Source: Lachnospiraceae bacterium
GTDB lineage: Bacteria > Bacillota > Clostridia > Lachnospirales > Lachnospiraceae
DNA length: 64,000 bases
Reading direction: 5' to 3'
Assembly: GCA_022769665.1 (NCBI GenBank)
Contig: JALEIR010000016.1
Coordinates: 1-64,000, forward strand
The position numbers and the translations under genes are program-made. Below the pieces are notes generated by a model. The model was not told where the DNA came from. It saw only the letters and a program-made list of their open reading frames with translations, and made no database searches. Positions 1 through 64,000 of the stretch are shown one piece after another; position 1 is the stretch's first letter, and each line of letters begins with the position of its first letter.

Positions 1-1
1 T

Positions 2-142
2 AGCAATGGCTGGGATTACGGTATGGGAGATATTATTTCAGAAGAGGCGGGAGCATTTTTTGAGAAGGACAAGGATGTGGCTGCCGTAGCTGAAATCATT
101 CAAAACCGAGTATCGGTTTATATTGCCGAGAGGATGAATTAA
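2..142 (+). CDS. Extracellular solute-binding protein, C-terminal end only (partial)
   Basis: The window opens inside a reading frame that codes for 46 residues and stops at TAA 140-142. The peptide contains GDIISEEAGAFFEKDK and ends IIQNRVSVYIAERMN. This resembles the C-terminal helix region of family 1 ABC-transporter sugar-binding lipoproteins, where an '(D)IISEEA...IIQNRV..Y..E' pattern is usual. Such proteins capture sugars or oligosaccharides outside the membrane and hand them to an ABC permease. The following gene is a cytoplasmic GH95 fucosidase, which fits import of a fucosylated glycan and intracellular hydrolysis. The start, signal peptide and permeases lie outside the window, so the substrate is unknown. 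Confidence 0.65.
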   Translation, partial: SNGWDYGMGDIISEEAGAFFEKDKDVAAVAEIIQNRVSVYIAERMN

Positions 143-178
143 GGGCAAGATAATTTGTTTTTTTACAACATAATCTAT

Positions 179-206
179 TTGTCCCTGATATCGTTTATGC
201 TAAAAT
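179..206 (+). promoter_or_regulatory. Probable sigma-A promoter for the GH95 gene
   Basis: TTGTCC (179-184), a 16-bp spacer and TAAAAT (201-206) lie about 50 bp before the ATG at 258. Both hexamers are near consensus; the spacer is one base short of the optimum. This suggests the fucosidase can be transcribed separately from the upstream solute-binding protein gene. Confidence 0.5.
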
Positions 207-257
207 AGATAAAGATAGTCTGTGGCTTTTATATCTGTTTTCAGGAGGACAAATTAT

Positions 258-2786
258 ATGGGTGAAATGTATCAGGAGGATAAAAAGGAGCGGGAGTGCC
301 TGTGGTATTTACAACCTGCCGGAGAGTGGGAGGAGGCGCTTCCCATCGGAAACGGCAGGCTGGGGGCTATGGTGTTCGGCAGGACGGATACGGAACAGCT
401 TCAGGTAAATGAGGAGAGTATGTGGTATGGGGGCAAGGTTCAGCGAATCAACCCCGACTTTAAGGAAAATCTTCCTTTGATCAGAAAGTATCTGGATGAA
501 GGGAAAATTGCCGAGGCGGAGAGACTGATGGATAAATCCATGTCAGGCTGTCCTGACAGTATGCATCCTTACCAGACCTTGGGAGACATTCATTTTACCT
601 TCTACGGTATAGACAAGGATAAAGTTACGGATTACAAACGCATGCTGGATTTAAAAACAGCTGTGACCACAACGGAATTTCGTGTGGGAGACACTGTCTA
701 TCGTAGGGAGATATTTGCCTCCAAACCGGCAGACTGTATTATCATGCGTTTTACGGCGGCGGGACCGGGCACCGTTGATTTTACCACAAGGATGCGCAGA
801 AGTAAGTTTTTTGACGGGGTAAAAAGATGCGGTGACGACTGCATTGAACTTTACGGAAATCTGGGACGGGGCGGCTATGAGTTTTCCATGGCGCTGCAGG
901 CAAGAGTGATAGGTGCGGGAAAAGTTACCGCCATGGGAGAGAGCCTGGATGCTGCAGGAGCTAAGGAAGTTATTCTCTGTTTTACCGCCGACACGACGTA
1001 TCATTATTCCAAGGAAGAACAGGAAACACAGATAAAACAATATGCGGAGCAATATGACCGGAAGGGCAGTATATCGAAGAAAGCAGTAATCGGAATCACA
1101 GATACAGCAAACAGGAAGAATGAAAACATTGGTGGAGAAGGCAGACTCAGCCCGGCGGAGGAGCATTTTCTTGAACTGGCCGGCAGAGAGGATATTCCCG
1201 AGTTTGAGAGACAGGAATATTTCTGCCAGGCGGCACTGCAGAATTTGCTGCATGCTAAGCTGGAACAGCGGTTTGAAAAGGCGATGAGTCTCAGCTATGA
1301 GGAGCTGTTGCAGGAGCACATTGCGGATTACAAATCTCTTTACGACCGCTTTGCTTTTGAACTGGAAGGGGCTGAAGTCTTTGCCGGCCTGCCCACTGAC
1401 AAGCGTTTGGAGCAGGCAAAGGACGGTAAGGCTGACGTGGGTCTGAGCAAGCTGCTCTTTGATTTCGGTAGATATCTGACCATTGCGTGCAGCCGCGAGG
1501 GAGGTCTGCCTGCTACCCTGCAGGGACTTTGGAACAAGGATTTCACACCGCCCTGGGACAGCAAGTATACGATTAACATCAATACTGAAATGAATTACTG
1601 GCACGTGGAGAGCTGCAATCTCTCCGACTGTCATATGCCTCTTTTTACCCTTTTGGAGAAGATACGGAAGAATGGCAGACGCGTAGCAAGAGAAATGTAC
1701 GGATGCCGCGGGTTTGTGGCGCATCATAACACGGATATTCACGGAGACTCCGCTCCGCAGGATATCTGGTATCCCGGTTCCTATTGGACTATGGGGGCAG
1801 CGTGGATCAGTACCCATCTGTGGATGCATTATCAGTATACAAAGGATGAGGATTTTCTAAAGAGGGCCTTTCCCATACTGGCGGAAGCGTCTCTGTTCTT
1901 TGTAGATTTTTTAGTTGAAAGAAACGGCTATCTGGTGACAAATCCTTCCGTGTCTCCGGAAAACACATACAGGTTGCCGAACGGACAGACCGGCTCCTGC
2001 TGTATCGGAGCAACCATGGACAATCAGATTCTGCGCCATTTGTTTACAGGCTGCCTTGGTGCCTGGAAGGCATTGGGCGAAAAAGAGCCGGAGGGCTGTG
2101 AGATTGATGGCGTGGACAGTATTCCCGAACTGATGAAGCAGATAGAAGAATGCAGACGGCGTCTTACTCCTACACGAATCAGCGACGGCGGCAGAATCAT
2201 GGAGTGGCCGGAGGATTACGAGGAGGTGGAGCCGGGTCATCGGCACATTTCCCATCTTTACGGACTGTACCCTGCGGGGGAAATTACCGTGGACGGCACA
2301 CCGGAGCTGGCTGCAGCAGCAAGGAGAACACTGGAATACAGACTCTCCCACGGAGGCGGACATACGGGCTGGAGCAGGGCATGGATTATGAACCATTATG
2401 CAAGTCTTTGGGATGGTGAGACCGCATACGAGAATATCGAAAAAATGTTGGGTCAGTCTACTTACCCGAACATGTTTGACAGACATCCGCCCTTTCAGAT
2501 TGACGGAAACTTCGGAGTCTGTGCTGCCATGAGCGGTATGCTTGTCCAGAGCAACGAGGAGAGGTGTGTGCTCCTGCCGGCTTTGCCAAAAGCATGGGCT
2601 AACGGCTCTGTCAGAGGTTTACGCCTTGTTGGAAATGCGGAAATCGAGATAAAGTGGAAGGATGGGGTTCTTTGTGAGGCTGTCATTTGTGCCGAAAGCG
2701 ATTATGACACAACTGTCATATATGGCAAAAAATGTGTACAGGTGAAATTGTGTACCGGGGAAAGCCAAAAGCTGTATTTTGAGTAA
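258..2786 (+). CDS. Glycoside hydrolase family 95 (alpha-L-fucosidase type)
   Basis: An 842-residue protein of GH95 type, an inverting family that removes terminal alpha-1,2-linked L-fucose (some members alpha-L-galactose) from host or plant glycans. The N-terminus has the family pattern WYLQPAGEWEEALPIGNG...LGAMVFG. Around residues 423-447 lies the GLWN....PPWDSKYTININTEMNYW signature of the (alpha/alpha)6 barrel, followed by HHNTDIHGD and a late HRHISHLYGLYP segment. Length and order (N-terminal beta domain, barrel, C-terminal beta domain) match the family. The start is set at ATG 258 because AGGAGG sits at 243-248; an upstream in-frame GTG at 222 has no ribosome site. No signal peptide is seen, so it should act in the cytoplasm on imported oligosaccharides, consistent with the binding-protein gene just upstream. 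Confidence 0.9.
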   Translation: MGEMYQEDKKERECLWYLQPAGEWEEALPIGNGRLGAMVFGRTDTEQLQVNEESMWYGGKVQRINPDFKENLPLIRKYLDEGKIAEAERLMDKSMSGCPDSMHPYQTLGDIHFTFYGIDKDKVTDYKRMLDLKTAVTTTEFRVGDTVYRREIFASKPADCIIMRFTAAGPGTVDFTTRMRRSKFFDGVKRCGDDCIELYGNLGRGGYEFSMALQARVIGAGKVTAMGESLDAAGAKEVILCFTADTTYHYSKEEQETQIKQYAEQYDRKGSISKKAVIGITDTANRKNENIGGEGRLSPAEEHFLELAGREDIPEFERQEYFCQAALQNLLHAKLEQRFEKAMSLSYEELLQEHIADYKSLYDRFAFELEGAEVFAGLPTDKRLEQAKDGKADVGLSKLLFDFGRYLTIACSREGGLPATLQGLWNKDFTPPWDSKYTININTEMNYWHVESCNLSDCHMPLFTLLEKIRKNGRRVAREMYGCRGFVAHHNTDIHGDSAPQDIWYPGSYWTMGAAWISTHLWMHYQYTKDEDFLKRAFPILAEASLFFVDFLVERNGYLVTNPSVSPENTYRLPNGQTGSCCIGATMDNQILRHLFTGCLGAWKALGEKEPEGCEIDGVDSIPELMKQIEECRRRLTPTRISDGGRIMEWPEDYEEVEPGHRHISHLYGLYPAGEITVDGTPELAAAARRTLEYRLSHGGGHTGWSRAWIMNHYASLWDGETAYENIEKMLGQSTYPNMFDRHPPFQIDGNFGVCAAMSGMLVQSNEERCVLLPALPKAWANGSVRGLRLVGNAEIEIKWKDGVLCEAVICAESDYDTTVIYGKKCVQVKLCTGESQKLYFE

Positions 2787-2880
2787 ATATTTTGGGCTCA
2801 TAAGACGGCTCCCTTTAAAGGAAATGAAACAACGGAAAAATAGAGAAGACGGAAGAAATCGGAAAGGTATGGTTAGAAGA

Positions 2881-3252
2881 ATGGAATTTACAAAAGAAAT
2901 GATAGATAAAACGGCCGAGAAAATGTGTTTCCGGCAGCAGTGGAGGATATTAACCGGGCTTTGACTTTTGGGGCAGAGCAGGGAGAAAACCTACCTTTGC
3001 AGCACTGTTCTCTTTCAAGGTGCCCGACATCAGCGTAAAGGCTGTTGGGCTGAACTGTGGTGCATATGACGGAAAAGAGATGGCTACAGGAGGGGAAAAC
3101 GGTCTTTTTCTTTCATATCTTGACGGTATAGAGAAAAAGGTTTCCCCGGAAAACTTAGAGCGGATTGATGCCAAAAATTATATGACAAAGAATTTTCCGC
3201 CGGCTTATGTCATGAGTGCTGTGAATGATTTCCTGCTGGCAGAGGCTGAAAA
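2881..3252 (+). pseudogene. Decayed alpha/beta-hydrolase (esterase/lipase) remnant
   Basis: This 370-bp stretch holds pieces of an alpha/beta-hydrolase in different frames. ATG 2881 begins MEFTKEMIDKTAEKM. After about 2920 the continuing homology is in another frame, reading VFPAAVEDINRALTF. A third frame carries ALFSFKVPDISVKAVGLNCGAYD and later NFPPAYVMSAVNDFLLAEAE, typical of the C-terminal half of these enzymes. Only about 110 codons remain, against roughly 300 in an intact enzyme. The catalytic GxSxG region and the last His region are missing. It stops where the minus-strand symporter's terminator begins. Read as an internally deleted, frameshifted gene; the exact family is uncertain. 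Confidence 0.65.
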
Positions 3253-3280
3253 AGAGGATGTAGCCTACGCTACATCCTCT
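3249..3280 (-). terminator. Intrinsic terminator of the AGCS symporter gene
   Basis: A perfect 12-bp inverted repeat (arms 3253-3264 and 3269-3280, loop 3265-3268) is followed on the minus strand by a run of five T (3249-3253 complement). The symporter's TAG stop (3265-3267) lies in the loop, so the last four codons form one arm of the terminator stem. Confidence 0.75.
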
Positions 3281-4719
3281 CCTTCTATTGTTTCCTTTCC
3301 CGATTTCACACGGGAAATATAATCCTTTGTCATTTCTATTACCTGACCGGACAAAAGCGTTATGGCAATCAGGTTGGGCAGAGCCATCAGTCCGTTGAAG
3401 GTATCGGAGATATCAACCACCAGGGACAGTGACACATTACAGCCGATGAAGATAACCAGAAGGAAAAGCAGTTTGTATACGGGTACGGCTTTCAGACCGA
3501 ACAGATACTCTACAGCCCGCTCGCCGTAGTATGACCAGCCCAGGATGGTGGACAGGGCGAACAGCATGACTGCGATGGAGATGAACTTACCTCCAAAGCT
3601 GCCGAAGACGGTTTCAAATGCTGCACTGGTCAGGGCTACACCACTCTTTAAGTGGGAAGGAAGATCCTGCCCCACATATTTTGCATATTCCGTATAATCA
3701 TAGACACCGGAAGTCAAAATAGTCAGTGCGGTCATGGTACATACAATCAATGTGTCTGCAAATACTTCAAAAATACCCCACATACCCTGGATGACAGGCT
3801 CCTTTACATCGGATGCGGAATGTACCATAACGGAGGAACCTAAGCCTGCTTCGTTGGAGAACACACCTCTGGAAATACCTCTCCTCATGGCAACCATGAT
3901 GGTAAAGCCTGCAACACCTCCGCCCATGGATTTGAAGTTAAAAGCGTTTGTGAAGATAGAAGCAAAGGCAGCGGGAACAGCAGTGATATGCGTGAAAATG
4001 ACTGTCAAAGCACCTATGATATACATAATTGCCATAAAAGGAACAACTTTTTCTGTTACGGAAGCAATTCGCTTGATGCCGCCGACAATAACCAGGCCTA
4101 CGAACAACATAATCAACAGAGCGCTCAACCAGGTGGGAACGCCAAAGGAATTTTTCAGACCGTTGGCAATTTCATTTCCTTGGGAAATATTACCGATGCC
4201 GAAAGATGCCAGCATGCAGAATATTGAGAAAATCACAGCCAGCCATTTCCACCCGAGGCCTTTCTCTATGTAAATCATAGCGCCGCCTACCCAGTTGCCC
4301 TTTTCGTTTCGATAACGGTACTTAATACCCAGTGTATTCTCTGCATAGTTTGTCATCATGCCCAGGAATGCGGACAGCCACATCCAGAAGATGGCGCCGG
4401 GACCGCCCAATGCAAGTGCGATAGCCACACCGGAGATGTTTCCAACACCGATGGTGGCAGCCAAAGCCGTGCAGAGGGACTGGAACTGGGAAATAGAGTG
4501 TTTGTCGTCGGTGCGAAGCACCTTTTTGTTCCCCTTTTTGAACAGGGACAGGAAAGTGACATCCAGCCAGTATTTGATGTGGGAAATCTGGAACACCTTT
4601 GTCCTGACGGTGAACATTAACCCAACCAGCAGAAAGAATACCAGCATGACAGGTCCCCAGATAAAATTGTTCAGGTGACTGTTGACGGTAGTGACAACAT
4701 CCAGAATTTTGTCGAGCAT
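3265..4719 (-). CDS. Alanine/glycine:cation symporter (AGCS) family transporter
   Basis: A 484-residue multi-pass membrane protein of the AGCS (alanine or glycine:cation symporter) family, which imports small neutral amino acids, in some members glutamine, with sodium. The family signature GGPGAIFWMWLSAFLGM followed by TNYAENTLGIKYR is present, as is GISRGVFSNEAGLGSS in the middle. About ten hydrophobic segments are visible. The start is placed at the ATG (complement of 4717-4719) of MLDKILD because AGGGGAG precedes it; an in-frame ATG six codons upstream overlaps that ribosome site. The gene stands alone on the minus strand, divergent from the beta-mannosidase gene. Its leader carries a terminator-type attenuator resembling those of amt and the second glnN, pointing to nitrogen control and possibly to glutamine or alanine as substrate. 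Confidence 0.9.
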   Translation of the reverse strand: MLDKILDVVTTVNSHLNNFIWGPVMLVFFLLVGLMFTVRTKVFQISHIKYWLDVTFLSLFKKGNKKVLRTDDKHSISQFQSLCTALAATIGVGNISGVAIALALGGPGAIFWMWLSAFLGMMTNYAENTLGIKYRYRNEKGNWVGGAMIYIEKGLGWKWLAVIFSIFCMLASFGIGNISQGNEIANGLKNSFGVPTWLSALLIMLFVGLVIVGGIKRIASVTEKVVPFMAIMYIIGALTVIFTHITAVPAAFASIFTNAFNFKSMGGGVAGFTIMVAMRRGISRGVFSNEAGLGSSVMVHSASDVKEPVIQGMWGIFEVFADTLIVCTMTALTILTSGVYDYTEYAKYVGQDLPSHLKSGVALTSAAFETVFGSFGGKFISIAVMLFALSTILGWSYYGERAVEYLFGLKAVPVYKLLFLLVIFIGCNVSLSLVVDISDTFNGLMALPNLIAITLLSGQVIEMTKDYISRVKSGKETIEGEDVA

Positions 4720-4752
4720 ATCGTTTTCTCCCCTCATTGGAATTTGGTTATG

Positions 4753-4792
4753 AAAAAAGGCATAATGACCGAACCATTACGCCTTTGTAACG
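4753..4792 (-). promoter_or_regulatory. Leader attenuator: RAAGGC-loop hairpin overlapping a terminator
   Basis: On the minus strand, CGTTAC-AAAGGC-GTAATG (4792 down to 4775) makes a 6-bp stem with a hexaloop AAAGGC. Its 3' half is also the 5' arm of a terminator, AAGGCGTAATG / CATTATGCCTT (4785-4757, one mismatch), followed by six T (4758-4753). The two structures are mutually exclusive. A loop with A at position 1 and G at position 4 matches the pattern bound by ANTAR-domain antiterminators. No second upstream hairpin is evident. Confidence 0.7.
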
Positions 4793-4805
4793 TTAATACT
4801 TTAAT

Positions 4806-4834
4806 AGAATAATATATAAAAGTGTATAGGTCAA
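4806..4834 (-). promoter_or_regulatory. Promoter of the AGCS symporter gene
   Basis: On the minus strand TTGACC (4834-4829), a 17-bp spacer and TATTCT (4811-4806) precede the attenuator hairpin by about 13 bases. Transcription should start near 4799, so the hairpin is at the very 5' end of the transcript. Confidence 0.6.
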
Positions 4835-4905
4835 GAAAAAAATTGTGAGAAAAGGGAAAATTGTGAAAAAAAAGGAAAATATATAAATGTAAAGTGGAGA
4901 GATTG

Positions 4906-4914
4906 TGGTATACT
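4906..4914 (+). promoter_or_regulatory. Extended -10 promoter for the beta-mannosidase gene
   Basis: TGGTATACT is an extended -10 element (TGnTATACT). No good -35 is seen 17 bp upstream, as is common with extended -10 promoters. It lies 65 bp before the ATG at 4979. Confidence 0.5.
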
Positions 4915-4926
4915 GTACATGTATGC

Positions 4927-4959
4927 ACTCGAAAACAGCCATTTGTTTTGGCTGCGAGT
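4927..4959 (+). promoter_or_regulatory. Stem-loop at the 5' end of the beta-mannosidase leader
   Basis: ACTCG (4927-4931) pairs with CGAGT (4955-4959) and CAGCCA (4936-4941) with TGGCTG (4949-4954), leaving an AAAA bulge on the 5' side and a 7-base loop. No T-run follows, so it is not a terminator. It would sit at the extreme 5' end of the mRNA and could be an operator or an mRNA-stabilising stem. Confidence 0.45.
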
Positions 4960-4978
4960 ACGGTAAAGGAGACAAACA

Positions 4979-7477
4979 ATGAATACGAAAGAACTGGGGA
5001 GCAAAAACGGACAGAATTGGAAAATGTGGGTGGACGGATGCGGTGAAGCATTGCCCGCAACGGTTCCGGGCAGTGTCTATCAGGATATGCTGGATAATGG
5101 GAGAATGGAAGATCCTTATTATCGGGACAATGAGTTGAAGGCGCTGGCTCTGATGGATCACGACTTTACCTATGCCACGGAGTTTGAGGTGCCGGAAGAA
5201 ATCCGAAACAGGGAAAGAGTCCTGCTTCGTTTTGAGGGAATCGACACAGTAGCGGATATTTATTTGAATGAAAAATTACTGGCCTCGGTCTGCAATATGC
5301 ACCGGACCTTTGAGTATTCCGTAAAGAAACTGTTGCGTGACGGATGGAACGAATTAAAGATAGTATTGCACTCACCAACCCGATATATTCAAGAGGCTTT
5401 TGAGGAGAGATTTATTGACGGAAGCTCAGATGCCATGAGAGGTTTTCCTTATCTGAGAAAGGCACACTGCATGTTTGGCTGGGACTGGGGTCCCCGTCTG
5501 CCGGATGCCGGAATTTGGAGAAAGGTAAGTTTGGTGGGATATGACATCGCCCGGCTGGACGGAGTGTACATTACACAGAAGCATACCGGTGGACAAGCCG
5601 GATTGAATTTCCGGGTTGATGTGGATAAGTGTGGCGAAGAACGAATTTTGTCCTTTGGAAAAGACAACAATAAGCTGGTTGGTTTGACTTATAACGTGAG
5701 AGTGACGGGACCGGATGGAAGACAATGGGAACTTTCAGGGGCAGTTGATAACACAATCATTATCGACAATCCTGATTTGTGGTGGCCAAACGGCTACGGA
5801 GAACAACCCCTGTACCGGGTAGAGGTGAAACTGAAAAAAGGCGATGAGGTGCTGGATATCTGGGAAAAGAAAATCGGCCTTCGAACCCTGACTGTTCATA
5901 TTGAAAAAGATGAGTACGGGGAATCCTTTGCCCATGAGGTTAACGGTGTAAGGATATTTGCCATGGGTGCGGATTACATCCCTGAGGATAATATTCTGTC
6001 CAGGGTAACGCCGGAGCGGACCAGGGACTTGCTGCAGCAGGCAAAAAATGCACACTTTAACTGTATTCGTGTCTGGGGCGGAGGTAACTATCCTTATGAT
6101 GCGTTCTGGGACATTTGTGATGAACTTGGCCTGATTGTGTGGGAGGACTTTATGTTTGCCTGCGCGGTTTATCAGCTGACGGATGAATTTGAGGAAAATA
6201 TAACGGCAGAGTTCGTGGATAATATCAAGAGAATCCGTCATCATGCATGTCTCGGTCTCTGGTGCGGCAATAATGAGATGGAATCCTTTGTAGTAAGCGG
6301 ACTCTGGGTCAGCAGGCAGCAGGAGAGAGCGGATTATATTAAAATGTATGAGTACATAATACCGAAAGTGCTGAAGGAGCATGACCCAAATACCTTTTAC
6401 TGGCCTTCCAGTCCCTCTTCAGGAGGAAGCTTCGACAATCCGTATGATCCTGACCGGGGAGATACACATTACTGGGATGTCTGGCACGGAAATAAACCGA
6501 TTACCGAATACCGTAAGTTCTTTTTCCGGTATGTGTCAGAGTTTGGGTTCCAGTCCTTTCCCTGTATGAAAACGGTGGAGAGCTTTACTGAGCCGGAGGA
6601 CAGAAATATTTTCTCCTATGTGATGGAGAAGCATCAGCGCAACAGTTCCGCTAACGGAAAAATTATGAATTACATGGAACAGACATATCTTTATCCCGGG
6701 AATTTCGATACCACACTTTATGCCTCACAGCTTTTGCAGGCAGAAGCTTTGCGGTACGGGGTAGAACATTTCCGCAGGAACCGCGGCAGATGTATGGGAA
6801 CCATTATCTGGCAGCTTAACGACTGTTGGCCGGTGGCAAGCTGGGCGACCATTGATTATTACGGAAAATGGAAAGCAGCACAGTACTATGCAAAAAGATT
6901 TTTTGCACCAGTGATGATTTCCTGCCAGGAAGAAGGTATTTTGACACAGGATACCAATCCCAATGCACAGCCTTATGAGGTGAAGAAATCCGTTCATCTG
7001 AATGTGGCAAATGAAACCATGCAGGAAAAGAAGGTGAGAGTGGAGTGGAATCTGAGGAATCGGAGCGGTGAGATTCTCAGAGGAGGTGATACCGTGGTCA
7101 CGGTTCCTGCATTGTCTGCAGTATGGCTGGAAAAAGAGGACTGTATGGACGCAAATCTGTACGAGGATTATGTGAGCTATGAGTGTTGGGATTATGACTG
7201 CACCGGACGGGAAGAACCATTGTCTCAGGGAACAGTTTTGTTTTGTCCTCCCAAACATTTCCGTTTTTTGAACCCTGAATTGACTGTGGATGTTGACGGA
7301 GATGAACTGGTGATTACATCAAAGGCTTATGCGAAATCTGTGGAAATACAGAATGAGGATGCGGATTTGCTGCTCTCCGACAATTATTTTGATATGAACG
7401 GGGGAACACAAAGGGTGAAAATCCTGAAGGGAGAACCCACAGGGCTGAAGGTGCGCAGCGTGTACGATATTCGATAA
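4979..7477 (+). CDS. GH2 beta-mannosidase
   Basis: An 832-residue glycoside hydrolase family 2 protein of the beta-mannosidase branch (retaining, releasing terminal beta-mannose from manno-oligosaccharides or N-glycan core). The N-terminal jelly-roll contains HDFTYATEFEVP and GIDTVADIYLN; FGWDWGPRLPDAGIW is a beta-mannosidase marker. The TIM barrel carries the likely acid/base Glu433 in WCGNNEME and the nucleophile Glu521 in YVSEFGFQSFP, then QLNDCWPVASWA. A C-terminal beta domain follows. ATG 4979 is preceded by AAAGGAG. There is no signal peptide, so it acts in the cytoplasm. It is monocistronic, ended by the hairpin at 7498-7529. With the GH95 gene nearby it suggests processing of imported host-type glycans. 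Confidence 0.92.
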   Translation: MNTKELGSKNGQNWKMWVDGCGEALPATVPGSVYQDMLDNGRMEDPYYRDNELKALALMDHDFTYATEFEVPEEIRNRERVLLRFEGIDTVADIYLNEKLLASVCNMHRTFEYSVKKLLRDGWNELKIVLHSPTRYIQEAFEERFIDGSSDAMRGFPYLRKAHCMFGWDWGPRLPDAGIWRKVSLVGYDIARLDGVYITQKHTGGQAGLNFRVDVDKCGEERILSFGKDNNKLVGLTYNVRVTGPDGRQWELSGAVDNTIIIDNPDLWWPNGYGEQPLYRVEVKLKKGDEVLDIWEKKIGLRTLTVHIEKDEYGESFAHEVNGVRIFAMGADYIPEDNILSRVTPERTRDLLQQAKNAHFNCIRVWGGGNYPYDAFWDICDELGLIVWEDFMFACAVYQLTDEFEENITAEFVDNIKRIRHHACLGLWCGNNEMESFVVSGLWVSRQQERADYIKMYEYIIPKVLKEHDPNTFYWPSSPSSGGSFDNPYDPDRGDTHYWDVWHGNKPITEYRKFFFRYVSEFGFQSFPCMKTVESFTEPEDRNIFSYVMEKHQRNSSANGKIMNYMEQTYLYPGNFDTTLYASQLLQAEALRYGVEHFRRNRGRCMGTIIWQLNDCWPVASWATIDYYGKWKAAQYYAKRFFAPVMISCQEEGILTQDTNPNAQPYEVKKSVHLNVANETMQEKKVRVEWNLRNRSGEILRGGDTVVTVPALSAVWLEKEDCMDANLYEDYVSYECWDYDCTGREEPLSQGTVLFCPPKHFRFLNPELTVDVDGDELVITSKAYAKSVEIQNEDADLLLSDNYFDMNGGTQRVKILKGEPTGLKVRSVYDIR

Positions 7478-7497
7478 AATACCCCATAAAAGGGAGG

Positions 7498-7529
7498 ATG
7501 CCAAGGAACCGGGTTCCTTGGCATTTATT
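7498..7529 (+). terminator. Intrinsic terminator after the beta-mannosidase gene
   Basis: A 13-bp inverted repeat (7498-7510 and 7512-7524, ATGCCAAGGAACC with its complement) is followed by TTATTA. The stem is strong but the T-rich tail is short. Confidence 0.7.
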
Positions 7530-7676
7530 ATGAAAAAGTTATTTAGTAAACAATTAACTGTGATTGGCTTTGTTTGGTGTAGTGCTTTATCTTATGGTCT
7601 TAGTATAGGATAAGAAAATGGATAAAAAATGATGATAAATTAAAGAATACTTGAATTAATTGTAAACAAAATATGA

Positions 7677-7706
7677 ACGAGACTGGTACCATGGTACCAG
7701 TCTCGT
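7677..7706. terminator. Perfect 30-bp palindrome between convergent genes, probable terminator
   Basis: Positions 7677-7690 are the exact reverse complement of 7693-7706 with a 2-base centre. The middle reads GGTACCATGGTACC, which is itself a palindrome. It sits 45 bp beyond the stop of the minus-strand cyclophilin gene. Tails on both sides are AT-rich but lack a clean T-run, so it may be a bidirectional terminator or a protein-binding operator. Confidence 0.5.
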
Positions 7707-7751
7707 TGATTAATTGTCTAATTATTCCAATTTTGCATACTAATTTTATAA

Positions 7752-8279
7752 TTATTTGTTTAATTTTTCGGGTTCCGGATAAGATTCCCCGAAGGTCTCC
7801 ACAGTTACGGTTTCCATGATCTGGGGCTCCAGAGGTCTGTCGCTCCAGTCGGTTCTGGTCTCGGCAATTTCATTTACGACATCCATACCCTCAATAACCT
7901 TTCCGAATGCAGCATAGCTGCCGTCCAGATGGGGCGCATTTTTGTGCATGATGAAGAATTGGCTGCCGGCGGAATCCGGATGCTGTGCTCTTGCCATGGA
8001 GAGAACGCCTTCAGTGTGCTTTAAGCTGTTTTCAAAGCCATTCATTGCAAATTCGCCTCTGATGCTGTAGCCGGGGCCGCCCATACCGGTTCCGTCGGGG
8101 CATCCGCCCTGAATCATAAAACCTTTGATTACACGGTGGAAAATCAGACCGTCATAAAATTTTTTGTTAATCAGACTGATAAAATTATTGACGGAGGTGG
8201 GAGCAATTTCAGGATACAGCTCGGCTTTGATGACATCTCCGTTTTTCATGGTAATGGTAACAATAGGATTTTGTGCCAT
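7752..8279 (-). CDS. Cyclophilin-type peptidylprolyl isomerase
   Basis: A 175-residue cytoplasmic cyclophilin that speeds cis-trans isomerisation of prolyl peptide bonds during folding. Typical motifs are present: FHRVIKGFMIQGGCPDGTGMGGPGY with the catalytic-site Arg and Phe, then SMARAQHPDSAGSQFFI and FGKVIEGMDVV. There is no signal peptide or lipobox, and the length is that of a single-domain bacterial PpiB-like enzyme. AAAGGA precedes the ATG (complement of 8277-8279). It is monocistronic and divergent from the GNAT gene. Confidence 0.93.
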   Translation of the reverse strand: MAQNPIVTITMKNGDVIKAELYPEIAPTSVNNFISLINKKFYDGLIFHRVIKGFMIQGGCPDGTGMGGPGYSIRGEFAMNGFENSLKHTEGVLSMARAQHPDSAGSQFFIMHKNAPHLDGSYAAFGKVIEGMDVVNEIAETRTDWSDRPLEPQIMETVTVETFGESYPEPEKLNK

Positions 8280-8333
8280 GGGAATTGTCCTTTCTGTAAA
8301 ATATATTTATAATATTGTTTTAAGAGCAAGATT

Positions 8334-8362
8334 ATTATAGCGTAAAACAAAAAGACCGTAAA
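8334..8362 (-). promoter_or_regulatory. Promoter of the cyclophilin gene
   Basis: On the minus strand TTTACG (8362-8357), a 17-bp spacer and a perfect TATAAT (8339-8334) lie about 55 bp upstream of the start codon. Confidence 0.55.
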
Positions 8363-8379
8363 GAGGGAAGTGGACAGGC

Positions 8380-9117
8380 GTGGGCTATTTGAAACAGATA
8401 AAAATACATACCGGAGGGCAGACCGGGATATTGTATGTGACAGACGATGAAAGTACCGCGAAGAGGTTGCGGGACAGTGGAGAAGCAGTATTAATCTATT
8501 TTCATGACGGTAATCGGAATATGGATTTTTCGGGATTTTTGTTCGGAGTGGAAGAACCCGAAAATCTGGATGAAGACTATGCGGAGAAGGTATACCGCAG
8601 ATTGAAAGGAATACCCTGGGATATTTTGGAGACGAAGCGGTGTAGGATTCGTGAGACAGTCCCGGAGGATGTGGATGCTTTCTATGAAATTTACAGTGAC
8701 CCTGCCATTACGGAATTTATGGAGGATTTGTACCCGGAGAAGGAGCAGGAGAAAGCATATATCAGAGAATATATTGAGAAGATATATACTTATTATGAAT
8801 TCGGGGTCTGGACAATTGTGGAGAAAAATACCGGTGATGTGATTGGCAGGGCAGGATTTTCTTATAGGGCAGGGTATGACGAACCGGAACTGGGATTTAT
8901 TATAGGAGTGCCCTGGCAGAGAAAAGGATATGCAGAGGAGGTGTGCAGGGCAATTCTGGATTACGGCTGGAATAATCTGTGCTTTGACAGGGTACAGGTG
9001 CTGGTAGAGACAGAAAACGAACCGTCTCTCAGGTTGTGTGATAAGCTGGGTTTTCACGGGGCAGATGAACTTACGATGGACGATAAGCGATATTTTCGGC
9101 TGATTTTGGAAAAATAA
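8380..9117 (+). CDS. GNAT family N-acetyltransferase with an extra N-terminal domain
   Basis: A 245-residue protein. From about residue 85 it is a GNAT acyltransferase of the RimJ/RimL-like kind: CRIRETVPEDVDAFYEIY, then GVWTIVEKNTGDVIGRAGFS, the acetyl-CoA loop WQRKGYAEEV and VETENEPSLRLCDKLGF. It should move an acetyl group from acetyl-CoA to an amine, but the substrate cannot be told. The first 85 residues are an unrecognised alpha/beta segment (GQTGILYVTDDESTAKRLRDSGEAVLIYFHD). The start is GTG 8380 with AGAGGGAAG upstream. It stands alone between the cyclophilin and amt genes. Confidence 0.8.
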   Translation: MGYLKQIKIHTGGQTGILYVTDDESTAKRLRDSGEAVLIYFHDGNRNMDFSGFLFGVEEPENLDEDYAEKVYRRLKGIPWDILETKRCRIRETVPEDVDAFYEIYSDPAITEFMEDLYPEKEQEKAYIREYIEKIYTYYEFGVWTIVEKNTGDVIGRAGFSYRAGYDEPELGFIIGVPWQRKGYAEEVCRAILDYGWNNLCFDRVQVLVETENEPSLRLCDKLGFHGADELTMDDKRYFRLILEK

Positions 9118-9135
9118 ATTTTTCTAAATTTTATG

Positions 9136-9164
9136 TTGACAGGAAAAAAAGTCGGTGCTATACT
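9136..9164 (+). promoter_or_regulatory. Near-consensus sigma-A promoter of amt
   Basis: TTGACA (9136-9141), a 17-bp spacer and TATACT (9159-9164). Transcription is predicted to start near 9171, just before the attenuator hairpin. Confidence 0.8.
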
Positions 9165-9175
9165 CCGATACATAA

Positions 9176-9213
9176 AGCGAAGGCGCTATGGAGATGTCCA
9201 TAGTGCCTTTTTT
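9176..9213 (+). promoter_or_regulatory. Leader attenuator of amt: small hairpin overlapping a terminator
   Basis: AGCG-AAGG-CGCT (9176-9187; equally AGC with hexaloop GAAGGC) overlaps the 5' arm of an intrinsic terminator. The terminator has arms AGGCGCTATGGA (9181-9192) and TCCATAGTGCCT (9197-9208), one G-T pair, loop GATG, then a T-run to 9213. It lies between the promoter and the ATG at 9284, so full-length amt mRNA requires read-through. The same plan is seen upstream of the AGCS gene and the second glnN. Confidence 0.75.
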
Positions 9214-9283
9214 ATGGCGATGCGATGGGGCTTCGAAGGGAGAGCTCTGTGCGTCGCTAAATTTATTTGAGGAGGAAAAAGTT

Positions 9284-11050
9284 ATGACAGAAGAGATTAT
9301 GGAAGCGGTCAGCGGACAAGTTTTTGGTGTTTGGTTCCTGATTGGCGCAGCACTGGTGTTCTGGATGCAGGCAGGGTTTGCAATGGTGGAGACAGGCTTC
9401 ACAAGAGCAAAGAATGCCGGAAACATTTTGATGAAGAACCTGATGGATTTCTGTATCGGCACAGTAGTATTCATCCTGATTGGTTTCAGCCTGCTGCTGG
9501 GTGAAGATTTGGCAGGGTTTATCGGAAAACCCGGTTTTGACATCTTTACCGCTTATGAAAACTTTGATTGGTCCAATTTTGTATTTAACCTGGTATTCTG
9601 TGCAACCACGGCAACCATCGTTTCCGGTGCCATGGCAGAGAGAACAAAGTTTCTTTCCTATTGTATTTATTCCGCAGTGATTTCCGCTTTGATTTATCCC
9701 ATTGAAGCACACTGGATTTGGGGCGGCGGCTGGCTGTCTCAGCTTGGATTCCATGATTTTGCAGGTTCCTGTGCAATTCATATGGTTGGCGGTATCAGCG
9801 CTTTGGTTGGTGCAAAAATCCTTGGACCCCGTATTGGTAAGTTTACAAAAGATAAGGATGGTAAAATTACAAAGGTACATGCCTTCCCCGGACATAACCT
9901 TCCTATCGGCTGTCTCGGTGTATTCATCCTCTGGCTTGGCTGGTACGGTTTCAACGGTGCGGCTTGTACTTCCCTTGAACAGCTTGGCTCCGTATTTGTA
10001 ACGACAACCATTGCTCCTGCAATTGCAACTGTTGTATGTATGATTTTTACCTGGATTAAATATGGCAAGCCCGATGTATCCATGTGTCTGAATGCTTCCC
10101 TTGCAGGTCTGGTAGCAATTACCGCTCCCTGTGATGTAACGGATGCTTTCGGTGCAATCGTAATCGGTGCGGTTGCCGGCCTGCTGGTTGTTTTCGGTGT
10201 TTGGCTTCTTGATTACAAATTGCATATTGATGACCCCGTCGGTGCAGTTGCAGTTCACTGCCTGAACGGTATCTGGGGTACCATTGCAGTCGGACTTTTT
10301 GCAACCAATACTGCTCCCGGATATGCAATTGCCGATGCAAACGGTGTTGAGCTTACCGGTCTTTTCTACGGCGGCGGAATCAAGCTCCTCGGACTCCAGC
10401 TTCTTGGATTTGTTACTGTGGCAGCATGGACAGTTATTACCATTACCATTACCTTCCTGGTAATTAAAGCGATTGTAGGACTTCGTGTTTCCGAAGAAGA
10501 GGAAATTGTTGGTCTGGATGCAAAGGAGCATGGTCTTGCATCTGCATATGCAGGCTTCTCCATTATGGATGTTTCCGAAGGTATGATGAGTGTCAACGAG
10601 AATACAGATCTTGGAGAAGACGATTATGTAGCGGCTTCCGATACCAAGAAGGCAGCAGCAGTTCCTGTTGTGGAAGTTCCTTCCGCAGCCGCAACCGGAA
10701 TGTACAAGGTAGTCATCATCGCAAAGATGAACAGATACGATACTCTGAGAAAAGCCATGAACGATTTGGGCGTAACCGGCATGACAGTAACCAACGTTAT
10801 GGGCTGTGGTATCCAGAAGGGTGCCGGCGAGATGTATCGTGGCGTTGAGATGGATGCAACACTGCTGCCCAAGATTAAGGTAGAGGTTGTTGTCAGCAAG
10901 ATTCCTGTAGCTCAGGTAATTGAAGCTGCGAAGAGAGCTCTGTACACCGGTCACATCGGTGATGGCAAGATATTTGTTTACAATGTAGATAAGGTAGTAA
11001 AGGTTCGTACTGGCGAGGAGGACTTCGCCGCATTACAGGACGTAGAGTAG
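9284..11050 (+). CDS. amt: Ammonium transporter Amt fused to a PII signalling domain
   Basis: A 588-residue fusion. Residues 1 to about 405 are an ammonium channel with around 11 membrane segments: MVETGFTRAKNAGNILMKNLMDFC, HWIWGGGWLSQLGFHDFAGSCAIHMVGG, and the pore His region DPVGAVAVHCLNGIWG. An acidic/Ala-rich linker follows. Residues 472-588 form a PII (GlnB/GlnK) domain: MYKVVIIAKMNRYDTLRKAM, a T-loop GAGEMYRGVEMDATLLPK, and the C-terminal IGDGKIFVYNVDKVVKVRTGEE. The Tyr uridylylated in enteric PII (Tyr51) is Met here, while the ATP/2-oxoglutarate-site residues look kept. ATG 9284 is chosen for its GAGGAGG site; an in-frame ATG at 9188 falls inside the terminator hairpin. The PII domain probably gates the channel in cis. 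Confidence 0.93.
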   Translation: MTEEIMEAVSGQVFGVWFLIGAALVFWMQAGFAMVETGFTRAKNAGNILMKNLMDFCIGTVVFILIGFSLLLGEDLAGFIGKPGFDIFTAYENFDWSNFVFNLVFCATTATIVSGAMAERTKFLSYCIYSAVISALIYPIEAHWIWGGGWLSQLGFHDFAGSCAIHMVGGISALVGAKILGPRIGKFTKDKDGKITKVHAFPGHNLPIGCLGVFILWLGWYGFNGAACTSLEQLGSVFVTTTIAPAIATVVCMIFTWIKYGKPDVSMCLNASLAGLVAITAPCDVTDAFGAIVIGAVAGLLVVFGVWLLDYKLHIDDPVGAVAVHCLNGIWGTIAVGLFATNTAPGYAIADANGVELTGLFYGGGIKLLGLQLLGFVTVAAWTVITITITFLVIKAIVGLRVSEEEEIVGLDAKEHGLASAYAGFSIMDVSEGMMSVNENTDLGEDDYVAASDTKKAAAVPVVEVPSAAATGMYKVVIIAKMNRYDTLRKAMNDLGVTGMTVTNVMGCGIQKGAGEMYRGVEMDATLLPKIKVEVVVSKIPVAQVIEAAKRALYTGHIGDGKIFVYNVDKVVKVRTGEEDFAALQDVE

Positions 11051-11087
11051 CTTTCATCTTAATCCCTTAGTTTAGTATATCGGAAAA

Positions 11088-11143
11088 CCGCATATTACCA
11101 AGTATGCGGCAGGCCCCGGGTGCTTCCACCACCCGGGGCTTTT
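11088..11143 (+). terminator. Terminator region after amt (two hairpins)
   Basis: A minor hairpin (CCGCATA 11088-11094 with TATGCGG 11103-11109) is followed by a strong one: GCCCCGGGTG (11113-11122) pairing with CACCCGGGGC (11130-11139), then TTTTCC. The second is the functional intrinsic terminator. Confidence 0.8.
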
Positions 11144-11266
11144 CCGTGCTCTTGAAATCTTCTGCTGCACTTGAGTAGGGAAAGATTAGGGTTGCTGAAT
11201 TGATTATCAGGTGCTAATGTAAAATATGTTGAAGCTATCACTTGATTTTAGGGAGCACAAAAAGCA

Positions 11267-12643
11267 ATGGATGTTAAGGAACAAATTGTAGAAAAAGAAA
11301 ATAAAATTACCGAGGGGATCATCTGGAAACAGTTGCTCCTCTTCTTTTTCCCTATTTTATTCGGAACCTTCTTTCAACAGCTCTACAATGCGGTGGATGC
11401 GGTTATTGTAGGCCGGTTTGTTGGAAAAGAAGCACTGTCTGCTGTGGGAGGAGGTACCGGTACAGTTATCAATCTCCTGGTAGGCTTTTTTATTGGGCTG
11501 TCCAGCGGTGCAACGGTAGTTATTTCCCAGTATTACGGTGCTAAAAAGAGTGAATTGGTGGGTTATGCGGTGCATACGGCGATTGCCTTCAGCCTGGCGG
11601 GAGGCTTTGTCATGATGCTCATCGGTATTCCGCTTGCACCTGAAATCCTGAAAGCCATGAATACACCTGCCGATGTGTTGGAACCTTCCATTCTTTATAT
11701 TCGAATTTATTTTGCCGGAATTATTGGAAATCTGATTTATAACGTAGGTTCCGGCATCTTACGGGCGGTGGGGGATTCCAAAAGACCGCTGTATTTCCTG
11801 ATAGTAGGCTGTTTTTCCAATATTTTGCTGGACTTATTGTTCGTTGTGGGATTTCAAATGGGAGTGGCAGGCGCAGCACTTGCTACAATCTGCTCCCAGC
11901 TAATCAGCGCTGTAATGGTTATTATTGTGCTGATGCGCACAGAAGATATGCACCGGTTGGAACTGAAAAAGATTGGTTTTGACAAAAGAATGTTCGGGCG
12001 GATTATCCGTATCGGTTTTCCGGCGGGACTTCAGTCCGTTATGTACAGCCTCTCCAATATCATTATCCAGGCTGCTATTAACGGAGAGGGTACAAACACA
12101 GTGGCAGCATGGACAGTTTATGGGAAGTTGGATGTAGTATTCTGGATGTGTATCAATGCTTTCGGAATTTCCATCACTACCTTTGTGGGGCAGAATTACG
12201 GAGCCAATAAACTGCAACGTGTACGGAAAGGAATCCGAAGCTGCCTTGGGATGAGCTTTGCTGCCACGATTGTAATTTCCGGATTATTGTATTGGGGCTG
12301 CGGAGGAATTTACCGTATGTTTACCACCGACAGTGAAGTGCTGAGAATCGGTGTGGAAATGACAAGATTTCTGGTACCCACTTACATTACTTATGTATGC
12401 ATAGAAATTCTTTCCGGTGCTTTGAGAGGAGCGGGAGACGCTTGGATTCCTACCCTGATTTGCCTGACCGGAATCTGTGTTATTCGTGTGGTCTGGATTA
12501 TGGCGGCAGTTCCCCGTTGGCCCGGTATCAATACCATCATGTTCAGCTATCCCCTGACATGGGTTATCACCACTGTTATGTTTTTGATTTATTATTGTTT
12601 TTTCAGTAAAATCAGTATACGTAAGACCGGAAAGGCAGAATAG
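11267..12643 (+). CDS. MATE family multidrug/cation efflux transporter
   Basis: A 458-residue membrane protein with about 12 hydrophobic segments, typical of MATE exporters that use a Na+ or H+ gradient to expel organic cations or drugs. Family features include LFFFPILFGTFFQQLYNAVDAVIVGRFVGKEALSAVG near residues 20-60, GILRAVGDSKRPLYF, and in the second half IGFPAGLQSVMYSLSNIIIQ, GQNYGANKLQRVRKG and GALRGAGDAWIPTL. Both six-helix halves are present, so it looks intact. ATG 11267 has a modest GGGAG site. It appears monocistronic. The substrate is not predictable. Confidence 0.9.
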   Translation: MDVKEQIVEKENKITEGIIWKQLLLFFFPILFGTFFQQLYNAVDAVIVGRFVGKEALSAVGGGTGTVINLLVGFFIGLSSGATVVISQYYGAKKSELVGYAVHTAIAFSLAGGFVMMLIGIPLAPEILKAMNTPADVLEPSILYIRIYFAGIIGNLIYNVGSGILRAVGDSKRPLYFLIVGCFSNILLDLLFVVGFQMGVAGAALATICSQLISAVMVIIVLMRTEDMHRLELKKIGFDKRMFGRIIRIGFPAGLQSVMYSLSNIIIQAAINGEGTNTVAAWTVYGKLDVVFWMCINAFGISITTFVGQNYGANKLQRVRKGIRSCLGMSFAATIVISGLLYWGCGGIYRMFTTDSEVLRIGVEMTRFLVPTYITYVCIEILSGALRGAGDAWIPTLICLTGICVIRVVWIMAAVPRWPGINTIMFSYPLTWVITTVMFLIYYCFFSKISIRKTGKAE

Positions 12644-12675
12644 TCAAAATTGCGGGATATTTGAGGCGCAACAGG

Positions 12676-12704
12676 TTGATGTATCCGGTATTTCATGATA
12701 TAAC
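12676..12704 (+). promoter_or_regulatory. Promoter of the aldo/keto reductase gene
   Basis: TTGATG (12676-12681), a 17-bp spacer and TATAAC (12699-12704) lie 60 bp before the ATG at 12764. Confidence 0.6.
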
Positions 12705-12763
12705 TGATAGCAAAGTCGGTTATTTGGGAACGGTTATATCAGATTGGAAAGAGAGGGTTACAG

Positions 12764-13753
12764 ATGTATACGGCAGACGAAACGAGATATGATAATATGA
12801 AATACAACCGCTGCGGTGCAAGCGGTCTGCTTCTTCCCGCAGTTTCCCTGGGCCTTTGGCATAATTTCGGCTCCAACGGAAATTTCGAGAACATGGAAGC
12901 AATGTGCCATACAGCGTTTGGAAAGGGAATTACTCACTTTGATTTGGCTAACAACTATGGTCCTGTAGCAGGTGCGGCTGAGGAAAACTTCGGACGTATT
13001 CTGAAGAAGGGACTGGGAGTATACCGGGATGAACTGGTAATCTCGACAAAAGCCGGCTATGATATGTGGCCGGGACCTTATGGAAATTGGGGCAGCAAAA
13101 AGTATCTGGTGGCCAGTCTGGACCAAAGCTTAAAGAGAATGGGACTGGATTATGTGGACATCTTTTATCATCACAGGCCGGATCCCGAAACCCCTCTTGA
13201 GGAGACAGCCCGGGCGTTGGATGGAATTGTCAGAAGCGGTAAGGCTCTTTATATCGGAATTTCCAACTATAATAAGGAACAGACAATTGCAATTGCAAAG
13301 CTGTTTGCGGAGATGGGAACTCCTTTTATTATCAATCAGAGAAATTACTCTCTGTTTAACAGAGCGATTGAAAAGGATGGTTTAAAGGATTATGCAGCGG
13401 CACACGGCATCGGTATTATTACTTTCTGCCCGCTTGCACAGGGACTCCTTACGGACCGTTATCTCCACGGTATTCCTGAAGACAGCCGTGTCCGTACGGA
13501 CGGACGTTTCCTGAAAGAGGAAGCGGTTACGGAAGAGAAGCTGGCAAAGATTAAGGCCCTGAATGAACTGGCAGCCCGGAGAGGACAGAGCCTGGCGCAG
13601 ATGGCTCTCGCATGGATTCTCAGGGACGGAGATATTACCAGTGTTCTCATCGGTGCCTCCAAGCCCTCACAGATTCTGGATAATATCGGAATGCTGAAAA
13701 ATACGGAATTCAGTGAGGAAGAGAGAAAAAAAATAGACGAAATACTGGCGTAA
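12764..13753 (+). CDS. Aldo/keto reductase, L-glyceraldehyde-3-phosphate reductase-like
   Basis: A 329-residue NADPH-dependent aldo/keto reductase. The catalytic tetrad is visible: Asp in THFDLANNYG, Tyr in the same motif, Lys in VISTKAGYDMWPGPYG and His in DIFYHHRPD. The DMWPGPYGNWGSKKYL and FCPLAQGLLTDRYL segments are typical of the YghZ/GpmA branch, which detoxifies aldehydes such as methylglyoxal and L-glyceraldehyde 3-phosphate. The C-terminus IGASKPSQILDNIGML is the NADP-binding end. GAGAGGG precedes the ATG. It is monocistronic between its own promoter and a bidirectional terminator. Confidence 0.9.
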   Translation: MYTADETRYDNMKYNRCGASGLLLPAVSLGLWHNFGSNGNFENMEAMCHTAFGKGITHFDLANNYGPVAGAAEENFGRILKKGLGVYRDELVISTKAGYDMWPGPYGNWGSKKYLVASLDQSLKRMGLDYVDIFYHHRPDPETPLEETARALDGIVRSGKALYIGISNYNKEQTIAIAKLFAEMGTPFIINQRNYSLFNRAIEKDGLKDYAAAHGIGIITFCPLAQGLLTDRYLHGIPEDSRVRTDGRFLKEEAVTEEKLAKIKALNELAARRGQSLAQMALAWILRDGDITSVLIGASKPSQILDNIGMLKNTEFSEEERKKIDEILA

Positions 13754-13754
13754 A

Positions 13755-13787
13755 AAAGGCGGGACACTTTGAAGTGCCCCGCTTTTT
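13755..13787. terminator. Bidirectional terminator between the aldo/keto reductase and hflC genes
   Basis: GCGGG-A-CACTT (from 13759) pairs with AAGTG-C-CCCGC (to 13782). It is flanked by six A on the left and five T on the right, so it can stop transcription from both converging genes. Confidence 0.8.
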
Positions 13788-13831
13788 GCATGCCATGCAT
13801 ACAGCATTCATGTGATGTAATACAGGTTGTC

Positions 13832-14704
13832 TTATTTTCCGTAGAAAATCTGTGCGATAGGAGAATCCGGAGACAGAATCACGGTTTTATTATTACCCTG
13901 CATGGAAATCTTCAAGGCATCCAGGCTTCTTACAAAGGAGTAAAACTCCTGTTTGGAAGCATCGTTGTAAGCCTCGGACAAGATTCTCATATATTCGGCT
14001 TCTCCTTCTGCAATCAGAATTGCAGCTTCCTTCTCTGCCTCAGAAAGCATCACGGTGACTTCCATGTCTGTTGTGTTACGGATTTTCTGTGCTTCGGAAC
14101 TACCTTCTGCGGTGTATGTGGCTGCAATGTTATCACGCTCGGAAATCATACGCTCATAGACTGCAGCTTTGTTATCGCTGGGCAAATCCAGCTTCTTTGT
14201 CTCGAAATCCAGAAGCTCAATACCGTACTGGTCCAGGGAAGTTCCGATATTGTCCATAATTGCTTGTGAAAGTTTGCCGTTACGCCCGGAAATCACATCA
14301 TCCTGTGAGGTGCTGCTGATGATGTTTTTCGTGGAGTTGTAAACGATGGCATCCAGTCTGCTCTCCGCGTTGGATATGGAGCAGTTCAATGTCTGGGCAA
14401 ACTTGATAGGATCTGTAATATGCCAAAGAATATAGCTGTCACAAATCATGGTCTTTTTGTCGCTGGTAATGACATCAGAGGGAGACAAATCGTAGAGAAG
14501 TGTCTGCTTGGGTAAGGTGTCTACACTCTGGATAAAGGGTATTTTAAAGCTGACGCCGGCTTCGGATACCACATGATCAATTTTACCGAACTGGCGAACC
14601 AGACTGTATTCGTTTTCCTGCGTGATAACAATACTGGATGCACCGATTATCACTATGGCAAAGACAGCAACGGCCAGAATAACTTTTTTTACTGTTTTCA
14701 TCAA
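13832..14704 (-). CDS. hflC: HflC, SPFH/band-7 membrane protein
   Basis: A 290-residue protein with an N-terminal membrane anchor (VKKVILAVAVFAIVIIGASSIVI) and a band-7/SPFH domain: NEYSLVRQFGKIDHVVSEAGVSFKIPF, then ILWHITDPIKFAQTL. A helical tail AVYERMISERDNIAATYTAEGSSEAQKIRN and EGEAEYMRIL follows. In bacteria HflK and HflC form a cage around the FtsH membrane protease and modulate turnover of membrane proteins. GGAGG precedes the ATG. It lies 11 bp downstream of hflK in the same minus-strand operon. FtsH itself is not in the window. Confidence 0.92.
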   Translation of the reverse strand: MMKTVKKVILAVAVFAIVIIGASSIVITQENEYSLVRQFGKIDHVVSEAGVSFKIPFIQSVDTLPKQTLLYDLSPSDVITSDKKTMICDSYILWHITDPIKFAQTLNCSISNAESRLDAIVYNSTKNIISSTSQDDVISGRNGKLSQAIMDNIGTSLDQYGIELLDFETKKLDLPSDNKAAVYERMISERDNIAATYTAEGSSEAQKIRNTTDMEVTVMLSEAEKEAAILIAEGEAEYMRILSEAYNDASKQEFYSFVRSLDALKISMQGNNKTVILSPDSPIAQIFYGK

Positions 14705-14715
14705 CTTGTGCCTCC

Positions 14716-15759
14716 TTAGTTATTTGCAGTATTGTCCTCGGAAGAGATACTGCTGCTGAATGAATTGTTGCCGGTATTGTCAGAGTTTCCGGTAAAGGAT
14801 TCAATGGGGTAGATGGTTTGCACATCACCGTTGGGACTTTCAATGATAACCTTCAAATCCGGAAGAACTTCCTCCATTGCTTCGTAAAACATACGTTGCT
14901 TTGTGACCGCGGGATTTTTGATGTATTCCTCATACATTGCATTAAACCGTGCTACCTGAGCGGTTGCCTCATTGATACGCTCCGTTTTCTGTGCTTCCGC
15001 ATCCTTTATAATGCCGTCTGCTTTTGCCTGAGCGGAGGGAAGCTGCTCGTTGCGGTACTTGTTGGCGTTGTTCAGGGCAGTTTCCTTGCCTTGTTTTGCG
15101 GTTTCCACTGCCTTAAAGGCTTCCATAACCTCAGTGGTGGGCGGCTCGGAGTCCTGTATGGTTATATTGACAAGCTGAATACCGATGTCTTGTTCCTCCA
15201 GACGTTCCAAAATCATTTCCTTGATGGATGCCTGAATTTCATTTTTTCCGGTGGTCAGTACATCATCTACTGGATAGCTGCCGATGACGGTACGAATACA
15301 GCTCTGGCTGATATTCTTTAAGATTTCCAGGGGGTTTTTGGAAGCGTAAAGTGCCTTTACGGGGTCACTGTAGCGATATTCCACATAGAAATCCACATCG
15401 ATAAAGTTAAAGTCCGAGGTAATCATCAGAGATTCATCCTCGTTGACGATGTTGTCACTTGTGTTGTAGCCGATGGAAAATCCCTGAATGGTGGTATTTA
15501 CCTTTCTGACTCTTTGGATAAAAGGAATTTTGAAGTGCAGACCGGGGTCGGTTACTGCGGTGGCTTGCCCCAGGGTAATCAATACAGCCTGTTCCTGCTC
15601 CTTAATTTCGTAGGTGGAGTTAAGTCCCAATAGCAGAACCACAAAAGCAGCTATGACGATGCCCGCTATTTTCCCTCCTGTTTTTTTGGACCTTGGCACC
15701 TGCCCTCCGTCCATGGTTGTAAAGCCGTTCCTTCTGTTGCGAAAAGAATCTCCGCTCAT
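14716..15759 (-). CDS. hflK: HflK, SPFH/band-7 membrane protein
   Basis: A 347-residue partner of HflC. A basic/Gly N-terminus leads into a membrane segment (KIAGIVIAAFVVLLLGLNS). The SPFH domain reads YEIKEQEQAVLITLGQATAVTDPGLHFKIPFIQRV, followed by VEYRYSDPVKALY and GSYPVDDVLTTGKNEIQ. A coiled-coil tail (AEAQKTERINEATAQVARFNAMYEEY) is typical of HflK. The Gly/Pro-rich N-terminal region of enteric HflK is absent. AAGGGAG precedes the ATG. It is the first gene of a two-gene minus-strand operon, with a promoter at 15834-15862. Confidence 0.9.
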   Translation of the reverse strand: MSGDSFRNRRNGFTTMDGGQVPRSKKTGGKIAGIVIAAFVVLLLGLNSTYEIKEQEQAVLITLGQATAVTDPGLHFKIPFIQRVRKVNTTIQGFSIGYNTSDNIVNEDESLMITSDFNFIDVDFYVEYRYSDPVKALYASKNPLEILKNISQSCIRTVIGSYPVDDVLTTGKNEIQASIKEMILERLEEQDIGIQLVNITIQDSEPPTTEVMEAFKAVETAKQGKETALNNANKYRNEQLPSAQAKADGIIKDAEAQKTERINEATAQVARFNAMYEEYIKNPAVTKQRMFYEAMEEVLPDLKVIIESPNGDVQTIYPIESFTGNSDNTGNNSFSSSISSEDNTANN

Positions 15760-15833
15760 AAAATTACTCCCTTCTTTGGTATATGTGCCGGAAAATCCGG
15801 CTCTGTTGTGCTATGAACTTAATACTGTAATAC

Positions 15834-15862
15834 ATCATACAAGATATGCTGAAAAAAGGCAA
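15834..15862 (-). promoter_or_regulatory. Promoter of hflKC
   Basis: On the minus strand TTGCCT (15862-15857), a 17-bp spacer and TATGAT (15839-15834) lie about 75 bp upstream of the hflK start. Confidence 0.5.
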
Positions 15863-15900
15863 TGGAAAGTAGTGCACGTTATAAAAATTTAATGTGCAGG

Positions 15901-15929
15901 TTGCAGGGATTTTGGAAAAGTAATAGTAT
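15901..15929 (+). promoter_or_regulatory. Promoter of the polysaccharide deacetylase-glpP genes
   Basis: TTGCAG (15901-15906), a 17-bp spacer and TAGTAT (15924-15929) lie about 40 bp before the deacetylase start. Confidence 0.5.
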
Positions 15930-15966
15930 AGAAGATGAAAAGCGGACTTAAATACAGGAAGGAACG

Positions 15967-16779
15967 GTGGATGGAATGAATGTATATACCTGTTTTCCCG
16001 GCGGGAAGGCGAAAGCACTGACCATGAGTTATGATGACGGAAAGGTTCAGGATGAGAGACTGGTCAGCATATTCAATAAGTATGGCATAAAAGGAACTTT
16101 TAACTTAAACTATGGGATGTTGGGAAAGCCGCCGAGACTTTCCGCTGACAGGATTCAGGAACTTTATCGGGGACATGAGATAGCAACTCATACCATGACC
16201 CATCCCACGATTGCGCGGTGTCCGCTGACAGAGGTGGCAGAGGAGATTTTGGAGGACAGAAAAGGCCTGGAAAAGCTGACGGGACAGATAATCAGGGGAC
16301 ATGCCTATCCCAACGGTTCTTATAATGAAGAAATAAAGAAGCTGTTCCGTTCTCTGGGGATTGCTTACGGAAGAGTAGTCCCGGCTGTTGATGATTTTGA
16401 ACTGCCCACAGACCCCATGGAATGGCATCCCACCTGTCATCACAATGACCCGGAACTGATGGAAAAGGCGAGATATTTTGCTGATTTCAAGAAGACACAG
16501 TATTTAAAGCTGATGTATGTCTGGGGTCATAGCTATGAGTTTGACAACAATGACAACTGGGAGGTTATTGAGGAATTCTGCAAATTCATGGGTGGACGGG
16601 AGGACATCTGGTACGCGACCAATATCGAAATCATCGACTACATGGAGGCAGCAAAGAGGCTGCAGTTTTCGGCAGACGGTGGGGCAGTATTTAATCCCAG
16701 TGCCCGGAGTGTCTGGCTGGAGATTGACCGGACGCGATATGTTGAAGTGAAGGGAGGCTGCCTGACAAATCTTGCCTGA
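15967..16779 (+). CDS. Polysaccharide deacetylase family protein (NodB fold)
   Basis: A 270-residue carbohydrate esterase 4 / NodB-like protein. The metal-binding pieces are present: Asp-Asp in LTMSYDDGKVQDERL and the two His in EIATHTMTHPTIAR. A later motif RGHAYPNGSYNEEIKKLF matches the family's Arg-containing motif. Such enzymes remove N- or O-acetyl groups from sugars. No signal peptide is present, so an intracellular or non-peptidoglycan substrate is likely. The frame opens at GTG 15967 close behind AGGAAGGA; an in-frame ATG at 15976 is an equally possible start. glpP follows after 32 bp, probably co-transcribed. Confidence 0.8.
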   Translation: MDGMNVYTCFPGGKAKALTMSYDDGKVQDERLVSIFNKYGIKGTFNLNYGMLGKPPRLSADRIQELYRGHEIATHTMTHPTIARCPLTEVAEEILEDRKGLEKLTGQIIRGHAYPNGSYNEEIKKLFRSLGIAYGRVVPAVDDFELPTDPMEWHPTCHHNDPELMEKARYFADFKKTQYLKLMYVWGHSYEFDNNDNWEVIEEFCKFMGGREDIWYATNIEIIDYMEAAKRLQFSADGGAVFNPSARSVWLEIDRTRYVEVKGGCLTNLA

Positions 16780-16811
16780 TACCTGCGCGAAAGGCATGGA
16801 AAAGGAGAAAT

Positions 16812-17378
16812 ATGGGTAGTAAAATAAGAGAGAAACTTGAAGATTGTCCGATTATTGCAGCAGTTAGAGATGACGAAGGGTTACAGGAATGTCTGAAGAC
16901 AGATTGCAGTATTGTCTTTATTCTGTATGGAGACATTATGAATATTGCATCTGTCGTGGAGCAGGTAAAAGAGAATAATAAGCTTGCTCTGGTGCATATG
17001 GATTTAATTGCAGGATTGGGGAGTAAAGAGATCAGCGTAGACTTTGTGCATACAGTAACACGTGCAGACGGCATCATATCCACCAAACCTGCCCTGATTC
17101 GCCGGGCAAAGGAGCTGAAGCTATATACGGTGATGCGCTTTTTCGTCATTGACTCCATGGCTGTGGAGAATATACAAAGACAGTGTGAGCAGGCAAAGCC
17201 GGATTGCATTGAGATACTGCCCGGGGTCATGCCCAAGGTAATCGGGCGCATTGTGAAAGAAGTGCGGGAGCCTGTGATTGCCGGAGGACTGATTTCGGAC
17301 AAGGAGGATGTGATGTCCGCCCTAAATGCGGGCGCAGTTTCCATTTCTACCACCAACAGGCAACTTTGGTATGCGTAA
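16812..17378 (+). CDS. glpP: GlpP, glycerol-3-phosphate responsive antiterminator
   Basis: A 188-residue protein of the GlpP family: CPIIAAVRDDEGLQECLKTD, VFILYGDIMNIASVVEQVK, VHMDLIAGLGSKEISVDF, GIISTKPALIRRAKEL and PVIAGGLISDKEDVMSALNAGA. In Bacillus, GlpP bound to glycerol 3-phosphate lets RNA polymerase pass a leader terminator of glpD and glpFK. Here the next transcription unit begins with exactly such a promoter and terminator (17432-17551), then glycerol genes. AAAGGAG precedes ATG 16812. Confidence 0.93.
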   Translation: MGSKIREKLEDCPIIAAVRDDEGLQECLKTDCSIVFILYGDIMNIASVVEQVKENNKLALVHMDLIAGLGSKEISVDFVHTVTRADGIISTKPALIRRAKELKLYTVMRFFVIDSMAVENIQRQCEQAKPDCIEILPGVMPKVIGRIVKEVREPVIAGGLISDKEDVMSALNAGAVSISTTNRQLWYA

Positions 17379-17431
17379 TTGTCAAATACTTACCAGAAAT
17401 AAAACGGATGAGTTGGAAAAGGAAAATTGAG

Positions 17432-17460
17432 TTGCAATACAGCTGGGCGCATGCTATAAT
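17432..17460 (+). promoter_or_regulatory. Promoter of the glycerol operon
   Basis: TTGCAA (17432-17437), a 17-bp spacer and a perfect TATAAT (17455-17460), 54 bp downstream of the glpP stop. Confidence 0.8.
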
Positions 17461-17496
17461 AATGACAACATTTGAACAGTGAGTGCGTGAGATTAG

Positions 17497-17551
17497 GAGT
17501 CAGGCAATAAGAATGTCACAGAGTTGACATTTATTTGTCTGGCTCTTTTTT
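17497..17551 (+). promoter_or_regulatory. GlpP-type leader terminator (antitermination site)
   Basis: A two-part stem. GAGTCAGGCAA (17497-17507) pairs fully with TTGTCTGGCTC (17535-17545, two G-U pairs). Inside it AATGTCA (17512-17518) pairs with TGACATT (17525-17531). Six T follow. It lies between the promoter and the first gene, so the operon is expressed only when the terminator is overcome. With glpP directly upstream, GlpP plus glycerol 3-phosphate is the obvious antiterminator. Confidence 0.8.
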
Positions 17552-17628
17552 ACACAGCTAGTCGGAGTAAATTGAGCGTACAATAAAGACGGTATACTTA
17601 TATGGGGTATTTCGAAAGGAGAATGACA

Positions 17629-19071
17629 ATGGTGGATGTGGTTGTAATCGGTGCAGGTGTGACAGGGTGTGCCGTTGCCAGGGAGCTGGCAAGGTACGAA
17701 TACAAGGTGACGGTTCTGGAAAGGGCTTCCGATGTATGCGAGGGTACTTCCAAAGCCAACAGCGGAATCGTTCACGCAGGCTATGATGCCCATCCCGGTA
17801 CCTTAAAGGCGAAACTGAATGTGGAAGGCAACCGGATGATGGAAACGCTCTCAAAAGAGCTGGACTTTCCCTTTAAAAGAAATGGTTCTCTGGTGCTGTG
17901 CTTTGATGAGAAGGACCGTCCTAGACTTCAAAAACTGTATGAACAGGGTGTGGAAAATGGGGTGAAGGAGCTTCGCATTGTAGAGAGGGAGGAGTTAAAG
18001 CTGCTGGAGCCAAATATTTCCGACGATGCAGTAGCTGCCCTTTATGCGCCCACGGGGGGAATTGTCTGTCCCTTTGGCCTGACCATAGCACTGGCAGAGA
18101 ACGCGGCAGTGAACGGCGTGGATTTCCGGCTGAACACTGAGGTATTGGAGATTGAAAAAACGGAGAGCGGCTATCGTGTTATTACCAATGACGGAACCTT
18201 GGAAAGCAGGATGGTTGTCAATGCGGCAGGAGTTTACGCAGACCGGTTCCATAACATGGTAAGCGGGGAAAAAATACACATCATTCCCAGAAAGGGAGAA
18301 TATTGCCTGATGGATAAAAAGGTGGGAGGGCTTGTATCCCATACCGTTTTCCAGTTACCTACCGTATACGGCAAAGGCGTTTTGGTAACGCCAACGGTGC
18401 ACGGCAATCTTCTGATCGGACCTACAGCGGTGGACGTAGAAGATCATGAAGCGGTAAACACTACCGGAGAAGGACTGGCAGATGTACTGAAGCGGGCAGC
18501 ACTCAGTGTACAAAATCTTCCCACAGGACAGATTATTACTTCCTTTGCGGGACTTCGGGCCCATGAGGAAAAGGGTGACTTTGTGATCGGACAGCCTGAG
18601 GATGCACCGGGATTTTTTGATACGGCGGGAATCGAATCTCCGGGGCTGACCTGTGCGCCTGCACTGGGGAAATATGTGGCAGAACAGGTGCTGGAATACT
18701 ATCCGGCAAAGAAAAAGACAGATTTTATCAATACGAGAAAGGGAATTCCCAATATGGCTCTGGCTGACGGAGAGGAAAGAGCAAGATTGATAGCAGAAAA
18801 TCCTCTGTATGCCAATGTGGTATGCCGCTGTGAGCTGGTGACGGAGGGCGAAATTATGGATGCCATTCACAGGCCTCTGGGTGCGACCACACTGGACGGA
18901 GTGAAGCGTCGCACCAGAGCAGGCATGGGGCGGTGCCAGGCTGGTTTTTGTTCTCCCAAGACGGTGGAAATATTAGCCGGAGAGTTGGGAAGAGATATGG
19001 CAGAAATCAGAAAAAATGATCCGGGAAGTGAATTCCTGACAGGATATGATAAGGATGGCATTGAAGAGTAG
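17629..19071 (+). CDS. GlpA-like FAD-dependent glycerol-3-phosphate dehydrogenase with [2Fe-2S] BFD domain
   Basis: A 480-residue flavoprotein. The N-terminus VDVVVIGAGVTGCAVAREL is an FAD-binding Rossmann motif; the body is of the DAO type (GTSKANSGIVHAGYDAHPGTLKAKLNVEGN). The C-terminal 80 residues carry VVCRCELVTEGEIMDAI and AGMGRCQAGFCSPKTVEIL, four Cys arranged as in BFD-like [2Fe-2S] domains. This matches anaerobic glycerol-3-phosphate dehydrogenase GlpA, which oxidises glycerol 3-phosphate to dihydroxyacetone phosphate. The start is ATG 17629, with AAAGGAG at 17615-17621; upstream in-frame ATGs lack this spacing. The next two genes probably supply the electron-transfer subunits. Confidence 0.88.
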   Translation: MVDVVVIGAGVTGCAVARELARYEYKVTVLERASDVCEGTSKANSGIVHAGYDAHPGTLKAKLNVEGNRMMETLSKELDFPFKRNGSLVLCFDEKDRPRLQKLYEQGVENGVKELRIVEREELKLLEPNISDDAVAALYAPTGGIVCPFGLTIALAENAAVNGVDFRLNTEVLEIEKTESGYRVITNDGTLESRMVVNAAGVYADRFHNMVSGEKIHIIPRKGEYCLMDKKVGGLVSHTVFQLPTVYGKGVLVTPTVHGNLLIGPTAVDVEDHEAVNTTGEGLADVLKRAALSVQNLPTGQIITSFAGLRAHEEKGDFVIGQPEDAPGFFDTAGIESPGLTCAPALGKYVAEQVLEYYPAKKKTDFINTRKGIPNMALADGEERARLIAENPLYANVVCRCELVTEGEIMDAIHRPLGATTLDGVKRRTRAGMGRCQAGFCSPKTVEILAGELGRDMAEIRKNDPGSEFLTGYDKDGIEE

Positions 19072-19110
19072 AAGGCAGTAGCTTTGTGGCATTTGGGAAT
19101 GGAGGAAGCG

Positions 19111-20409
19111 ATGAAAAAAGATTTGGTAATTATCGGCGGAGGCCCCGCAGGTCTGGCAGCAGCCGTAGCGGCAAAAGAAGCAGGGGTGGATGACCTGCTG
19201 ATATTGGAGAGAGATGCAAGACTGGGAGGTATTTTAAATCAGTGCATTCATAACGGTTTCGGACTTCATACCTTTAAGGAGGAACTGACAGGACCTGAGT
19301 ATGCGGGAAGATATATTGACAAGGTGTTAGCGTTGAAAATTCCCTACAAACTCAATACTATGGTGGTAGATTTGACGGAGCAGCAAACTGTAAAAGAGAA
19401 CCGGAAGCTGGTTACTGTTATGAATCGTGAAGAAGGTCTCTATACCATAGAGGCAAGAGCGGTGATTCTTGCCATGGGCTGTAGAGAACGTTCCAGAGGG
19501 GCTCTGAATATTCCGGGTTACCGTCCCGCAGGAATCTATTCTGCCGGCACGGCACAGCGTTACGTCAATATGGAAGGAAGAATGCCCGGCAGGGAGGTGG
19601 TAATCCTCGGCTCCGGCGACATCGGGCTGATTATGGCCCGCCGCATGACTCTGGAGGGTGCGAAGGTGAAGCTTGTTGCAGAACTGATGCCATACTCCGG
19701 CGGACTGAAACGAAATATTGTTCAATGTCTGGATGATTTTGGAATTCCGCTGAAGCTGAGCCATACTGTGGTGGATATCAAAGGAAAAGAGAGAGTGGAG
19801 GCTGTAGTGATTGCTCAGGTGGATGAACATTCCAAACCGATTCACGGAACAGAGGAGGAAATCAAATGTGACACTCTGCTCCTCTCCTGCGGACTGATTC
19901 CCGAGAACGAGCTGTCCGAGGGGCTTGGCGTGGAGATGAATCCGGTTACCAAGGGGCCAAAGGTCAACGAGAGCCTGGAGACGGACAGGAAGGGAGTTTT
20001 TGCCTGCGGAAATGTACTCCATGTACATGACCTGGTGGACTATGTATCGGAGGAGGCAGCCCAGGCGGGAAAACGCGCTGCAGCATATTTGCAGGGCAGT
20101 CTGCCGGAAGTAAAAAGAGAGATCCCCATCAAAGCAGTGAATGGTGTTCGATATACGGTGCCGGTTTCCCTGGATGTGGAAAGAATGGAGGATATCCAGG
20201 TAGTACGGTTCCGCGTGGGAAATGTTTACCGGGATGCAGCCATAGAAGTGTCCTTTAACGGAAATGTGGTGAGCAGCAGAAAGAAAAAGGTCCTGGCACC
20301 GGGAGAGATGGAACAGATTGTCCTGAAAAAGATCGATTTGGAACAGATAGAGGATTTACGGGACATTACCGTTGCAGTCCGGCAGAAGGAGGAGAAAATC
20401 CATGGATAA
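19111..20409 (+). CDS. FAD/NAD-dependent oxidoreductase of the glycerol operon
   Basis: A 432-residue pyridine-nucleotide-disulfide-type flavoprotein. The FAD motif DLVIIGGGPAGLAAAVAAKEAG begins at residue 4; a second nucleotide-binding loop, VVILGSGDIGLIMARRMTLEGAKV, lies near residue 165; the ATG motif region is KGVFACGNVLHVHDLVDYV. It probably passes electrons from the GlpA-like enzyme to NAD or another carrier, the role GlpB fills in the enteric complex, though GlpB itself is a different flavoprotein. Start ATG 19111 has GGAGG five bases upstream. It overlaps the next gene by 8 bp, suggesting translational coupling. Confidence 0.85.
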   Translation: MKKDLVIIGGGPAGLAAAVAAKEAGVDDLLILERDARLGGILNQCIHNGFGLHTFKEELTGPEYAGRYIDKVLALKIPYKLNTMVVDLTEQQTVKENRKLVTVMNREEGLYTIEARAVILAMGCRERSRGALNIPGYRPAGIYSAGTAQRYVNMEGRMPGREVVILGSGDIGLIMARRMTLEGAKVKLVAELMPYSGGLKRNIVQCLDDFGIPLKLSHTVVDIKGKERVEAVVIAQVDEHSKPIHGTEEEIKCDTLLLSCGLIPENELSEGLGVEMNPVTKGPKVNESLETDRKGVFACGNVLHVHDLVDYVSEEAAQAGKRAAAYLQGSLPEVKREIPIKAVNGVRYTVPVSLDVERMEDIQVVRFRVGNVYRDAAIEVSFNGNVVSSRKKKVLAPGEMEQIVLKKIDLEQIEDLRDITVAVRQKEEKIHG

Positions 20410-20767
20410 AAAAGAATTTGTTTGCATAGGATGCCCTCTGGGCTGTAATATAACAGTAGAGACGGACGGTGCGGAGATTAAGAGTATCACAGGAAACACC
20501 TGTCCCCGCGGCGCAGATTATGTCACTAAAGAACTGACAGACCCAAGACGGATTGTTACCAGCCTGGTACGGGTGCAGGGGGGAGAAATGCCCGTGGTAT
20601 CCGTCAAGACAGCGTCCGACATTCCCAAGGGTAAAATCGGGGAATGCATCAGAACATTGAAAAAGATTGAACTACAGGCGCCAATCCATATGGGGGATGT
20701 GGTTGCGGAAAATGTGTGCGGAACCGGTATCAATGTTGTTGCAACCAGAACCGTAGACAAACTGTAA
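20402..20767 (+). CDS. DUF1667 Cys-rich protein, likely iron-sulfur partner in glycerol oxidation
   Basis: A 121-residue protein of the DUF1667 family. The N-terminus has CIGCPLGC, and TCPRGADYV follows about 30 residues later, giving Cys spacing that suits a metal or iron-sulfur site. These proteins are routinely encoded directly after the GlpA-like and FAD/NAD oxidoreductase pair in clostridia, so a third subunit or electron-transfer role is inferred. Its ATG lies 8 bp inside the upstream gene with GGAGGAG as ribosome site. The chemistry of the Cys cluster cannot be told from sequence. Confidence 0.8.
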   Translation: MDKKEFVCIGCPLGCNITVETDGAEIKSITGNTCPRGADYVTKELTDPRRIVTSLVRVQGGEMPVVSVKTASDIPKGKIGECIRTLKKIELQAPIHMGDVVAENVCGTGINVVATRTVDKL

Positions 20768-20768
20768 T

Positions 20769-20815
20769 CCGGGCGTCCATGCGCCCGTGAGAACGATTGG
20801 CATATATGCGCCCGG
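20769..20815 (+). repeat. Alternative-pairing inverted repeats upstream of glpK
   Basis: GGGCG (20771-20775) can pair with CGCCC at 20782-20786, giving a short hairpin, or, as CCGGGCG (20769-20775), with CGCCCGG at 20809-20815, giving a larger loop. No T-run follows. It occupies half of the 97-bp gap before glpK and may be an mRNA processing or stability structure. Confidence 0.4.
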
Positions 20816-20864
20816 AAGAATCATCGGTATATCGGAACATACAATATAATGTAGGAGGTATTTC

Positions 20865-22361
20865 ATGCAAAAATATGTAATGGCCCTGGACCAGGGAACC
20901 ACCAGCTCGCGCTGTATACTGTTTGACAAAGCGGGAAACATCTGCTCCATGTCGCAAAAAGAATTTACCCAGATTTACCCACAGCCCGGCTGGGTGGAAC
21001 ATAACCCCATGGAAATCTGGTCAACCCAGCTGGCCGTAGCCACTGAATGTATGGCTATGGTGGGTTCAGACCCGCAGCAGATTGCGGCAATCGGTATTAC
21101 CAATCAGCGGGAGACAACCATTCTCTGGGACAGACATACGGGCGAGCCGGTGTACAATGCCATTGTGTGGCAGTGTCGCAGAACATCGGATATGATTGAA
21201 GAACTGAAAAAAGACGGCTTTGATCGGAAAATCAGAGAAAAGACAGGATTAATTCCCGATGCTTATTTCAGCGCGTCCAAGATAGCCTGGATTCTGCAGA
21301 ATGTGCCGGGAGCAAGAGAAAAAGCGGAAGCGGGGGATTTGCTCTTTGGCACGGTGGATACCTGGTTGATTTGGAATCTGACCAAGGGAGCGGTTCATGT
21401 GACGGATTACACCAACGCATCCAGAACCATGCTTTTTGATATTCACAGACTATGCTGGGATGAGGAGATTCTGGAACGGTTCGGAATTCCTGCATGTATC
21501 CTGCCCAAAGTAAAACCATCAAGCTGTGTCTTCGGGTACACGGATGCTTCGGTTTTGGGCGGAGCAATTCCCATTGCGGGAGCAGCCGGAGACCAACAGT
21601 CAGCATTGTTCGGGCAATGTTGCTTTGAACAGGGAGAGGTCAAGAATACATATGGAACAGGATGCTTTTTGCTGATGAATACCGGTAGAGAAGCTATTGC
21701 ATCCAAGTCCGGACTTTTGACCACAATCGCCGCAAGTACCTCGGAACATGTGGAATATGCTCTTGAAGGAAGTGTGTTTGTGGCGGGTGCAGGAGTGCAG
21801 TGGCTGAGAGACAGCATGAGAATGCTCAAAAGTGCCGCACAGTCCCGGGAGTACTGTGAAGCTGTGGAGGATACCGCCGGAGTATACATTGTTCCCGCTT
21901 TTGCCGGAATGGGCGCTCCTTATTGGAATCAGTATGCAAGGGGAACTGTGGTTGGCTTGACCAGAGGCTGCAGCAAGGAGCACTTTATCCGTGCAACCCT
22001 GGAGTCGATTGCCTATCAGACTTCGGATGTGCTCAGGGCCATGGAGCAGGACAGTGAAATCCGTTTGAAAAGTTTGAAGGTGGACGGAGGTGCCAGCGCC
22101 AATGACTTTTTGATGCAGTTCCAGGCAGATATTGTCAACACTCCGGTTCACAGGCCGAAATGCATTGAGACTACAGCATTGGGAGCCGCTTATCTGGCGG
22201 GTCTTGCCGTTGGTTACTGGAAAGATAAGAATGAGATTAAAGAGAATTGGCAGATTGGAGCGGTGTTTGAACCCGATATGGAGGAAGAAAAGCGCCGTGC
22301 ACTTTTGAAGGGATGGAAGAAAGCGGTAAAATGTGCTCTGGTCTGGGCACAAGAGGACTAA
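20865..22361 (+). CDS. glpK: Glycerol kinase GlpK
   Basis: A 498-residue FGGY-family kinase that phosphorylates glycerol with ATP to glycerol 3-phosphate, the substrate of the upstream dehydrogenase and the ligand of GlpP. Diagnostic motifs: [15 protein letters not shown] (phosphate 1), [31 protein letters not shown], the active-site [26 protein letters not shown] (phosphate 2), [12 protein letters not shown] and [16 protein letters not shown] (adenosine). TAGGAGGT precedes the ATG. Last gene of the glycerol operon, ended by a terminator at 22368. No glycerol facilitator gene is adjacent. Confidence 0.96.
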
Positions 22362-22367
22362 AGCAAG

Positions 22368-22405
22368 AAAACGCAACTGTATATGATGTTACAGTTGCGT
22401 TTTTA
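22368..22405 (+). terminator. Terminator of the glycerol operon
   Basis: AAAACGCAACTGT (22368-22380) pairs with ACAGTTGCGTTTT (22391-22403), with a 10-base loop and continuing T-rich tail. Confidence 0.85.
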
Positions 22406-22459
22406 CTTTTTTCAGTATAAAATAAACTGATAAAATATCAGTTTGCGGAAAGAGCAGGT

Positions 22460-24067
22460 GTGGGATTGGTCAGGAAAGAAGATGAAATCCAAAACTACAT
22501 AGAGCAGGTAATTGAGAGAAGAAGCCGGGGAGGCAGTTTTGATTATGACACCTGCCAGGAAATTTTAAAATATGCGGCTGATATGAAATCGGATGCCATA
22601 TCCGGAATCGGTTATTACTATTTTGCCGAATATTATTGGTATCAGGGCGATAATGAAAAGACCATGCATTGCCTCAGCGAGTGTACCAGATGCTTTCGCG
22701 TAGTGGAAATGTATGATTTCCTTGCCAGAAGTTATAATATGATGGGCGCCGTGTCGGTGAATCAGGGTAATCTGATCGTTGCTCTGAACTACTATTATTC
22801 CGGACTGCAATATGCTGAAGAACACGGATTGGATTATGTGAATGCCATGCTGGAGACCAACATTGGCTATATACTGGTGAGAATGAGATGCTATCGGGAG
22901 GCTGCGTCAAGGTATGAGCATGCCAAGCAGCTTTTTGAACAGTCGAAAGACAGCTACAGTCATATCTATAATCTGGCGGTTGTTATGATTTACAGCGGTA
23001 GCTGTTACCTGAAACTGCAGCAACCGGAGCAGGCTTTCGCCCTGTTGGACAGGCTGGAAAAGCTGAGGCAGGAATTTTCGGACAGAGCTTTTCCCGATAT
23101 TGAGATGCTGATTTTTCAGGCGGAATGCATTGCCGAGCGGGGAAACAGTGACAATCTTTGCCAATGCATAGACGGTATTTTGGAACGGCTTCGCAAAATG
23201 AAAGATATCGCACAGGTAGGGGACTGCCTGAGCAACATTGCGGAACTGTTGTTAAAGACCGGGCAATATGAGCGTCTGGATGAGTTTTTTGACATTATTG
23301 ACGACAGAGGACTGGATAAACAGCCGATGCTGGCAATGGACTTATATTCTGTCAGAAGAAACCTCCTTTTGCACCAAAACAGAACGGAGGAGTATCTGCA
23401 ACACACAAAAAGATATTTTTCCGTGTATGAACAGGACAGACAGAATAACAGACAGCTGACGGCGAGAGTTATGGAACTGCGGGATAAGCTTAAAAGCATG
23501 GAAACGGAGCAGGAAAAGATGTACGACTATAATCGGCATCTGAAGAATATGGCACTTTATGATTCCATGACAAAGCTTGCAAACCGCACATTCCTGAACG
23601 AATATATTTCGGAAAAATTTGAGGAAGCACGGCGTGAGAATAAACTCCTGGGTGTGGAACTGATGGATATAGATTGTTTTAAGCAGTATAATGATACATA
23701 CGGCCATCTGGCGGGCGACACCTGTATTGAGGCGGTTGCGGGTGTTTTGAGAGAGCTTCATTGTGACAATATATTTTGCAGCCGATACGGCGGAGATGAG
23801 TTTATGATTGTATACAGTGATATGTCATTGAACGAAATCACAGAAACAGCCGGGAAAATACAAAGCCGGGTGAGAGAATTGGCGATTCCGCATAAGGCAT
23901 CGGAGTGTGGAGATGTGGTTACGGTGAGTCAGGGAGTCTTTATCAGGCAGCCAGAGGAACAGAATCGGGAATGGGATTTCAATGCGCAGGCGGATATCGC
24001 ATTGTATCATGTAAAAAGAGATGGAAGAAACAGTTACAGAATTGAGACAGAGTTTTCGGAAGTGTAA
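22460..24067 (+). CDS. Diguanylate cyclase (GGDEF) with N-terminal TPR-like helices
   Basis: A 535-residue cytoplasmic protein. Residues 1 to about 330 form helical tetratricopeptide-like repeats (YNMMGAVSVNQGNLIVALNYY, ETNIGYILVRMRCYREAASRYEHAKQLF). A coiled-coil linker follows near residues 330-360. The GGDEF domain runs from about 360 to 530 with an intact RYGGDEFMIVYS motif (about 443-447), so it should make cyclic di-GMP from GTP. The RxxD inhibitory I-site five residues before GGDEF is absent, so product inhibition through it is unlikely. No membrane segment is seen. The start is GTG 22460. The TPR region may bind a partner protein. Confidence 0.88.
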   Translation: MGLVRKEDEIQNYIEQVIERRSRGGSFDYDTCQEILKYAADMKSDAISGIGYYYFAEYYWYQGDNEKTMHCLSECTRCFRVVEMYDFLARSYNMMGAVSVNQGNLIVALNYYYSGLQYAEEHGLDYVNAMLETNIGYILVRMRCYREAASRYEHAKQLFEQSKDSYSHIYNLAVVMIYSGSCYLKLQQPEQAFALLDRLEKLRQEFSDRAFPDIEMLIFQAECIAERGNSDNLCQCIDGILERLRKMKDIAQVGDCLSNIAELLLKTGQYERLDEFFDIIDDRGLDKQPMLAMDLYSVRRNLLLHQNRTEEYLQHTKRYFSVYEQDRQNNRQLTARVMELRDKLKSMETEQEKMYDYNRHLKNMALYDSMTKLANRTFLNEYISEKFEEARRENKLLGVELMDIDCFKQYNDTYGHLAGDTCIEAVAGVLRELHCDNIFCSRYGGDEFMIVYSDMSLNEITETAGKIQSRVRELAIPHKASECGDVVTVSQGVFIRQPEEQNREWDFNAQADIALYHVKRDGRNSYRIETEFSEV

Positions 24068-24088
24068 CGATATGCGGAGGACGAAGGA

Positions 24089-25282
24089 ATGTTGGTTCAA
24101 AAATATAGGGATATGTTGAAACAAAAATCGGTTATCAGACAGCTTTCCGAGTTTGCGACAGCGAGAGGAAAAGAAATCGGATATGAGAATGTGTTTGATT
24201 ACAGTCTGGGAAATCCGTCAGTTCCCGTTCCGAAGGAATTTACCGACACAATGATTCATATGCTTTCTACCAGGGAATCCAATGAGCTTCACGGCTACAG
24301 TCCTAACCCCGGAATTACAAGTGTGCGGGAAGCGGTAGCTGCATCTCTGGAAAAGCGTTTCGGACTTCCGTATCGCAAAGAACATATCTTCATGGCGTCC
24401 GGCGCTGCGGGAGCGCTGGCTCATGCTTTCCGTCTGGTGACGGAGCCGGGAGATGAGATATTGACTTTTGCTCCGTTTTTTCCCGAATATCATCCCTATG
24501 TGGATTTGACCGGAGCGGTGTTAAAGGTAGTTCCGCCGGAGACGGAAAGCTTTCAGATTCATTTTGACAAGTTTGAGGAGATGCTGACGGAGAAGGTGAT
24601 GGCGGTATTGATCAATACGCCGAATAATCCTTCCGGAGTGGTATATTCCGAAGATACTTTGAAAAAGCTGGCAGATATATTGAGAAGGAAATCTTCGGAA
24701 TACGGACACGACATTTTCCTGATATCGGATGAACCTTACCGGGAAATTGTATTCGGCGGCGGGAAAGCTCCCTGCGTGTCCGCATTCTATGACAATACCA
24801 TCATGTGCTATTCGTTTTCAAAATCCCTTTCTCTGCCGGGAGAGAGAATCGGCTATGTGGCAGTCAATCCCCGCTGTAAATATGCGGAGGAAATGGTAAA
24901 CATGTGTGTTCAGATTTCCAGGGGAACAGGGCATAATTGTCCGCCTTCCATCATTCAGCTTGCTGTGGCGCAGGTCCTTGACAAAACAGCGGATTTAAGT
25001 GTCTATGAGACAAATATGAATCTGATCTACCATGAACTTGTGGATTTAGGCTTTACCTGCGTCAAACCGGGAGGTACTTTCTATATTTTCCCCAAGGCTC
25101 TTGAGGAAGATGCCAAGGTATTTTGCCAAAAGGCGTTGAAATACGATTTGATTCTGGTTCCCGGAGATACCTTCGGCGCGCCGGGATTTTTCCGCATGGC
25201 GTATTGCATTGATACGGAAAAGGTGAAGCGTTCGTTTGCGGCGCTCAGAAGATTTGTGAAGGAAGAGTACGGAAATATATAA
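24089..25282 (+). CDS. Class I/II pyridoxal-phosphate aminotransferase
   Basis: A 397-residue PLP-dependent aminotransferase. Visible features: DYSLGNPSVPVP and GYSPNPGITSVREAVAASL near the N-terminus, the NTPNNPSGVVY motif, SDEPYREIVF, and the PLP-binding Lys in CYSFSKSLSLPGERIGY. The Arg that binds the substrate carboxylate is in FFRMAYCIDTEK. This is the AspC/AspB-like fold, moving an amino group between an amino acid and 2-oxoglutarate; the exact substrate is not clear. Its start lies 21 bp after the GGDEF gene, so the two may be co-transcribed. Confidence 0.88.
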   Translation: MLVQKYRDMLKQKSVIRQLSEFATARGKEIGYENVFDYSLGNPSVPVPKEFTDTMIHMLSTRESNELHGYSPNPGITSVREAVAASLEKRFGLPYRKEHIFMASGAAGALAHAFRLVTEPGDEILTFAPFFPEYHPYVDLTGAVLKVVPPETESFQIHFDKFEEMLTEKVMAVLINTPNNPSGVVYSEDTLKKLADILRRKSSEYGHDIFLISDEPYREIVFGGGKAPCVSAFYDNTIMCYSFSKSLSLPGERIGYVAVNPRCKYAEEMVNMCVQISRGTGHNCPPSIIQLAVAQVLDKTADLSVYETNMNLIYHELVDLGFTCVKPGGTFYIFPKALEEDAKVFCQKALKYDLILVPGDTFGAPGFFRMAYCIDTEKVKRSFAALRRFVKEEYGNI

Positions 25283-25315
25283 AATATAGAATAGAAAAGA
25301 AATGGAGCAATAAAA

Positions 25316-26170
25316 ATGGTGGAATTGATTAAGGCAATTATTTACGGTATTGTGGAGGGGATTACGGAGTGGCTTCCAATCAGCAGCACCGGACATTTGA
25401 TTCTGGTGGAGCAGTTAATCCCTTTTGAAGGAACAAGCGAAGGTTTCTTTGATATGTTTGACGTGGTGATCCAACTGGGAGCGATTATGGCAGTGGTGGT
25501 ATTGTTCTGGAAACAGATATGGCCCTTTGCCCTGACAAAAAAGTCCAGAGAAGGAAAGACCGGAATCGGTTCCTATTTTAAGGCGGATATCTGGAGCTTG
25601 TGGTTTAAGATACTGGTGTCCTGTGTACCTGCCGCTGTCATCGGAGTTTTGTTTGACGATTTATTTAACAGATTGTTCTATAATCCGGTTTGTGTGGCTT
25701 TGGCGCTGGTAATATTCGGTATAGCATTCATAATCATTGAGAACAGAAATAAGAACCGAAACCCTAAAGTGACATCGCTGTCGGAGATTACTTATACTAC
25801 GGCTCTTTTGATTGGTATTTTTCAGGTAATAGCTGCAATCTTTCCGGGTACATCCCGTTCCGGAGCCACAATTGTGGGAGCATTGTTAATCGGTGTGTCA
25901 CGAACAGTCGCTGCGGAATATACCTTTTTCCTGGCAATTCCGGTTATGCTGGGTGCCAGCCTCTTAAAGATTGTAAAGTTCGGATTCTCCTTTACATCTC
26001 TGGAGCTTGTATTACTGTTGCTCGGTACTGTGGTTTCCTTCCTGGTATCGCTGTTTGTGCTTCGCTTCCTGATGAGTTATATCAAAAAGCATGATTTTAA
26101 AGTATTCGGCTGGTACCGAATTGTGCTGGGTATCATTGTGCTGGCATATTTCGGATTGATTGCGGCATAG
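25316..26170 (+). CDS. uppP: Undecaprenyl-diphosphate phosphatase UppP (BacA)
   Basis: A 284-residue integral membrane protein of about eight helices. It removes a phosphate from undecaprenyl diphosphate at the outer face of the membrane, recycling the lipid carrier for cell-wall synthesis and giving low-level bacitracin resistance. The two active-site motifs are intact: GIVEGITEWLPISSTGHLIL near residue 14 and FPGTSRSGATIVGALLIG near residue 178. A hydrophilic loop separates the repeats. It follows the aminotransferase gene by 33 bp. Confidence 0.95.
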   Translation: MVELIKAIIYGIVEGITEWLPISSTGHLILVEQLIPFEGTSEGFFDMFDVVIQLGAIMAVVVLFWKQIWPFALTKKSREGKTGIGSYFKADIWSLWFKILVSCVPAAVIGVLFDDLFNRLFYNPVCVALALVIFGIAFIIIENRNKNRNPKVTSLSEITYTTALLIGIFQVIAAIFPGTSRSGATIVGALLIGVSRTVAAEYTFFLAIPVMLGASLLKIVKFGFSFTSLELVLLLLGTVVSFLVSLFVLRFLMSYIKKHDFKVFGWYRIVLGIIVLAYFGLIAA

Positions 26171-26185
26171 TGAAATCCCGCAGTG

Positions 26186-26214
26186 TTGACAATTTGCAAA
26201 AAAAAGAATAAACT
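26186..26214 (+). promoter_or_regulatory. Promoter of the DUF6465 gene
   Basis: TTGACA (26186-26191), a 17-bp spacer and TAAACT (26209-26214). Confidence 0.7.
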
Positions 26215-26283
26215 GTCGGTGACAGGATAGGCCTGTTGAGGAGAAAAATTTATCTAGCAACCGTAAGAAGGGAGAAAAGTTTT

Positions 26284-26703
26284 ATGGCAGCAACAAAGAA
26301 AGTAACCGCAAAACCCGTAGTGAAGGCTACCGAGGCAGCCGTTAAGACCACCGCACCCAAGACTGAAGAGAAGAAGACAGAAGTTAAGACAGCGGAGAAA
26401 AAGGCTGAGGTAACCCCTGTAGAGAAGAAGGAAGTAAAGCCTGCAGAGAAGAAGCCTGTGGCTAAGAAGGCACCTGCAAAGAAAACTGTTAAGAAAGCAG
26501 AATTAAAGTCTGCTGTATATGTTCAGTTTGCCGGAAAGTCTTATGCACAGGAGGATCTGATTAAGATTGCAAAGGACGTATGGAAATATGACCTGAAGCA
26601 GAAGGCAGGAGATTTAACCAGTGTTGAACTTTACGTAAAGCCTGAGGAGAGCATGGTTTATTACGTTATGAACAAAGAGTTCACCGGCAGCTTCTATATC
26701 TAA
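26284..26703 (+). CDS. DUF6465 family protein with Lys/Ala/Pro/Glu-rich N-terminus
   Basis: A 139-residue protein. The first 75 residues are low-complexity, made of Lys, Ala, Thr, Glu, Val and Pro (repeats of the type EKK.EV and KPVAKKAPAKK), resembling disordered histone-H1-like tails. The last 65 residues form a compact domain: SAVYVQFAGKSYAQEDLIKIAK, VWKYDLKQKAGDLTSVELYVKPEE and VYYVMNKEFTGSFYI. The C-terminal domain is common in Lachnospiraceae and has no known function. A basic tail suggests nucleic-acid or polyanion contact, but this is inference. Start ATG 26284 follows AGGGAG. Strong promoter and codon choice suggest high expression. Confidence 0.78.
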   Translation: MAATKKVTAKPVVKATEAAVKTTAPKTEEKKTEVKTAEKKAEVTPVEKKEVKPAEKKPVAKKAPAKKTVKKAELKSAVYVQFAGKSYAQEDLIKIAKDVWKYDLKQKAGDLTSVELYVKPEESMVYYVMNKEFTGSFYI

Positions 26704-26784
26704 AAGATATATAAGCGTAAGTTCCCTCGATAGGGGAAAATGTAAGCACGGAATATCAGGTAATACATATTTACAATATGCAAA

Positions 26785-26822
26785 AGAAGACCCCAGAGTG
26801 AAATGACGCCTTGGGGTCTTCT
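26785..26822 (+). terminator. Probable terminator after the DUF6465 gene
   Basis: AGAAGACCCCA (26785-26795) pairs with TGGGGTCTTCT (26812-26822). The loop is 16 bases and the downstream tail is only weakly T-rich, so efficiency may be modest. Confidence 0.5.
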
Positions 26823-26851
26823 GATTAAAAAGAACTTTATGGGAGTAATGA

Positions 26852-28240
26852 ATGCGTCAAAAATCAGAAAAAATATTTTTTATGATATATATGTTGGGGT
26901 TTTTGGTTATGGCATTGTCTATAGCGCTGTTTCAGCCTTTAGCAGATACGCCGCCTCTTTACCCCAATCCGCCGGATGAGCATGCCAGATATCTGGTAGC
27001 CAAATATATTTGTGAACACGGAGTCATTCCCACCGGCTTTGAGGAGGAAATCAGGATTCCGGGTTACGGTTTCTCTTATGCACTTTATAATGCTTTTCCC
27101 TATATTATTCAGGGATATGTTATGCGCTTTGTGAGTCTTTTTACGGATTCTGAGATTGCTTTGCTTTATACTGCAAGAGGAGTGAATGTCCTTTTCGGAA
27201 TGCTTATGGCAGCAGTGGTGTACTTAATCGGCAGACGGCTTTTTCGGGACAGGCGTTTCCGGTGGCTCTTTTGCTTCGCCGTGACATATCTGCCTGAGAA
27301 CATTTTTATACATACTTATGTAAACAGCGATTCCTGCTGTATGCTTTCAACGGCAATGATGTTTTATGCTTTAATCTGCAGCTATCAGGATGGGTTTACC
27401 ATGTCAAACCGGTTATGGCTCAGCGGGGGAATTATTCTCTGTGCACTTTCTTATTACAATGCATACGGATATATTTTAAGCAGCATATTACTGTTCGTGG
27501 CATACTTTTTAGACAAAAAGGACGGACATTGGACTTACCGCTGGAAGGATATGCTGAAACAGGGGTGTTTTATCAGTGCTGTGGTTCTGTTGGGAATCAG
27601 CTGGTGGTTCATCAGAAGCTATATTGTTTTGGACGGAGATATTCTGGGACTGAAGACCAGAAGAATATTGTCAGAACAGTATGCTGTTGAGTCGGTGAAT
27701 CCGTTGACAATGTGTACCTACCGTGATATGGGTTATTCTGTGTGGGAAATGATGTCAGAGAATCATACCTTGAAGGAAGCGTTTAACACTTTTATTGCGG
27801 TGTATGGCTCAATGAGCATTTACGGTTCTCAATGGACCTACCCGTTTTACAAGGTTTTTATATCCGTGGGTGTCCTGGGGTGCTTCTGTTGCCTGTTTGA
27901 CAAAAAGCATGGTGAAAAACCCGGATGGAAAAAGATATTCTTTCATATCAACATGTGGTTTTGTATTCTGATGCCCCTGTTCCTGATGATATATTATGCT
28001 TATACCACAGACTATCAGCATCAGGGGAGATATCTTTTGCCGGCGCTCGTGCCATTAATGTATTATTCGGTCAGGGGAATAAAAAGGCTTGCAGATTTGC
28101 GTATGGGAAAATGGAAGCTGCCTGAGGTTCTGGTAAATATAGGAGTCGGATGCTGTATTGTGATTATTTTGATAGCGGCAGTTAACATGATTTATTTTCA
28201 TGCACTTCCGATGTACTTGGAAACGGGGCTTGTGCTGTAA
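26852..28240 (+). CDS. Polytopic membrane protein, GT-C glycosyltransferase-like
   Basis: A 462-residue protein with about 10-12 membrane segments. An early extracytoplasmic loop, PNPPDEHARYLVAKYICEHG, has the acidic-plus-Arg pattern (DEHxRY) found after the first helix of GT-C glycosyltransferases (DUF2142/PMT-like), which use polyprenyl-linked sugars outside the membrane. The rest is hydrophobic, ending with QHQGRYLLPALVPLMYYSVRG, also typical of this group. The acceptor and sugar are unknown. No other surface-glycan genes are adjacent, except a second membrane protein of O-antigen-ligase type beyond the heat-shock operon. Its stop codon lies in the stem of its own terminator. Confidence 0.65.
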   Translation: MRQKSEKIFFMIYMLGFLVMALSIALFQPLADTPPLYPNPPDEHARYLVAKYICEHGVIPTGFEEEIRIPGYGFSYALYNAFPYIIQGYVMRFVSLFTDSEIALLYTARGVNVLFGMLMAAVVYLIGRRLFRDRRFRWLFCFAVTYLPENIFIHTYVNSDSCCMLSTAMMFYALICSYQDGFTMSNRLWLSGGIILCALSYYNAYGYILSSILLFVAYFLDKKDGHWTYRWKDMLKQGCFISAVVLLGISWWFIRSYIVLDGDILGLKTRRILSEQYAVESVNPLTMCTYRDMGYSVWEMMSENHTLKEAFNTFIAVYGSMSIYGSQWTYPFYKVFISVGVLGCFCCLFDKKHGEKPGWKKIFFHINMWFCILMPLFLMIYYAYTTDYQHQGRYLLPALVPLMYYSVRGIKRLADLRMGKWKLPEVLVNIGVGCCIVIILIAAVNMIYFHALPMYLETGLVL

Positions 28241-28261
28241 CAGCATGAGGTCCCGTTTTTT
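28223..28261 (+). terminator. Terminator overlapping the GT-C-like gene's stop codon
   Basis: ACGGG-G-CTTG-TGCTGT (from 28223) pairs with ACAGCA-TGAG-GT-CCCGT (to about 28256), followed by six T. The TAA stop (28238-28240) is at the loop. Confidence 0.75.
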
Positions 28262-28295
28262 AGATTTATTTAAGAATTATTTTCCGTAAAATCAG

Positions 28296-28324
28296 TTGAC
28301 AATATATATCCTTAGTGCTATTTT
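28296..28324 (+). promoter_or_regulatory. Sigma-A promoter of the hrcA operon
   Basis: TTGACA (28296-28301), a 17-bp spacer and TATTTT (28319-28324). The CIRCE operator starts 15 bp downstream, overlapping the transcription start region. Confidence 0.8.
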
Positions 28325-28338
28325 AGGTTTAGTAAATG

Positions 28339-28365
28339 TTAGCACTCTTCTGAGTCGAGTGCTAA
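28339..28365 (+). promoter_or_regulatory. CIRCE operator (HrcA binding site)
   Basis: TTAGCACTC (28339-28347), nine bases, GAGTGCTAA (28357-28365): a perfect match to the CIRCE inverted repeat. HrcA bound here represses the operon at normal temperature and is released under heat stress, when GroEL is occupied. Confidence 0.97.
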
Positions 28366-28387
28366 TAACAGAGAGGGAGGTGCTGAA

Positions 28388-29425
28388 ATGGAACTGGATG
28401 AACGAAAAAAGAAAATTCTGCAGGCAGTCATCCGCAATTACCTGGAAACGGGAGAACCGGTTGGCAGCAGAACCATTTCAAAGTACACCGACCTGAATCT
28501 GAGTTCAGCTACAATCCGAAACGAGATGGCCGATTTGGAGGAGATGGGCTATATCCTTCAGCCTCATACTTCGGCAGGCCGAATCCCCTCTGACAAGGGC
28601 TACCGCTTCTATGTGGATGCGCTGATGGAGGAGAAGGAACGGGAAGTCGTGGAAATGAAAGATATGCTGGTGGAGCGTCAGGATAAAATGGAGACGCTTT
28701 TAAAGCAGGTGGCAAAGGTTCTTGCACAGAATACTCAGTATGCCACAATGGTTTCCGCTCCCCAGGTTAAGAGAAATAAACTGAAGTTTATCCAGCTTTC
28801 CAGAGTTGATGCAAATCAGCTCCTTGCCGTTATCGTCGTTGAGGGAAATGTCATTAAAAACAACATTTTAAATGTGAATGTGGATTTATCGGATGAAACC
28901 CTCTTAAAGCTGAACATTTTACTGAATACCAATCTGAATGGTTTATCCATCGATGAGATTAATCTTGGAATGATATCTGTCATGAAGCAGCAGGCAGGTA
29001 TACACAGTGACATTGTGGGTGAGGTTATTGATGCGGTGGCTGAGGCCATAAGAGCCGAGGAGGATTTGGAAATCTACACCAGCGGTACCAACAATATTTT
29101 CCGTTATCCCGAACTGGCTGACCAGCAGAAAGCCAGCGAACTGATTAATACGTTTGAGGAAAAACAGCTGTTGGGAGAATTGCTGCAGGAGAAACAGGAC
29201 GGAGAGGAAAACACAGGCATTCAGGTTTATATCGGTGCCGAGACTCCGGTACAGAGCATGAAGGATTGCAGTGTTGTGACAGCAACTTATGAATTGGGCG
29301 ATGGCATGAAGGGTACAATTGGTATTGTGGGTCCCAAACGAATGGATTATGACAAGGTTGTCAGTACACTGAGAACAATACAGACACAACTGGATGATTT
29401 GTACAGGAAAGATGATGTAAATTAG
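28388..29425 (+). CDS. hrcA: Heat-inducible transcription repressor HrcA
   Basis: A 345-residue repressor. The N-terminal winged helix is visible (ILQAVIRNYLETGEPVGSRTISK, LSSATIRNEMADLEEMGYI), followed by QPHTSAGRIPSDKGYRFYVD, a hallmark of HrcA. The C-terminal part holds the GAF-like and dimerisation regions (VYIGAETPVQSMKDCSVVTATY, GTIGIVGPKRMDYDKVVS). It binds the CIRCE site just upstream, so it controls its own operon with GrpE, DnaK and DnaJ. GGGAGGTG precedes ATG 28388. grpE follows after 13 bp. Confidence 0.97.
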   Translation: MELDERKKKILQAVIRNYLETGEPVGSRTISKYTDLNLSSATIRNEMADLEEMGYILQPHTSAGRIPSDKGYRFYVDALMEEKEREVVEMKDMLVERQDKMETLLKQVAKVLAQNTQYATMVSAPQVKRNKLKFIQLSRVDANQLLAVIVVEGNVIKNNILNVNVDLSDETLLKLNILLNTNLNGLSIDEINLGMISVMKQQAGIHSDIVGEVIDAVAEAIRAEEDLEIYTSGTNNIFRYPELADQQKASELINTFEEKQLLGELLQEKQDGEENTGIQVYIGAETPVQSMKDCSVVTATYELGDGMKGTIGIVGPKRMDYDKVVSTLRTIQTQLDDLYRKDDVN

Positions 29426-29438
29426 AAAGGGCGATAAT

Positions 29439-30152
29439 ATGGCGGAACAGGAAAAGGAAATATTGGAAGAAGAAAACGAACATGCGCAGACAGACGCGGA
29501 AGCGTCGAAGAGTGAGGAATGCAACGCAGACAGCGGTGCGCCGGACAGCGAGGAATGCAGCGCAGACAGCGGGCTGCCGGACAGTGAGGAATGTGCCGCA
29601 GAAAGCGATTGTGATGACTCAGACGAAGAAGAGGAGCCGGAGGACGGAGAGAATGCCAAGAGCTGGTCTGAGAAGCGGGCAGCCAAGAAGCAGGCAAAGC
29701 AGGATAAAAAGTCGGATGCCCTGAAGGAGCAGGTGGATCAACTGCAGGATAAGGTAAAGCGCCAGCTGGCAGAATTCGAAAACTTCCGCAACAGGACGGA
29801 AAAAGAAAAGTCGGCAATGTTCGAGACGGGTGCAAAAAGCGTCATTGAAAAGATGCTTCCCATAGTTGACAACTTCGAGAGAGGGCTGGCTACCGTGACG
29901 GAGGATAAAAAAGAAGATCCGTTTGTGGATGGCATGAACCGTGTTTATAAGCAGCTGTTGACTGAGCTTGATAATATCGGCGTGAAGCCCATCGAAGCGG
30001 TGGGACAGGAATTTGACCCGAACCTTCACAATGCAGTGATGCAGGAGGCAAGTGAGGAATATGAATCCGGAGTTGTTGTCCGGGAACTGCAGAAGGGTTA
30101 TACTTACCGCGACAGCGTAGTTCGACATTCTATGGTTGTGGTAGCGGAATAG
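29439..30152 (+). CDS. grpE: GrpE, nucleotide exchange factor of DnaK
   Basis: A 237-residue co-chaperone that releases ADP from DnaK. Residues 1 to about 75 are acidic and disordered, with a three-fold near repeat of SEEC-A-(D/E)S carrying Cys. Residues 85-140 form the long coiled coil (LKEQVDQLQDKVKRQLAEFENFRNRTEKEK). The C-terminal beta domain has GVKPIEAVGQEFDPNLHNAVMQEASEEYESGVVV and GYTYRDSVVRHSMVVVAE. The acidic tail is longer than in most GrpE proteins. It sits between hrcA and dnaK in the CIRCE-controlled operon. Confidence 0.97.
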   Translation: MAEQEKEILEEENEHAQTDAEASKSEECNADSGAPDSEECSADSGLPDSEECAAESDCDDSDEEEEPEDGENAKSWSEKRAAKKQAKQDKKSDALKEQVDQLQDKVKRQLAEFENFRNRTEKEKSAMFETGAKSVIEKMLPIVDNFERGLATVTEDKKEDPFVDGMNRVYKQLLTELDNIGVKPIEAVGQEFDPNLHNAVMQEASEEYESGVVVRELQKGYTYRDSVVRHSMVVVAE

Positions 30153-30197
30153 AGATATGGAAGCAAGTAAAATTTCAATATAAAAACAAACATGTAG

Positions 30198-32096
<1,899 letters not shown>

Positions 32097-32154
32097 TGGA
32101 ATGATTCTTGCACACTCAATATGAGTATGATAAAGTAGTAAAAAAGAATTTGGC

Positions 32155-32187
32155 AACACAGGGTAAGGAATTTCCATACCCTGTGTT
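32155..32187 (+). promoter_or_regulatory. Stable hairpin in the dnaK-dnaJ gap
   Basis: AACACAGGGTA (32155-32165) pairs perfectly with TACCCTGTGTT (32177-32187), loop of 11. No T-run follows, so it is not a standard terminator. It ends 10 bases before the dnaJ ribosome site and could set the dnaK:dnaJ ratio by protecting or processing the mRNA. Confidence 0.6.
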
Positions 32188-32211
32188 ACCGCGTATGAGG
32201 TGTATAATACT

Positions 32212-33405
32212 ATGGCAGAGCAGAAACGCGACTACTATGAGGTCCTTGGCGTTGAAAGAAATGCGGACGATGCTGCAATCAAGAAGGCATATCGTGTGCT
32301 GGCAAAGAAGTATCACCCGGATATGAATCCGGGTGATGCTGAGGCCGAAAAGAAGTTTAAAGAGGCCTCCGAGGCATATGCGGTACTGAGTGATTCCGAA
32401 AAGAGACGTCAGTATGATCAATTTGGTCATGCTGCATTTGACGGTGGTGCGGGCGGAGCCGGCGGCTTCGATTTCAGCGGTACCGATTTTAGCGACATTT
32501 TCGGAGATATTTTCGGTGACTTTTTTGGAGGCGGAAGAAGCCGCAGCCAGAGTAACGGGCCAATGAAGGGAGCAAACCTTCGAACCAGTGTCCGTATTAC
32601 CTTTGAGGAAGCTGTATTCGGCTGTAAGAAGGAAATTGAACTGAATGTAAAGGAAACCTGTAAGACTTGTAACGGTTCCGGTGCAAAGCCGGGTACCAGT
32701 CCTGAGACCTGTTCCAAGTGCGGAGGAAAAGGTCAGGTGGTATTTACACAACAGTCATTTTTCGGTACTGTGCGTAATGTGCAGACCTGTCCTGAGTGTC
32801 AGGGAAGCGGCAAGGTGATTAAGGAGAAATGTTCCGACTGCCACGGCACAGGATACATCCCTATGAAGAAGCGCTATTCTGTGGATATTCCTGCGGGCAT
32901 TGACAACGGTCAGTCTACCCGTATGCCCGGACTTGGTGAGCCCGGTGTCAACGGTGGCCCCAGAGGCGATGTGCTTATTGAAGTGATTGTCGGACGTCAT
33001 CCCATCTTCCAGAGACAGGATTTTGATATTTATTCTACAGTTCCGGTATCCTTTGCGGTTGCGGCCTTGGGTGGTGAAATCCTGATTGACACGGTAGATG
33101 GAAAAGTTATCTATGATGTGAAGCCCGGCACGCAGACGGACACAAGAATTCGCCTGAGAGGAAAGGGAGTTCCTTCCTGGAGAAACAAGGATGTTCGCGG
33201 AGACCATTATGTAACTCTTGTGGTGCAGGTTCCCGATAAATTGAGCCATGAGGCGAAAGAGCTTCTGCGCCAGTTTGACGAAATCACGGGAGACACGCTG
33301 AATGCGGCGGCCAAGGCATCCGCGGAGCAGGAACAGAACGGAGATAATAAGGATAACAAGGACAATAACGGCAAGGAAAGCAAGAAAAAGAAGTTCTGGA
33401 AATAA
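32212..33405 (+). CDS. dnaJ: Chaperone protein DnaJ (Hsp40)
   Basis: A 397-residue type I Hsp40 that stimulates the DnaK ATPase and delivers clients. The J-domain has [23 protein letters not shown] and the HPD motif in [10 protein letters not shown] Gly/Phe-rich stretch follows ([20 protein letters not shown]). The zinc domain shows four CxxCxGxG-type motifs ([32 protein letters not shown]). The C-terminus is a substrate domain and an unusual Asn/Asp/Lys-rich tail. The start is ATG 32212; an in-frame GTG at 32200 overlaps the weak GAGG site. Last gene of the operon. Confidence 0.97.
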
Positions 33406-33413
33406 GAATAATG

Positions 33414-33448
33414 AAAGGGTAAGCCGGCAAATCGGCTTGCCCTTTTGT
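33414..33448 (+). terminator. Terminator of the hrcA-grpE-dnaK-dnaJ operon
   Basis: AAAGGGTAAGCCG (33414-33426) pairs with CGGCTTGCCCTTT (33433-33445), one T-G pair, 6-base loop, followed by TGTTG. The T-run is partly inside the stem. Confidence 0.75.
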
Positions 33449-33462
33449 TGTTGGGGAGAAAA

Positions 33463-35106
33463 ATGGATTTTTTATATTTACTTTGTAATCTGTATATCAT
33501 CGGATTGAGTGTTGCATTACCGCTCTATACAGGAGGAACCTATTATCAGATTGGGGACAGCAAATACGTATTGTTTCAAAATCTGTCTCTGTTATGTCTC
33601 GGACTTTGGATAGCAGCGTCCCTTGTGTTGTGGATTCGAAGAAAGCTGAGGATAAGTGATTCTTTAGATACAGAGCAGGAAACTATGAACCCGGTATCCG
33701 GAGAAAGAATGTCCGGACGCGGCAGACTTGGTTCTACTGACTTTTGTATGCTTTTATATGGAGTATCGGTGCTTTTATCTGCCTGCCTCAGTAAATATGG
33801 ATTAACGGCATGGAACGGTTACCGGGAATGGTATATGGGTGCGGTGTCACAATTGATATTTGTGGGAATTTATTTCTTTGTGTCAAGGTGTTATGACGGA
33901 AAAAGGTATCCTTTGATTTTGAATCTGACAGCTTTTTGTGCGGTGACACTGTTTGGCATCCTGCACCGTTTGGGATACGATGCTTTGGGATTGATGAAGG
34001 GATTTCAAACAAGCAATTGGGAATACAGTCACATGATTTCCACAATCGGAAACATCAATTGGTTTTGCGGATATTACAGCGTTGCACTTGCTCTGCCTGT
34101 AGCAGGATTCCTGAAGTCGGAAGGCAGACGGAAGCAGGCTGTGTTGTATGGAATCAGTGTGCTTGGGCTGTTTCTTCTTTTTGTTCAGGGGAGCGATACA
34201 GGGGTGATGTTAACCGGAATGTGTCTGCTTATCTGTATGATATGGGGAATGCAAAACAGGAATGTATTCAGAAAGACGTTCCTGCTGGCTGCAGGCCTTT
34301 GTCTTATGATTCCTGTTTACGGTGTAATTGCATCTGCGGTCGGAGAAAGAGCACTTGCAGCATTTCCGGCAGACAGCATCGGTTGGAATGTAATCAATTT
34401 TTGGGGCTGGTGGCTTGCGGGAGCCCTATGCATGACTATATACTGTATACTTTACAGATTTTCGATGAAAAGCACGGATAAAGCGCAGAAGCGTATGTGC
34501 TTGGGAATTCTTATGAGCATACTGTTTGCGCTGATTCTCCTTGTCGCTTTTTACTTGAAAAGACAGCCTTTGAGCGAAGCCTGGGGAAGCGGACGGGGGA
34601 CTTTGTGGAAAGTGGCATGGCAGGGATTCCTTCGGAACGGATGGCTTCAAAAGTTGGTGGGAGTGGGACCGGACTGTTTTGCGGAGTATATTTATTCGAC
34701 ATTTACCGGAGATGAACTTTTGATTTTGGAAGGAAGATGGAGCAATGCGCTTTACGCAAATGCTCACAATGAATGGTTGAATCATTTGATAAATCTGGGT
34801 ATAATGGGGACAGGCTGTTATCTGGGGATTTTTATGACATGTGCATGGAGATACCGCAAAAATCTTTTGGGGATACTTGTAATCTTTATGTACGGAGCCA
34901 TTTCCCTGACATGCTTTCAACAGTGCATGAGCACTCCGTTATTTTTTATGATGCTGGGAATATGCGAAGCTTCTCTCAGAGCGCAAGGACAGTATTCTCT
35001 GCAGCGCAACATGGTAAAACAGCCGGAGGAGTGCGAATTTGTATCTGCGAAAGGTGATACAGCATCTGAAAACTTGCAGACATCGGAAAGGCGGACAAAT
35101 AAATGA
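33463..35106 (+). CDS. O-antigen ligase-like (Wzy/WaaL superfamily) membrane protein
   Basis: A 547-residue polytopic membrane protein with about 12 hydrophobic segments. The key feature is a large extracytoplasmic loop ending in YANAHNEWLNHLINLGIMGTGCYLGIF, the His-containing signature of the O-antigen ligase/polymerase (Wzy_C) family. Such enzymes transfer polyprenyl-linked glycans to an acceptor; in Gram-positives they may act on wall or capsule polysaccharide. Start ATG 33463 has GGGGAG upstream. The stop overlaps the prmA start as ATGA, so prmA translation is probably coupled to it, an odd pairing of functions. The hydrophilic C-terminal tail of about 45 residues is unrecognised. Confidence 0.72.
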   Translation: MDFLYLLCNLYIIGLSVALPLYTGGTYYQIGDSKYVLFQNLSLLCLGLWIAASLVLWIRRKLRISDSLDTEQETMNPVSGERMSGRGRLGSTDFCMLLYGVSVLLSACLSKYGLTAWNGYREWYMGAVSQLIFVGIYFFVSRCYDGKRYPLILNLTAFCAVTLFGILHRLGYDALGLMKGFQTSNWEYSHMISTIGNINWFCGYYSVALALPVAGFLKSEGRRKQAVLYGISVLGLFLLFVQGSDTGVMLTGMCLLICMIWGMQNRNVFRKTFLLAAGLCLMIPVYGVIASAVGERALAAFPADSIGWNVINFWGWWLAGALCMTIYCILYRFSMKSTDKAQKRMCLGILMSILFALILLVAFYLKRQPLSEAWGSGRGTLWKVAWQGFLRNGWLQKLVGVGPDCFAEYIYSTFTGDELLILEGRWSNALYANAHNEWLNHLINLGIMGTGCYLGIFMTCAWRYRKNLLGILVIFMYGAISLTCFQQCMSTPLFFMMLGICEASLRAQGQYSLQRNMVKQPEECEFVSAKGDTASENLQTSERRTNK

Positions 35107-36089
35107 AATGGGTAAAATTCAGAATTAAGACGATTACGGAAGCAGAAGATATTATTATCAGTACCCTGTATGATATCGGGCTGGAAGGAGCTCAGATTGA
35201 AGATAAGGTACCTCTGACGGCTTTGGAAAAGGAGCAGATGTTCGTTGACATTCTTCCCGACAGCCCGGCAGATGACGGCATCGCCTATCTGAACTTCTTT
35301 GTGGAAAAGAAGGAGGACGGCCTTCTGGAGGTGCAGGGGGAGTCTGTGGATGCAGATACTGTGCTTGCAAATGTGAAAAATGAGTTGGAAGATTTGAGAA
35401 TGTTCTGCGACATCGGCGAAGGCACCGTCACGGTGGATGAGACGGAGGATATTGACTGGATTAATAATTGGAAGCAGTATTTTCACCAGTTCTATATTGA
35501 TGATATTCTGGTGATTCCCTCCTGGGAGGAGATGAAGCCGGATGATGAAGGGAAAATGGTGCTTCATATCGATCCGGGCACTGCCTTCGGAACCGGAATG
35601 CATGAGACTACCCAGCTTTGTATCCGTCAGCTGAAGAAGTTTATTACTCCTGAGACAGAGCTTCTGGACGTGGGAACGGGAAGCGGTATCCTTGCCATAC
35701 TCTCCCTGATGTTCGGAGCAAAGCATGCTGTGGGCACAGATTTGGATGTCTGTGCTGTGGAGGCGGTTGCCCAGAACTGTGCGGCAAACGGTATTGCACC
35801 CGAACAGTTTGATATGATGATCGGTAATATCATTACAGACAAAGCGGTACAGGATAAAGTGGGCTACGGCTGCTATGATATTGTGGTGGCAAATATTCTG
35901 GCTGATGTGTTGGTACCTTTGACACCTGTTATTTTGAATCAGTTGAAGCCCGGCGGAATCTATATCACCTCCGGAATTATCAACGATAAAGAGCAGACTG
36001 TGGTGGATGCGGTGAAAGCAGCCGGGCTAAAGGTGCTGGAAGTAACCTATCAGGGCGAGTGGGTCAGTGTCACTGCACAAAAGGAGTAG
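35103..36089 (+). CDS. prmA: Ribosomal protein L11 methyltransferase PrmA
   Basis: A 328-residue SAM-dependent methyltransferase that methylates ribosomal protein L11. The N-terminal L11-recognition domain (MKWVKFRIKTITEAEDIIISTLYDIGLEGAQIED) is followed by a hinge and HIDPGTAFGTGMHETTQLCIR. The SAM-binding part has LLDVGTGSGILAILSLMFGAKHAVGTDLD and DIVVANILADVLVPL. It is a little longer than most because of an acidic insert near residues 45-90. It starts inside the stop of the preceding membrane-protein gene, and the rsmE ribosome site lies at its end. Confidence 0.95.
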   Translation: MKWVKFRIKTITEAEDIIISTLYDIGLEGAQIEDKVPLTALEKEQMFVDILPDSPADDGIAYLNFFVEKKEDGLLEVQGESVDADTVLANVKNELEDLRMFCDIGEGTVTVDETEDIDWINNWKQYFHQFYIDDILVIPSWEEMKPDDEGKMVLHIDPGTAFGTGMHETTQLCIRQLKKFITPETELLDVGTGSGILAILSLMFGAKHAVGTDLDVCAVEAVAQNCAANGIAPEQFDMMIGNIITDKAVQDKVGYGCYDIVVANILADVLVPLTPVILNQLKPGGIYITSGIINDKEQTVVDAVKAAGLKVLEVTYQGEWVSVTAQKE

Positions 36090-36096
36090 ATTTTCC

Positions 36097-36846
36097 ATGT
36101 ATCAGTTTTTTGTGGAACCGAATCAAATCAATCTGAATGAAAAAAATGTAATTATCAGAGGCGGAGACGTCAACCATATTAAAAATGTTTTGCGGATGAA
36201 GGTCGGCGATGAACTGAATGTCAGCAACGGACAGGATGGAAAGGAATACCGCTGCGGTATTGCAGCGCTGGAGGAGGACTGCATTGTCTGCGAGCTGCGT
36301 TTTGTGAAGGAGAACAATGTGGAATTGCCGGCAAAGGTATACCTTTTTCAGGGGCTGCCCAAAGCGGACAAGATGGAGTTAATTGTCCAAAAGGCAGTGG
36401 AGCTGGGGGTTGATACTGTCATTCCGGTGGCGGCTAAGCGGTGCGTGGTGAAGCTGGATGATAAAAAAGCGGCTGCCAAAATTGCCCGATGGCAGGGAAT
36501 CGCGGAAGCGGCAGCAAAGCAGAGCAAGCGGTCGGTTGTGCCGGAAGTAACCGATGTGATGAACTTTTCTCAGGCGGTAAAAAAAGCAGCTGACATGGAT
36601 GTCAGAATTATTCCTTACGAGTTGGCAGAAGGAATGGAGAAAACAAGAGAAATCATCTCTTCCCTAAGGCCCGGACAGGATATTGCCGTATTTATCGGTC
36701 CCGAGGGAGGCTTTGAGGACAGCGAGATACAGATGGCTGTGGAAAACGGTATCGAACCAATCACACTGGGAAAAAGGATTCTCCGAACGGAGACGGCAGG
36801 TATGACCGTGCTGTCCTGGATTATGTACCAATTGGAGGAGCAGTAG
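36097..36846 (+). CDS. rsmE: 16S rRNA (uracil-1498-N3)-methyltransferase RsmE
   Basis: A 249-residue SPOUT methyltransferase that methylates U1498 of 16S rRNA. Motifs: an N-terminal PUA-like domain (QFFVEPNQINLNEKNVIIRGGDVNHIKNVLRMK), LFQGLPKADKMELIVQKAVELGV, AAAKQSKRSVVPEV, and the knot VFIGPEGGFEDSEIQMA and LGKRILRTETAGMTVLSWIMY. Start ATG 36097 uses AAAGGAG at 36080-36086, which overlaps the end of prmA; a GTG-type upstream frame opening at 36067 is rejected. The PrmA-RsmE pairing is usual in Firmicutes. Confidence 0.96.
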   Translation: MYQFFVEPNQINLNEKNVIIRGGDVNHIKNVLRMKVGDELNVSNGQDGKEYRCGIAALEEDCIVCELRFVKENNVELPAKVYLFQGLPKADKMELIVQKAVELGVDTVIPVAAKRCVVKLDDKKAAAKIARWQGIAEAAAKQSKRSVVPEVTDVMNFSQAVKKAADMDVRIIPYELAEGMEKTREIISSLRPGQDIAVFIGPEGGFEDSEIQMAVENGIEPITLGKRILRTETAGMTVLSWIMYQLEEQ

Positions 36847-36921
36847 GGTATATATGGGCGAATGTCAGTGCCGTTGAATTTTGCATATACTATCAATAAG
36901 AAATTCAGAGGAGAATGAATC

Positions 36922-38091
36922 ATGGAAGTGTATTTGGACAATTCCGCAACCACACGGGTTTTTCCCGAGGTGGCGGAATTGATGACAAAGATTATGTGTG
37001 AAGACTACGGAAATCCTTCCAGCCTTCATATGAAAGGAGTGCAGGCGGAGAGCTATCTGCGTTATGCAAAGGAGACTCTGGCAAAAATCCTGAAGGTAAA
37101 TGAAAAGGAAATATTTTTTACGTCCGGCGGAACAGAGTCGGATAATATGGCGCTGATTGGCTGTGCACTTGCAAACAGCAGGAGAGGAAAGCATATTATC
37201 ACTACGCAGATAGAACATCCTGCTATTCTGAAGACTTGTGCTTATCTGGAGTCAATCGGTTATCGGGTGACCTATCTGCCGGTGGATGCCTGTGGCCGGA
37301 TTTCCCTGTCGGATTTGCAGAAAGCAATGTGCCCCGATACCATTTTAGTATCTGTCATGCATACCAATAACGAAATCGGCGCATTACAGCCCATTGCCGA
37401 GGCGGGAGCATTGATTAAGCACATGAATCCCTATACCCTGTTTCATGTAGATGCTGTACAGGGCTTCGGCAAGGCAAAGATATATCCTAAGAGGATGGGA
37501 ATAGATCTTTTGTCGGCAAGCGGACACAAAATTCACGGTCCAAAGGGTGTGGGACTTTTGTATATCGGAGAAAGAGTAAAGATACAGCCGCTGATTTACG
37601 GAGGCGGACAACAGATGAACCTTCGCTCGGGAACAGACAATGTACCCGGTGCCGCAGGGATGGCAAGAGCTGCAGAATTGCTTTATGAACATTATGATGA
37701 AGACATGGCGCGTCTGTATCGCTGTAAAAAGTATTTCATGGACGGGGTCAGAAAAATAGAGGGTGTTCAAATCAATGGGCTGCTTCCGGATAAGCCTGAC
37801 GGTGAGGGAACTGCTCCTCACATTGTCAGCGTGTCTGTTCCGGGGGTTCGAAGCGAGGTTCTGCTTCATGCGCTGGAAGAAAAGGGCATATATGTGTCGG
37901 CAGGAAGTGCCTGCTCAGCTCACAAACCCCAGCCCTCGGCAACCCTAAAGGCAATCGGTGTCGATAAGCCATTGCTGGAATCTACCATACGTTTCAGCTT
38001 TTCCGTCTATACGACCCCGGAAGAATTGGACTATACATTGCGGGAAATGTATGATAAAATTCCTATGCTGAGGAAGTTCACGCGACGGTAA
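36922..38091 (+). CDS. Cysteine desulfurase (NifS/IscS family), partner of ThiI
   Basis: A 389-residue PLP enzyme that takes sulfur from cysteine as an enzyme-bound persulfide. Motifs: VYLDNSATTRVFPEVAELM, FTSGGTESDNMALIG, VSVMHTNNEIGALQPI, FHVDAVQGFGK and the PLP Lys in LLSASGHKIHGPKGVG. The catalytic Cys loop is SAGSACSAHKP. Fifteen bp downstream is thiI, so it most likely feeds sulfur to ThiI, as NifZ does in B. subtilis, where ThiI also lacks a rhodanese domain. CAGAGGAGA precedes ATG 36922. Confidence 0.94.
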   Translation: MEVYLDNSATTRVFPEVAELMTKIMCEDYGNPSSLHMKGVQAESYLRYAKETLAKILKVNEKEIFFTSGGTESDNMALIGCALANSRRGKHIITTQIEHPAILKTCAYLESIGYRVTYLPVDACGRISLSDLQKAMCPDTILVSVMHTNNEIGALQPIAEAGALIKHMNPYTLFHVDAVQGFGKAKIYPKRMGIDLLSASGHKIHGPKGVGLLYIGERVKIQPLIYGGGQQMNLRSGTDNVPGAAGMARAAELLYEHYDEDMARLYRCKKYFMDGVRKIEGVQINGLLPDKPDGEGTAPHIVSVSVPGVRSEVLLHALEEKGIYVSAGSACSAHKPQPSATLKAIGVDKPLLESTIRFSFSVYTTPEELDYTLREMYDKIPMLRKFTRR

Positions 38092-38106
38092 CAGAAAGGA
38101 AAACCA

Positions 38107-39285
38107 ATGTTTACAGCTTTTTTGATAAAATATGCCGAAATAGGCATTAAAGGAAAGAACCGTTATCTGTTTGAAGATGCTCTGATTCATCAGATGAAAT
38201 TTGCGCTGAAAAAGTGCGAAGGCAGGTTTTTGATTACGAAGACCCAGGGCCGTATATTTGTGGAGGCAGAGGGAGAGTTTGATTACGATGAGACAGTAGA
38301 GCATCTGCAGCATGTGTTCGGAATCTCCGGCATCTGCCCGATGATTTATGCGGAAGACGAGGGCTTTGAAAAGCTTTGCGACACTGTTGTAAAATATATG
38401 GATGATGTTTATCCGGACAAAAATAAGACCTTCAAGGTAAACTGCAGACGTGCCCGCAAAAATTACCCCAAGGATTCCATGGAAGTCAATGCGGATTTGG
38501 GGGAGGCAATTCTGAATGCTTACCCTGAGATGACTGTGGATGTGCACGAACCTGAAATTCTGCTGAACGTAGAAATTCGGGAAAAGATTTATATTTATTC
38601 CGAGATTATTCCGGGTCCCGGAGGTATGCCGGTGGGTACAGGCGGCAAAGCCATGTTGCTGCTGTCCGGCGGTATTGATTCTCCGGTGGCAGGTTATATG
38701 ATAGCAAAGCGCGGAGTGAAAATAGATGCAGTGTATTTTCATGCACCGCCGTATACCAGTGAGCGTGCAAAACAGAAGGTTGTAGATTTGGCGAGACTGG
38801 TATCAAAGTACACAGGGCCTATTTATCTTCATGTTATTAATTTTACGGATATTCAGCTCTATATACACGAGAAATGTCCTCATGAGGAATTGACCATTAT
38901 CATGCGTCGGTACATGATGCGCATTGCGGAGCATATAGCAAAGGAGACGGGGTGCCTTGGATTGATTACAGGCGAAAGCATCGGGCAGGTTGCCTCACAG
39001 ACCATGAGTTCGCTGGTTGCAACAAACGAAGTATGCGAGCTTCCGGTTTATCGTCCCCTGATTGGTTTTGACAAAGAGGAAATTGTGGCTGTTTCGAAGA
39101 AGATTGGTACTTTTGAGACATCTATTCTGCCATTTGAAGACTGTTGTACCATTTTTGTGGCAAAGCATCCTGTGACAAAGCCCAATGTGAATATTATCCG
39201 ACGTCATGAGCATAATCTGGATGATAAGATTGAAGAACTTGTAAAAACGGCTTTAGAGACAGATGAATTGATTATTGTCGAATAA
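38107..39285 (+). CDS. thiI: tRNA 4-thiouridine synthetase ThiI
   Basis: A 392-residue enzyme that adenylates and thiolates U8 of tRNA and may supply sulfur for thiamine thiazole. The N-terminal ferredoxin-like region and THUMP domain come first (LIKYAEIGIKGKNRYLFEDAL, FRVNCRRARK-type segment KVNCRRARKNYPKDS). The PP-loop is LLLSGGIDSPVAGYMIAKRG, and IMRRYMMRIAEHIAKETGCLGLITGESIGQVASQTM follows. The C-terminal rhodanese domain of the E. coli enzyme is absent, which fits the Bacillus-type partner desulfurase upstream. Confidence 0.96.
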   Translation: MFTAFLIKYAEIGIKGKNRYLFEDALIHQMKFALKKCEGRFLITKTQGRIFVEAEGEFDYDETVEHLQHVFGISGICPMIYAEDEGFEKLCDTVVKYMDDVYPDKNKTFKVNCRRARKNYPKDSMEVNADLGEAILNAYPEMTVDVHEPEILLNVEIREKIYIYSEIIPGPGGMPVGTGGKAMLLLSGGIDSPVAGYMIAKRGVKIDAVYFHAPPYTSERAKQKVVDLARLVSKYTGPIYLHVINFTDIQLYIHEKCPHEELTIIMRRYMMRIAEHIAKETGCLGLITGESIGQVASQTMSSLVATNEVCELPVYRPLIGFDKEEIVAVSKKIGTFETSILPFEDCCTIFVAKHPVTKPNVNIIRRHEHNLDDKIEELVKTALETDELIIVE

Positions 39286-39295
39286 GACAAAAAGA

Positions 39296-39334
39296 AAGCT
39301 CCAAAGTGATTGCGTCCTCTGGAGCTTTTCTTTT
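39296..39334. terminator. Bidirectional terminator between thiI and the HPr-like gene
   Basis: AAGCTCCA (39296-39303) pairs with TGGAGCTT (39320-39327), loop 16. T-rich tail on the plus side (TTTTCTTTTTC) and A-rich on the other, so it can also end the convergent HPr-like transcript. Confidence 0.7.
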
Positions 39335-39370
39335 TCTTTGATTTAAATTCAGTTGATATGTATCCGCAGA

Positions 39371-39601
39371 TTAAACAATGTAAGGCTTCAGAACTGCCAA
39401 TACTTCATCTGCGCCATCCTCTGCATGAATATTCAAGTCGATAGGCTTAGAAAGATCCAGGCTGAAGATACCCATGATGGACTTGGCGTCGATAACGTAT
39501 CTGCCGGATACCAAATCGAAATCATAATCAAACTTGGTAATATCATTTACAAAGGATTTTACTTTGTCAATGGAATTTAAAGAAATCTGTACTGTTTTCA
39601 T
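39371..39601 (-). CDS. HPr-like protein lacking the active-site histidine
   Basis: A 76-residue protein with the HPr fold. Aligned by eye to HPr, the IHARP segment around His15 is replaced by IDKVK, so it cannot accept phosphate from enzyme I in the usual way. The regulatory-Ser region is kept: AKSIMGIFSLDLSKPI, equivalent to KSIMG around Ser46. Then DLNIHAEDGADEVLAVL ends the domain. A role as a Crh-like regulatory partner phosphorylated on serine, not a PTS carrier, is inferred. AAGGAGGT, a near-perfect ribosome site, precedes the ATG. Monocistronic on the minus strand. Confidence 0.8.
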   Translation of the reverse strand: MKTVQISLNSIDKVKSFVNDITKFDYDFDLVSGRYVIDAKSIMGIFSLDLSKPIDLNIHAEDGADEVLAVLKPYIV

Positions 39602-39640
39602 AGTTGTTACCTCCTTAATGGTGTCATACCTTCTGACTAC

Positions 39641-39669
39641 ATATTAAGGGTTGAGCGTATAAAAGTCAA
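39641..39669 (-). promoter_or_regulatory. Promoter of the HPr-like gene
   Basis: On the minus strand TTGACT (39669-39664), a 17-bp spacer and TAATAT (39646-39641), 40 bp upstream of the start. Confidence 0.65.
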
Positions 39670-39701
39670 GGTAAAATCAATACAAAAAAGTGAGGAATCA
39701 T

Positions 39702-41135
39702 ATGAAAAATGTAGCATTGCATAATCTGGGATGCAAGGTTAATTCCTATGAAATGGAAGTTATGCAACAAAAGTTACAAGAAAAAGAATATGGTATTGTA
39801 CCATTTGACAGCAAAGCTGATATCTATATCATCAATACATGTACCGTCACCAATATAGCAGACAGGAAGAGCCGCCAGATGCTTCACAGGGCAAAGCAAT
39901 TGAATCCGGAGGCTGTTGTTGTGGCGGTAGGATGCTATGTGCAGACAGGACAGAAGACAATTGAAAAGGATGAAAGTATTGATCTTGCCATCGGAAATAA
40001 CCGAAAGAAGGATATTGTTGAAATACTGGAGGAATTTCTGAACAGGCGTGAGCGGGGATACAATCTGCAGCAGGCGGAATCGGAGGAAGAACAGGTACAT
40101 CGGAACAGCAAAACCTTGGATGACACCACTGTCATAGATATAAATCATACCTACGAATATGAGGAAATGACTTTAAAACAGACAGCTGAGCATACCCGCG
40201 CCTACATCAAGATACAGGATGGCTGTAATCAGTTTTGCAGTTATTGTGCGATTCCTCTTGCAAGGGGCCGGGTGAGAAGCAGGCATGCAGAAGATATTCT
40301 GAAAGAGATTCGCGGCATGGTACAAGCCGGTTATAAAGAGATTGTTCTGACAGGTATTCATATCAGTTCTTACGGAATTGATTTTGATGAGGAAGAATGG
40401 AAACGGGGCAAGAGCGTTGAGACACACCGGACGGACGATAGAAGGGACTATTCCGGCGGAAGCAAGCTTATTAATCTGGTGGAAATGATTCATGATATCC
40501 CGGGACTGGAGAGAATCAGACTGGGCTCTCTGGAACCCAGAATTGTGACAGCGGAGACAGCGGACAGGCTGGCTGCGCTGTCGAAGGTATGCCCTCATTT
40601 CCATCTCTCTTTGCAAAGCGGCTGTGATGCAACCTTAAAGAGAATGAATAGACATTATACCGCGGGGGAATACTTTAGCGGTGTGGAACAGCTGCGCAGG
40701 GCTTTTAGACATCCTGCGATTACCACAGATGTTATAGTAGGATTTCCCGGGGAAACCGAGGAAGAATTTGCTGAAACAAAGAATTTTCTGGAGAAAGTCT
40801 GCTTTTACGAGATGCATATTTTTAAGTATTCAAAGCGGGAGGGAACCGTTGCCGCCAATATGCCCGGACAGGTGCCTGAGCAGATAAAGACCGAAAGAAG
40901 CAATGAACTCTTTGCTATGGAAAAGAGACAATCCTTTGAGTTCCGGAAAACATACATAGGTCAGGAAGCCGAAGTTCTTTTGGAAGAATCCGTGGAAATT
41001 GACGGTGAACTCTGGAGAGTGGGGCATACCAAGGATTATGTGAAGGTTGCGGTGAAGGCCAAGGAGGCACCGCCGGCGAATACGATTGTAAAAGTCCCGG
41101 TCCGGGGGTTCCTGACCGAAGAAATTCTGGTGTAG
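39702..41135 (+). CDS. mtaB: tRNA t6A37 methylthiotransferase MtaB
   Basis: A 477-residue radical-SAM enzyme that adds a methylthio group to t6A37 of tRNAs reading ANN codons. The N-terminal domain binds one [4Fe-4S] cluster (HNLGCKVNSYEMEVM, INTCTVTNIADRKSRQ, VAVGCYVQTG). The radical-SAM motif is CNQFCSYCAIP, followed by GYKEIVLTGIHISSYG, FHLSLQSGCDATLKRMNR and TDVIVGFPGETEEEF. A C-terminal TRAM domain ends the protein (TYIGQEAEVLLEESVEIDG). A 30-residue acidic insert lies near residue 130. Start ATG 39702 has GTGAGGA upstream. Confidence 0.95.
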   Translation: MKNVALHNLGCKVNSYEMEVMQQKLQEKEYGIVPFDSKADIYIINTCTVTNIADRKSRQMLHRAKQLNPEAVVVAVGCYVQTGQKTIEKDESIDLAIGNNRKKDIVEILEEFLNRRERGYNLQQAESEEEQVHRNSKTLDDTTVIDINHTYEYEEMTLKQTAEHTRAYIKIQDGCNQFCSYCAIPLARGRVRSRHAEDILKEIRGMVQAGYKEIVLTGIHISSYGIDFDEEEWKRGKSVETHRTDDRRDYSGGSKLINLVEMIHDIPGLERIRLGSLEPRIVTAETADRLAALSKVCPHFHLSLQSGCDATLKRMNRHYTAGEYFSGVEQLRRAFRHPAITTDVIVGFPGETEEEFAETKNFLEKVCFYEMHIFKYSKREGTVAANMPGQVPEQIKTERSNELFAMEKRQSFEFRKTYIGQEAEVLLEESVEIDGELWRVGHTKDYVKVAVKAKEAPPANTIVKVPVRGFLTEEILV

Positions 41136-41136
41136 C

Positions 41137-41165
41137 TTGAATTTTACCTGCAAATGAGTTATAGT
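41137..41165 (+). promoter_or_regulatory. Promoter of the ireB-ruvX gene run
   Basis: TTGAAT (41137-41142), a 17-bp spacer and TATAGT (41160-41165) begin 2 bp after the mtaB stop. Predicted start near 41172 excludes the longer reading frame that opens at 41154. Confidence 0.7.
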
Positions 41166-41213
41166 AGAAAAATAGTAGTTGTCAATTTGTTACAGTTCGG
41201 GTGCACCGGGAAA

Positions 41214-41489
41214 ATGAGGATGAGTATGCAGGACTTGGGAAATACACAATACTTCAAAGTAGAGGCAGAAGCTGAGAACAGAGCGAATCTGGTTTTGGCA
41301 ACCGTGTATGAAGCACTGACGGAAAAGGGGTATAATCCTGTCAATCAGATTGTGGGATATATTATGAGCGGAGATCCCACATATATTACAAGCCACAAAA
41401 ACGCAAGAAGCCTGATTATGAAGGTAGAGCGGGATGAACTTGTGGAAGAATTGTTGACAGAGTATATTCGTACAAAGAACTGGAAATAG
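41214..41489 (+). CDS. ireB: IreB family regulatory phosphoprotein
   Basis: A 91-residue protein of the IreB (UPF0297) family. The core is [51 protein letters not shown], nearly invariant in Firmicutes. In Enterococcus, IreB is phosphorylated on N-terminal Thr residues by the PASTA kinase IreK and lowers cephalosporin resistance. The Thr expected in the N-terminal stretch is present ([10 protein letters not shown]). ATG 41214 is chosen because it lies beyond the promoter; ATGs at 41220 and 41226 are alternatives. Next is ruvX after 10 bp. Confidence 0.9.
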
Positions 41490-41499
41490 GAGGAGACCC

Positions 41500-41946
41500 A
41501 TGCGCATAATGGGGCTTGATTTCGGCTCGAAGACAGTCGGGGTGGCAGTCAGCGACAGCCTGCTGATAACGGCCCAGGGCGTTGAAATCATCAGACGCAA
41601 AGAAGAGAATAAGCTGCGGCAGACGCTTGCCCGCATCGAAGAACTGATTGTTGAGTACGAGGTAGGGGAAATTGTACTGGGACTTCCCAAAAACATGAAT
41701 GCCACGGAAGGTGTGAGAGCAGAGCTTACCGCGGAATTTAAAGAGAAACTGGAGCGCAGGACCGGCTTGCCCGTGCATATGTGGGATGAGAGACTGACCA
41801 CTGTGGCTGCAGACAGGACGATGATGGAAGCCGGTATTCGCAGGGAAAACCGGAAGGAATATGTGGATATGATTGCTGCAACCTTGATTTTACAGGGATA
41901 TCTGGACAGACGCAGCATGGATAACGGTTCAGATATGCAGAAATAA
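41500..41946 (+). CDS. ruvX: RuvX/YqgF, Holliday-junction resolvase-like nuclease
   Basis: A 148-residue RNase H-fold protein. It begins [21 protein letters not shown] with the first catalytic Asp. [15 protein letters not shown] carries the conserved LPxxxxG loop, and [17 protein letters not shown] and [18 protein letters not shown] carry the remaining acidic residues. YqgF proteins act in 16S rRNA 5'-end maturation in E. coli and are proposed to resolve branched DNA in some bacteria. AGGAGGAGA precedes the ATG. It lies in the conserved ireB-ruvX-DUF1292 order. Confidence 0.94.
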
Positions 41947-42013
41947 GCCGGCAGTATGATACATTCCATCGGCTGGTAAATGGGTGGGCCGTTGCGGTAT
42001 AGAGGGAGAAAAT

Positions 42014-42277
42014 ATGGCTAAATTGGAAAAGATTACCTTTCATCCGGACGGAGAGGAACCGGTAGAGTTTTATGTTCTGGAACAGACCAGAATAGGCGGG
42101 GTAAATTATATACTTGTCACCGATTTTGAAGAAGGTGACGGAGAAGCCTTGATTTTGAAGGATATTTCAAAGGATGGGGAGGAGGAGAGCATTTTTACCA
42201 TCGTTTCGGACGATGACGAGCTTTCCGCAGTTGCCGGCGTATTTGAAAATATGCTGGATGACGTTAAATTTGTGTAG
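42014..42277 (+). CDS. DUF1292 (YrzB) family protein
   Basis: An 87-residue acidic protein of DUF1292: KITFHPDGEEPVEFYVLEQTRIGGVNYILVTDFEEGDGEALILKD and SIFTIVSDDDELSAVAGVF. The function is unknown, but the gene sits beside ruvX and ireB across Firmicutes. Start ATG 42014 is preceded by GAGGGAG. It runs into the fur gene after 9 bp. Confidence 0.9.
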   Translation: MAKLEKITFHPDGEEPVEFYVLEQTRIGGVNYILVTDFEEGDGEALILKDISKDGEEESIFTIVSDDDELSAVAGVFENMLDDVKFV

Positions 42278-42286
42278 GGTTACGAT

Positions 42287-42754
42287 ATGGCAGTTGACAG
42301 AGAAGAGTTTAAACAGTTATTAAGGGATAAGGGCTTGAAAGTCACCAATCAGCGTCTGAGCGTTTTGGAGGCTATAGCGTCTTGCCCTGAAGAGCATCTG
42401 ACTGCCGAGGAAATATTTGCGCTGGTAAAAGTAGACTGTCCGGAGATAGGACTGGCTACTGTTTATAGAACAATACAATTATTAAATGAGCTGCATCTGA
42501 TTGACCGAATCAACTTTGATGATGGTTTTGTGCGTTACGAGATGGGTAGTGCTCCTAACCGGGAACAAAAGCACCATCATCACCATTTGATTTGTATGAA
42601 ATGCGGTAAGGTAATTTCTTTCCGGGATGATCTGCTGGAGGAGCTGGAAGAGAAAATTGCCGCAACCACCGGATTTTCTGTTGTGAATCACGAGGTCAAG
42701 CTCTACGGCTATTGCGCAACGTGCAAAGTAAATTTGGATTTGGAGGAAACGTGA
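42287..42754 (+). CDS. Fur family metal/peroxide-sensing transcription repressor
   Basis: A 155-residue Fur/PerR/Zur-type regulator. The winged helix is FKQLLRDKGLKVTNQRLSVLEAI with ECHLTAEEIF-type helix (EEHLTAEEIFALVK) and IGLATVYRTIQLLNEL. The metal region contains a His run (REQKHHHHHLICMKCGKVISF), and two CxxC motifs (CMKC and CATC) form the structural zinc site. It cannot be told from sequence whether it senses iron, zinc or peroxide. The ribosome site is weak. It ends at 42754, touching the TTG start of the RNase J gene. Confidence 0.9.
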   Translation: MAVDREEFKQLLRDKGLKVTNQRLSVLEAIASCPEEHLTAEEIFALVKVDCPEIGLATVYRTIQLLNELHLIDRINFDDGFVRYEMGSAPNREQKHHHHHLICMKCGKVISFRDDLLEELEEKIAATTGFSVVNHEVKLYGYCATCKVNLDLEET

Positions 42755-44428
42755 TTGAAGAAAAAAGAGAATAACAGCGGTTCCAAGCTGAAAATAATCC
42801 CTTTGGGCGGCTTGGAACAAATTGGTATGAACATTACTGCCTTCGAGTACGAAGACAGTATTATTGTGGTGGACTGTGGTCTGTCTTTCCCGGCAGATGA
42901 TATGCTGGGTATTGATTTAGTGATTCCCGACGTGACTTACTTAAAAGATAACCTGGATAAAGTGAAAGGCTTTATGATTACCCATGGACATGAGGACCAT
43001 ATCGGAGCACTTCCGTATGTGCTCCGGGATATCAATGTGCCTATTTATGCTACCCGACTTACCATGGGCATCATTGAAAACAAGCTTCGTGAGCACAATC
43101 TCATGAAAGGAACCAAGCGTAAGGTAGTGAAATTCGGACAATCCATCAACCTGGGTCAGTTCCGTGTGGAGTTTATCAGAACAAATCACAGTATTGTAGA
43201 TGCGGCGGCACTTGCCATTTATTCTCCCGCCGGAGTTGTCGTACACACAGGAGACTTTAAAGTGGACTATACGCCGGTATTTGGTGATGCTATCGATTTA
43301 CAGCGTTTTGCCGAACTTGGTAAGAAGGGCGTACTGGCCCTGATGTGCGATTCCACCAATGCGGAGCGTCCCGGCTTTACACCGTCCGAGAGAACAGTCG
43401 GAAAGACCTTTGACAATTTGTTTGAGGAACATAAAAACACCAGAATTTTTGTCGCAACATTTGCATCTAACGTTGACCGTGTACAGCAGATTATCAATAC
43501 TGCCTATAAGTTCGGCAAAAAGGTGTGCGTGGAAGGCCGCAGTATGGTCAGCATTATCGAGACAGCGAGAAATCTGGAGTGCATTCATATACCGGAAAAT
43601 ACACTGATTGAGATAGACCAGATGAAAAACTATCCTGACGACCAGCAGGTGATTATTACTACAGGAAGCCAGGGAGAAAGCATGGCGGCATTGAGCCGAA
43701 TGGCAAACGGTATGCACCGTAAGATTACCATAGGTGCGGGGGATACGGTTATCTTTTCTTCCAATCCCATTCCCGGAAATGAGAAGTCCGTCACCAAGGT
43801 TATCAATGAACTGCTTCGCAAGGGCGCAGACGTTATTTTCCAGGATGCCCATGTGTCAGGCCACGCATGCCAGGAGGAAATCAAGTTAATTTATACCCTG
43901 GTACAGCCCAAGTACGCAATCCCTGTTCACGGCGAGTACAAGCATTTGAAGGCTCAGGCAAAGATAGCTCAGAGCTTGGGAATAGACAAGGAAAATATAT
44001 TTATTCTTTCCTCCGGCGATGTGATTGAGCTGGATGAGAACAGCGCAAAGGTTACCGGAAAGGTACCTACCGGTGCGATTCTGGTAGACGGTCTTGGCGT
44101 CGGAGATGTAGGAAATGTGGTACTGCGTGACAGACAACATCTGGCTGAGGACGGCATTATGATTGTGGTTATGAGCCTTGACAGATACAACAGCCAGCTT
44201 GTGGCGGGGCCTGACATCGTGTCCCGTGGATTTGTCTATGTGAAGGAATCCGACGAGCTGATTGAAGAGGCCCGCCATACTGTAGATGAGGCAATTCAAA
44301 AATGCCTTGACAGAGGTATTACCGACTGGGGCAAACTGAAGAATACCACCAAGGATGCCCTCAGTGATTATGTATGGAAAAAGACAAAACGCCGTCCCAT
44401 GATCCTTCCGATCATCATGGAGGTCTAA
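42755..44428 (+). CDS. rnjA: Ribonuclease J
   Basis: A 557-residue metallo-beta-lactamase/beta-CASP ribonuclease with 5'-3' exonuclease and endonuclease activity, central to mRNA decay and rRNA processing. Motifs: IIPLGGLEQIGMNITAFEY, VDCGLSFP, the zinc motif THGHEDHIGALPYVL, VHTGDFKVDYTP, MCDSTNAERPGFTPSE, and beta-CASP motifs TTGSQGESMAALSRMA, DAHVSGHACQEEIKL and HGEYKHLKAQAKIA. The start codon is TTG (42755-42757), directly following the TGA of fur, with GGAGG seven to ten bases upstream; no in-frame ATG lies nearby. Confidence 0.96.
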   Translation: MKKKENNSGSKLKIIPLGGLEQIGMNITAFEYEDSIIVVDCGLSFPADDMLGIDLVIPDVTYLKDNLDKVKGFMITHGHEDHIGALPYVLRDINVPIYATRLTMGIIENKLREHNLMKGTKRKVVKFGQSINLGQFRVEFIRTNHSIVDAAALAIYSPAGVVVHTGDFKVDYTPVFGDAIDLQRFAELGKKGVLALMCDSTNAERPGFTPSERTVGKTFDNLFEEHKNTRIFVATFASNVDRVQQIINTAYKFGKKVCVEGRSMVSIIETARNLECIHIPENTLIEIDQMKNYPDDQQVIITTGSQGESMAALSRMANGMHRKITIGAGDTVIFSSNPIPGNEKSVTKVINELLRKGADVIFQDAHVSGHACQEEIKLIYTLVQPKYAIPVHGEYKHLKAQAKIAQSLGIDKENIFILSSGDVIELDENSAKVTGKVPTGAILVDGLGVGDVGNVVLRDRQHLAEDGIMIVVMSLDRYNSQLVAGPDIVSRGFVYVKESDELIEEARHTVDEAIQKCLDRGITDWGKLKNTTKDALSDYVWKKTKRRPMILPIIMEV

Positions 44429-44438
44429 TGAGCCATGC

Positions 44439-44499
44439 TGCGCTAATGAATTACACGGTTTGAGCTTGCTCAAAACCGTGCTGATTCATTGTAAGCGCA
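44439..44499. repeat. Long imperfect palindrome downstream of the RNase J gene
   Basis: Nested arms can be followed from TGCGCT (44439-44444) and AGCGCA (44494-44499) through AATGAAT / ATTCATT and CACGGTTT / AAACCGTG to a GAGC-TT-GCTC tip (44468 region). There is no T-run, so it is not a normal terminator. It immediately precedes the direct-repeat region and looks like one end of a REP- or MITE-like element. Confidence 0.65.
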
Positions 44500-44506
44500 A
44501 TACGGC

Positions 44507-44536
44507 GAAGCCGTACTCGCGAGATGAAGTGCGAAG
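44507..44536. repeat. 30-bp direct repeat, copy 1
   Basis: Matches copy 2 (44661-44690) with two differences (GATGAA against GGTGGA). Copy 1 is overlapped by two GCGAAGC mini-hairpins: 44505-44511 in TACGGCGAAGCCGTA and 44531-44537 in GTGCGAAGCAC. Confidence 0.75.
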
Positions 44537-44550
44537 CACGAAATCGAGAG

Positions 44551-44660
44551 AGGCATGGCGAATATATGCCGGGAGCATGGCGAATGTATGCCGGGAGCAT
44601 GGCAAATGTGTGTAGAGAGGTATGGTGAATGTATGCTGAGAGAATGGCGGAACAATGCAC
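44551..44660 (+). repeat. Five 22-bp tandem units
   Basis: Units start at 44551, 44573, 44595, 44617 and 44639. The best unit reads GAGCATGGCGAATGTATGCCGG when units are aligned; the first two are closest and the last is degenerate. Each early unit has a GGGAG-like ribosome site next to ATGG and a GGCAT/ATGCC-type small hairpin. Since 22 is not a multiple of three, successive ATGs lie in different frames. Confidence 0.75.
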
Positions 44661-45022
44661 GAAGCCGTACTCGCGAGGTGGAGTGCGAAGAAAGGAATCA
44701 TGCGAACAATTTAAATCAGGCGGTTGATGATTTGGTATCAGCAATCCTGGAGAGCGACGTGTATTTGACTTATCGTACAGAACTGGATAAAGTGAAGCAG
44801 GTTCCGGGACTGAAGAGTCAGATTGATGAATTCCGCATGAGAAATTTTGCCTTACAATCAAGTATGGACAATGACTTTGATAAGCTGGATCGTATAGAAA
44901 AGGACTATGAAGATTTCAGGGCAAATCCGCTTGTGGCTGATTTTCTGGCAGCGGAGCTCGACTTGTGCAGAATGATACAAGGTATTGATATGCGTATTAC
45001 GGCAGAATTGAAGTTTGAATAG
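44606..45022 (+). CDS. YlbF family protein with a repeat-derived N-terminus
   Basis: The conserved part (from about 44708) is a YlbF/YmcA-type helical protein: LNQAVDDLVSAILESDVYLTYRTELDKV, LKSQIDEFRMRNFALQSS and FLAAELDLCRMIQGIDMRITAELKF. In B. subtilis YlbF with YmcA and YaaT forms a complex that helps RNase Y mature mRNAs; an RNase gene directly upstream fits RNA metabolism. The reading frame continues upstream through the repeat element to 44555. There is no in-frame ATG between 44633 and the conserved domain. ATG 44606 is chosen since GGGAG lies eight bases before it; ATG 44633 and GTG 44678 are alternatives. The first 30-35 residues (CVERYGECMLREWRNNARSRTRE) are repeat-encoded. Confidence 0.75.
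   Translation: MCVERYGECMLREWRNNARSRTREVECEERNHANNLNQAVDDLVSAILESDVYLTYRTELDKVKQVPGLKSQIDEFRMRNFALQSSMDNDFDKLDRIEKDYEDFRANPLVADFLAAELDLCRMIQGIDMRITAELKFE
44661..44690. repeat. 30-bp direct repeat, copy 2
   Basis: Second copy of the 44507-44536 repeat, exactly 154 bp (seven times 22) downstream. The flanking bases no longer form the GCGAAGC mini-hairpins. This copy lies inside the ylbF reading frame. Confidence 0.75.
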
Positions 45023-45048
45023 ACTTTTGGAAAGAAATGAGGAGCAGT

Positions 45049-45498
45049 ATGAAATCAAGTAACATAGTATTGGCCGTTTTCGGCGCAATTTTCAGAGTGG
45101 TTGTGGCAATCCTGGCTGTCATGCTGATTTACCGTGGGGCAATGGCCTGCTATAATTATGGTTACCGTATTTTTACGGAACCGGCGATTTCCTCCGGAGA
45201 GGGAAGAACCGTCACTGTTGCGGTTACGGAAAGCATGTCACCCTCTGAGATTGGAAAACTTTTTGAGAGCAAGGGCCTGGTTCGGGATGCAAGACTGTTT
45301 ACACTGCAGTATTATTTATCTGAATTTAAGGCAGATGTGAAGCCGGGAGTTTTTGAATTGAGTACAGCCATGACCGCCGAGGAGATGATGGAGGCTATGA
45401 CGGTGACAGAGGAAGAAGAAAGCGGGGAAGGTACAAAGGATACAACCGCAGAAAGCACGGAAGCAGCCGGAAATGGTGCAGGCGATACCGAAAAGTAG
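45049..45498 (+). CDS. Short MltG-like membrane protein (YceG N-terminal part only)
   Basis: A 149-residue protein with one membrane segment (VVVAILAVMLIYRGAMACYNYGY) and a small extracytoplasmic domain like the LysM-type start of MltG (TVTVAVTESMSPSEIGKLFESKGLVRDARLFTLQYYLSEFKADVKPGVFELSTAMTAEEMMEAM). In full-length MltG (about 350 residues) the catalytic lytic-transglycosylase part with its key Glu follows; here an acidic Glu/Thr/Ser/Gly tail takes its place. It is therefore unlikely to cut glycan strands and may be a regulatory or binding form. The position before trmR-trhP equals that of mltG (yrrL) in B. subtilis. GAGGAG precedes ATG 45049. Confidence 0.8.
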   Translation: MKSSNIVLAVFGAIFRVVVAILAVMLIYRGAMACYNYGYRIFTEPAISSGEGRTVTVAVTESMSPSEIGKLFESKGLVRDARLFTLQYYLSEFKADVKPGVFELSTAMTAEEMMEAMTVTEEEESGEGTKDTTAESTEAAGNGAGDTEK

Positions 45499-45507
45499 GA
45501 GAAACTG

Positions 45508-46158
45508 ATGATTATTGATGAGAGAATGGCTGCCTTTATTGATTCCCTGGATAGGGGGAATACTCCGTTCCTTGATGAAATTGAAAAATATGCCATAGAG
45601 ACACAGGTTCCTATTATACGAAAATCCATGCAGAGCCTGTTAAAGTTTTTATTGGCATTCTCAAAGCCGAAGAAAATCCTGGAGGTCGGGACTGCCATCG
45701 GCTTTTCTGCGTTATTGATGAGCGAATACGGACCCGAAGACTGCCATATAACAACCATTGAAAAGTATGAAAAACGGATACCCGTAGCAAAAGAAAACTT
45801 TCGGCGCGGCGGTGCGGAAAACCGTATCACCCTGTTGGAGGGAGATGCCACAGATATCTTAAAGGAACTGGACGACACCTATGATATGATATTCATGGAT
45901 GCAGCCAAAGGCCAATACATTCATTTCCTTCCGGATATTTTACGACTGCTTGCCCCGGGCGGACTGCTTGTCAGCGATAACGTGCTTCAGGACGGAGACA
46001 TCATCGAATCCCGGTTCGCAGTGACCCGCAGAAACAGGACCATCCATGCCCGCATGCGGGATTATCTCTATGAACTCAAACACCATCCTGACCTGGAGAC
46101 CGTCATCCTCCCCGTGGGCGACGGAGTAACCCTGAGTGTAAAGAGCCATGACAGATAA
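45508..46158 (+). CDS. trmR: tRNA 5-hydroxyuridine methyltransferase TrmR
   Basis: A 216-residue class I SAM methyltransferase of the O-methyltransferase (YrrM) family. Motifs: MQSLLKFLLAFSKPKKILEVGTAIGFSALLM (SAM loop), ITTIEKYEKRIPVAKENFRRGG, LLEGDATDILKELDDTYDMIFMDAAKGQY (metal/SAM Asp) and LLVSDNVLQDG. In B. subtilis this protein converts 5-hydroxyuridine at wobble position 34 to 5-methoxyuridine. The next gene is a U32 protein of the TrhP type that makes the 5-hydroxyuridine, so both steps are encoded together. Length and position match the yrrM locus. Confidence 0.9.
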   Translation: MIIDERMAAFIDSLDRGNTPFLDEIEKYAIETQVPIIRKSMQSLLKFLLAFSKPKKILEVGTAIGFSALLMSEYGPEDCHITTIEKYEKRIPVAKENFRRGGAENRITLLEGDATDILKELDDTYDMIFMDAAKGQYIHFLPDILRLLAPGGLLVSDNVLQDGDIIESRFAVTRRNRTIHARMRDYLYELKHHPDLETVILPVGDGVTLSVKSHDR

Positions 46159-46223
46159 GCAGATTGCAAATTTACAGGGCAATGTATGGCATGCAGACGC
46201 CCGTAGTGTTTGGAGGAATAGAA

Positions 46224-47528
46224 ATGTTACGACAAAAACCCGAACTCCTGATTCCCGCCAGCAGCCTTGAAGTGCTGAGAACGGCGGTTATCTTCGGAGC
46301 AGATGCAGTATACATCGGCGGAGAAGCCTTCGGACTTCGTGCCAAAGCGAAAAATTTTTCCATGGAGGAAATGGCGGAGGGAATTGCCTTTGCACACGCC
46401 CATCAGGTAAAAGTGTATGTCACGGCAAATATTCTGGCTCACAATTACGACCTGCAGGGTGCAAAAAAATACTTTGCCGAACTGCGGGATATGAAGCCGG
46501 AACCCTGTGATGCCCTGATTATTTCGGATCCCGGTATGTTTACACTGGCAAAAGAGGTTTGGCCGGAAGTGGAAATCCATATTTCCACACAGGCAAATAA
46601 TACAAACTACATGACCTATCAGTTCTGGTGGAAACAGGGTGCAAAGCGCGTTGTGTCCGCCAGAGAACTGTCCCTGGCGGAAATAAAGGAAATTCGCAGA
46701 CAGATTCCCGAAGAAATGGAAATCGAAAGCTTTGTTCATGGAGCCATGTGCATATCTTATTCCGGCCGATGCCTTCTCAGTAATTATTTTACGGGCAGAG
46801 ATGCAAACAAAGGAGCCTGTACTCATCCCTGTCGTTGGAAATATGCTGTTGTGGAGGAAACCAGACCGGGAGAATATCTCCCTGTTTATGAGAATGAAAG
46901 AGGTACTTATATTTTCAATTCCAAGGATTTGTGTATGATTGAGCATATCCCCGAACTGGTAGATGCCGGTATTGACAGCCTGAAGATAGAGGGGCGAATG
47001 AAGACTGCACTTTATGTTGCCACAGTGGCAAGAACCTATCGGAAGGCTATCGATGACTATTTCGAGTCGGAAGAGACATACCGCAGTCATTTGAATTGGT
47101 ACAGACAGGAAATATCAAAGTGTACCTACAGACAATTCACCACAGGCTTCTATTTCGGAAGAACCGATGAAAATACACAGATATACGACAACAACACGTA
47201 CGTCAATGAATATGTTTATCTGGGAATTGCGGAGGAAGTAAAACGTGCGGCGGATACTCCTGTGACCGCTGAGGATAAGGACAGCCTTTTGGTGCATTTT
47301 GAACAGCGAAACAAGTTCTCCGTGGGAGAAAAAATAGAAATTATGAAGCCGGACGGGAATAATGTTCCGGTAACGGTGGAAGCCATGTACGATGAAAACG
47401 GAGATGCTGTGGACAACTGTCCTCACTCCAAACAAAAGCTGTGGGTAAAACTGTCGGCAGAGGCTGACAGGTATGATCTGCTTCGCCGAAGTGCTTTTCC
47501 CGGTTCATTTCAATCGGACAACATTTAG
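46224..47528 (+). CDS. trhP: U32 family protein, tRNA 5-hydroxyuridine synthase TrhP
   Basis: A 434-residue member of peptidase family U32. Motifs: PELLIPASSLEVLRTAVIFGADAVYIGGEAFGLRAKAKNFS, VWPEVEIHISTQANNTNY, AKRVVSARELSLAEIKEI, and the signature ESFVHGAMCISYSGRCLLSNYFTGRDANKGACTHPCRW with Cys residues that may hold an iron-sulfur cluster. The C-terminal domain (YLGIAEEVKR...) is the usual beta barrel. TrhP proteins use prephenate for hydroxylation of U34 of tRNA. Start ATG 46224 has GGAGGA at 46212-46217; upstream in-frame ATGs lie in the trmR-trhP gap. Confidence 0.9.
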   Translation: MLRQKPELLIPASSLEVLRTAVIFGADAVYIGGEAFGLRAKAKNFSMEEMAEGIAFAHAHQVKVYVTANILAHNYDLQGAKKYFAELRDMKPEPCDALIISDPGMFTLAKEVWPEVEIHISTQANNTNYMTYQFWWKQGAKRVVSARELSLAEIKEIRRQIPEEMEIESFVHGAMCISYSGRCLLSNYFTGRDANKGACTHPCRWKYAVVEETRPGEYLPVYENERGTYIFNSKDLCMIEHIPELVDAGIDSLKIEGRMKTALYVATVARTYRKAIDDYFESEETYRSHLNWYRQEISKCTYRQFTTGFYFGRTDENTQIYDNNTYVNEYVYLGIAEEVKRAADTPVTAEDKDSLLVHFEQRNKFSVGEKIEIMKPDGNNVPVTVEAMYDENGDAVDNCPHSKQKLWVKLSAEADRYDLLRRSAFPGSFQSDNI

Positions 47529-47591
47529 ACATATCGGATGAAGCGCTGTCAATGGACAGTTTTGAAGGTGCGAGGAGATTAAGAAGGGCAG

Positions 47592-48752
47592 ATGGATAAA
47601 AAAAGAGTATCAAGGATTGCGGTACAAATACTGATTATTAGTTACGGATTTGCCTGCCTTTGGCTGTTTTATCATCAGTCTGTGGCAGAATTGTCGGCAG
47701 CGGGCGCCACTCCTTATCAGTCGGATTTGCCGCTGCATATCAGCATGATTGTGGAAGACGGATGGTATTACAGCTTTACAGCCTACGCGTACAAGCTGCT
47801 TTACCTGCTGTTTGGGGGCAGCACAGCCGGAATTGCGGCGATGCTCGCGATTGTTGCAACGGCGACGGTTTATGCGACAGAATCCCTTGTCTGTTATCTG
47901 GGAAAATATACTGACAAGAACTGGTATACTCTGCTTCTGGCGCTGAGCCTGAATCTTGTTATGCCGGTATATCTCAGGGTGGTGGGTGAGTACCGGTATG
48001 TCAGCTATCAGTGCGGAAATATCTGGCATAACTCCACTTATTTATGTATGCGGCTTGTGGCATTGATTACACTACTGTATTATTTCCGCCTGGAAAAAAA
48101 ATACAGACAGGGAATTACGTGGAAAGAATGGTGTGTCTTTGCCCTGCTGAATATCTTGTGTACGGGTATAAAGCCCAGTTTTCTGGTAGTGTTTTCGCCT
48201 ATTGTTGGAATTTTTCTGCTGGTGGATTTGTTCAGGCATGTCCCCTTAAAGCGGATTCTTTTGTTCGGTTCCGCGCTTTTGCCCAGCGGTCTTGTCATTT
48301 TATGGCAGAATGCGGTTCTTTTTGGAGAGTCAACGGGAAACGGTATTGCTTTTCAGCCCTGGTATACCTTTTCGCTTCATGCCAATATTACAAAGCTGGC
48401 GGTGGTCTGTTCCCTGTTGTTTTGTATCTGTGCTGTGGCAGTTATGGTAAAGCAGCTTGCCTGTGATGCGGATTACCGTTTTATTGTGCTGATGTCCGTG
48501 CTTGGTTTTCTGGAAGCACTTTGTCTTGTGGAGAGCGGCAACCGCTCCGTAGACGGTAATTTTCTCTGGGGCTACAGCTTCTGTCTGTTTGTTCTCTTTG
48601 CTGTCTGTGCCGTTAAATGGTTGCAGCTTGGGAAAACGAAACTGCAGGGAGCATTGCGCGTAGGCCTTGGATTACTGTACGGATGGCACTTGTACTGCGG
48701 CCTGTACTATTTTGTAAACTTGGTAGCGGGAGCAAGCTACTGGATGAAGTAG
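47592..48752 (+). CDS. Hypothetical polytopic membrane protein
   Basis: A 386-residue protein with about 10 hydrophobic segments and no family I can name with confidence. After the first helix an external loop reads ATPYQSDLPLHISMIVEDG, recalling the short acidic-His loops of GT-C glycosyltransferases, but the match is weak. Other features: a Lys/Arg-bearing loop RLEKKYRQGITWKEW and a C-terminal helix pair. It follows trhP by 63 bp. A promoter for glnN lies just after it. A sugar-transfer role is only a guess. Confidence 0.6.
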   Translation: MDKKRVSRIAVQILIISYGFACLWLFYHQSVAELSAAGATPYQSDLPLHISMIVEDGWYYSFTAYAYKLLYLLFGGSTAGIAAMLAIVATATVYATESLVCYLGKYTDKNWYTLLLALSLNLVMPVYLRVVGEYRYVSYQCGNIWHNSTYLCMRLVALITLLYYFRLEKKYRQGITWKEWCVFALLNILCTGIKPSFLVVFSPIVGIFLLVDLFRHVPLKRILLFGSALLPSGLVILWQNAVLFGESTGNGIAFQPWYTFSLHANITKLAVVCSLLFCICAVAVMVKQLACDADYRFIVLMSVLGFLEALCLVESGNRSVDGNFLWGYSFCLFVLFAVCAVKWLQLGKTKLQGALRVGLGLLYGWHLYCGLYYFVNLVAGASYWMK

Positions 48753-48817
48753 ACAAATGCCGGTATTAATTGAAAATATGGAGAAGCTTTATATGACTGA
48801 GACGGACGGTGCAGGAC

Positions 48818-48847
48818 TTGACCGGGACGGCGTGTCTATTGTACAAT
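48818..48847 (+). promoter_or_regulatory. Promoter of the first glnN gene
   Basis: TTGACC (48818-48823), an 18-bp spacer and TACAAT (48842-48847), 48 bp before ATG 48895. In contrast to the second glnN, no terminator-type leader lies between this promoter and the gene. Confidence 0.55.
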
Positions 48848-48894
48848 AAATTTTATTTAAGGCTGTTGAGTAAACTAAATTAGGGAGAGAGAGA

Positions 48895-51006
48895 ATGAGC
48901 GAAGTATTAGATGTGGAAGATCTTTTCGCCAGTAAGGTTTTTACTCTCGGAAAGATGAAAGAAAGGTTACCGAAAAGTACTTACAAAGAGGTAACGAAGG
49001 TGATGGATCAGGGTGGTGAACTGTCCCTGGCAGCTGCAGACGTAGTTGCAAAGGCAATGAAGGATTGGGCTGTTGAGAACGGTGCAACCCATTATACACA
49101 CTGGTTTCAGCCTCTGACCGGCATCACTGCGGAAAAGCATGATGCATTTGTAACACATCCTGATGAGGAAGGCAGGATGATTATGGAATTTTCCGGCAAG
49201 GAGTTGATTAAAGGAGAGCCTGATGCATCTTCCTTCCCTTCCGGAGGCTTGCGCGCTACCTTTGAGGCAAGAGGATATACCACCTGGGATATTACCTCTC
49301 CCGCCTTTATCAAGGAGACGGCAACAGGCCCAACACTCTGTATTCCTACGGCATTTTGCTCCTACACGGGAGAGGCACTTGACAAAAAGACTCCTCTTCT
49401 GCGTTCCATGGAGGCATTGAGCCGTCAGGCAATCCGGATTGTGCGCCTGTTCGGAAATACGGAGGCGAAGAAGGTGACGGCTTCCGTGGGAGCAGAACAG
49501 GAATATTTTCTGGTTGATGCAAAAAAGGCATTGCAGAGAGAGGATATCATATTCGCCGGCAGAACCCTGTTCGGTGCACCCGCACCCAAGGGTCAGGAGA
49601 TGGATGATCACTATTTCGGTGTCATTCGGGAAAGAATCGGTGGATTTATGCATGATGTGAATGTGGAGCTTTGGAAGCTCGGGGTCACATCGAAAACCCA
49701 GCATAATGAGGCTGCCCCTGCACAGCATGAGGTGGCGCCCATCTATGAGTCCGCAAATGTGGCGGTAGACCATAATCAGCTTGTGATGGAGACTTTGAAG
49801 CGGGTTGCGGGCAAGCACGGCCTGCGCTGTATGCTGCACGAGAAGCCTTTTGCAGGAGTCAACGGCTCCGGAAAGCATAACAATTGGTCCATCACGACCG
49901 ATACAGGCGTCAATTTATTGGAACCGGGACAGACTCCCAATGAAAATATTCAGTTTCTGCTTGTATTAGCCTGCATTATGAAGGCGGTGGATACCCACGC
50001 GGACCTTTTGCGACAGAGTGCGTCCAATGTTGGAAATGATCACAGACTCGGAGGTTATGAGGCACCACCGGCCATTATTTCCATCTTTTTGGGAGAACAA
50101 TTGGAGGATGTGGTAGAACAGCTGGTTGAGACAGGAAAAGCCGATTCCCTGAAGGAAGGCGGCGTCCTGCGTACCGGTGTATCTACTTTGCCGGATTTTG
50201 TAAAGGATGCAACAGATAGAAACAGAACTTCACCCTTTGCCTTTACCGGCAATAAATTCGAATTTCGTATGGTGGGCAGCGAAGACTCCATCGGCAGTCC
50301 CAATACAACCCTGAATGCGATTGTGGCGGAAGCCTTTTGCGAAGCAGCAGACAGACTGGAGCAGGCGGAAGATTTTGATATGGCGGTTCATGACCTGATT
50401 AAGGAATACATGACAAAGCACCAGAGAATTATTTTTAACGGTAACGGCTATGCACCGGAATGGCAGGAAGAGGCAGCAAGAAGGGGTTTGCCCAACATTC
50501 CTTCTATGGTAGAAGCGGTGGATTCCCTGACGACGGAAAAGTCTATCAGACTGTTTGAGAAGTTTGGAATTTTTACAGAGGCAGAGCTGCGTTCCCGCGC
50601 GGAGGTGCTTTATGAAACTTATGCAAAAACCATCAACATCGAAGCCCTGACAATGATAGATATGGCAAACAAGCAGATTATTCCTGCGGTTATGGGTTTT
50701 GCAAAATCCCTGGCAGACACCTCTCTGGCAGTAAAGGCTGCAGGCGGGGATGATTCCGTTCCGTCAGAGCTGTTGAAGACAATTACGGAGAAGCTGACGG
50801 AGACAAAGCAGGCGGTGAAGCATCTGGAGGAGGAAGAAAAAGCGGCTTTTGATATGCCCAGGGGCAAAGAGCAGGCTTTCCGCTATCACGATAAGGTGAT
50901 GGTGGCCATGAATGAGCTGCGTCGCCCGGCGGACGAACTGGAAAAGCTGGTGGATAAGACCTATTGGCCCTTCCCGACTTATGCGGATTTACTATTTGAG
51001 GTTTAA
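48895..51006 (+). CDS. glnN: Type III glutamine synthetase GlnN (copy 1)
   Basis: A 703-residue GSIII enzyme that joins ammonia to glutamate with ATP. Family features: [21 protein letters not shown] near the start, [87 protein letters not shown] and [24 protein letters not shown]. Length is that of the GSIII family, larger than GSI. A paralogue of identical length follows 183 bp downstream. GGGAGAGAGAG precedes the ATG. Over the first 100 residues the two differ at 7 positions; the last 100 differ at about half. Confidence 0.96.
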
Positions 51007-51034
51007 AAAGTTCAACTGTTCAGAAAAATAGGGC

Positions 51035-51063
51035 TTGCAATTCAAAAAGAATTGCTGTATAGT
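51035..51063 (+). promoter_or_regulatory. Promoter of the second glnN gene
   Basis: TTGCAA (51035-51040), a 17-bp spacer and TATAGT (51058-51063), giving a leader of about 120 bases. Confidence 0.7.
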
Positions 51064-51111
51064 AAATAACCAAAGAGGGAAGACCTCAATAATGAATATG
51101 CTTTTTAAGAG

Positions 51112-51150
51112 AAACGAAGGCGTTTACACAGGCAGTGTAGCGCCTTTTTT
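51112..51150 (+). promoter_or_regulatory. Leader attenuator of the second glnN: small hairpin overlapping a terminator
   Basis: AAACG-AAGG-CGTTT (51112-51125; equally AAAC with hexaloop GAAGGC) overlaps the 5' arm of a terminator with arms AGGCGTTTACAC (51118-51129) and GTGTAGCGCCT (51135-51145), followed by six T in all. Upstream a possible second hairpin is GAGG-GAAGA-CCTC (51075-51087). The pattern matches the amt and AGCS leaders. Confidence 0.75.
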
Positions 51151-51189
51151 GTTGTAAAAGCATAAAACCGAACAAGGGAGGATTCGAGT

Positions 51190-53301
51190 ATGAGCGAAGT
51201 ATTAAACGTGGAAGACATTTTTGCCAGTAAAGTATTTACTCTCGGTAAAATGAAAGAAAGATTGCCCAAGAGTACATACAAAGAGGTAAAGAGAGTAATG
51301 GATCAGGGCGGCGAGCTGTCTCTGGCAACCGCGGATGTAGTTGCAAAAGCGATGAAGGACTGGGCTGTTGAAAACGGCGCCACCCATTATACACACTGGT
51401 TCCAGCCGCTGACCGGCATTACAGCCGAGAAGCACGATGCCTTTGTTTCTCATCCCGATGAAGAAGGCAAAATGATTATGGAGTTTTCCGGTAAGGAGCT
51501 GATTAAGGGTGAACCCGATGCTTCCTCTTTCCCTTCCGGCGGACTGCGTGCTACCTTTGAAGCAAGAGGTTATACAGCATGGGATATCACTTCTCCCGCT
51601 TTCCTGAAGGAAGATGCAACAGGTGTGATTCTTTGCATTCCTACCGCATTTTGTTCCTATACCGGTGAAGCGCTGGACAAGAAGACTCCTCTGCTTCGTT
51701 CTATGGAGGCTGTCAGTGAGCAGGCACTTCGTATTGTTAGATTGTTCGGCAATACAGAGGCTACCAAGGTTGTCGCAAGTGTCGGCCCCGAGCAGGAGTA
51801 TTTTCTGGTAGACAGAGAGAAATATTTACAGCGTGAAGACCTGATTTTTGCAGGACGCACTCTTTTCGGAGCACCTGCACCCAAAGGACAGGAGCTGGAG
51901 GACCATTACTTCGGTACCATCCGTGAGAGAGTCGGTTCCTACATGAAGGATTTAAACATTGAGTTGTGGAAGCTGGGTGTAACCGCGAAGACTCAGCATA
52001 ATGAGGTTGCTCCCGCACAGCATGAGCTGGCACCGATTTATGAGACAGCCAATATAGCGGTTGACCATAACCAGTTGGTTATGGAGACCATGAAGAAAGT
52101 AGCCGGACGTCATGGCATGACCTGCCTGCTGCATGAGAAGCCCTTTGCGGGAGTGAACGGCTCCGGTAAGCATAACAACTGGTCTCTGGGTACCGACAAC
52201 GGTGTAAATTTGCTTGACCCCGGTGCTACACCTAACGAGAACATTCAGTTCCTTCTGGTGCTTGCCTGCATCATGAAGGCTGTAGATACACATGCGGATT
52301 TGCTCCGTCAGAGCGCTTCCGATGTGGGTAACGATCACAGACTGGGAGCCAATGAGGCGCCTCCCGCAATCATTTCCATGTTCCTGGGCGAACAGCTGGA
52401 GGATGTGGTAAAGCAGTTGGTTGAAACCGGCGAAGCTTCACATCTGATTGAGGGCGGAAAACTGAAGACAGGCGTTTCCACATTGCCTGATTTTGACAAG
52501 GACGCGACAGACCGTAACAGAACCTCACCTTTTGCCTTCACCGGCAACAAGTTTGAGTTCCGTAGGGTTGGTTCCGCCGACTCTATCGCAAGCCCTAATA
52601 CAACCCTGAATGCTATTGTTGCTGAAGCTTTTTGTGAGGCAGCAGACATTCTGGAGAAGGCTGATGATTTCGATGTGGCTGTACATGATTTGATTAAAAA
52701 ATATATGACCGAGCATCAGAGAATTATCTTCAACGGCAACGGCTATTCCGATGAATGGGTGGCAGAGGCTGAGAAGCGTGGACTTCCCAATATCAAGTCC
52801 ATGGTAGAGGCTGCATCTACTCTCACAACCGACAAGGCAATTAAGCTGTTTGAGAAGTTTGGCATCTTTACCAGAGTTGAGCTGGAGTCCCGTGAAGAGG
52901 TAATCTACGAAACCTATGCAAAGACCATTAATATTGAGGCGTTGACCATGATTGATATGGCAGGCAAGAAGTATATTCCTGCTGTCATGAAATATACCAA
53001 GTCTCTGGCCGACACTGTAATTGCAGTGAAGGAGGCAGGTGCGGATGCATCCGTTCAGGCGGAAGTTCTGGGAGAGGTAAGTGAGAAACTGGCTGCCGCA
53101 AAGGCTGCACTGACAAAGCTGGAGAAGGTAACCGCAGAAGCTACCGCTATCGAAGATGTGAAGGCACAGGCATTCTTCTACAAGGATTCCGTAAAGGTTG
53201 TTATGGATGAGCTCCGTGCACCTATTGACGCTCTGGAAATGATTGTGGACAAGAGTGTATGGCCCGTACCTTCTTACGGCGAGCTGACCTTTGAAGTTTA
53301 G
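51190..53301 (+). CDS. glnN: Type III glutamine synthetase GlnN (copy 2)
   Basis: A 703-residue GSIII with the same motif set as copy 1: [66 protein letters not shown] and [24 protein letters not shown]. Its codon choice looks more biased to a few favoured codons than copy 1, suggesting higher expression. The C-terminal 100 residues differ strongly from copy 1 (VSEKLAAAKAALTKLEKVTAEATAIEDV). It has its own promoter and a terminator-type attenuator, so copy 2 is probably the nitrogen-regulated enzyme. AGGGAGGA precedes ATG 51190. Confidence 0.96.
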   Translation: MSEVLNVEDIFASKVFTLGKMKERLPKSTYKEVKRVMDQGGELSLATADVVAKAMKDWAVENGATHYTHWFQPLTGITAEKHDAFVSHPDEEGKMIMEFSGKELIKGEPDASSFPSGGLRATFEARGYTAWDITSPAFLKEDATGVILCIPTAFCSYTGEALDKKTPLLRSMEAVSEQALRIVRLFGNTEATKVVASVGPEQEYFLVDREKYLQREDLIFAGRTLFGAPAPKGQELEDHYFGTIRERVGSYMKDLNIELWKLGVTAKTQHNEVAPAQHELAPIYETANIAVDHNQLVMETMKKVAGRHGMTCLLHEKPFAGVNGSGKHNNWSLGTDNGVNLLDPGATPNENIQFLLVLACIMKAVDTHADLLRQSASDVGNDHRLGANEAPPAIISMFLGEQLEDVVKQLVETGEASHLIEGGKLKTGVSTLPDFDKDATDRNRTSPFAFTGNKFEFRRVGSADSIASPNTTLNAIVAEAFCEAADILEKADDFDVAVHDLIKKYMTEHQRIIFNGNGYSDEWVAEAEKRGLPNIKSMVEAASTLTTDKAIKLFEKFGIFTRVELESREEVIYETYAKTINIEALTMIDMAGKKYIPAVMKYTKSLADTVIAVKEAGADASVQAEVLGEVSEKLAAAKAALTKLEKVTAEATAIEDVKAQAFFYKDSVKVVMDELRAPIDALEMIVDKSVWPVPSYGELTFEV

Positions 53302-53317
53302 TAAGACGATGTCTATC

Positions 53318-53352
53318 GGCGCTCTGCAATAAAATGCAGGGCGCCATATTTT
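53318..53352 (+). terminator. Terminator of the second glnN gene
   Basis: GGCGCTCTGCA (53318-53328) pairs with TGCAGGGCGCC (53335-53345), one T-G pair, 6-base loop, then ATATTTTT. Confidence 0.85.
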
Positions 53353-53411
53353 TGCCCCATGAATTTGAAAATCAGAATTGGATATTTTTTTGATATTTTT
53401 AAATTTAGGTA

Positions 53412-53440
53412 TTGCAAATTGGAAACACTTCGTGTATAAT
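53412..53440 (+). promoter_or_regulatory. Promoter of the tRNA-Gln gene
   Basis: TTGCAA (53412-53417), a 17-bp spacer and TATAAT (53435-53440), 20 bp before the tRNA. Confidence 0.8.
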
Positions 53441-53459
53441 TCATCAGGTAGTGCAAAAT

Positions 53460-53531
53460 AGGGCTATCGCCAAACGGTAAGGCAACGGACTCTGACTCCG
53501 TCATTTCAAGGTTCGAATCCTTGTAGCCCTG
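53460..53531 (+). tRNA. tRNA-Gln (anticodon CTG)
   Basis: A full cloverleaf. Acceptor AGGGCTA pairs with TAGCCCT (first pair A-T), discriminator G. D-arm GCC/GGC encloses AAACGGTAA. Anticodon stem ACGGA/TCCGT holds the loop CTCTGAC, with anticodon CTG reading CAG. T-arm CAAGG/CCTTG holds TTCGAAT. CCA is not encoded. It is a single-gene unit with its own promoter and terminator, directly after the glutamine synthetase genes. Confidence 0.96.
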
Positions 53532-53536
53532 CGAAT

Positions 53537-53568
53537 AAAGTTCCATGGAGTAATCCATGGAACTTTTG
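53537..53568 (+). terminator. Terminator of the tRNA-Gln gene
   Basis: AAAGTTCCATGGA (53537-53549) pairs with TCCATGGAACTTT (53554-53566) with loop GTAA, then T and GTT. Confidence 0.85.
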
Positions 53569-53596
53569 TTATGAGCTGGGCTTGACCTGCTAAGAG

Positions 53597-53628
53597 AACT
53601 CAGTAGAGAATATCTACTGAGTTTTTTG
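53597..53628 (+). terminator. Second terminator before the CPBP gene
   Basis: AACTCAGTAGA (53597-53607) pairs with TCTACTGAGTT (53613-53623), 5-base loop, and a run of six T. Its arms differ from the tRNA terminator, so it is not a duplication of it. It may act as back-up for the tRNA gene. Confidence 0.8.
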
Positions 53629-53692
53629 TTTCACTTTATGGCAATTTATGTTAAACTGAGAACATTAAGAAAATAATGCAAAGGATAACAAA

Positions 53693-54691
53693 ATGGAAGA
53701 ATTAATTTCAACAAAAAAGCATTTTTCAAAACTCGGGTGGTTTTATTTGACGGCAACGGGAATTATTTTGGCGGTACAGCTGCTGATGTCACTTCTGATC
53801 AATCTGTTCTGCCCGCGGATTTTGGAGAATATGAACATTAACATTCTTTTGGGCATGGTGCCTATGTATCTGGCAGGCTTTCCGCTGCTGGTTCTCATGC
53901 TGAATAAGCAGGTTCCCGCGCAGAAGCCGGAAAGACATAAGATGACGGCAGGACAATACATCCTCTCTGCAATCATCTGTCTGGGCCTGGCATATGCGGC
54001 CAATATTGCAGGTAACATATTAACAACCTTCATCGGGTTGATAACAGGGAAACCGGTCGAGAACGAAATCCTTTCCGTAGTAGATTCGCTTCATCCGGCA
54101 GTGATTCTGTTATATATGGTAATATGTGCACCGATTGTAGAGGAATTTATTTTCAGAAAACTGATTGTAGACAGAGCATTGCGTTACGGGCAGGGAGTTG
54201 CCGTAGTGCTGTCCGGGCTGATGTTTGGTCTGTTTCACGGAAACCTGAACCAGTTTGTCTATGCGGCGGTTATCGGCATGTTTTTGGCTTTCCTGTATGT
54301 GAAGACGGGAAATTTGAAGATTACCGTTTCCCTGCACATGCTGTTTAATTTTATCGGTGGATTTTTGAGCAGCCTTCTGATGAAAGCCATCAATCTGGAG
54401 GAATATATGGAAGCTGCAACAACCGGGAATATGCAGGCTATCATGCAGCAAATCATGGGAAATTTGGGAGCCTGGATTTTGTACGGACTTTTTACTCTGT
54501 TTGTCATCTGTATTCTGATAGCGGGTATTGTTCTCTTTATCGTATTTGCCGCAAAAAGGAAATTTACTCTGGACAGAGGAGAAGTCATTATTCCGAAGGA
54601 GTTAAAATTCAATCTGATATTTGCCAACCCGGGAATGCTGGCTTTTATGCTTATATGGTTGGTCAGAATTGTGATTCAGTTGTTTGTCTGA
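53693..54691 (+). CDS. CPBP family intramembrane metalloprotease (CAAX/Abi type)
   Basis: A 332-residue protein with about eight membrane segments. The three catalytic motifs are intact: EEFIFRKLIVDRAL (EExxxR), GLMFGLFHGNLNQFVYA (FxxxH) and LKITVSLHMLFNFIGGF (HxxxN). Such enzymes cleave substrates within the membrane and some confer self-immunity to bacteriocins; no bacteriocin gene is nearby. C-terminal helices extend past the core domain. It begins a likely run with the thioesterase and cvfB genes (gaps of 19 bp and an overlap of 4). Confidence 0.92.
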   Translation: MEELISTKKHFSKLGWFYLTATGIILAVQLLMSLLINLFCPRILENMNINILLGMVPMYLAGFPLLVLMLNKQVPAQKPERHKMTAGQYILSAIICLGLAYAANIAGNILTTFIGLITGKPVENEILSVVDSLHPAVILLYMVICAPIVEEFIFRKLIVDRALRYGQGVAVVLSGLMFGLFHGNLNQFVYAAVIGMFLAFLYVKTGNLKITVSLHMLFNFIGGFLSSLLMKAINLEEYMEAATTGNMQAIMQQIMGNLGAWILYGLFTLFVICILIAGIVLFIVFAAKRKFTLDRGEVIIPKELKFNLIFANPGMLAFMLIWLVRIVIQLFV

Positions 54692-54710
54692 GCGGGAAAT
54701 GAGGTAAAAT

Positions 54711-55427
54711 ATGTACACATTTGACAGCAGAATCCGATATAGTGAGGTAGACAGCGAGGGAAGGCTGACGATGTCGTCGCTGATTAATTATTTTCAGGAC
54801 TGTTCTACATTTCATTCGGAGGATTTGGGACTGGGAGTAGAATATCTGAAGGGACAGCACTTGGTATGGGTGCTTTGCTACTGGCAGATTACGGTAAACC
54901 GTTATCCGGGATTGGGGGAGCGAGTGACGATAGGAACCTTCCCTTATGATATGAAAGGTTTTCTCGGTTACCGGAATTTTGCTATGTTGGATGAAAAGGG
55001 TGAATATCTGGCAAAGGCGAATTCATTGTGGAGTCTTTTAAATACGGATACCGGAAAGCCTGTTGCGGTTCCGGAAAATATGATGGAAAAATATGTGTTG
55101 TCACCGAAACTGGATATGGAATATACGTCAAGAAAGATAACGGTTTCGGGAGAACGTGTACGCAGGGAGCCTTTGGTGGTGAAACAGCATCATCTGGATA
55201 CCAATCATCATGTGAATAATCAGCAGTTTATTGATATAGCAATGGATTTTCTGCCGGAAGTTTTCTGTGTCGGACAGGTGCGGGCAGAATACAGAAAGCA
55301 GGCTTTTTTGAATGATATTCTGGTGCCGTGCGTCATAAATGGCGGAGAGAGGGTCATCGTAATGCTGGAAGATGAAAGTAATGTGCCATATATGATTGCG
55401 GAATTCAGAGAGAAGGAGACGATATGA
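54711..55427 (+). CDS. Acyl-ACP thioesterase
   Basis: A 238-residue double hot-dog thioesterase that releases fatty acids from acyl-carrier protein. Features: FDSRIRYSEVDSEGRLTMSSLINYFQDCSTFHSEDLG, WVLCYWQITVNRYPGLGERVTIGTFPYDMKGFLGYRNF, LVVKQHHLDTNHHVNNQQFIDIAMDFLP (the second hot-dog with the Asn/His active-site region) and VRAEYRKQAFLNDILVPCV. AAATGAGGT precedes the ATG. The stop overlaps the cvfB start as ATGA, suggesting coupled translation. Confidence 0.92.
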   Translation: MYTFDSRIRYSEVDSEGRLTMSSLINYFQDCSTFHSEDLGLGVEYLKGQHLVWVLCYWQITVNRYPGLGERVTIGTFPYDMKGFLGYRNFAMLDEKGEYLAKANSLWSLLNTDTGKPVAVPENMMEKYVLSPKLDMEYTSRKITVSGERVRREPLVVKQHHLDTNHHVNNQQFIDIAMDFLPEVFCVGQVRAEYRKQAFLNDILVPCVINGGERVIVMLEDESNVPYMIAEFREKETI

Positions 55428-56266
55428 TTCGTTTAGGTGAAAAACAAGAGCTTGTAATTGTAAAGAAGGTAGAATTCGGTGTTTATCTTGCAGTGAGTTT
55501 TGAGGATGCGGCGGAGCATGTGTTGCTGCCCATAAAGCAGATGCCGGGAAACAAGGGCGTGGGAGACAAACTGGAGGTCTTTGTTTACCGTGACTCCAAG
55601 GACAGAATGATTGCAACGACCCACGAACCAAAGCTGTGTATGGGACAAACAGCTAATCTGGTTGTGGCACAGATGGGAAAATTCGGCGCTTTTTTGGATT
55701 GGGGTCTGGAGAAGGATTTGCTGTTACCCTTCAAAGAACAGCGGGGAAAGGTAAAGCAGGGGAATGAGGTGCTGGTTTCTCTCTATATTGATAAGAGCAA
55801 CCGTCTGTGTGCAACCATGAATGTATATGAAAATCTGCGAACGGACAGTCCGTATCAGGCGGGAGACAGAGTGCGGGGGAGAGTTTACGAGCTCAGTGAT
55901 AATTTCGGCGCTTTTGTGGCGGTGGATAATCTGTACTCCGGTCTGATTGCTAAAAAGGAACTTTACGGGAATGTGGAGCCGGGAACCGATGTGGAAGCCC
56001 GTGTTCTTCGGGTGAGAGAGGACGGAAAGCTGGATTTGAGTATTCGTGAAAAGGCATATATACAGATGGATGCGGATGCTGAAAAGATTCTCTCTCTGCT
56101 GGACAGCTACGAGGGAGCGTTACCTTTCAGTGACAAGGCAGCACCTGAGGTGATCAAACATGAAACGGGTATGAGCAAAAACGAATTCAAACGAGCCGTT
56201 GGCAGGCTGTTGAAGCAGGGTAAGATTGAAATCGGAGAGAAGACCATTCGACGCCGAAATTCATAA
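55424..56266 (+). CDS. cvfB: CvfB/YitL-type S1 RNA-binding protein
   Basis: A 280-residue protein with tandem S1-like OB folds and a C-terminal winged helix: LGEKQELVIVKKVEFGVYLAVSFEDAAEHVLLPIKQMP, ANLVVAQMGKFGAFLDWGLEKDLLLPFKEQ, VRGRVYELSDNFGAFVAVDNLYSGLIAKKELYG, and the winged helix DKAAPEVIKHETGMSKNEFKRAVGRLLKQGKIEI. Homologues bind RNA and affect virulence gene expression in staphylococci; the role here is not known. Its ATG lies within the stop of the thioesterase gene. Confidence 0.9.
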   Translation: MIRLGEKQELVIVKKVEFGVYLAVSFEDAAEHVLLPIKQMPGNKGVGDKLEVFVYRDSKDRMIATTHEPKLCMGQTANLVVAQMGKFGAFLDWGLEKDLLLPFKEQRGKVKQGNEVLVSLYIDKSNRLCATMNVYENLRTDSPYQAGDRVRGRVYELSDNFGAFVAVDNLYSGLIAKKELYGNVEPGTDVEARVLRVREDGKLDLSIREKAYIQMDADAEKILSLLDSYEGALPFSDKAAPEVIKHETGMSKNEFKRAVGRLLKQGKIEIGEKTIRRRNS

Positions 56267-56390
56267 GTCGGTTTGGGTTATTCCGTTTGAATTGTAACGA
56301 TTGTTTTCTTAAGATTTTAAAAAATGAGATATATGCATGGAAAAATAGGATAGATTGTGCTAAGATGAAAGAAGGAAAGGGGGCATACAG

Positions 56391-56582
56391 ATGGATATTA
56401 CAGGTTTATCAATGGAATTGTCCAACATTTCCACACAATCCCGGGTCGGGACAGCGGTGCTCAGCAAGGCAATGGACGCCAACGAAGAGTTGGGAGCGGG
56501 CCTTGTTCAGATGATTGATGCTGCGGCGATGGAACAAAGCGTGAACCCCGGCATCGGAGCGAACTTCGACATGCGCGTTTAG
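56391..56582 (+). CDS. YjfB family small protein (putative motility protein)
   Basis: A 63-residue protein of the YjfB type: MDITGLSMELSNISTQSRVGTAVLSKAMDANEELGAGLVQMIDAAAMEQSVNPGIGANFDMRV. Homologues lie in flagellar or chemotaxis regulons in Bacillus and clostridia, but the molecular role is unknown. GAAAGGGGG precedes ATG 56391, and a weak promoter (TGGAAA-17-TAAGAT, 56338-56366) may lie upstream. It stands alone, ended by a strong terminator. No flagellar genes are in this window. Confidence 0.8.
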   Translation: MDITGLSMELSNISTQSRVGTAVLSKAMDANEELGAGLVQMIDAAAMEQSVNPGIGANFDMRV

Positions 56583-56598
56583 TCCTGAAAGTGATTGG

Positions 56599-56637
56599 AA
56601 GGCTGCCTGACTCTTATCCGTCAGGCAGCCTTTTTGA
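56599..56637 (+). terminator. Terminator of the yjfB-like gene
   Basis: AAGGCTGCCTGAC (56599-56611) pairs with GTCAGGCAGCCTT (56620-56632), followed by TTTTG. The 13-bp GC-rich stem is one of the strongest in the window. Confidence 0.9.
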
Positions 56638-56672
56638 ACAGCCACTTTTTTGTGAAAATACATAAAAACCTA

Positions 56673-56701
56673 TTGCTTTTTGCGTAATATTTTTGTAAAA
56701 T
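56673..56701 (+). promoter_or_regulatory. Promoter of the CdaR-like regulator gene
   Basis: TTGCTT (56673-56678), a 17-bp spacer and TAAAAT (56696-56701), 59 bp before the ATG. Confidence 0.6.
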
Positions 56702-56759
56702 TTTTTGTATAGCTATTTCGTAAAAATGGGGCTTTAGAACAAAGGAAGCGGGGTTTTAT

Positions 56760-57845
56760 ATGATTTCGAATCAAATTTTGCAAAATACAATCGATGGGCT
56801 GAAGAGTATAGCGCGGGTGGAGCTTTGCGTTATGGATGTGGACGGTAAGGAAGTGGCATCCACAACCGATATGGGGAGCAGCTCAAAGGCAGCGGTAGAG
56901 TTTGCGGCATCTCCCGCCGACTCCCAGGAGATACAAGGCTATCAGTATTTTAAGATATTTGATGAACAGCAGTTGGAGTATGTGCTTGTGGTCAACGGTA
57001 CCGGAGAGGATGTCTATACAATCGGGAAAATGGCTGCATTTCAGATACAGAATCTTCTTGTGGCATACAAGGAGAGATTTGACAAAGATAACTTTATCAA
57101 AAATCTGCTGCTGGATAATCTGCTGTTGGTAGATATATACAGCCGGTCGAAGAAACTGCACATTCAGACGGATGTACCCAGAGTGGTAATGATTGTGGAA
57201 TCCGGAAACGGAAGAGATAATAATGCGTTGGAGTTGACAAGAGCTCATCTGGGAAGCAACAGTAAGGACTTTATCACGGCGGTGGATGAAAACAACGTAA
57301 TTGTGGTGAAGGAGTTGTCTGACGGCGAAGCGACAAAGGAAATTGATAAGTCTGCAAGAACTCTGGAAGCTTATCTCCAGAAGGAAGGCATAAAGGATAT
57401 CCGTATTGCATACGGAACCGTGATTCAGGAAATCAAGGAAGTCAGCCGTTCTTACAAAGAGGCCAAAATGGCGCTGGATGTGGGAAAAATTTTCTTTGAT
57501 GAGAGAGAGATTATCGCGTACAGTGAGCTGGGAATCGGCCGTTTGATTTATCAGCTTCCGATTCCTCTGTGCAAAATGTTTATTAAGGAAATCTTCGGCG
57601 GAAAGAGCCCGGATGATTTTGATGAGGAAACACTTACAACGATTTATAAGTTCTTTGAGAACAGTCTGAATGTCTCTGAGACATCAAGACAGTTGTTTAT
57701 ACACAGAAATACACTGGTTTACCGCCTGGATAAGCTGCAAAAAAGTACCGGGTTGGATTTGCGTGTTTTTGAGGATGCCATTACTTTTAAGATTGCACTT
57801 ATGGTAGTGAAATACATGAAGTACATGGAGAATGCAGATTTTTAA
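56760..57845 (+). CDS. CdaR/PucR-type transcription regulator
   Basis: A 361-residue regulator. Residues 1 to about 120 form a putative diacid-recognition-like sensor (ISNQILQNTIDGLKSIARVELCVMDVDGKEVAST). The middle is a GGDEF-like divergent region found in CdaR/PucR proteins (IRIAYGTVIQEIKEVSRSYKEAKMALDVGKIF). The C-terminal HTH_30 (PucR) domain is clear: NVSETSRQLFIHRNTLVYRLDKLQKSTGLDLRVFEDAITFKIAL. Relatives activate sugar-diacid or purine genes, but this ligand is unknown. No metabolic gene is next to it; ftsE follows after 57 bp, so a link to division genes would be incidental. Confidence 0.85.
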   Translation: MISNQILQNTIDGLKSIARVELCVMDVDGKEVASTTDMGSSSKAAVEFAASPADSQEIQGYQYFKIFDEQQLEYVLVVNGTGEDVYTIGKMAAFQIQNLLVAYKERFDKDNFIKNLLLDNLLLVDIYSRSKKLHIQTDVPRVVMIVESGNGRDNNALELTRAHLGSNSKDFITAVDENNVIVVKELSDGEATKEIDKSARTLEAYLQKEGIKDIRIAYGTVIQEIKEVSRSYKEAKMALDVGKIFFDEREIIAYSELGIGRLIYQLPIPLCKMFIKEIFGGKSPDDFDEETLTTIYKFFENSLNVSETSRQLFIHRNTLVYRLDKLQKSTGLDLRVFEDAITFKIALMVVKYMKYMENADF

Positions 57846-57902
57846 TGTCAGCCCGGATGCGGATGCAGAGGCTGAATTGTTGCCATTTTATGAGGAGATA
57901 TT

Positions 57903-58646
57903 ATGACGAGAAAAGAACTGCAGAGAAAAAAGCGGGAGCAACTGATAGAGGAAAAGGGAATTATCTGTCTGGATAACGTAAAGAAAGTATACTCTACCGG
58001 TTCTCCCGCATTGAACGGAATATCGCTGAGCATTCATAAGGGAGAGTTTGTATTTATTGTCGGAGACAGCGGTTCCGGTAAGTCCACATTGATTAAACTT
58101 CTGCTGCGGGAGCTGACGGCAACCAGCGGCAGTGTTTATGTTATGGGGAATGATTTGGCAAAATTAAAGCACAGACAGGTTCCCCGGTTCAGGAGAAATC
58201 TCGGGGTGGTCTTTCAGGACTTCCGTTTGCTGAATGACAGGAATGTCTACGAGAATGTAGCTTTTGCACAGAGAATCGTTGAGACACCGCCCAAGGAAAT
58301 CAGAAGAAATGTGCCTGCGATTCTTGCTACGGTTGGGCTGGCAGGCAAATATAAGGCTAAAACAAAACAGCTGTCAGGCGGTGAGCAGCAGAGAGTGGCA
58401 TTGGCCAGAGCTCTGATTAATAAACCGTCCATTTTGCTGGCGGATGAACCCACAGGTAATCTGGATCCCAAAAATTCGTGGGAAATCATGAAGCTTTTGG
58501 AGGAAATCAACGAGAATGGCACAACCGTTGTTGTGGTAACCCATAACCGGGAGATTGTCAATGCCATGCACAAGCGTGTGATTGCAATGAAAAAGGGCGT
58601 CATTGTCAGTGATGAGGAAGGAGGGGAATACATCGATGAAGATTAG
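57903..58646 (+). CDS. ftsE: Cell-division ATP-binding protein FtsE
   Basis: A 247-residue ABC ATPase. Walker A is VGDSGSGKSTLIKLLL, Q-loop VVFQDFRLLNDRNVYENVAFAQ, signature LSGGEQQRVALARALI, Walker B ILLADEPTGNLDP and the H-loop VVVVTHNREIVN. It acts with FtsX to activate cell-wall hydrolases at the division site. The N-terminus has about 18 extra charged residues (TRKELQRKKREQLIEEKG) before the usual start; GAGGAGA precedes the ATG. The end overlaps ftsX by 11 bp. Confidence 0.95.
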   Translation: MTRKELQRKKREQLIEEKGIICLDNVKKVYSTGSPALNGISLSIHKGEFVFIVGDSGSGKSTLIKLLLRELTATSGSVYVMGNDLAKLKHRQVPRFRRNLGVVFQDFRLLNDRNVYENVAFAQRIVETPPKEIRRNVPAILATVGLAGKYKAKTKQLSGGEQQRVALARALINKPSILLADEPTGNLDPKNSWEIMKLLEEINENGTTVVVVTHNREIVNAMHKRVIAMKKGVIVSDEEGGEYIDED

Positions 58647-59571
58647 TACATTGCTTTATACCATAAAGCAGGGTTTTGCCAACATCTTCCGTAATAAATG
58701 GTATTCCCTGGCATCCATTGCAACCATCTCGGCATGCCTTTTTTTGTTTGGATTGTTTTTTGCCATTGTTGCAAATTTCCAGAGTATTGTGATGAAAGCG
58801 GAAGAAGGGGTATCCGTCACGGTGTTTTTCCATAACGAGTACGATAAGTGCGAGTCGCATACGGAGAACCAGGTTCCCTCAGATACAAGAATTGAAGAAA
58901 TCGGGCAGATGATCAGTGCAAGGGTGGAAGTGTCCGATGTGATTTATATTTCGGATGACGAAGCATGGGCAAACTTTGCGAAAGACTACTACGGAGAGAA
59001 TTATGCGGAAGCTTTCCCGGAGAATCCTTTGGCCGGAGAATACAGCTATGAGGTGTATCTGAGTGACGTCTCCATGCAGGATGCACTGGTGAGCTGGCTT
59101 CAGTCCATACCGGAGGTGCGCAAGGTGAATTTCTCAGAGGTGACAGCCGATACATTGAGCGGTGTCAATCTGCTGATTGCTTATGTCTCACTGGGAATCA
59201 TTGTGATTTTGCTGGCGGTCAGCATTTTCCTGATCAGCAATACAGTCGCAATCGGTATTTCCGTGCGCTCCGCGGAAATCAATATTATGAAATACATTGG
59301 CGCGACTGACTTTTTTGTCAGGGCTCCCTTTGTTTTGGAGGGCGTTTTAATAGGGCTTCTCGGAGCGGCGATTCCGTTGGGACTGATATACAGCCTCTAT
59401 AATTATGCTCTAAACTATATTGTGGAAAGATTCGAAATACTGAGCAATTTCCTAAACTTCCTGACAGTAGACCAGTTGTTTGGTGTTCTGGCTCCCGTAT
59501 CGCTGGTGATGGGTATGGGAATCGGATTTCTGGGAAGTATTTCCACAGTCAGAAAGCATTTAAATGTATAA
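58636..59571 (+). CDS. ftsX: Cell-division protein FtsX
   Basis: A 311-residue membrane partner of FtsE with four transmembrane helices. The first is SLASIATISACLFLFGLFFAIVA; a large external domain follows (residues 45-170, IGQMISARVEVSDVIYISDDEAW...), then SLGIIVILLAVSIFLISNTVAI and the C-terminal FtsX core VRSAEINIMKYIGATDFFVRAPFVLEGVLIGLLGAAIPLG. FtsEX relays ATP hydrolysis across the membrane to a murein hydrolase; the next gene encodes an EnvC-like M23 protein, the expected partner. ATG 58636 uses GGAGGGG within ftsE. Upstream in-frame ATGs lie in ftsE and lack sites. Confidence 0.94.
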   Translation: MKISTLLYTIKQGFANIFRNKWYSLASIATISACLFLFGLFFAIVANFQSIVMKAEEGVSVTVFFHNEYDKCESHTENQVPSDTRIEEIGQMISARVEVSDVIYISDDEAWANFAKDYYGENYAEAFPENPLAGEYSYEVYLSDVSMQDALVSWLQSIPEVRKVNFSEVTADTLSGVNLLIAYVSLGIIVILLAVSIFLISNTVAIGISVRSAEINIMKYIGATDFFVRAPFVLEGVLIGLLGAAIPLGLIYSLYNYALNYIVERFEILSNFLNFLTVDQLFGVLAPVSLVMGMGIGFLGSISTVRKHLNV

Positions 59572-59583
59572 AAGCGGGAGAGT

Positions 59584-60822
59584 ATGAAGAGAAAGAAAAT
59601 ATTTATTTGTTGTGCGATGTGTGCAATACTCTGCATATTTTTCTTTTCCGGTACATTCAGCCGGACGGTATCGGCGGTGACAATGTCTTCCATTACCTCG
59701 GACAGCATCAAGGAAAAGGAGGAACAGATTAAGCAGGCATTGAGCGAAAAAGAGTCGCTCCAAAACGGTCTGAGTAATCTGCAGAATATAAAGAAGGAGC
59801 TGGAGACACAGCGCACAAATCTGAAAAATTACGTAGCCCAACTGGACAGCAATCTGGAGCAGATTGAACGGAATATTGCTGAGCTGAAAGCAAAAATATC
59901 CGTGAAAGAAGAGGAGATTGCTGTTGCGGAGGAGCAGTTGGCGGAAGCTCTGGAAAAAGAGGAAAACCAGAGAACTTCCATGATAAACCGTATCAGAATG
60001 GTATATGAAACAGGGGATCCGCAGATGACGGAGATGCTGTTGAAGTCATCGAGCTTTGGCGATTTTTTGAACAAGGCGGATTATGTGGAACGTGTGATTT
60101 CCTATGACCAGCAGATGTGGCAGGACTATAAGACTGTTCGGGAATATGTGGAGCTCTGTAAGCAGGAGCTGGAACTGGAAAGGGAAATCCTGGACGAGGC
60201 AAAGGCGGGAGTTGAAGAGGAGCAAAGAAATCTGGAGGCTCTGATTGAACAAAAGAACCGGGATATTTTGGAGTATGAGTCAGATATCAGCAATAAGGAA
60301 CAGGCAATCAAAGAATACGAGGAAGAGATAAAAGCCCAGGAAGAAGAAATTTCAACACTGGAGGCGCAGATTGCGGAAGAAAAGAAGAAGATTCTTGCAA
60401 ACAGCGGCGTGGTGCTGACATATGACGGCGGTACCTTTAAGTTTCCTCTGGCCTCATATACAAGGGTCTCGGATGATTACGGGATGCGAATACATCCCAT
60501 CCTGGGAATACAACAGCTCCATAACGGAGTGGATTTTGCAGCGCCTAAAGGTACTGCGATTTATGCGGCTTATGACGGAGTGGTGGTGGCTGCGACCTAC
60601 AGCGGCACAATGGGAAATTATGTGATGATTGACCATGGAGACGGACTGTACACAATTTACATGCATGCTTCTCAGCTGTATGTGGAAAAAGATGACATTG
60701 TGGTTCGTGGTGAGACAATTGCAGCTGTCGGCAGTACCGGACGCTCCACGGGAAATCACCTGCATTTCAGTGTACGACTCAACGGCGCATATACTTCACC
60801 ATGGAATTATATCAGTAAGTAA
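59584..60822 (+). CDS. EnvC-like murein hydrolase activator with M23 domain
   Basis: A 412-residue secreted protein. It has a hydrophobic N-terminal signal/anchor (KIFICCAMCAILCIFFFSGTFS), long coiled coils from about residue 35 to 250, and a C-terminal LytM/M23 domain. The M23 zinc residues appear present: LHNGVDFAAPKGTAIYAAYDGVV (HxxxxD) and TGNHLHFSVRLNG (HxH), with YTIYMHASQLYV between. It may therefore be an active endopeptidase, while E. coli EnvC is an inactive activator. It is 12 bp from ftsX and should act downstream of FtsEX in daughter-cell separation. Confidence 0.92.
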   Translation: MKRKKIFICCAMCAILCIFFFSGTFSRTVSAVTMSSITSDSIKEKEEQIKQALSEKESLQNGLSNLQNIKKELETQRTNLKNYVAQLDSNLEQIERNIAELKAKISVKEEEIAVAEEQLAEALEKEENQRTSMINRIRMVYETGDPQMTEMLLKSSSFGDFLNKADYVERVISYDQQMWQDYKTVREYVELCKQELELEREILDEAKAGVEEEQRNLEALIEQKNRDILEYESDISNKEQAIKEYEEEIKAQEEEISTLEAQIAEEKKKILANSGVVLTYDGGTFKFPLASYTRVSDDYGMRIHPILGIQQLHNGVDFAAPKGTAIYAAYDGVVVAATYSGTMGNYVMIDHGDGLYTIYMHASQLYVEKDDIVVRGETIAAVGSTGRSTGNHLHFSVRLNGAYTSPWNYISK

Positions 60823-60880
60823 AAGAAGTCGTTACCTGCGATTGTAAGTGAGCAGGCAGCGGAAAGGCATGGTTATCGGT

Positions 60881-62197
60881 ATGGATGAGAATCAAAATTA
60901 TTTTGACAATGTGAATCAGGGAGGATTGACACCTGCGCAGATTCCCAAGGACGAAAAGGGAAGCGGCAAGGGTGTTTTCCTGATTGGAATGATAGTGGGT
61001 ATTGCCTCGGCACTTTTGGTAGTGGCGATTTGCTGGCTGGGTGTGGGAATCCAGAACTCTGTTGAAGAAAAAGAAAATCAGTCCGCACAGATAGAATTGC
61101 AGGAGGATTCTGCAATAGACGCCCGGGTGATAGAGAAGCTTCAGACTCTGGAAAAGATGGTAGATCAATACTATTACCTGGGTGAAGTGACGGATGATGA
61201 ATTTAGGGACGGTGTTTATAAGGGACTGCTTAGTGCATTGAACGATCCGTACTCAGAGTATTATACTGCCGAGGAGCTTGCGAGTATGATGGAGCAGTCC
61301 GAGGGGATTTATTACGGAATCGGTGCTTACGTGAGCCTTGACAGTGCAACCGGTCTGCCGAAAATCAGTGGCGTTATCAAAAATTCTCCTGCGGAAGAAG
61401 CAGAGCTTCGGGCCAATGACCTGATATATGAGGTGGATGGTAAATCTACTTATGGAATGAGCCTGACGGAAGCGGTGGCAATGATAAAGGGACCGGAAGG
61501 AACGGATGTCCAACTTACTCTGATTCGGGAAGGGGAAAGTGATTATCTGGAACTTACTCTGACGAGGCAGAGAGTGGAGTCACCAACTGTGGAGTTTTCC
61601 ATGGAGGAAGACGACATGGCCTACATTCAGGTTACGGAATTTGATGATGTCACAGTGGACCAATTTGCGGAAGCACTGGCGATGGCGAGAGGTTCCGGTG
61701 CAAAAGGAATCATTCTGGATTTGCGGGGCAACCCCGGAGGAAATCTGTCGACGGTTGTTGAAATGTGTCAAATGATTCTTCCTGAAGGAATGATAGTCTA
61801 TACGGAAGACAAGAACGGACGCAGAGAGGAATATAAGAGTGACGGCAGCAGGGAGCTGGAGCTTCCGCTGGTGGTTCTTGTGGATATGAATTCTGCCAGT
61901 GCTGCGGAAATTATGGCCGGAGCCATCAAGGATTACGGAACCGGCACGCTGGTAGGTACCACGACTTTCGGAAAGGGAATTGTACAGCAAATTATGCCTT
62001 TCAGGGACGGTTCGGCCGTAAAACTTACCATCAGCGCTTATTACACGCCCAGCGGAAAAAATATTCACGGTACCGGCATTGAACCGGATGTGGTATGTGA
62101 GTTTGACGGCGAGGCATACTATGCAAGTGAAGACCATCCTGACAATCAGCTGGAAAAGGCGAAAGAAGTTCTGAGAGAGAAGATGGGAAACAGGTAA
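60881..62197 (+). CDS. C-terminal processing peptidase (S41/Ctp) with PDZ domain
   Basis: A 438-residue membrane-anchored serine protease. One N-terminal membrane helix (GVFLIGMIVGIASALLVVAICWLGVG) is followed by the Ctp N-terminal helices and PDZ domain (YGIGAYVSLDSATGLPKISGVIKNSPAEEAELRANDLIYEVDG). The catalytic part has GIILDLRGNPGG, the Ser in VDMNSASAAEIMAGAI and the Lys in TTTFGKGIVQQI. The start is ambiguous: GTG 60848, ATG 60869 and ATG 60881 are in frame; the last is used since its N-terminus (MDENQNYFDNVNQ) looks natural. Position between EnvC-like and uvrB genes is conserved in clostridia. Confidence 0.93.
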   Translation: MDENQNYFDNVNQGGLTPAQIPKDEKGSGKGVFLIGMIVGIASALLVVAICWLGVGIQNSVEEKENQSAQIELQEDSAIDARVIEKLQTLEKMVDQYYYLGEVTDDEFRDGVYKGLLSALNDPYSEYYTAEELASMMEQSEGIYYGIGAYVSLDSATGLPKISGVIKNSPAEEAELRANDLIYEVDGKSTYGMSLTEAVAMIKGPEGTDVQLTLIREGESDYLELTLTRQRVESPTVEFSMEEDDMAYIQVTEFDDVTVDQFAEALAMARGSGAKGIILDLRGNPGGNLSTVVEMCQMILPEGMIVYTEDKNGRREEYKSDGSRELELPLVVLVDMNSASAAEIMAGAIKDYGTGTLVGTTTFGKGIVQQIMPFRDGSAVKLTISAYYTPSGKNIHGTGIEPDVVCEFDGEAYYASEDHPDNQLEKAKEVLREKMGNR

Positions 62198-62231
62198 AAG
62201 CAGGAGAAGAATAATACAGAGGTGTAAGTTT

Positions 62232-62265
62232 AAGGGCATTCCGAAGAAACGGAAAGCCCTTTTTT
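62232..62265 (+). terminator. Terminator of the ftsEX-envC-ctp run
   Basis: AAGGGC-A-TTCCG (62232-62243) pairs with CGGAA-A-GCCCTT (62250-62261), 6-base loop, followed by a run of T to 62265. Confidence 0.85.
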
Positions 62266-62316
62266 AATCTGACATAGAAATTGATGTATCTGAATAGCTC
62301 GACGGCTGAAAATCAA

Positions 62317-62328
62317 GAACAAATGTTC
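62317..62328 (+). promoter_or_regulatory. LexA (SOS) box upstream of uvrB
   Basis: GAAC-AAAT-GTTC matches the Gram-positive LexA/DinR core GAAC-N4-GTTC. It ends 9 bp before the -35 element of uvrB. Confidence 0.7.
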
Positions 62329-62337
62329 GTTAATCTC

Positions 62338-62366
62338 TGTACAAGACAGAATCTGTGTGCTATAAT
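62338..62366 (+). promoter_or_regulatory. Promoter of uvrB
   Basis: TGTACA (62338-62343), a 17-bp spacer and TATAAT (62361-62366), 41 bp before GTG 62407. Confidence 0.65.
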
Positions 62367-62406
62367 CAGAGTTAACTTTTTCTATGAAATGACGGAGGAG
62401 GTTTTC

Positions 62407-64000
62407 GTGCAAAAATTTTCTGATAAGAATGAACAAAGTATTTTCAAACTTCACAGTGAATATCAGCCTACCGGAGACCAGCCCGAAGCGATCAAAGAAT
62501 TGGTGGAGGGTTTTCGGCAGGGAAACCAGTTTCAGACTTTGCTTGGTGTTACAGGCTCCGGCAAGACCTTTACCATGGCCAATGTCATTGCGGCGCTGAA
62601 CAAACCAACGTTAATCATTGCGCATAACAAGACTCTTGCCGGCCAGCTTTACGGCGAGTTTAAGGAATTTTTCCCGGAGAATGCGGTAGAATATTTTGTG
62701 TCCTACTATGATTATTATCAGCCGGAAGCCTATGTACCGTCTTCGGACACCTACATTGCCAAGGATTCCGCAATCAATGACGAAATAGACAAGCTGAGGC
62801 TTTCTGCCACTGCATCCCTGACAGAGCGCAGGGACGTGATTGTGGTGGCCAGTGTTTCCTGCATCTACGGTTTGGGAAGTCCCGATGAATACCAGGATAT
62901 GATTGTGTCTCTGCGCCCGGGGATGGTAAAGGACAGAGATCAGGTGCTGCGCGAGCTGGTGGATATCCAATATACCAGAAACGATATGGATATGCAGCGG
63001 GGCTGCTTCAGGGTACATGGGGATGTTATTGAGGTATATCCGGCGCAGGGCGGCGACTACTTTATCCGAATTGAGTTTTTCGGAGATGAGATAGACAGAA
63101 TTGCGGAAGTGGAACCATTGTCGGGTAAGGTTCATGCTACTCTGAATCATGTTGCCATCTTTCCTGCTTCTCATTACGTAGTGTCACAGGATAAAATCAG
63201 AGCTGCCTGTGATAACATCGAAAAGGAGATGGAGGAGCGGGTTCGATGGTTTAAGGGGGAGGACAAGCTGATTGAGGCGCAGCGCATTGCCGAGCGTACC
63301 AACTTTGATATTGAGATGATGCGGGAAACCGGCTTTTGTTCCGGCATAGAGAATTATTCCAGACATCTGAATTTTGCGCCGCCGGGAGCGCCGCCGATGA
63401 CGCTGATGGACTTCTTTCCCGATGATTTTTTAATCATTATAGATGAGTCGCATATGACCATTCCCCAGATACGCGGCATGTATGCAGGAGACCGTTCCCG
63501 TAAGCAGACTTTGGTGGACTACGGTTTCCGCCTTCCCTCCGCACTGGATAACAGACCTCTGAATTTTCAGGAGTTTGAGTCCCATATCGACCAGATGCTG
63601 TTCGTTTCCGCTACTCCGTCGGAGTACGAAGAGACCCACGAGCTGCTGCGGACGGAACAGATTATCCGTCCTACCGGTCTGCTGGATCCTAAAGTAGAAG
63701 TGCGGCCTGTTGAGGGACAGATAGATGATCTGATTGGCGCTGTCAACAAAGAGGTGGAGAAGCATAACAAGGTTCTGATTACTACCCTGACAAAACGTAT
63801 GGCAGAGGATTTGACCGACTATATGAAGGAAGTGGGCATACGTGTCAAGTATCTGCATTCCGATATTGACACGCTGGAACGGGCGGAAATTATCCGTGAC
63901 ATGCGTCTGGATGTGTTTGATGTGTTGGTTGGAATTAACCTGCTGAGAGAGGGACTTGACATTCCCGAGATTTCTCTGGTGGCAATCCTGGATGCGGACA
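62407..64000 (+). CDS. uvrB: UvrB, excinuclease ABC subunit B (partial, runs off the window)
   Basis: The frame is open from GTG 62407 to the window end, giving 531 codons of about 660 expected. GGAGGAGG precedes the GTG. The helicase motifs of UvrB are clear: [17 protein letters not shown] (Walker A), [20 protein letters not shown], the beta-hairpin [47 protein letters not shown] (DESH box), [28 protein letters not shown] and [13 protein letters not shown]. It verifies DNA lesions handed over by UvrA before UvrC cuts. The LexA box upstream suggests SOS induction. Confidence 0.97.

Follow-up and report, generated by a model that had tools for sequence, protein, structure and literature searches.

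Introduction

Induction of GS/GOGAT genes by ANTAR antitermination on nitrogen limitation has been described for NitR of Clostridium saccharobutylicum (PMC6316151, in the part of the paper available). For EutV of Enterococcus faecalis, the accessible portions of two reports state that linker changes lower induction (PMC3369931) and that the first hairpin, P1, is considered necessary in vivo (PMC8934654). The latter, a structural study, gave a new definition of the minimal ANTAR site, namely a single hexaloop; in the text available, the recruitment hairpin was retained for co-transcriptional antitermination and the role of single hexaloops was left for later work (PMC8934654). P-II, ammonium transporter, glutamine synthase and glutamate synthase genes are among the computational ANTAR targets given in the available part of PMC3369931, and two stem-loops were sought both there and, by the equally partial text of PMC8164766, in a search of actinobacteria. 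A first-pass annotation of the DNA studied here had called ANTAR hexaloop regulation of clostridial nitrogen genes established; the predicted targets (PMC3369931) and NitR (PMC6316151) speak for this, and less is in print, as far as the available parts of these papers go, than the word implied. In our literature searches nothing closer was found than NitR, EutV/EutW and the predicted ANTAR-target RNAs.

The leaders described below resemble the NitR system in that an ANTAR protein is tied to glutamine synthetase regulation. They differ from it in also standing before GSIII, amt-PII, AGCS and glnQ genes; relatives have them ahead of purF, pyrG and asnB as well. With EutV/EutW they share a hexaloop over a terminator, with G4 and, in most leaders, A1, an ANTAR domain and the best structural match; they differ in having one hairpin and not two, a receiver without phospho-acceptor and replacements at several RNA backbone contacts. 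The gene classes are those of the predicted targets in the available part of PMC3369931, and the element lies outside the models of PMC3369931 and PMC8164766 because both searches, in the text available, require two stem-loops. From the sequence evidence given here, the leaders are very probably one-hexaloop, ANTAR-controlled transcription attenuators of nitrogen genes.

Experimental procedures

Regions upstream of 99 glnA genes were searched with a strict detector. The element was found in 28/99 regions, against 0/99 in every one of five shuffles; L126 and L069, both among the 28, were picked up via another hairpin. With a looser pattern the element was absent from 58/99 regions. Many of the glnA genes without an element appeared, by eye and uncounted, to be internal to operons. 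Two spurious pattern matches (L126 and a far-upstream one in L042) were removed before alignment, and 31 of the remaining 41 glnA elements were hand-picked for the alignment, termed alignment A1 (left out: L039, L050, L053, L063, L079, L088, L090, L093, L108 and L125). The covariance model was trained on glnA leaders only, 30 from relatives and one from the genome under study. Transcription starts were placed by consensus promoters and are predictions. The leaders scanned matched no Rfam 15 family at threshold; matches to Srn266 (L203, E 0.27) and alpha tmRNA (L139, E 0.81) overlapped leaders far under threshold and were discarded as chance-level.

Results

Three leaders were located in the window (the whole 64-kb stretch of DNA that was analysed), and the features proposed for them by the first-pass annotation, a loop RAAGGC closed by C-G and an overlapping terminator, were confirmed by the sequence and by pattern search. 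On the minus strand, the gene for an AGCS symporter (3265-4719; sodium:alanine symporter family, Pfam PF01235) is preceded by a -35 element TTGACC (4829-4834) and a -10 element TATTCT (4806-4811), both assigned from sequence and promoter scoring, as were those of the other two leaders. Fifteen nt beyond the -10 element lies a putative antiterminator hairpin of 4 bp, TTAC-AAAGGC-GTAA (4777-4790; sequence, pattern search and folding), with A1 and G4 in its hexaloop and a stem identical in the relatives L355 and L365. An intrinsic terminator overlaps it (4753-4786; fold z -3.25, pattern search).

The other two leaders are on the plus strand. That of amt-PII, an ammonium transporter gene with a fused P-II domain (9284-11050; Pfam PF00909 and PF00543), comprises a -35 element TTGACA (9136-9141), a -10 element TATACT (9159-9164) and, 11 nt further on, a putative antiterminator hairpin of only 3 bp, AGC-GAAGGC-GCT (9176-9187; G1/G4; sequence, pattern search and covariance model), overlapped by an intrinsic terminator (9179-9213; fold z -5.38). 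The second glnN, a type III glutamine synthetase gene (51190-53301; Pfam GSIII_N), has a -35 element TTGCAA (51035-51040), a -10 element TATAGT (51058-51063) and, 48 nt further on, the putative antiterminator hairpin AAAC-GAAGGC-GTTT (51112-51125; G1/G4; sequence, pattern search and covariance model, 28.0 bits). This leader is long, with about 42 nt of predicted RNA upstream of the stem, and its overlapping terminator (51117-51150; folding and pattern search) has a fold z of about -1.9, weaker than those of AGCS and amt. The first type III glutamine synthetase gene (48895-51006, plus strand; Pfam), 80% identical to the second glnN, served as the comparison copy; it is without the leader, and the window search gave no covariance-model match upstream of it. 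The good promoter that had been ascribed to each leader holds for amt (TTGACA-17-TATACT, 11 of 12); those of AGCS (TTGACC-17-TATTCT) and glnN (TTGCAA-17-TATAGT) are only fair, at 9 of 12 each.

The pattern AAGGCG-N(4,30)-GCCTTTTTT has exactly three matches in the 64 kb, all at these leaders, with a mean of 0.01 in 100 dinucleotide shuffles, none of which held three. A plain pattern search of the whole genome was uninformative, because the reversed control pattern was commoner. Search with a custom one-hairpin covariance model, a check proposed in the first-pass annotation, placed the three leaders at ranks 1-3 in the window; AGCS scored lowest among the members (16.6 bits, with E 0.16 for the window and E 7 genome-wide). 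In the genome search a further copy, the fifth, was found upstream of a glnQ-type gene. Three weak matches in the same genome were set aside by eye: L142 sits inside a reading frame, L141 is without the 5' part and L143 lies upstream of glyA.

A search for an ANTAR gene linked to a nitrogen or glutamine operon had also been proposed, and such a gene is present. The sole ANTAR gene of the genome (PF03861, E 2.4e-15) lies directly behind a GSI glnA, and the glnA-ANTAR operon is itself preceded by a leader of the same type. In C. saccharobutylicum, too, the ANTAR gene adjoins glnA. In the three window leaders the hairpin and the terminator overlap, and on paper they compete for AAGGCG as the first-pass annotation had held; the terminator fold is there favoured by at least 14 kcal/mol over the hairpin alone. 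Across all five leaders of this genome the terminator folds at -14.8 to -22.8 kcal/mol and the hairpin alone at +0.3 to -2.3 kcal/mol.

Among relatives, the consensus hexaloop is A-A-R-G-G-C closed by C-G on a stem of 3-4 bp. Conservation covers both the loop and the competing stem, in which compensatory changes occur. Stem pairing was best assessed on 64 leaders outside the training set, since pairing in alignment A1 (100%) is a product of selection and the named loci are too uniform in stem (full pairing in 53/53, shuffles 49.9). The stem was full in 57 of the 64, against a shuffle mean of 39.3 and maximum of 46 (2000 shuffles). A further set of 25 stems was likewise selected for pairing (the second match in L396 omitted), and its variety is illustrative only. 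The fit to the ANTAR A1/G4 loop stood for G4, found in 64/64 non-training leaders and in 52/53 non-training glnA leaders of the named loci, under a search model that favours G. A1 is frequent and not strict (57/64, the other seven being G; 51/53 in the named loci), and G occupies this position in two of the five leaders of the genome under study (amt and glnN).

Nitrogen or glutamine genes made up 47 of the 59 downstream genes read. The element was matched upstream of 21/30 amt homologues, and a strict match was found upstream of only 4/30 AGCS homologues (own genes included in both). Ordinary promoter-proximal terminators beside chance small hairpins, with no regulation, would suit the dominance of the terminator in the folds and the non-significance of AGCS by itself genome-wide; such an origin is extremely unlikely in view of the compensatory changes, the nature of the downstream genes and the three window matches seen for 0.01 expected.

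In 150 genomes of the family, the element was found in 113/131 that bear an ANTAR gene (18/131 had no match) and in 3/19 that do not (Fisher p about 1e-9, uncorrected for relatedness). In 32 genomes the main ANTAR protein had no match; 13 of these carry another ANTAR domain, with the element in 12, and the remaining 19 are those without any ANTAR domain. The element lies upstream of the ANTAR gene in 60/80 named glnA-ANTAR loci, among them those of the cultured relatives Lactonifactor longoviformis DSM 17459 (L331) and Kineothrix sp. MSJ-39 (L298). Outside the family, it also occurs in some families of the same class. glnA stands beside the ANTAR gene in 100/101 loci searched, the exception being the end of a 679-base contig, and adjoins it in 20/20 divergent ANTAR loci.

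In the 101 ANTAR protein sequences, the equivalents of EutV K149, E160 and M172, which serve G4 recognition, are invariant (101/101). Y164 is represented by H (86), F (8) or Y (7), and the equivalents of R142, K143 and K147 are unconserved. At the RNA-backbone contacts, R168 is Q in 101/101, N173 mostly D (86), R175 mostly G (89) and R177 mostly N or S (51 and 25). The phospho-acceptor Asp and acidic pocket of the receiver were sought at positions 52-55 and 7-10 of the EutV alignment, where D or E occurred in 0/101; positions 12-13, adjoining the lost pocket, are acidic in 91 and 74 of the 101. The best PDB match to a structure model of a close orthologue is EutV. Were the switch read by another protein, or by none, with the ANTAR link a mere matter of shared ancestry, the altered RNA-contact residues would be understandable and so would an association uncorrected for relatedness. 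We consider this very improbable, since the element follows ANTAR within one family, accompanies other ANTAR domains too (12/13, against 3/19 without any) and carries the known ANTAR hexaloop, for which the G4-recognition residues are retained.

Promoters were judged for 105 leaders, of which 77 had a good one and 28 had none adequate to judge. The stem begins 5-15 nt after the end of the -10 box in 70 of the 77, and at least 17 nt precede it in five, leaving no room for a canonical P1 in the other 72. P1-like hexaloop hairpins occurred upstream in 7/105 leaders, without excess over shuffles (mean 5.45, range 1-9), by a detector uncalibrated on known two-hairpin leaders. These spacings and counts bear on whether the leaders are canonical two-hairpin attenuators whose first hairpin was missed because true starts lie further upstream, as the two hexaloops of EutV-type targets (PMC3369931, in the part available) would lead one to expect. 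The glnN leader is long enough for this and has a small hairpin upstream, GAGG-GAAGA-CCTC; it was rejected as a canonical P1, as its loop is of five bases and it lies 24 nt distant. The two-hairpin arrangement is accordingly quite improbable. The first-pass annotation had found the first hairpin absent for AGCS and amt and possible for glnN; its glnN candidate falls away for want of a hexaloop. Its proposal of a one-hairpin variant gains support from the ANTAR-glnA linkage, the same leader there, the loop conservation and the co-occurrence with ANTAR.

Discussion

In the mechanism that we propose for these one-hexaloop attenuators, RNA polymerase would start a few bases upstream of the 3-4 bp hexaloop hairpin, at the predicted start. 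RNA without bound protein would refold into the overlapping terminator, and transcription would stop about 40 nt on. Under nitrogen shortage, we infer, the ANTAR protein encoded behind glnA would capture the emerging hexaloop, reading G4, and withhold the AAGGCG strand from the terminator; read-through into the genes for the glutamine synthetases, amt-PII, the AGCS symporter and glnQ would follow. Because the receiver is without the usual phospho-acceptor, the signal would probably reach this EutV-like protein by contact with another nitrogen protein, such as glutamine synthetase or PII, and antitermination is probably independent of phosphorylation. More tentatively, and as a possibility we hold to be rather doubtful, this may be a large kinase-free regulon, in which a pseudo-receiver ANTAR protein senses nitrogen status by direct contact with GlnA, its operon partner, or PII, and captures a single hexaloop at the RNA 5' end, perhaps pre-poised near the initiating polymerase, with the recruitment hairpin dispensed with.

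The leaders are very probably naturally occurring one-hexaloop attenuators, situated where the RNA is predicted to begin. They are present in 113/131 ANTAR genomes of one family, and are short and readily testable in vitro. As they reach no Rfam 15 threshold and lie outside dual-hairpin models, many anaerobes may possess a nitrogen regulon that has been overlooked.

Leaders of the window

The leaders of the AGCS symporter gene (4753-4792, minus strand), of amt-PII (9176-9213) and of the second glnN gene (51112-51150) were read on their coding strands. As the first-pass annotation had described, all three have one layout: a promoter is followed by a small hairpin, whose six-base loop RAAGGC is closed by C-G, and a terminator overlaps this hairpin, beginning within its loop and having GCCTTTTTT as its 3' end. 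The pattern AAGGCG-N(4,30)-GCCTTTTTT was matched three times in the window (shuffle expectation 0.01), each time in one of these leaders. The AGCS symporter belongs to PF01235; amt-PII encodes an ammonium transporter with a fused P-II domain, and the third leader precedes the second of a pair of type III glutamine synthetase genes. The tandem synthetase genes (48895-53301) are 80% identical and only the second is preceded by the leader, so that the pair offers a natural comparison of an unswitched-looking and a switched copy. A Clostridiales-1 RNA match (RF01699; 44433-44558, plus strand) scored 44.5 bits, slightly below the gathering score of 48.

On folding, the terminator was the stable state of all three leaders. 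An energy count for the five leaders of the genome put the terminator fold at -14.8 to -22.8 kcal/mol and the small hairpin by itself at +0.3 to -2.3. The default state expected from these values is OFF, unless the hairpin is held in place.

The ANTAR gene and further leaders of the genome

The source genome (2.69 Mb in 93 contigs, 98% complete) carries one ANTAR gene, coding for a protein of 182 residues with a receiver-like domain and an ANTAR domain. It starts 43 nt past the stop codon of the type I glutamine synthetase gene (glnA), which supplies the link between an ANTAR gene and a glutamine operon that had been sought. A fourth copy of the leader, beyond the three first noted, precedes this glnA: TTGACA-18-TATGAT is followed by seven bases and by GGAC-AAGGGC-GTTC, with A1 and G4 (loop positions 1 and 4), continuing into a terminator. 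A fifth (hairpin AAAC-AAAGGT-GTTT) precedes the ATPase gene of a glnQ-kind amino-acid ABC transporter, bringing the leaders known in this genome to five. A dapF-like (diaminopimelate epimerase) gene follows glnA-ANTAR (L001, 577-1455), and the diaminopimelate epimerase gene of a relative (G035, locus L175) bears its own leader copy.

glnA leaders of relatives and covariance model

The main ANTAR protein, encoded directly behind glnA, was matched in 118 of 150 family genomes (from 149 genera). Besides the source genome's own region, those of the next 100 best matches were fetched, which makes 101, and 99 were readable upstream of glnA. A strict detector, which required four paired bases, a loop R..G.. 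and a T-run terminator overlapping the hairpin, found the element in 28/99 upstream regions vs 0/99 in every one of five shuffles; L126 and L069, both among the 28, were detected via a different hairpin. A looser pattern found 41/99, with L126 dropped. Many element-less glnA genes lie within longer operons (40 judged by eye).

Of the 41 leaders, 31 were aligned by hand choice. The terminator helix was paired in 88.7% of cells and seven pairs were changed on both sides; the antiterminator stem was fully paired through selection of the members. This alignment alone was used to build a covariance model for the terminator structure; the model leaves the pairing of the antiterminator 5' arm unscored, yet knows the arm's sequence. 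With this model the three leaders ranked highest in the window (28.0, 25.7 and 16.6 bits; E 0.0003, 0.001 and 0.16). A fourth match (62232-62265, plus strand; 14.3 bits) has no 5' arm of the hairpin and is probably an ordinary terminator. Genome-wide, the glnA leader (a training member) scored 47.4 bits, the glnQ-type leader 39.3 bits and the glnN leader E 0.0135; the AGCS leader was weak (E 7), and the amt leader was missed by the fast first search. Three other weak matches look false.

Conservation of stem and loop

The 60 best matches other than the glnA set and the four non-glnA leaders of the source genome served as a test set outside training (n = 64). All four stem pairs were present in 57/64; 2000 shuffles of the 3' arms gave 39.3 on average and never more than 46. 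The loop is kept in relatives with near-constant letters, which the model favours (A1 57, G1 7, A2 64, G4 64, G5 62, C6 61). Of the proposed A1/G4 hexaloop, G4 is found in 64/64; A1 is common and is replaced by G in seven. Matches precede amt homologues of close relatives at 21/30 loci, the source genome's included, and in this set, selected for pairing, the stems vary (AGC/GCT, CGC/GCG, ATC/GAT, AAC/GTT) around a nearly constant loop. Matches precede AGCS homologues at 4/30 loci, again own included, and two of the other matches carry the TTAC/GTAA stem of the source genome; some further AGCS homologues have altered versions, judged by eye.

Element and ANTAR across genomes

The model matched 116 of the 150 family genomes (E 0.02 or better; the filters lose weak matches), and 131 have an ANTAR domain. 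The element was found in 113/131 genomes with ANTAR vs 3/19 without (Fisher p 1e-9, kinship ignored), and at E 0.001 in 87/131 vs 1/19. In the latter genome (G137) glnA runs off the contig, so the assembly may not include the ANTAR gene. A scan of named genomes gave 553 relatives, the best 80 of which were kept as glnA-linked ANTAR loci (by title largely Acetatifactor and other Lachnospiraceae; some are organisms that the unnamed family genomes also represent). Of these 80, 60 had a match upstream of the ANTAR gene on the same strand; the remaining four of 64 match rows were three mirror matches on the opposite strand and a single downstream match.

In the wider class 34/245 genomes matched at E 0.001, 30 of them among the 236 searched outside the family. 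Twenty of these leaders were read; by start sequence they included glnA, type III synthetase, P-II and amt leaders, some with less clear promoters. Where a full main-type match was absent, a divergent ANTAR gene adjoined glnA in 20/20 genomes (L334-L353), and the RNA element was present in 17/20, these genomes being partly chosen for it.

The ANTAR protein and its signal

The protein and 100 orthologues were aligned. An acidic residue at the EutV Asp54 site (positions 52-55) was found in 0/101, and the acidic pocket at positions 7-10, placed via the EutV alignment, was absent throughout; D or E is common at receiver positions 12-13, and the conserved receiver Lys is mostly Met (76/101). In the divergent set the phosphorylation site was readable in 11/20, with Asp missing in 10 and present in L336. 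Since the phospho-acceptor Asp is missing, the main type is unlikely to receive its signal by phosphorylation. By analogy, the signal would pass through contact with glutamine synthetase or PII; B. subtilis TnrA and glutamine synthetase, in the available text of PMC6316151, are a precedent to which such contact may be likened.

EutV residues that contact G4 or plug the loop include K149, E160, M172, Y164 and R142 (PMC8934654, available text). Most of these are conserved: the equivalents of K149, E160 and M172 are invariant in the 101 sequences and the Y164 position holds H, F or Y; R142 is not conserved. The residues of EutV that contact the RNA backbone have been exchanged for others; R168 is a notable case, with an invariant Gln in its place. 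For a close orthologue at one of the named loci, a predicted structure (pLDDT 89.1, pTM 0.64) was compared with the PDB, and EutV took the top two places (E about 2e-10, TM 0.53-0.61).

One hairpin or two

Hairpin number was assessed in 105 leaders (41 glnA, 60 others, 4 own), of which 77 have a promoter that matches well. In 70/77 the distance from the end of the -10 box to the stem is 5-15 nt, and at least 17 nt of predicted RNA, our estimated minimum for a first hairpin and linker, precedes the stem in 5/77. Hexaloops resembling P1, the canonical first hairpin of EutV-type targets, occurred within 40 nt upstream in 7/105 vs 5.45 in shuffles, with a detector uncalibrated on known two-hairpin leaders. 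These near-shuffle counts favour the one-hairpin variant proposed in the first-pass annotation. In the 20 wider-class leaders a P1-like hexaloop lay within 45 nt in four, mostly at least 25 nt away.

For EutV, available text reports that induction falls when the linker is changed (PMC3369931) and that the hexaloops each bind alone, P1 being retained as a recruitment hairpin (PMC8934654), whereas the present leaders, with one hairpin by prediction, differ. P1 is a defining feature of the dual-hexaloop ANTAR RNA class, and its absence sets the element apart from that class; in other respects the element resembles the class and should work alike. Such an element was undescribed in the literature searched, from which most subscription papers, NitR work included, are absent. 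On sequence grounds it is filed as probable ANTAR antitermination by a single hexaloop close to the RNA 5' end, acting on nitrogen genes through a putative pseudo-receiver ANTAR protein.

Genes behind the element

Downstream genes were read for 59 of the 60 best matches other than the fetched glnA leaders, one lying at a contig end; 47/59 were of nitrogen or glutamine type by Pfam. They comprised glutamine synthetase (26; 24 type III, 2 type I), P-II (10), ABC ATPase (3), and glutamate synthase, PurF-like, asparagine synthase and CTP synthase (2 each). Three Amt proteins are assumed within the P-II count because the seven others begin like stand-alone P-II. There were also five circularly permuted ATP-grasp proteins (PF14403/PF04174), two PPDK-type proteins, single cases of diaminopimelate epimerase, LuxR-type and glycosidase, and two without Pfam assignment; an AGCS symporter was found in 0/59. 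The ATP-grasp genes were placed at L177, L186, L198, L202 and L220 via similar start sequences, and at L237, outside the family, the downstream gene starts likewise. Given the leader before its genes, this protein, whose role is unclear, may form part of the nitrogen regulon. Several of the downstream products use glutamine, which suits a regulon responding to glutamine status.
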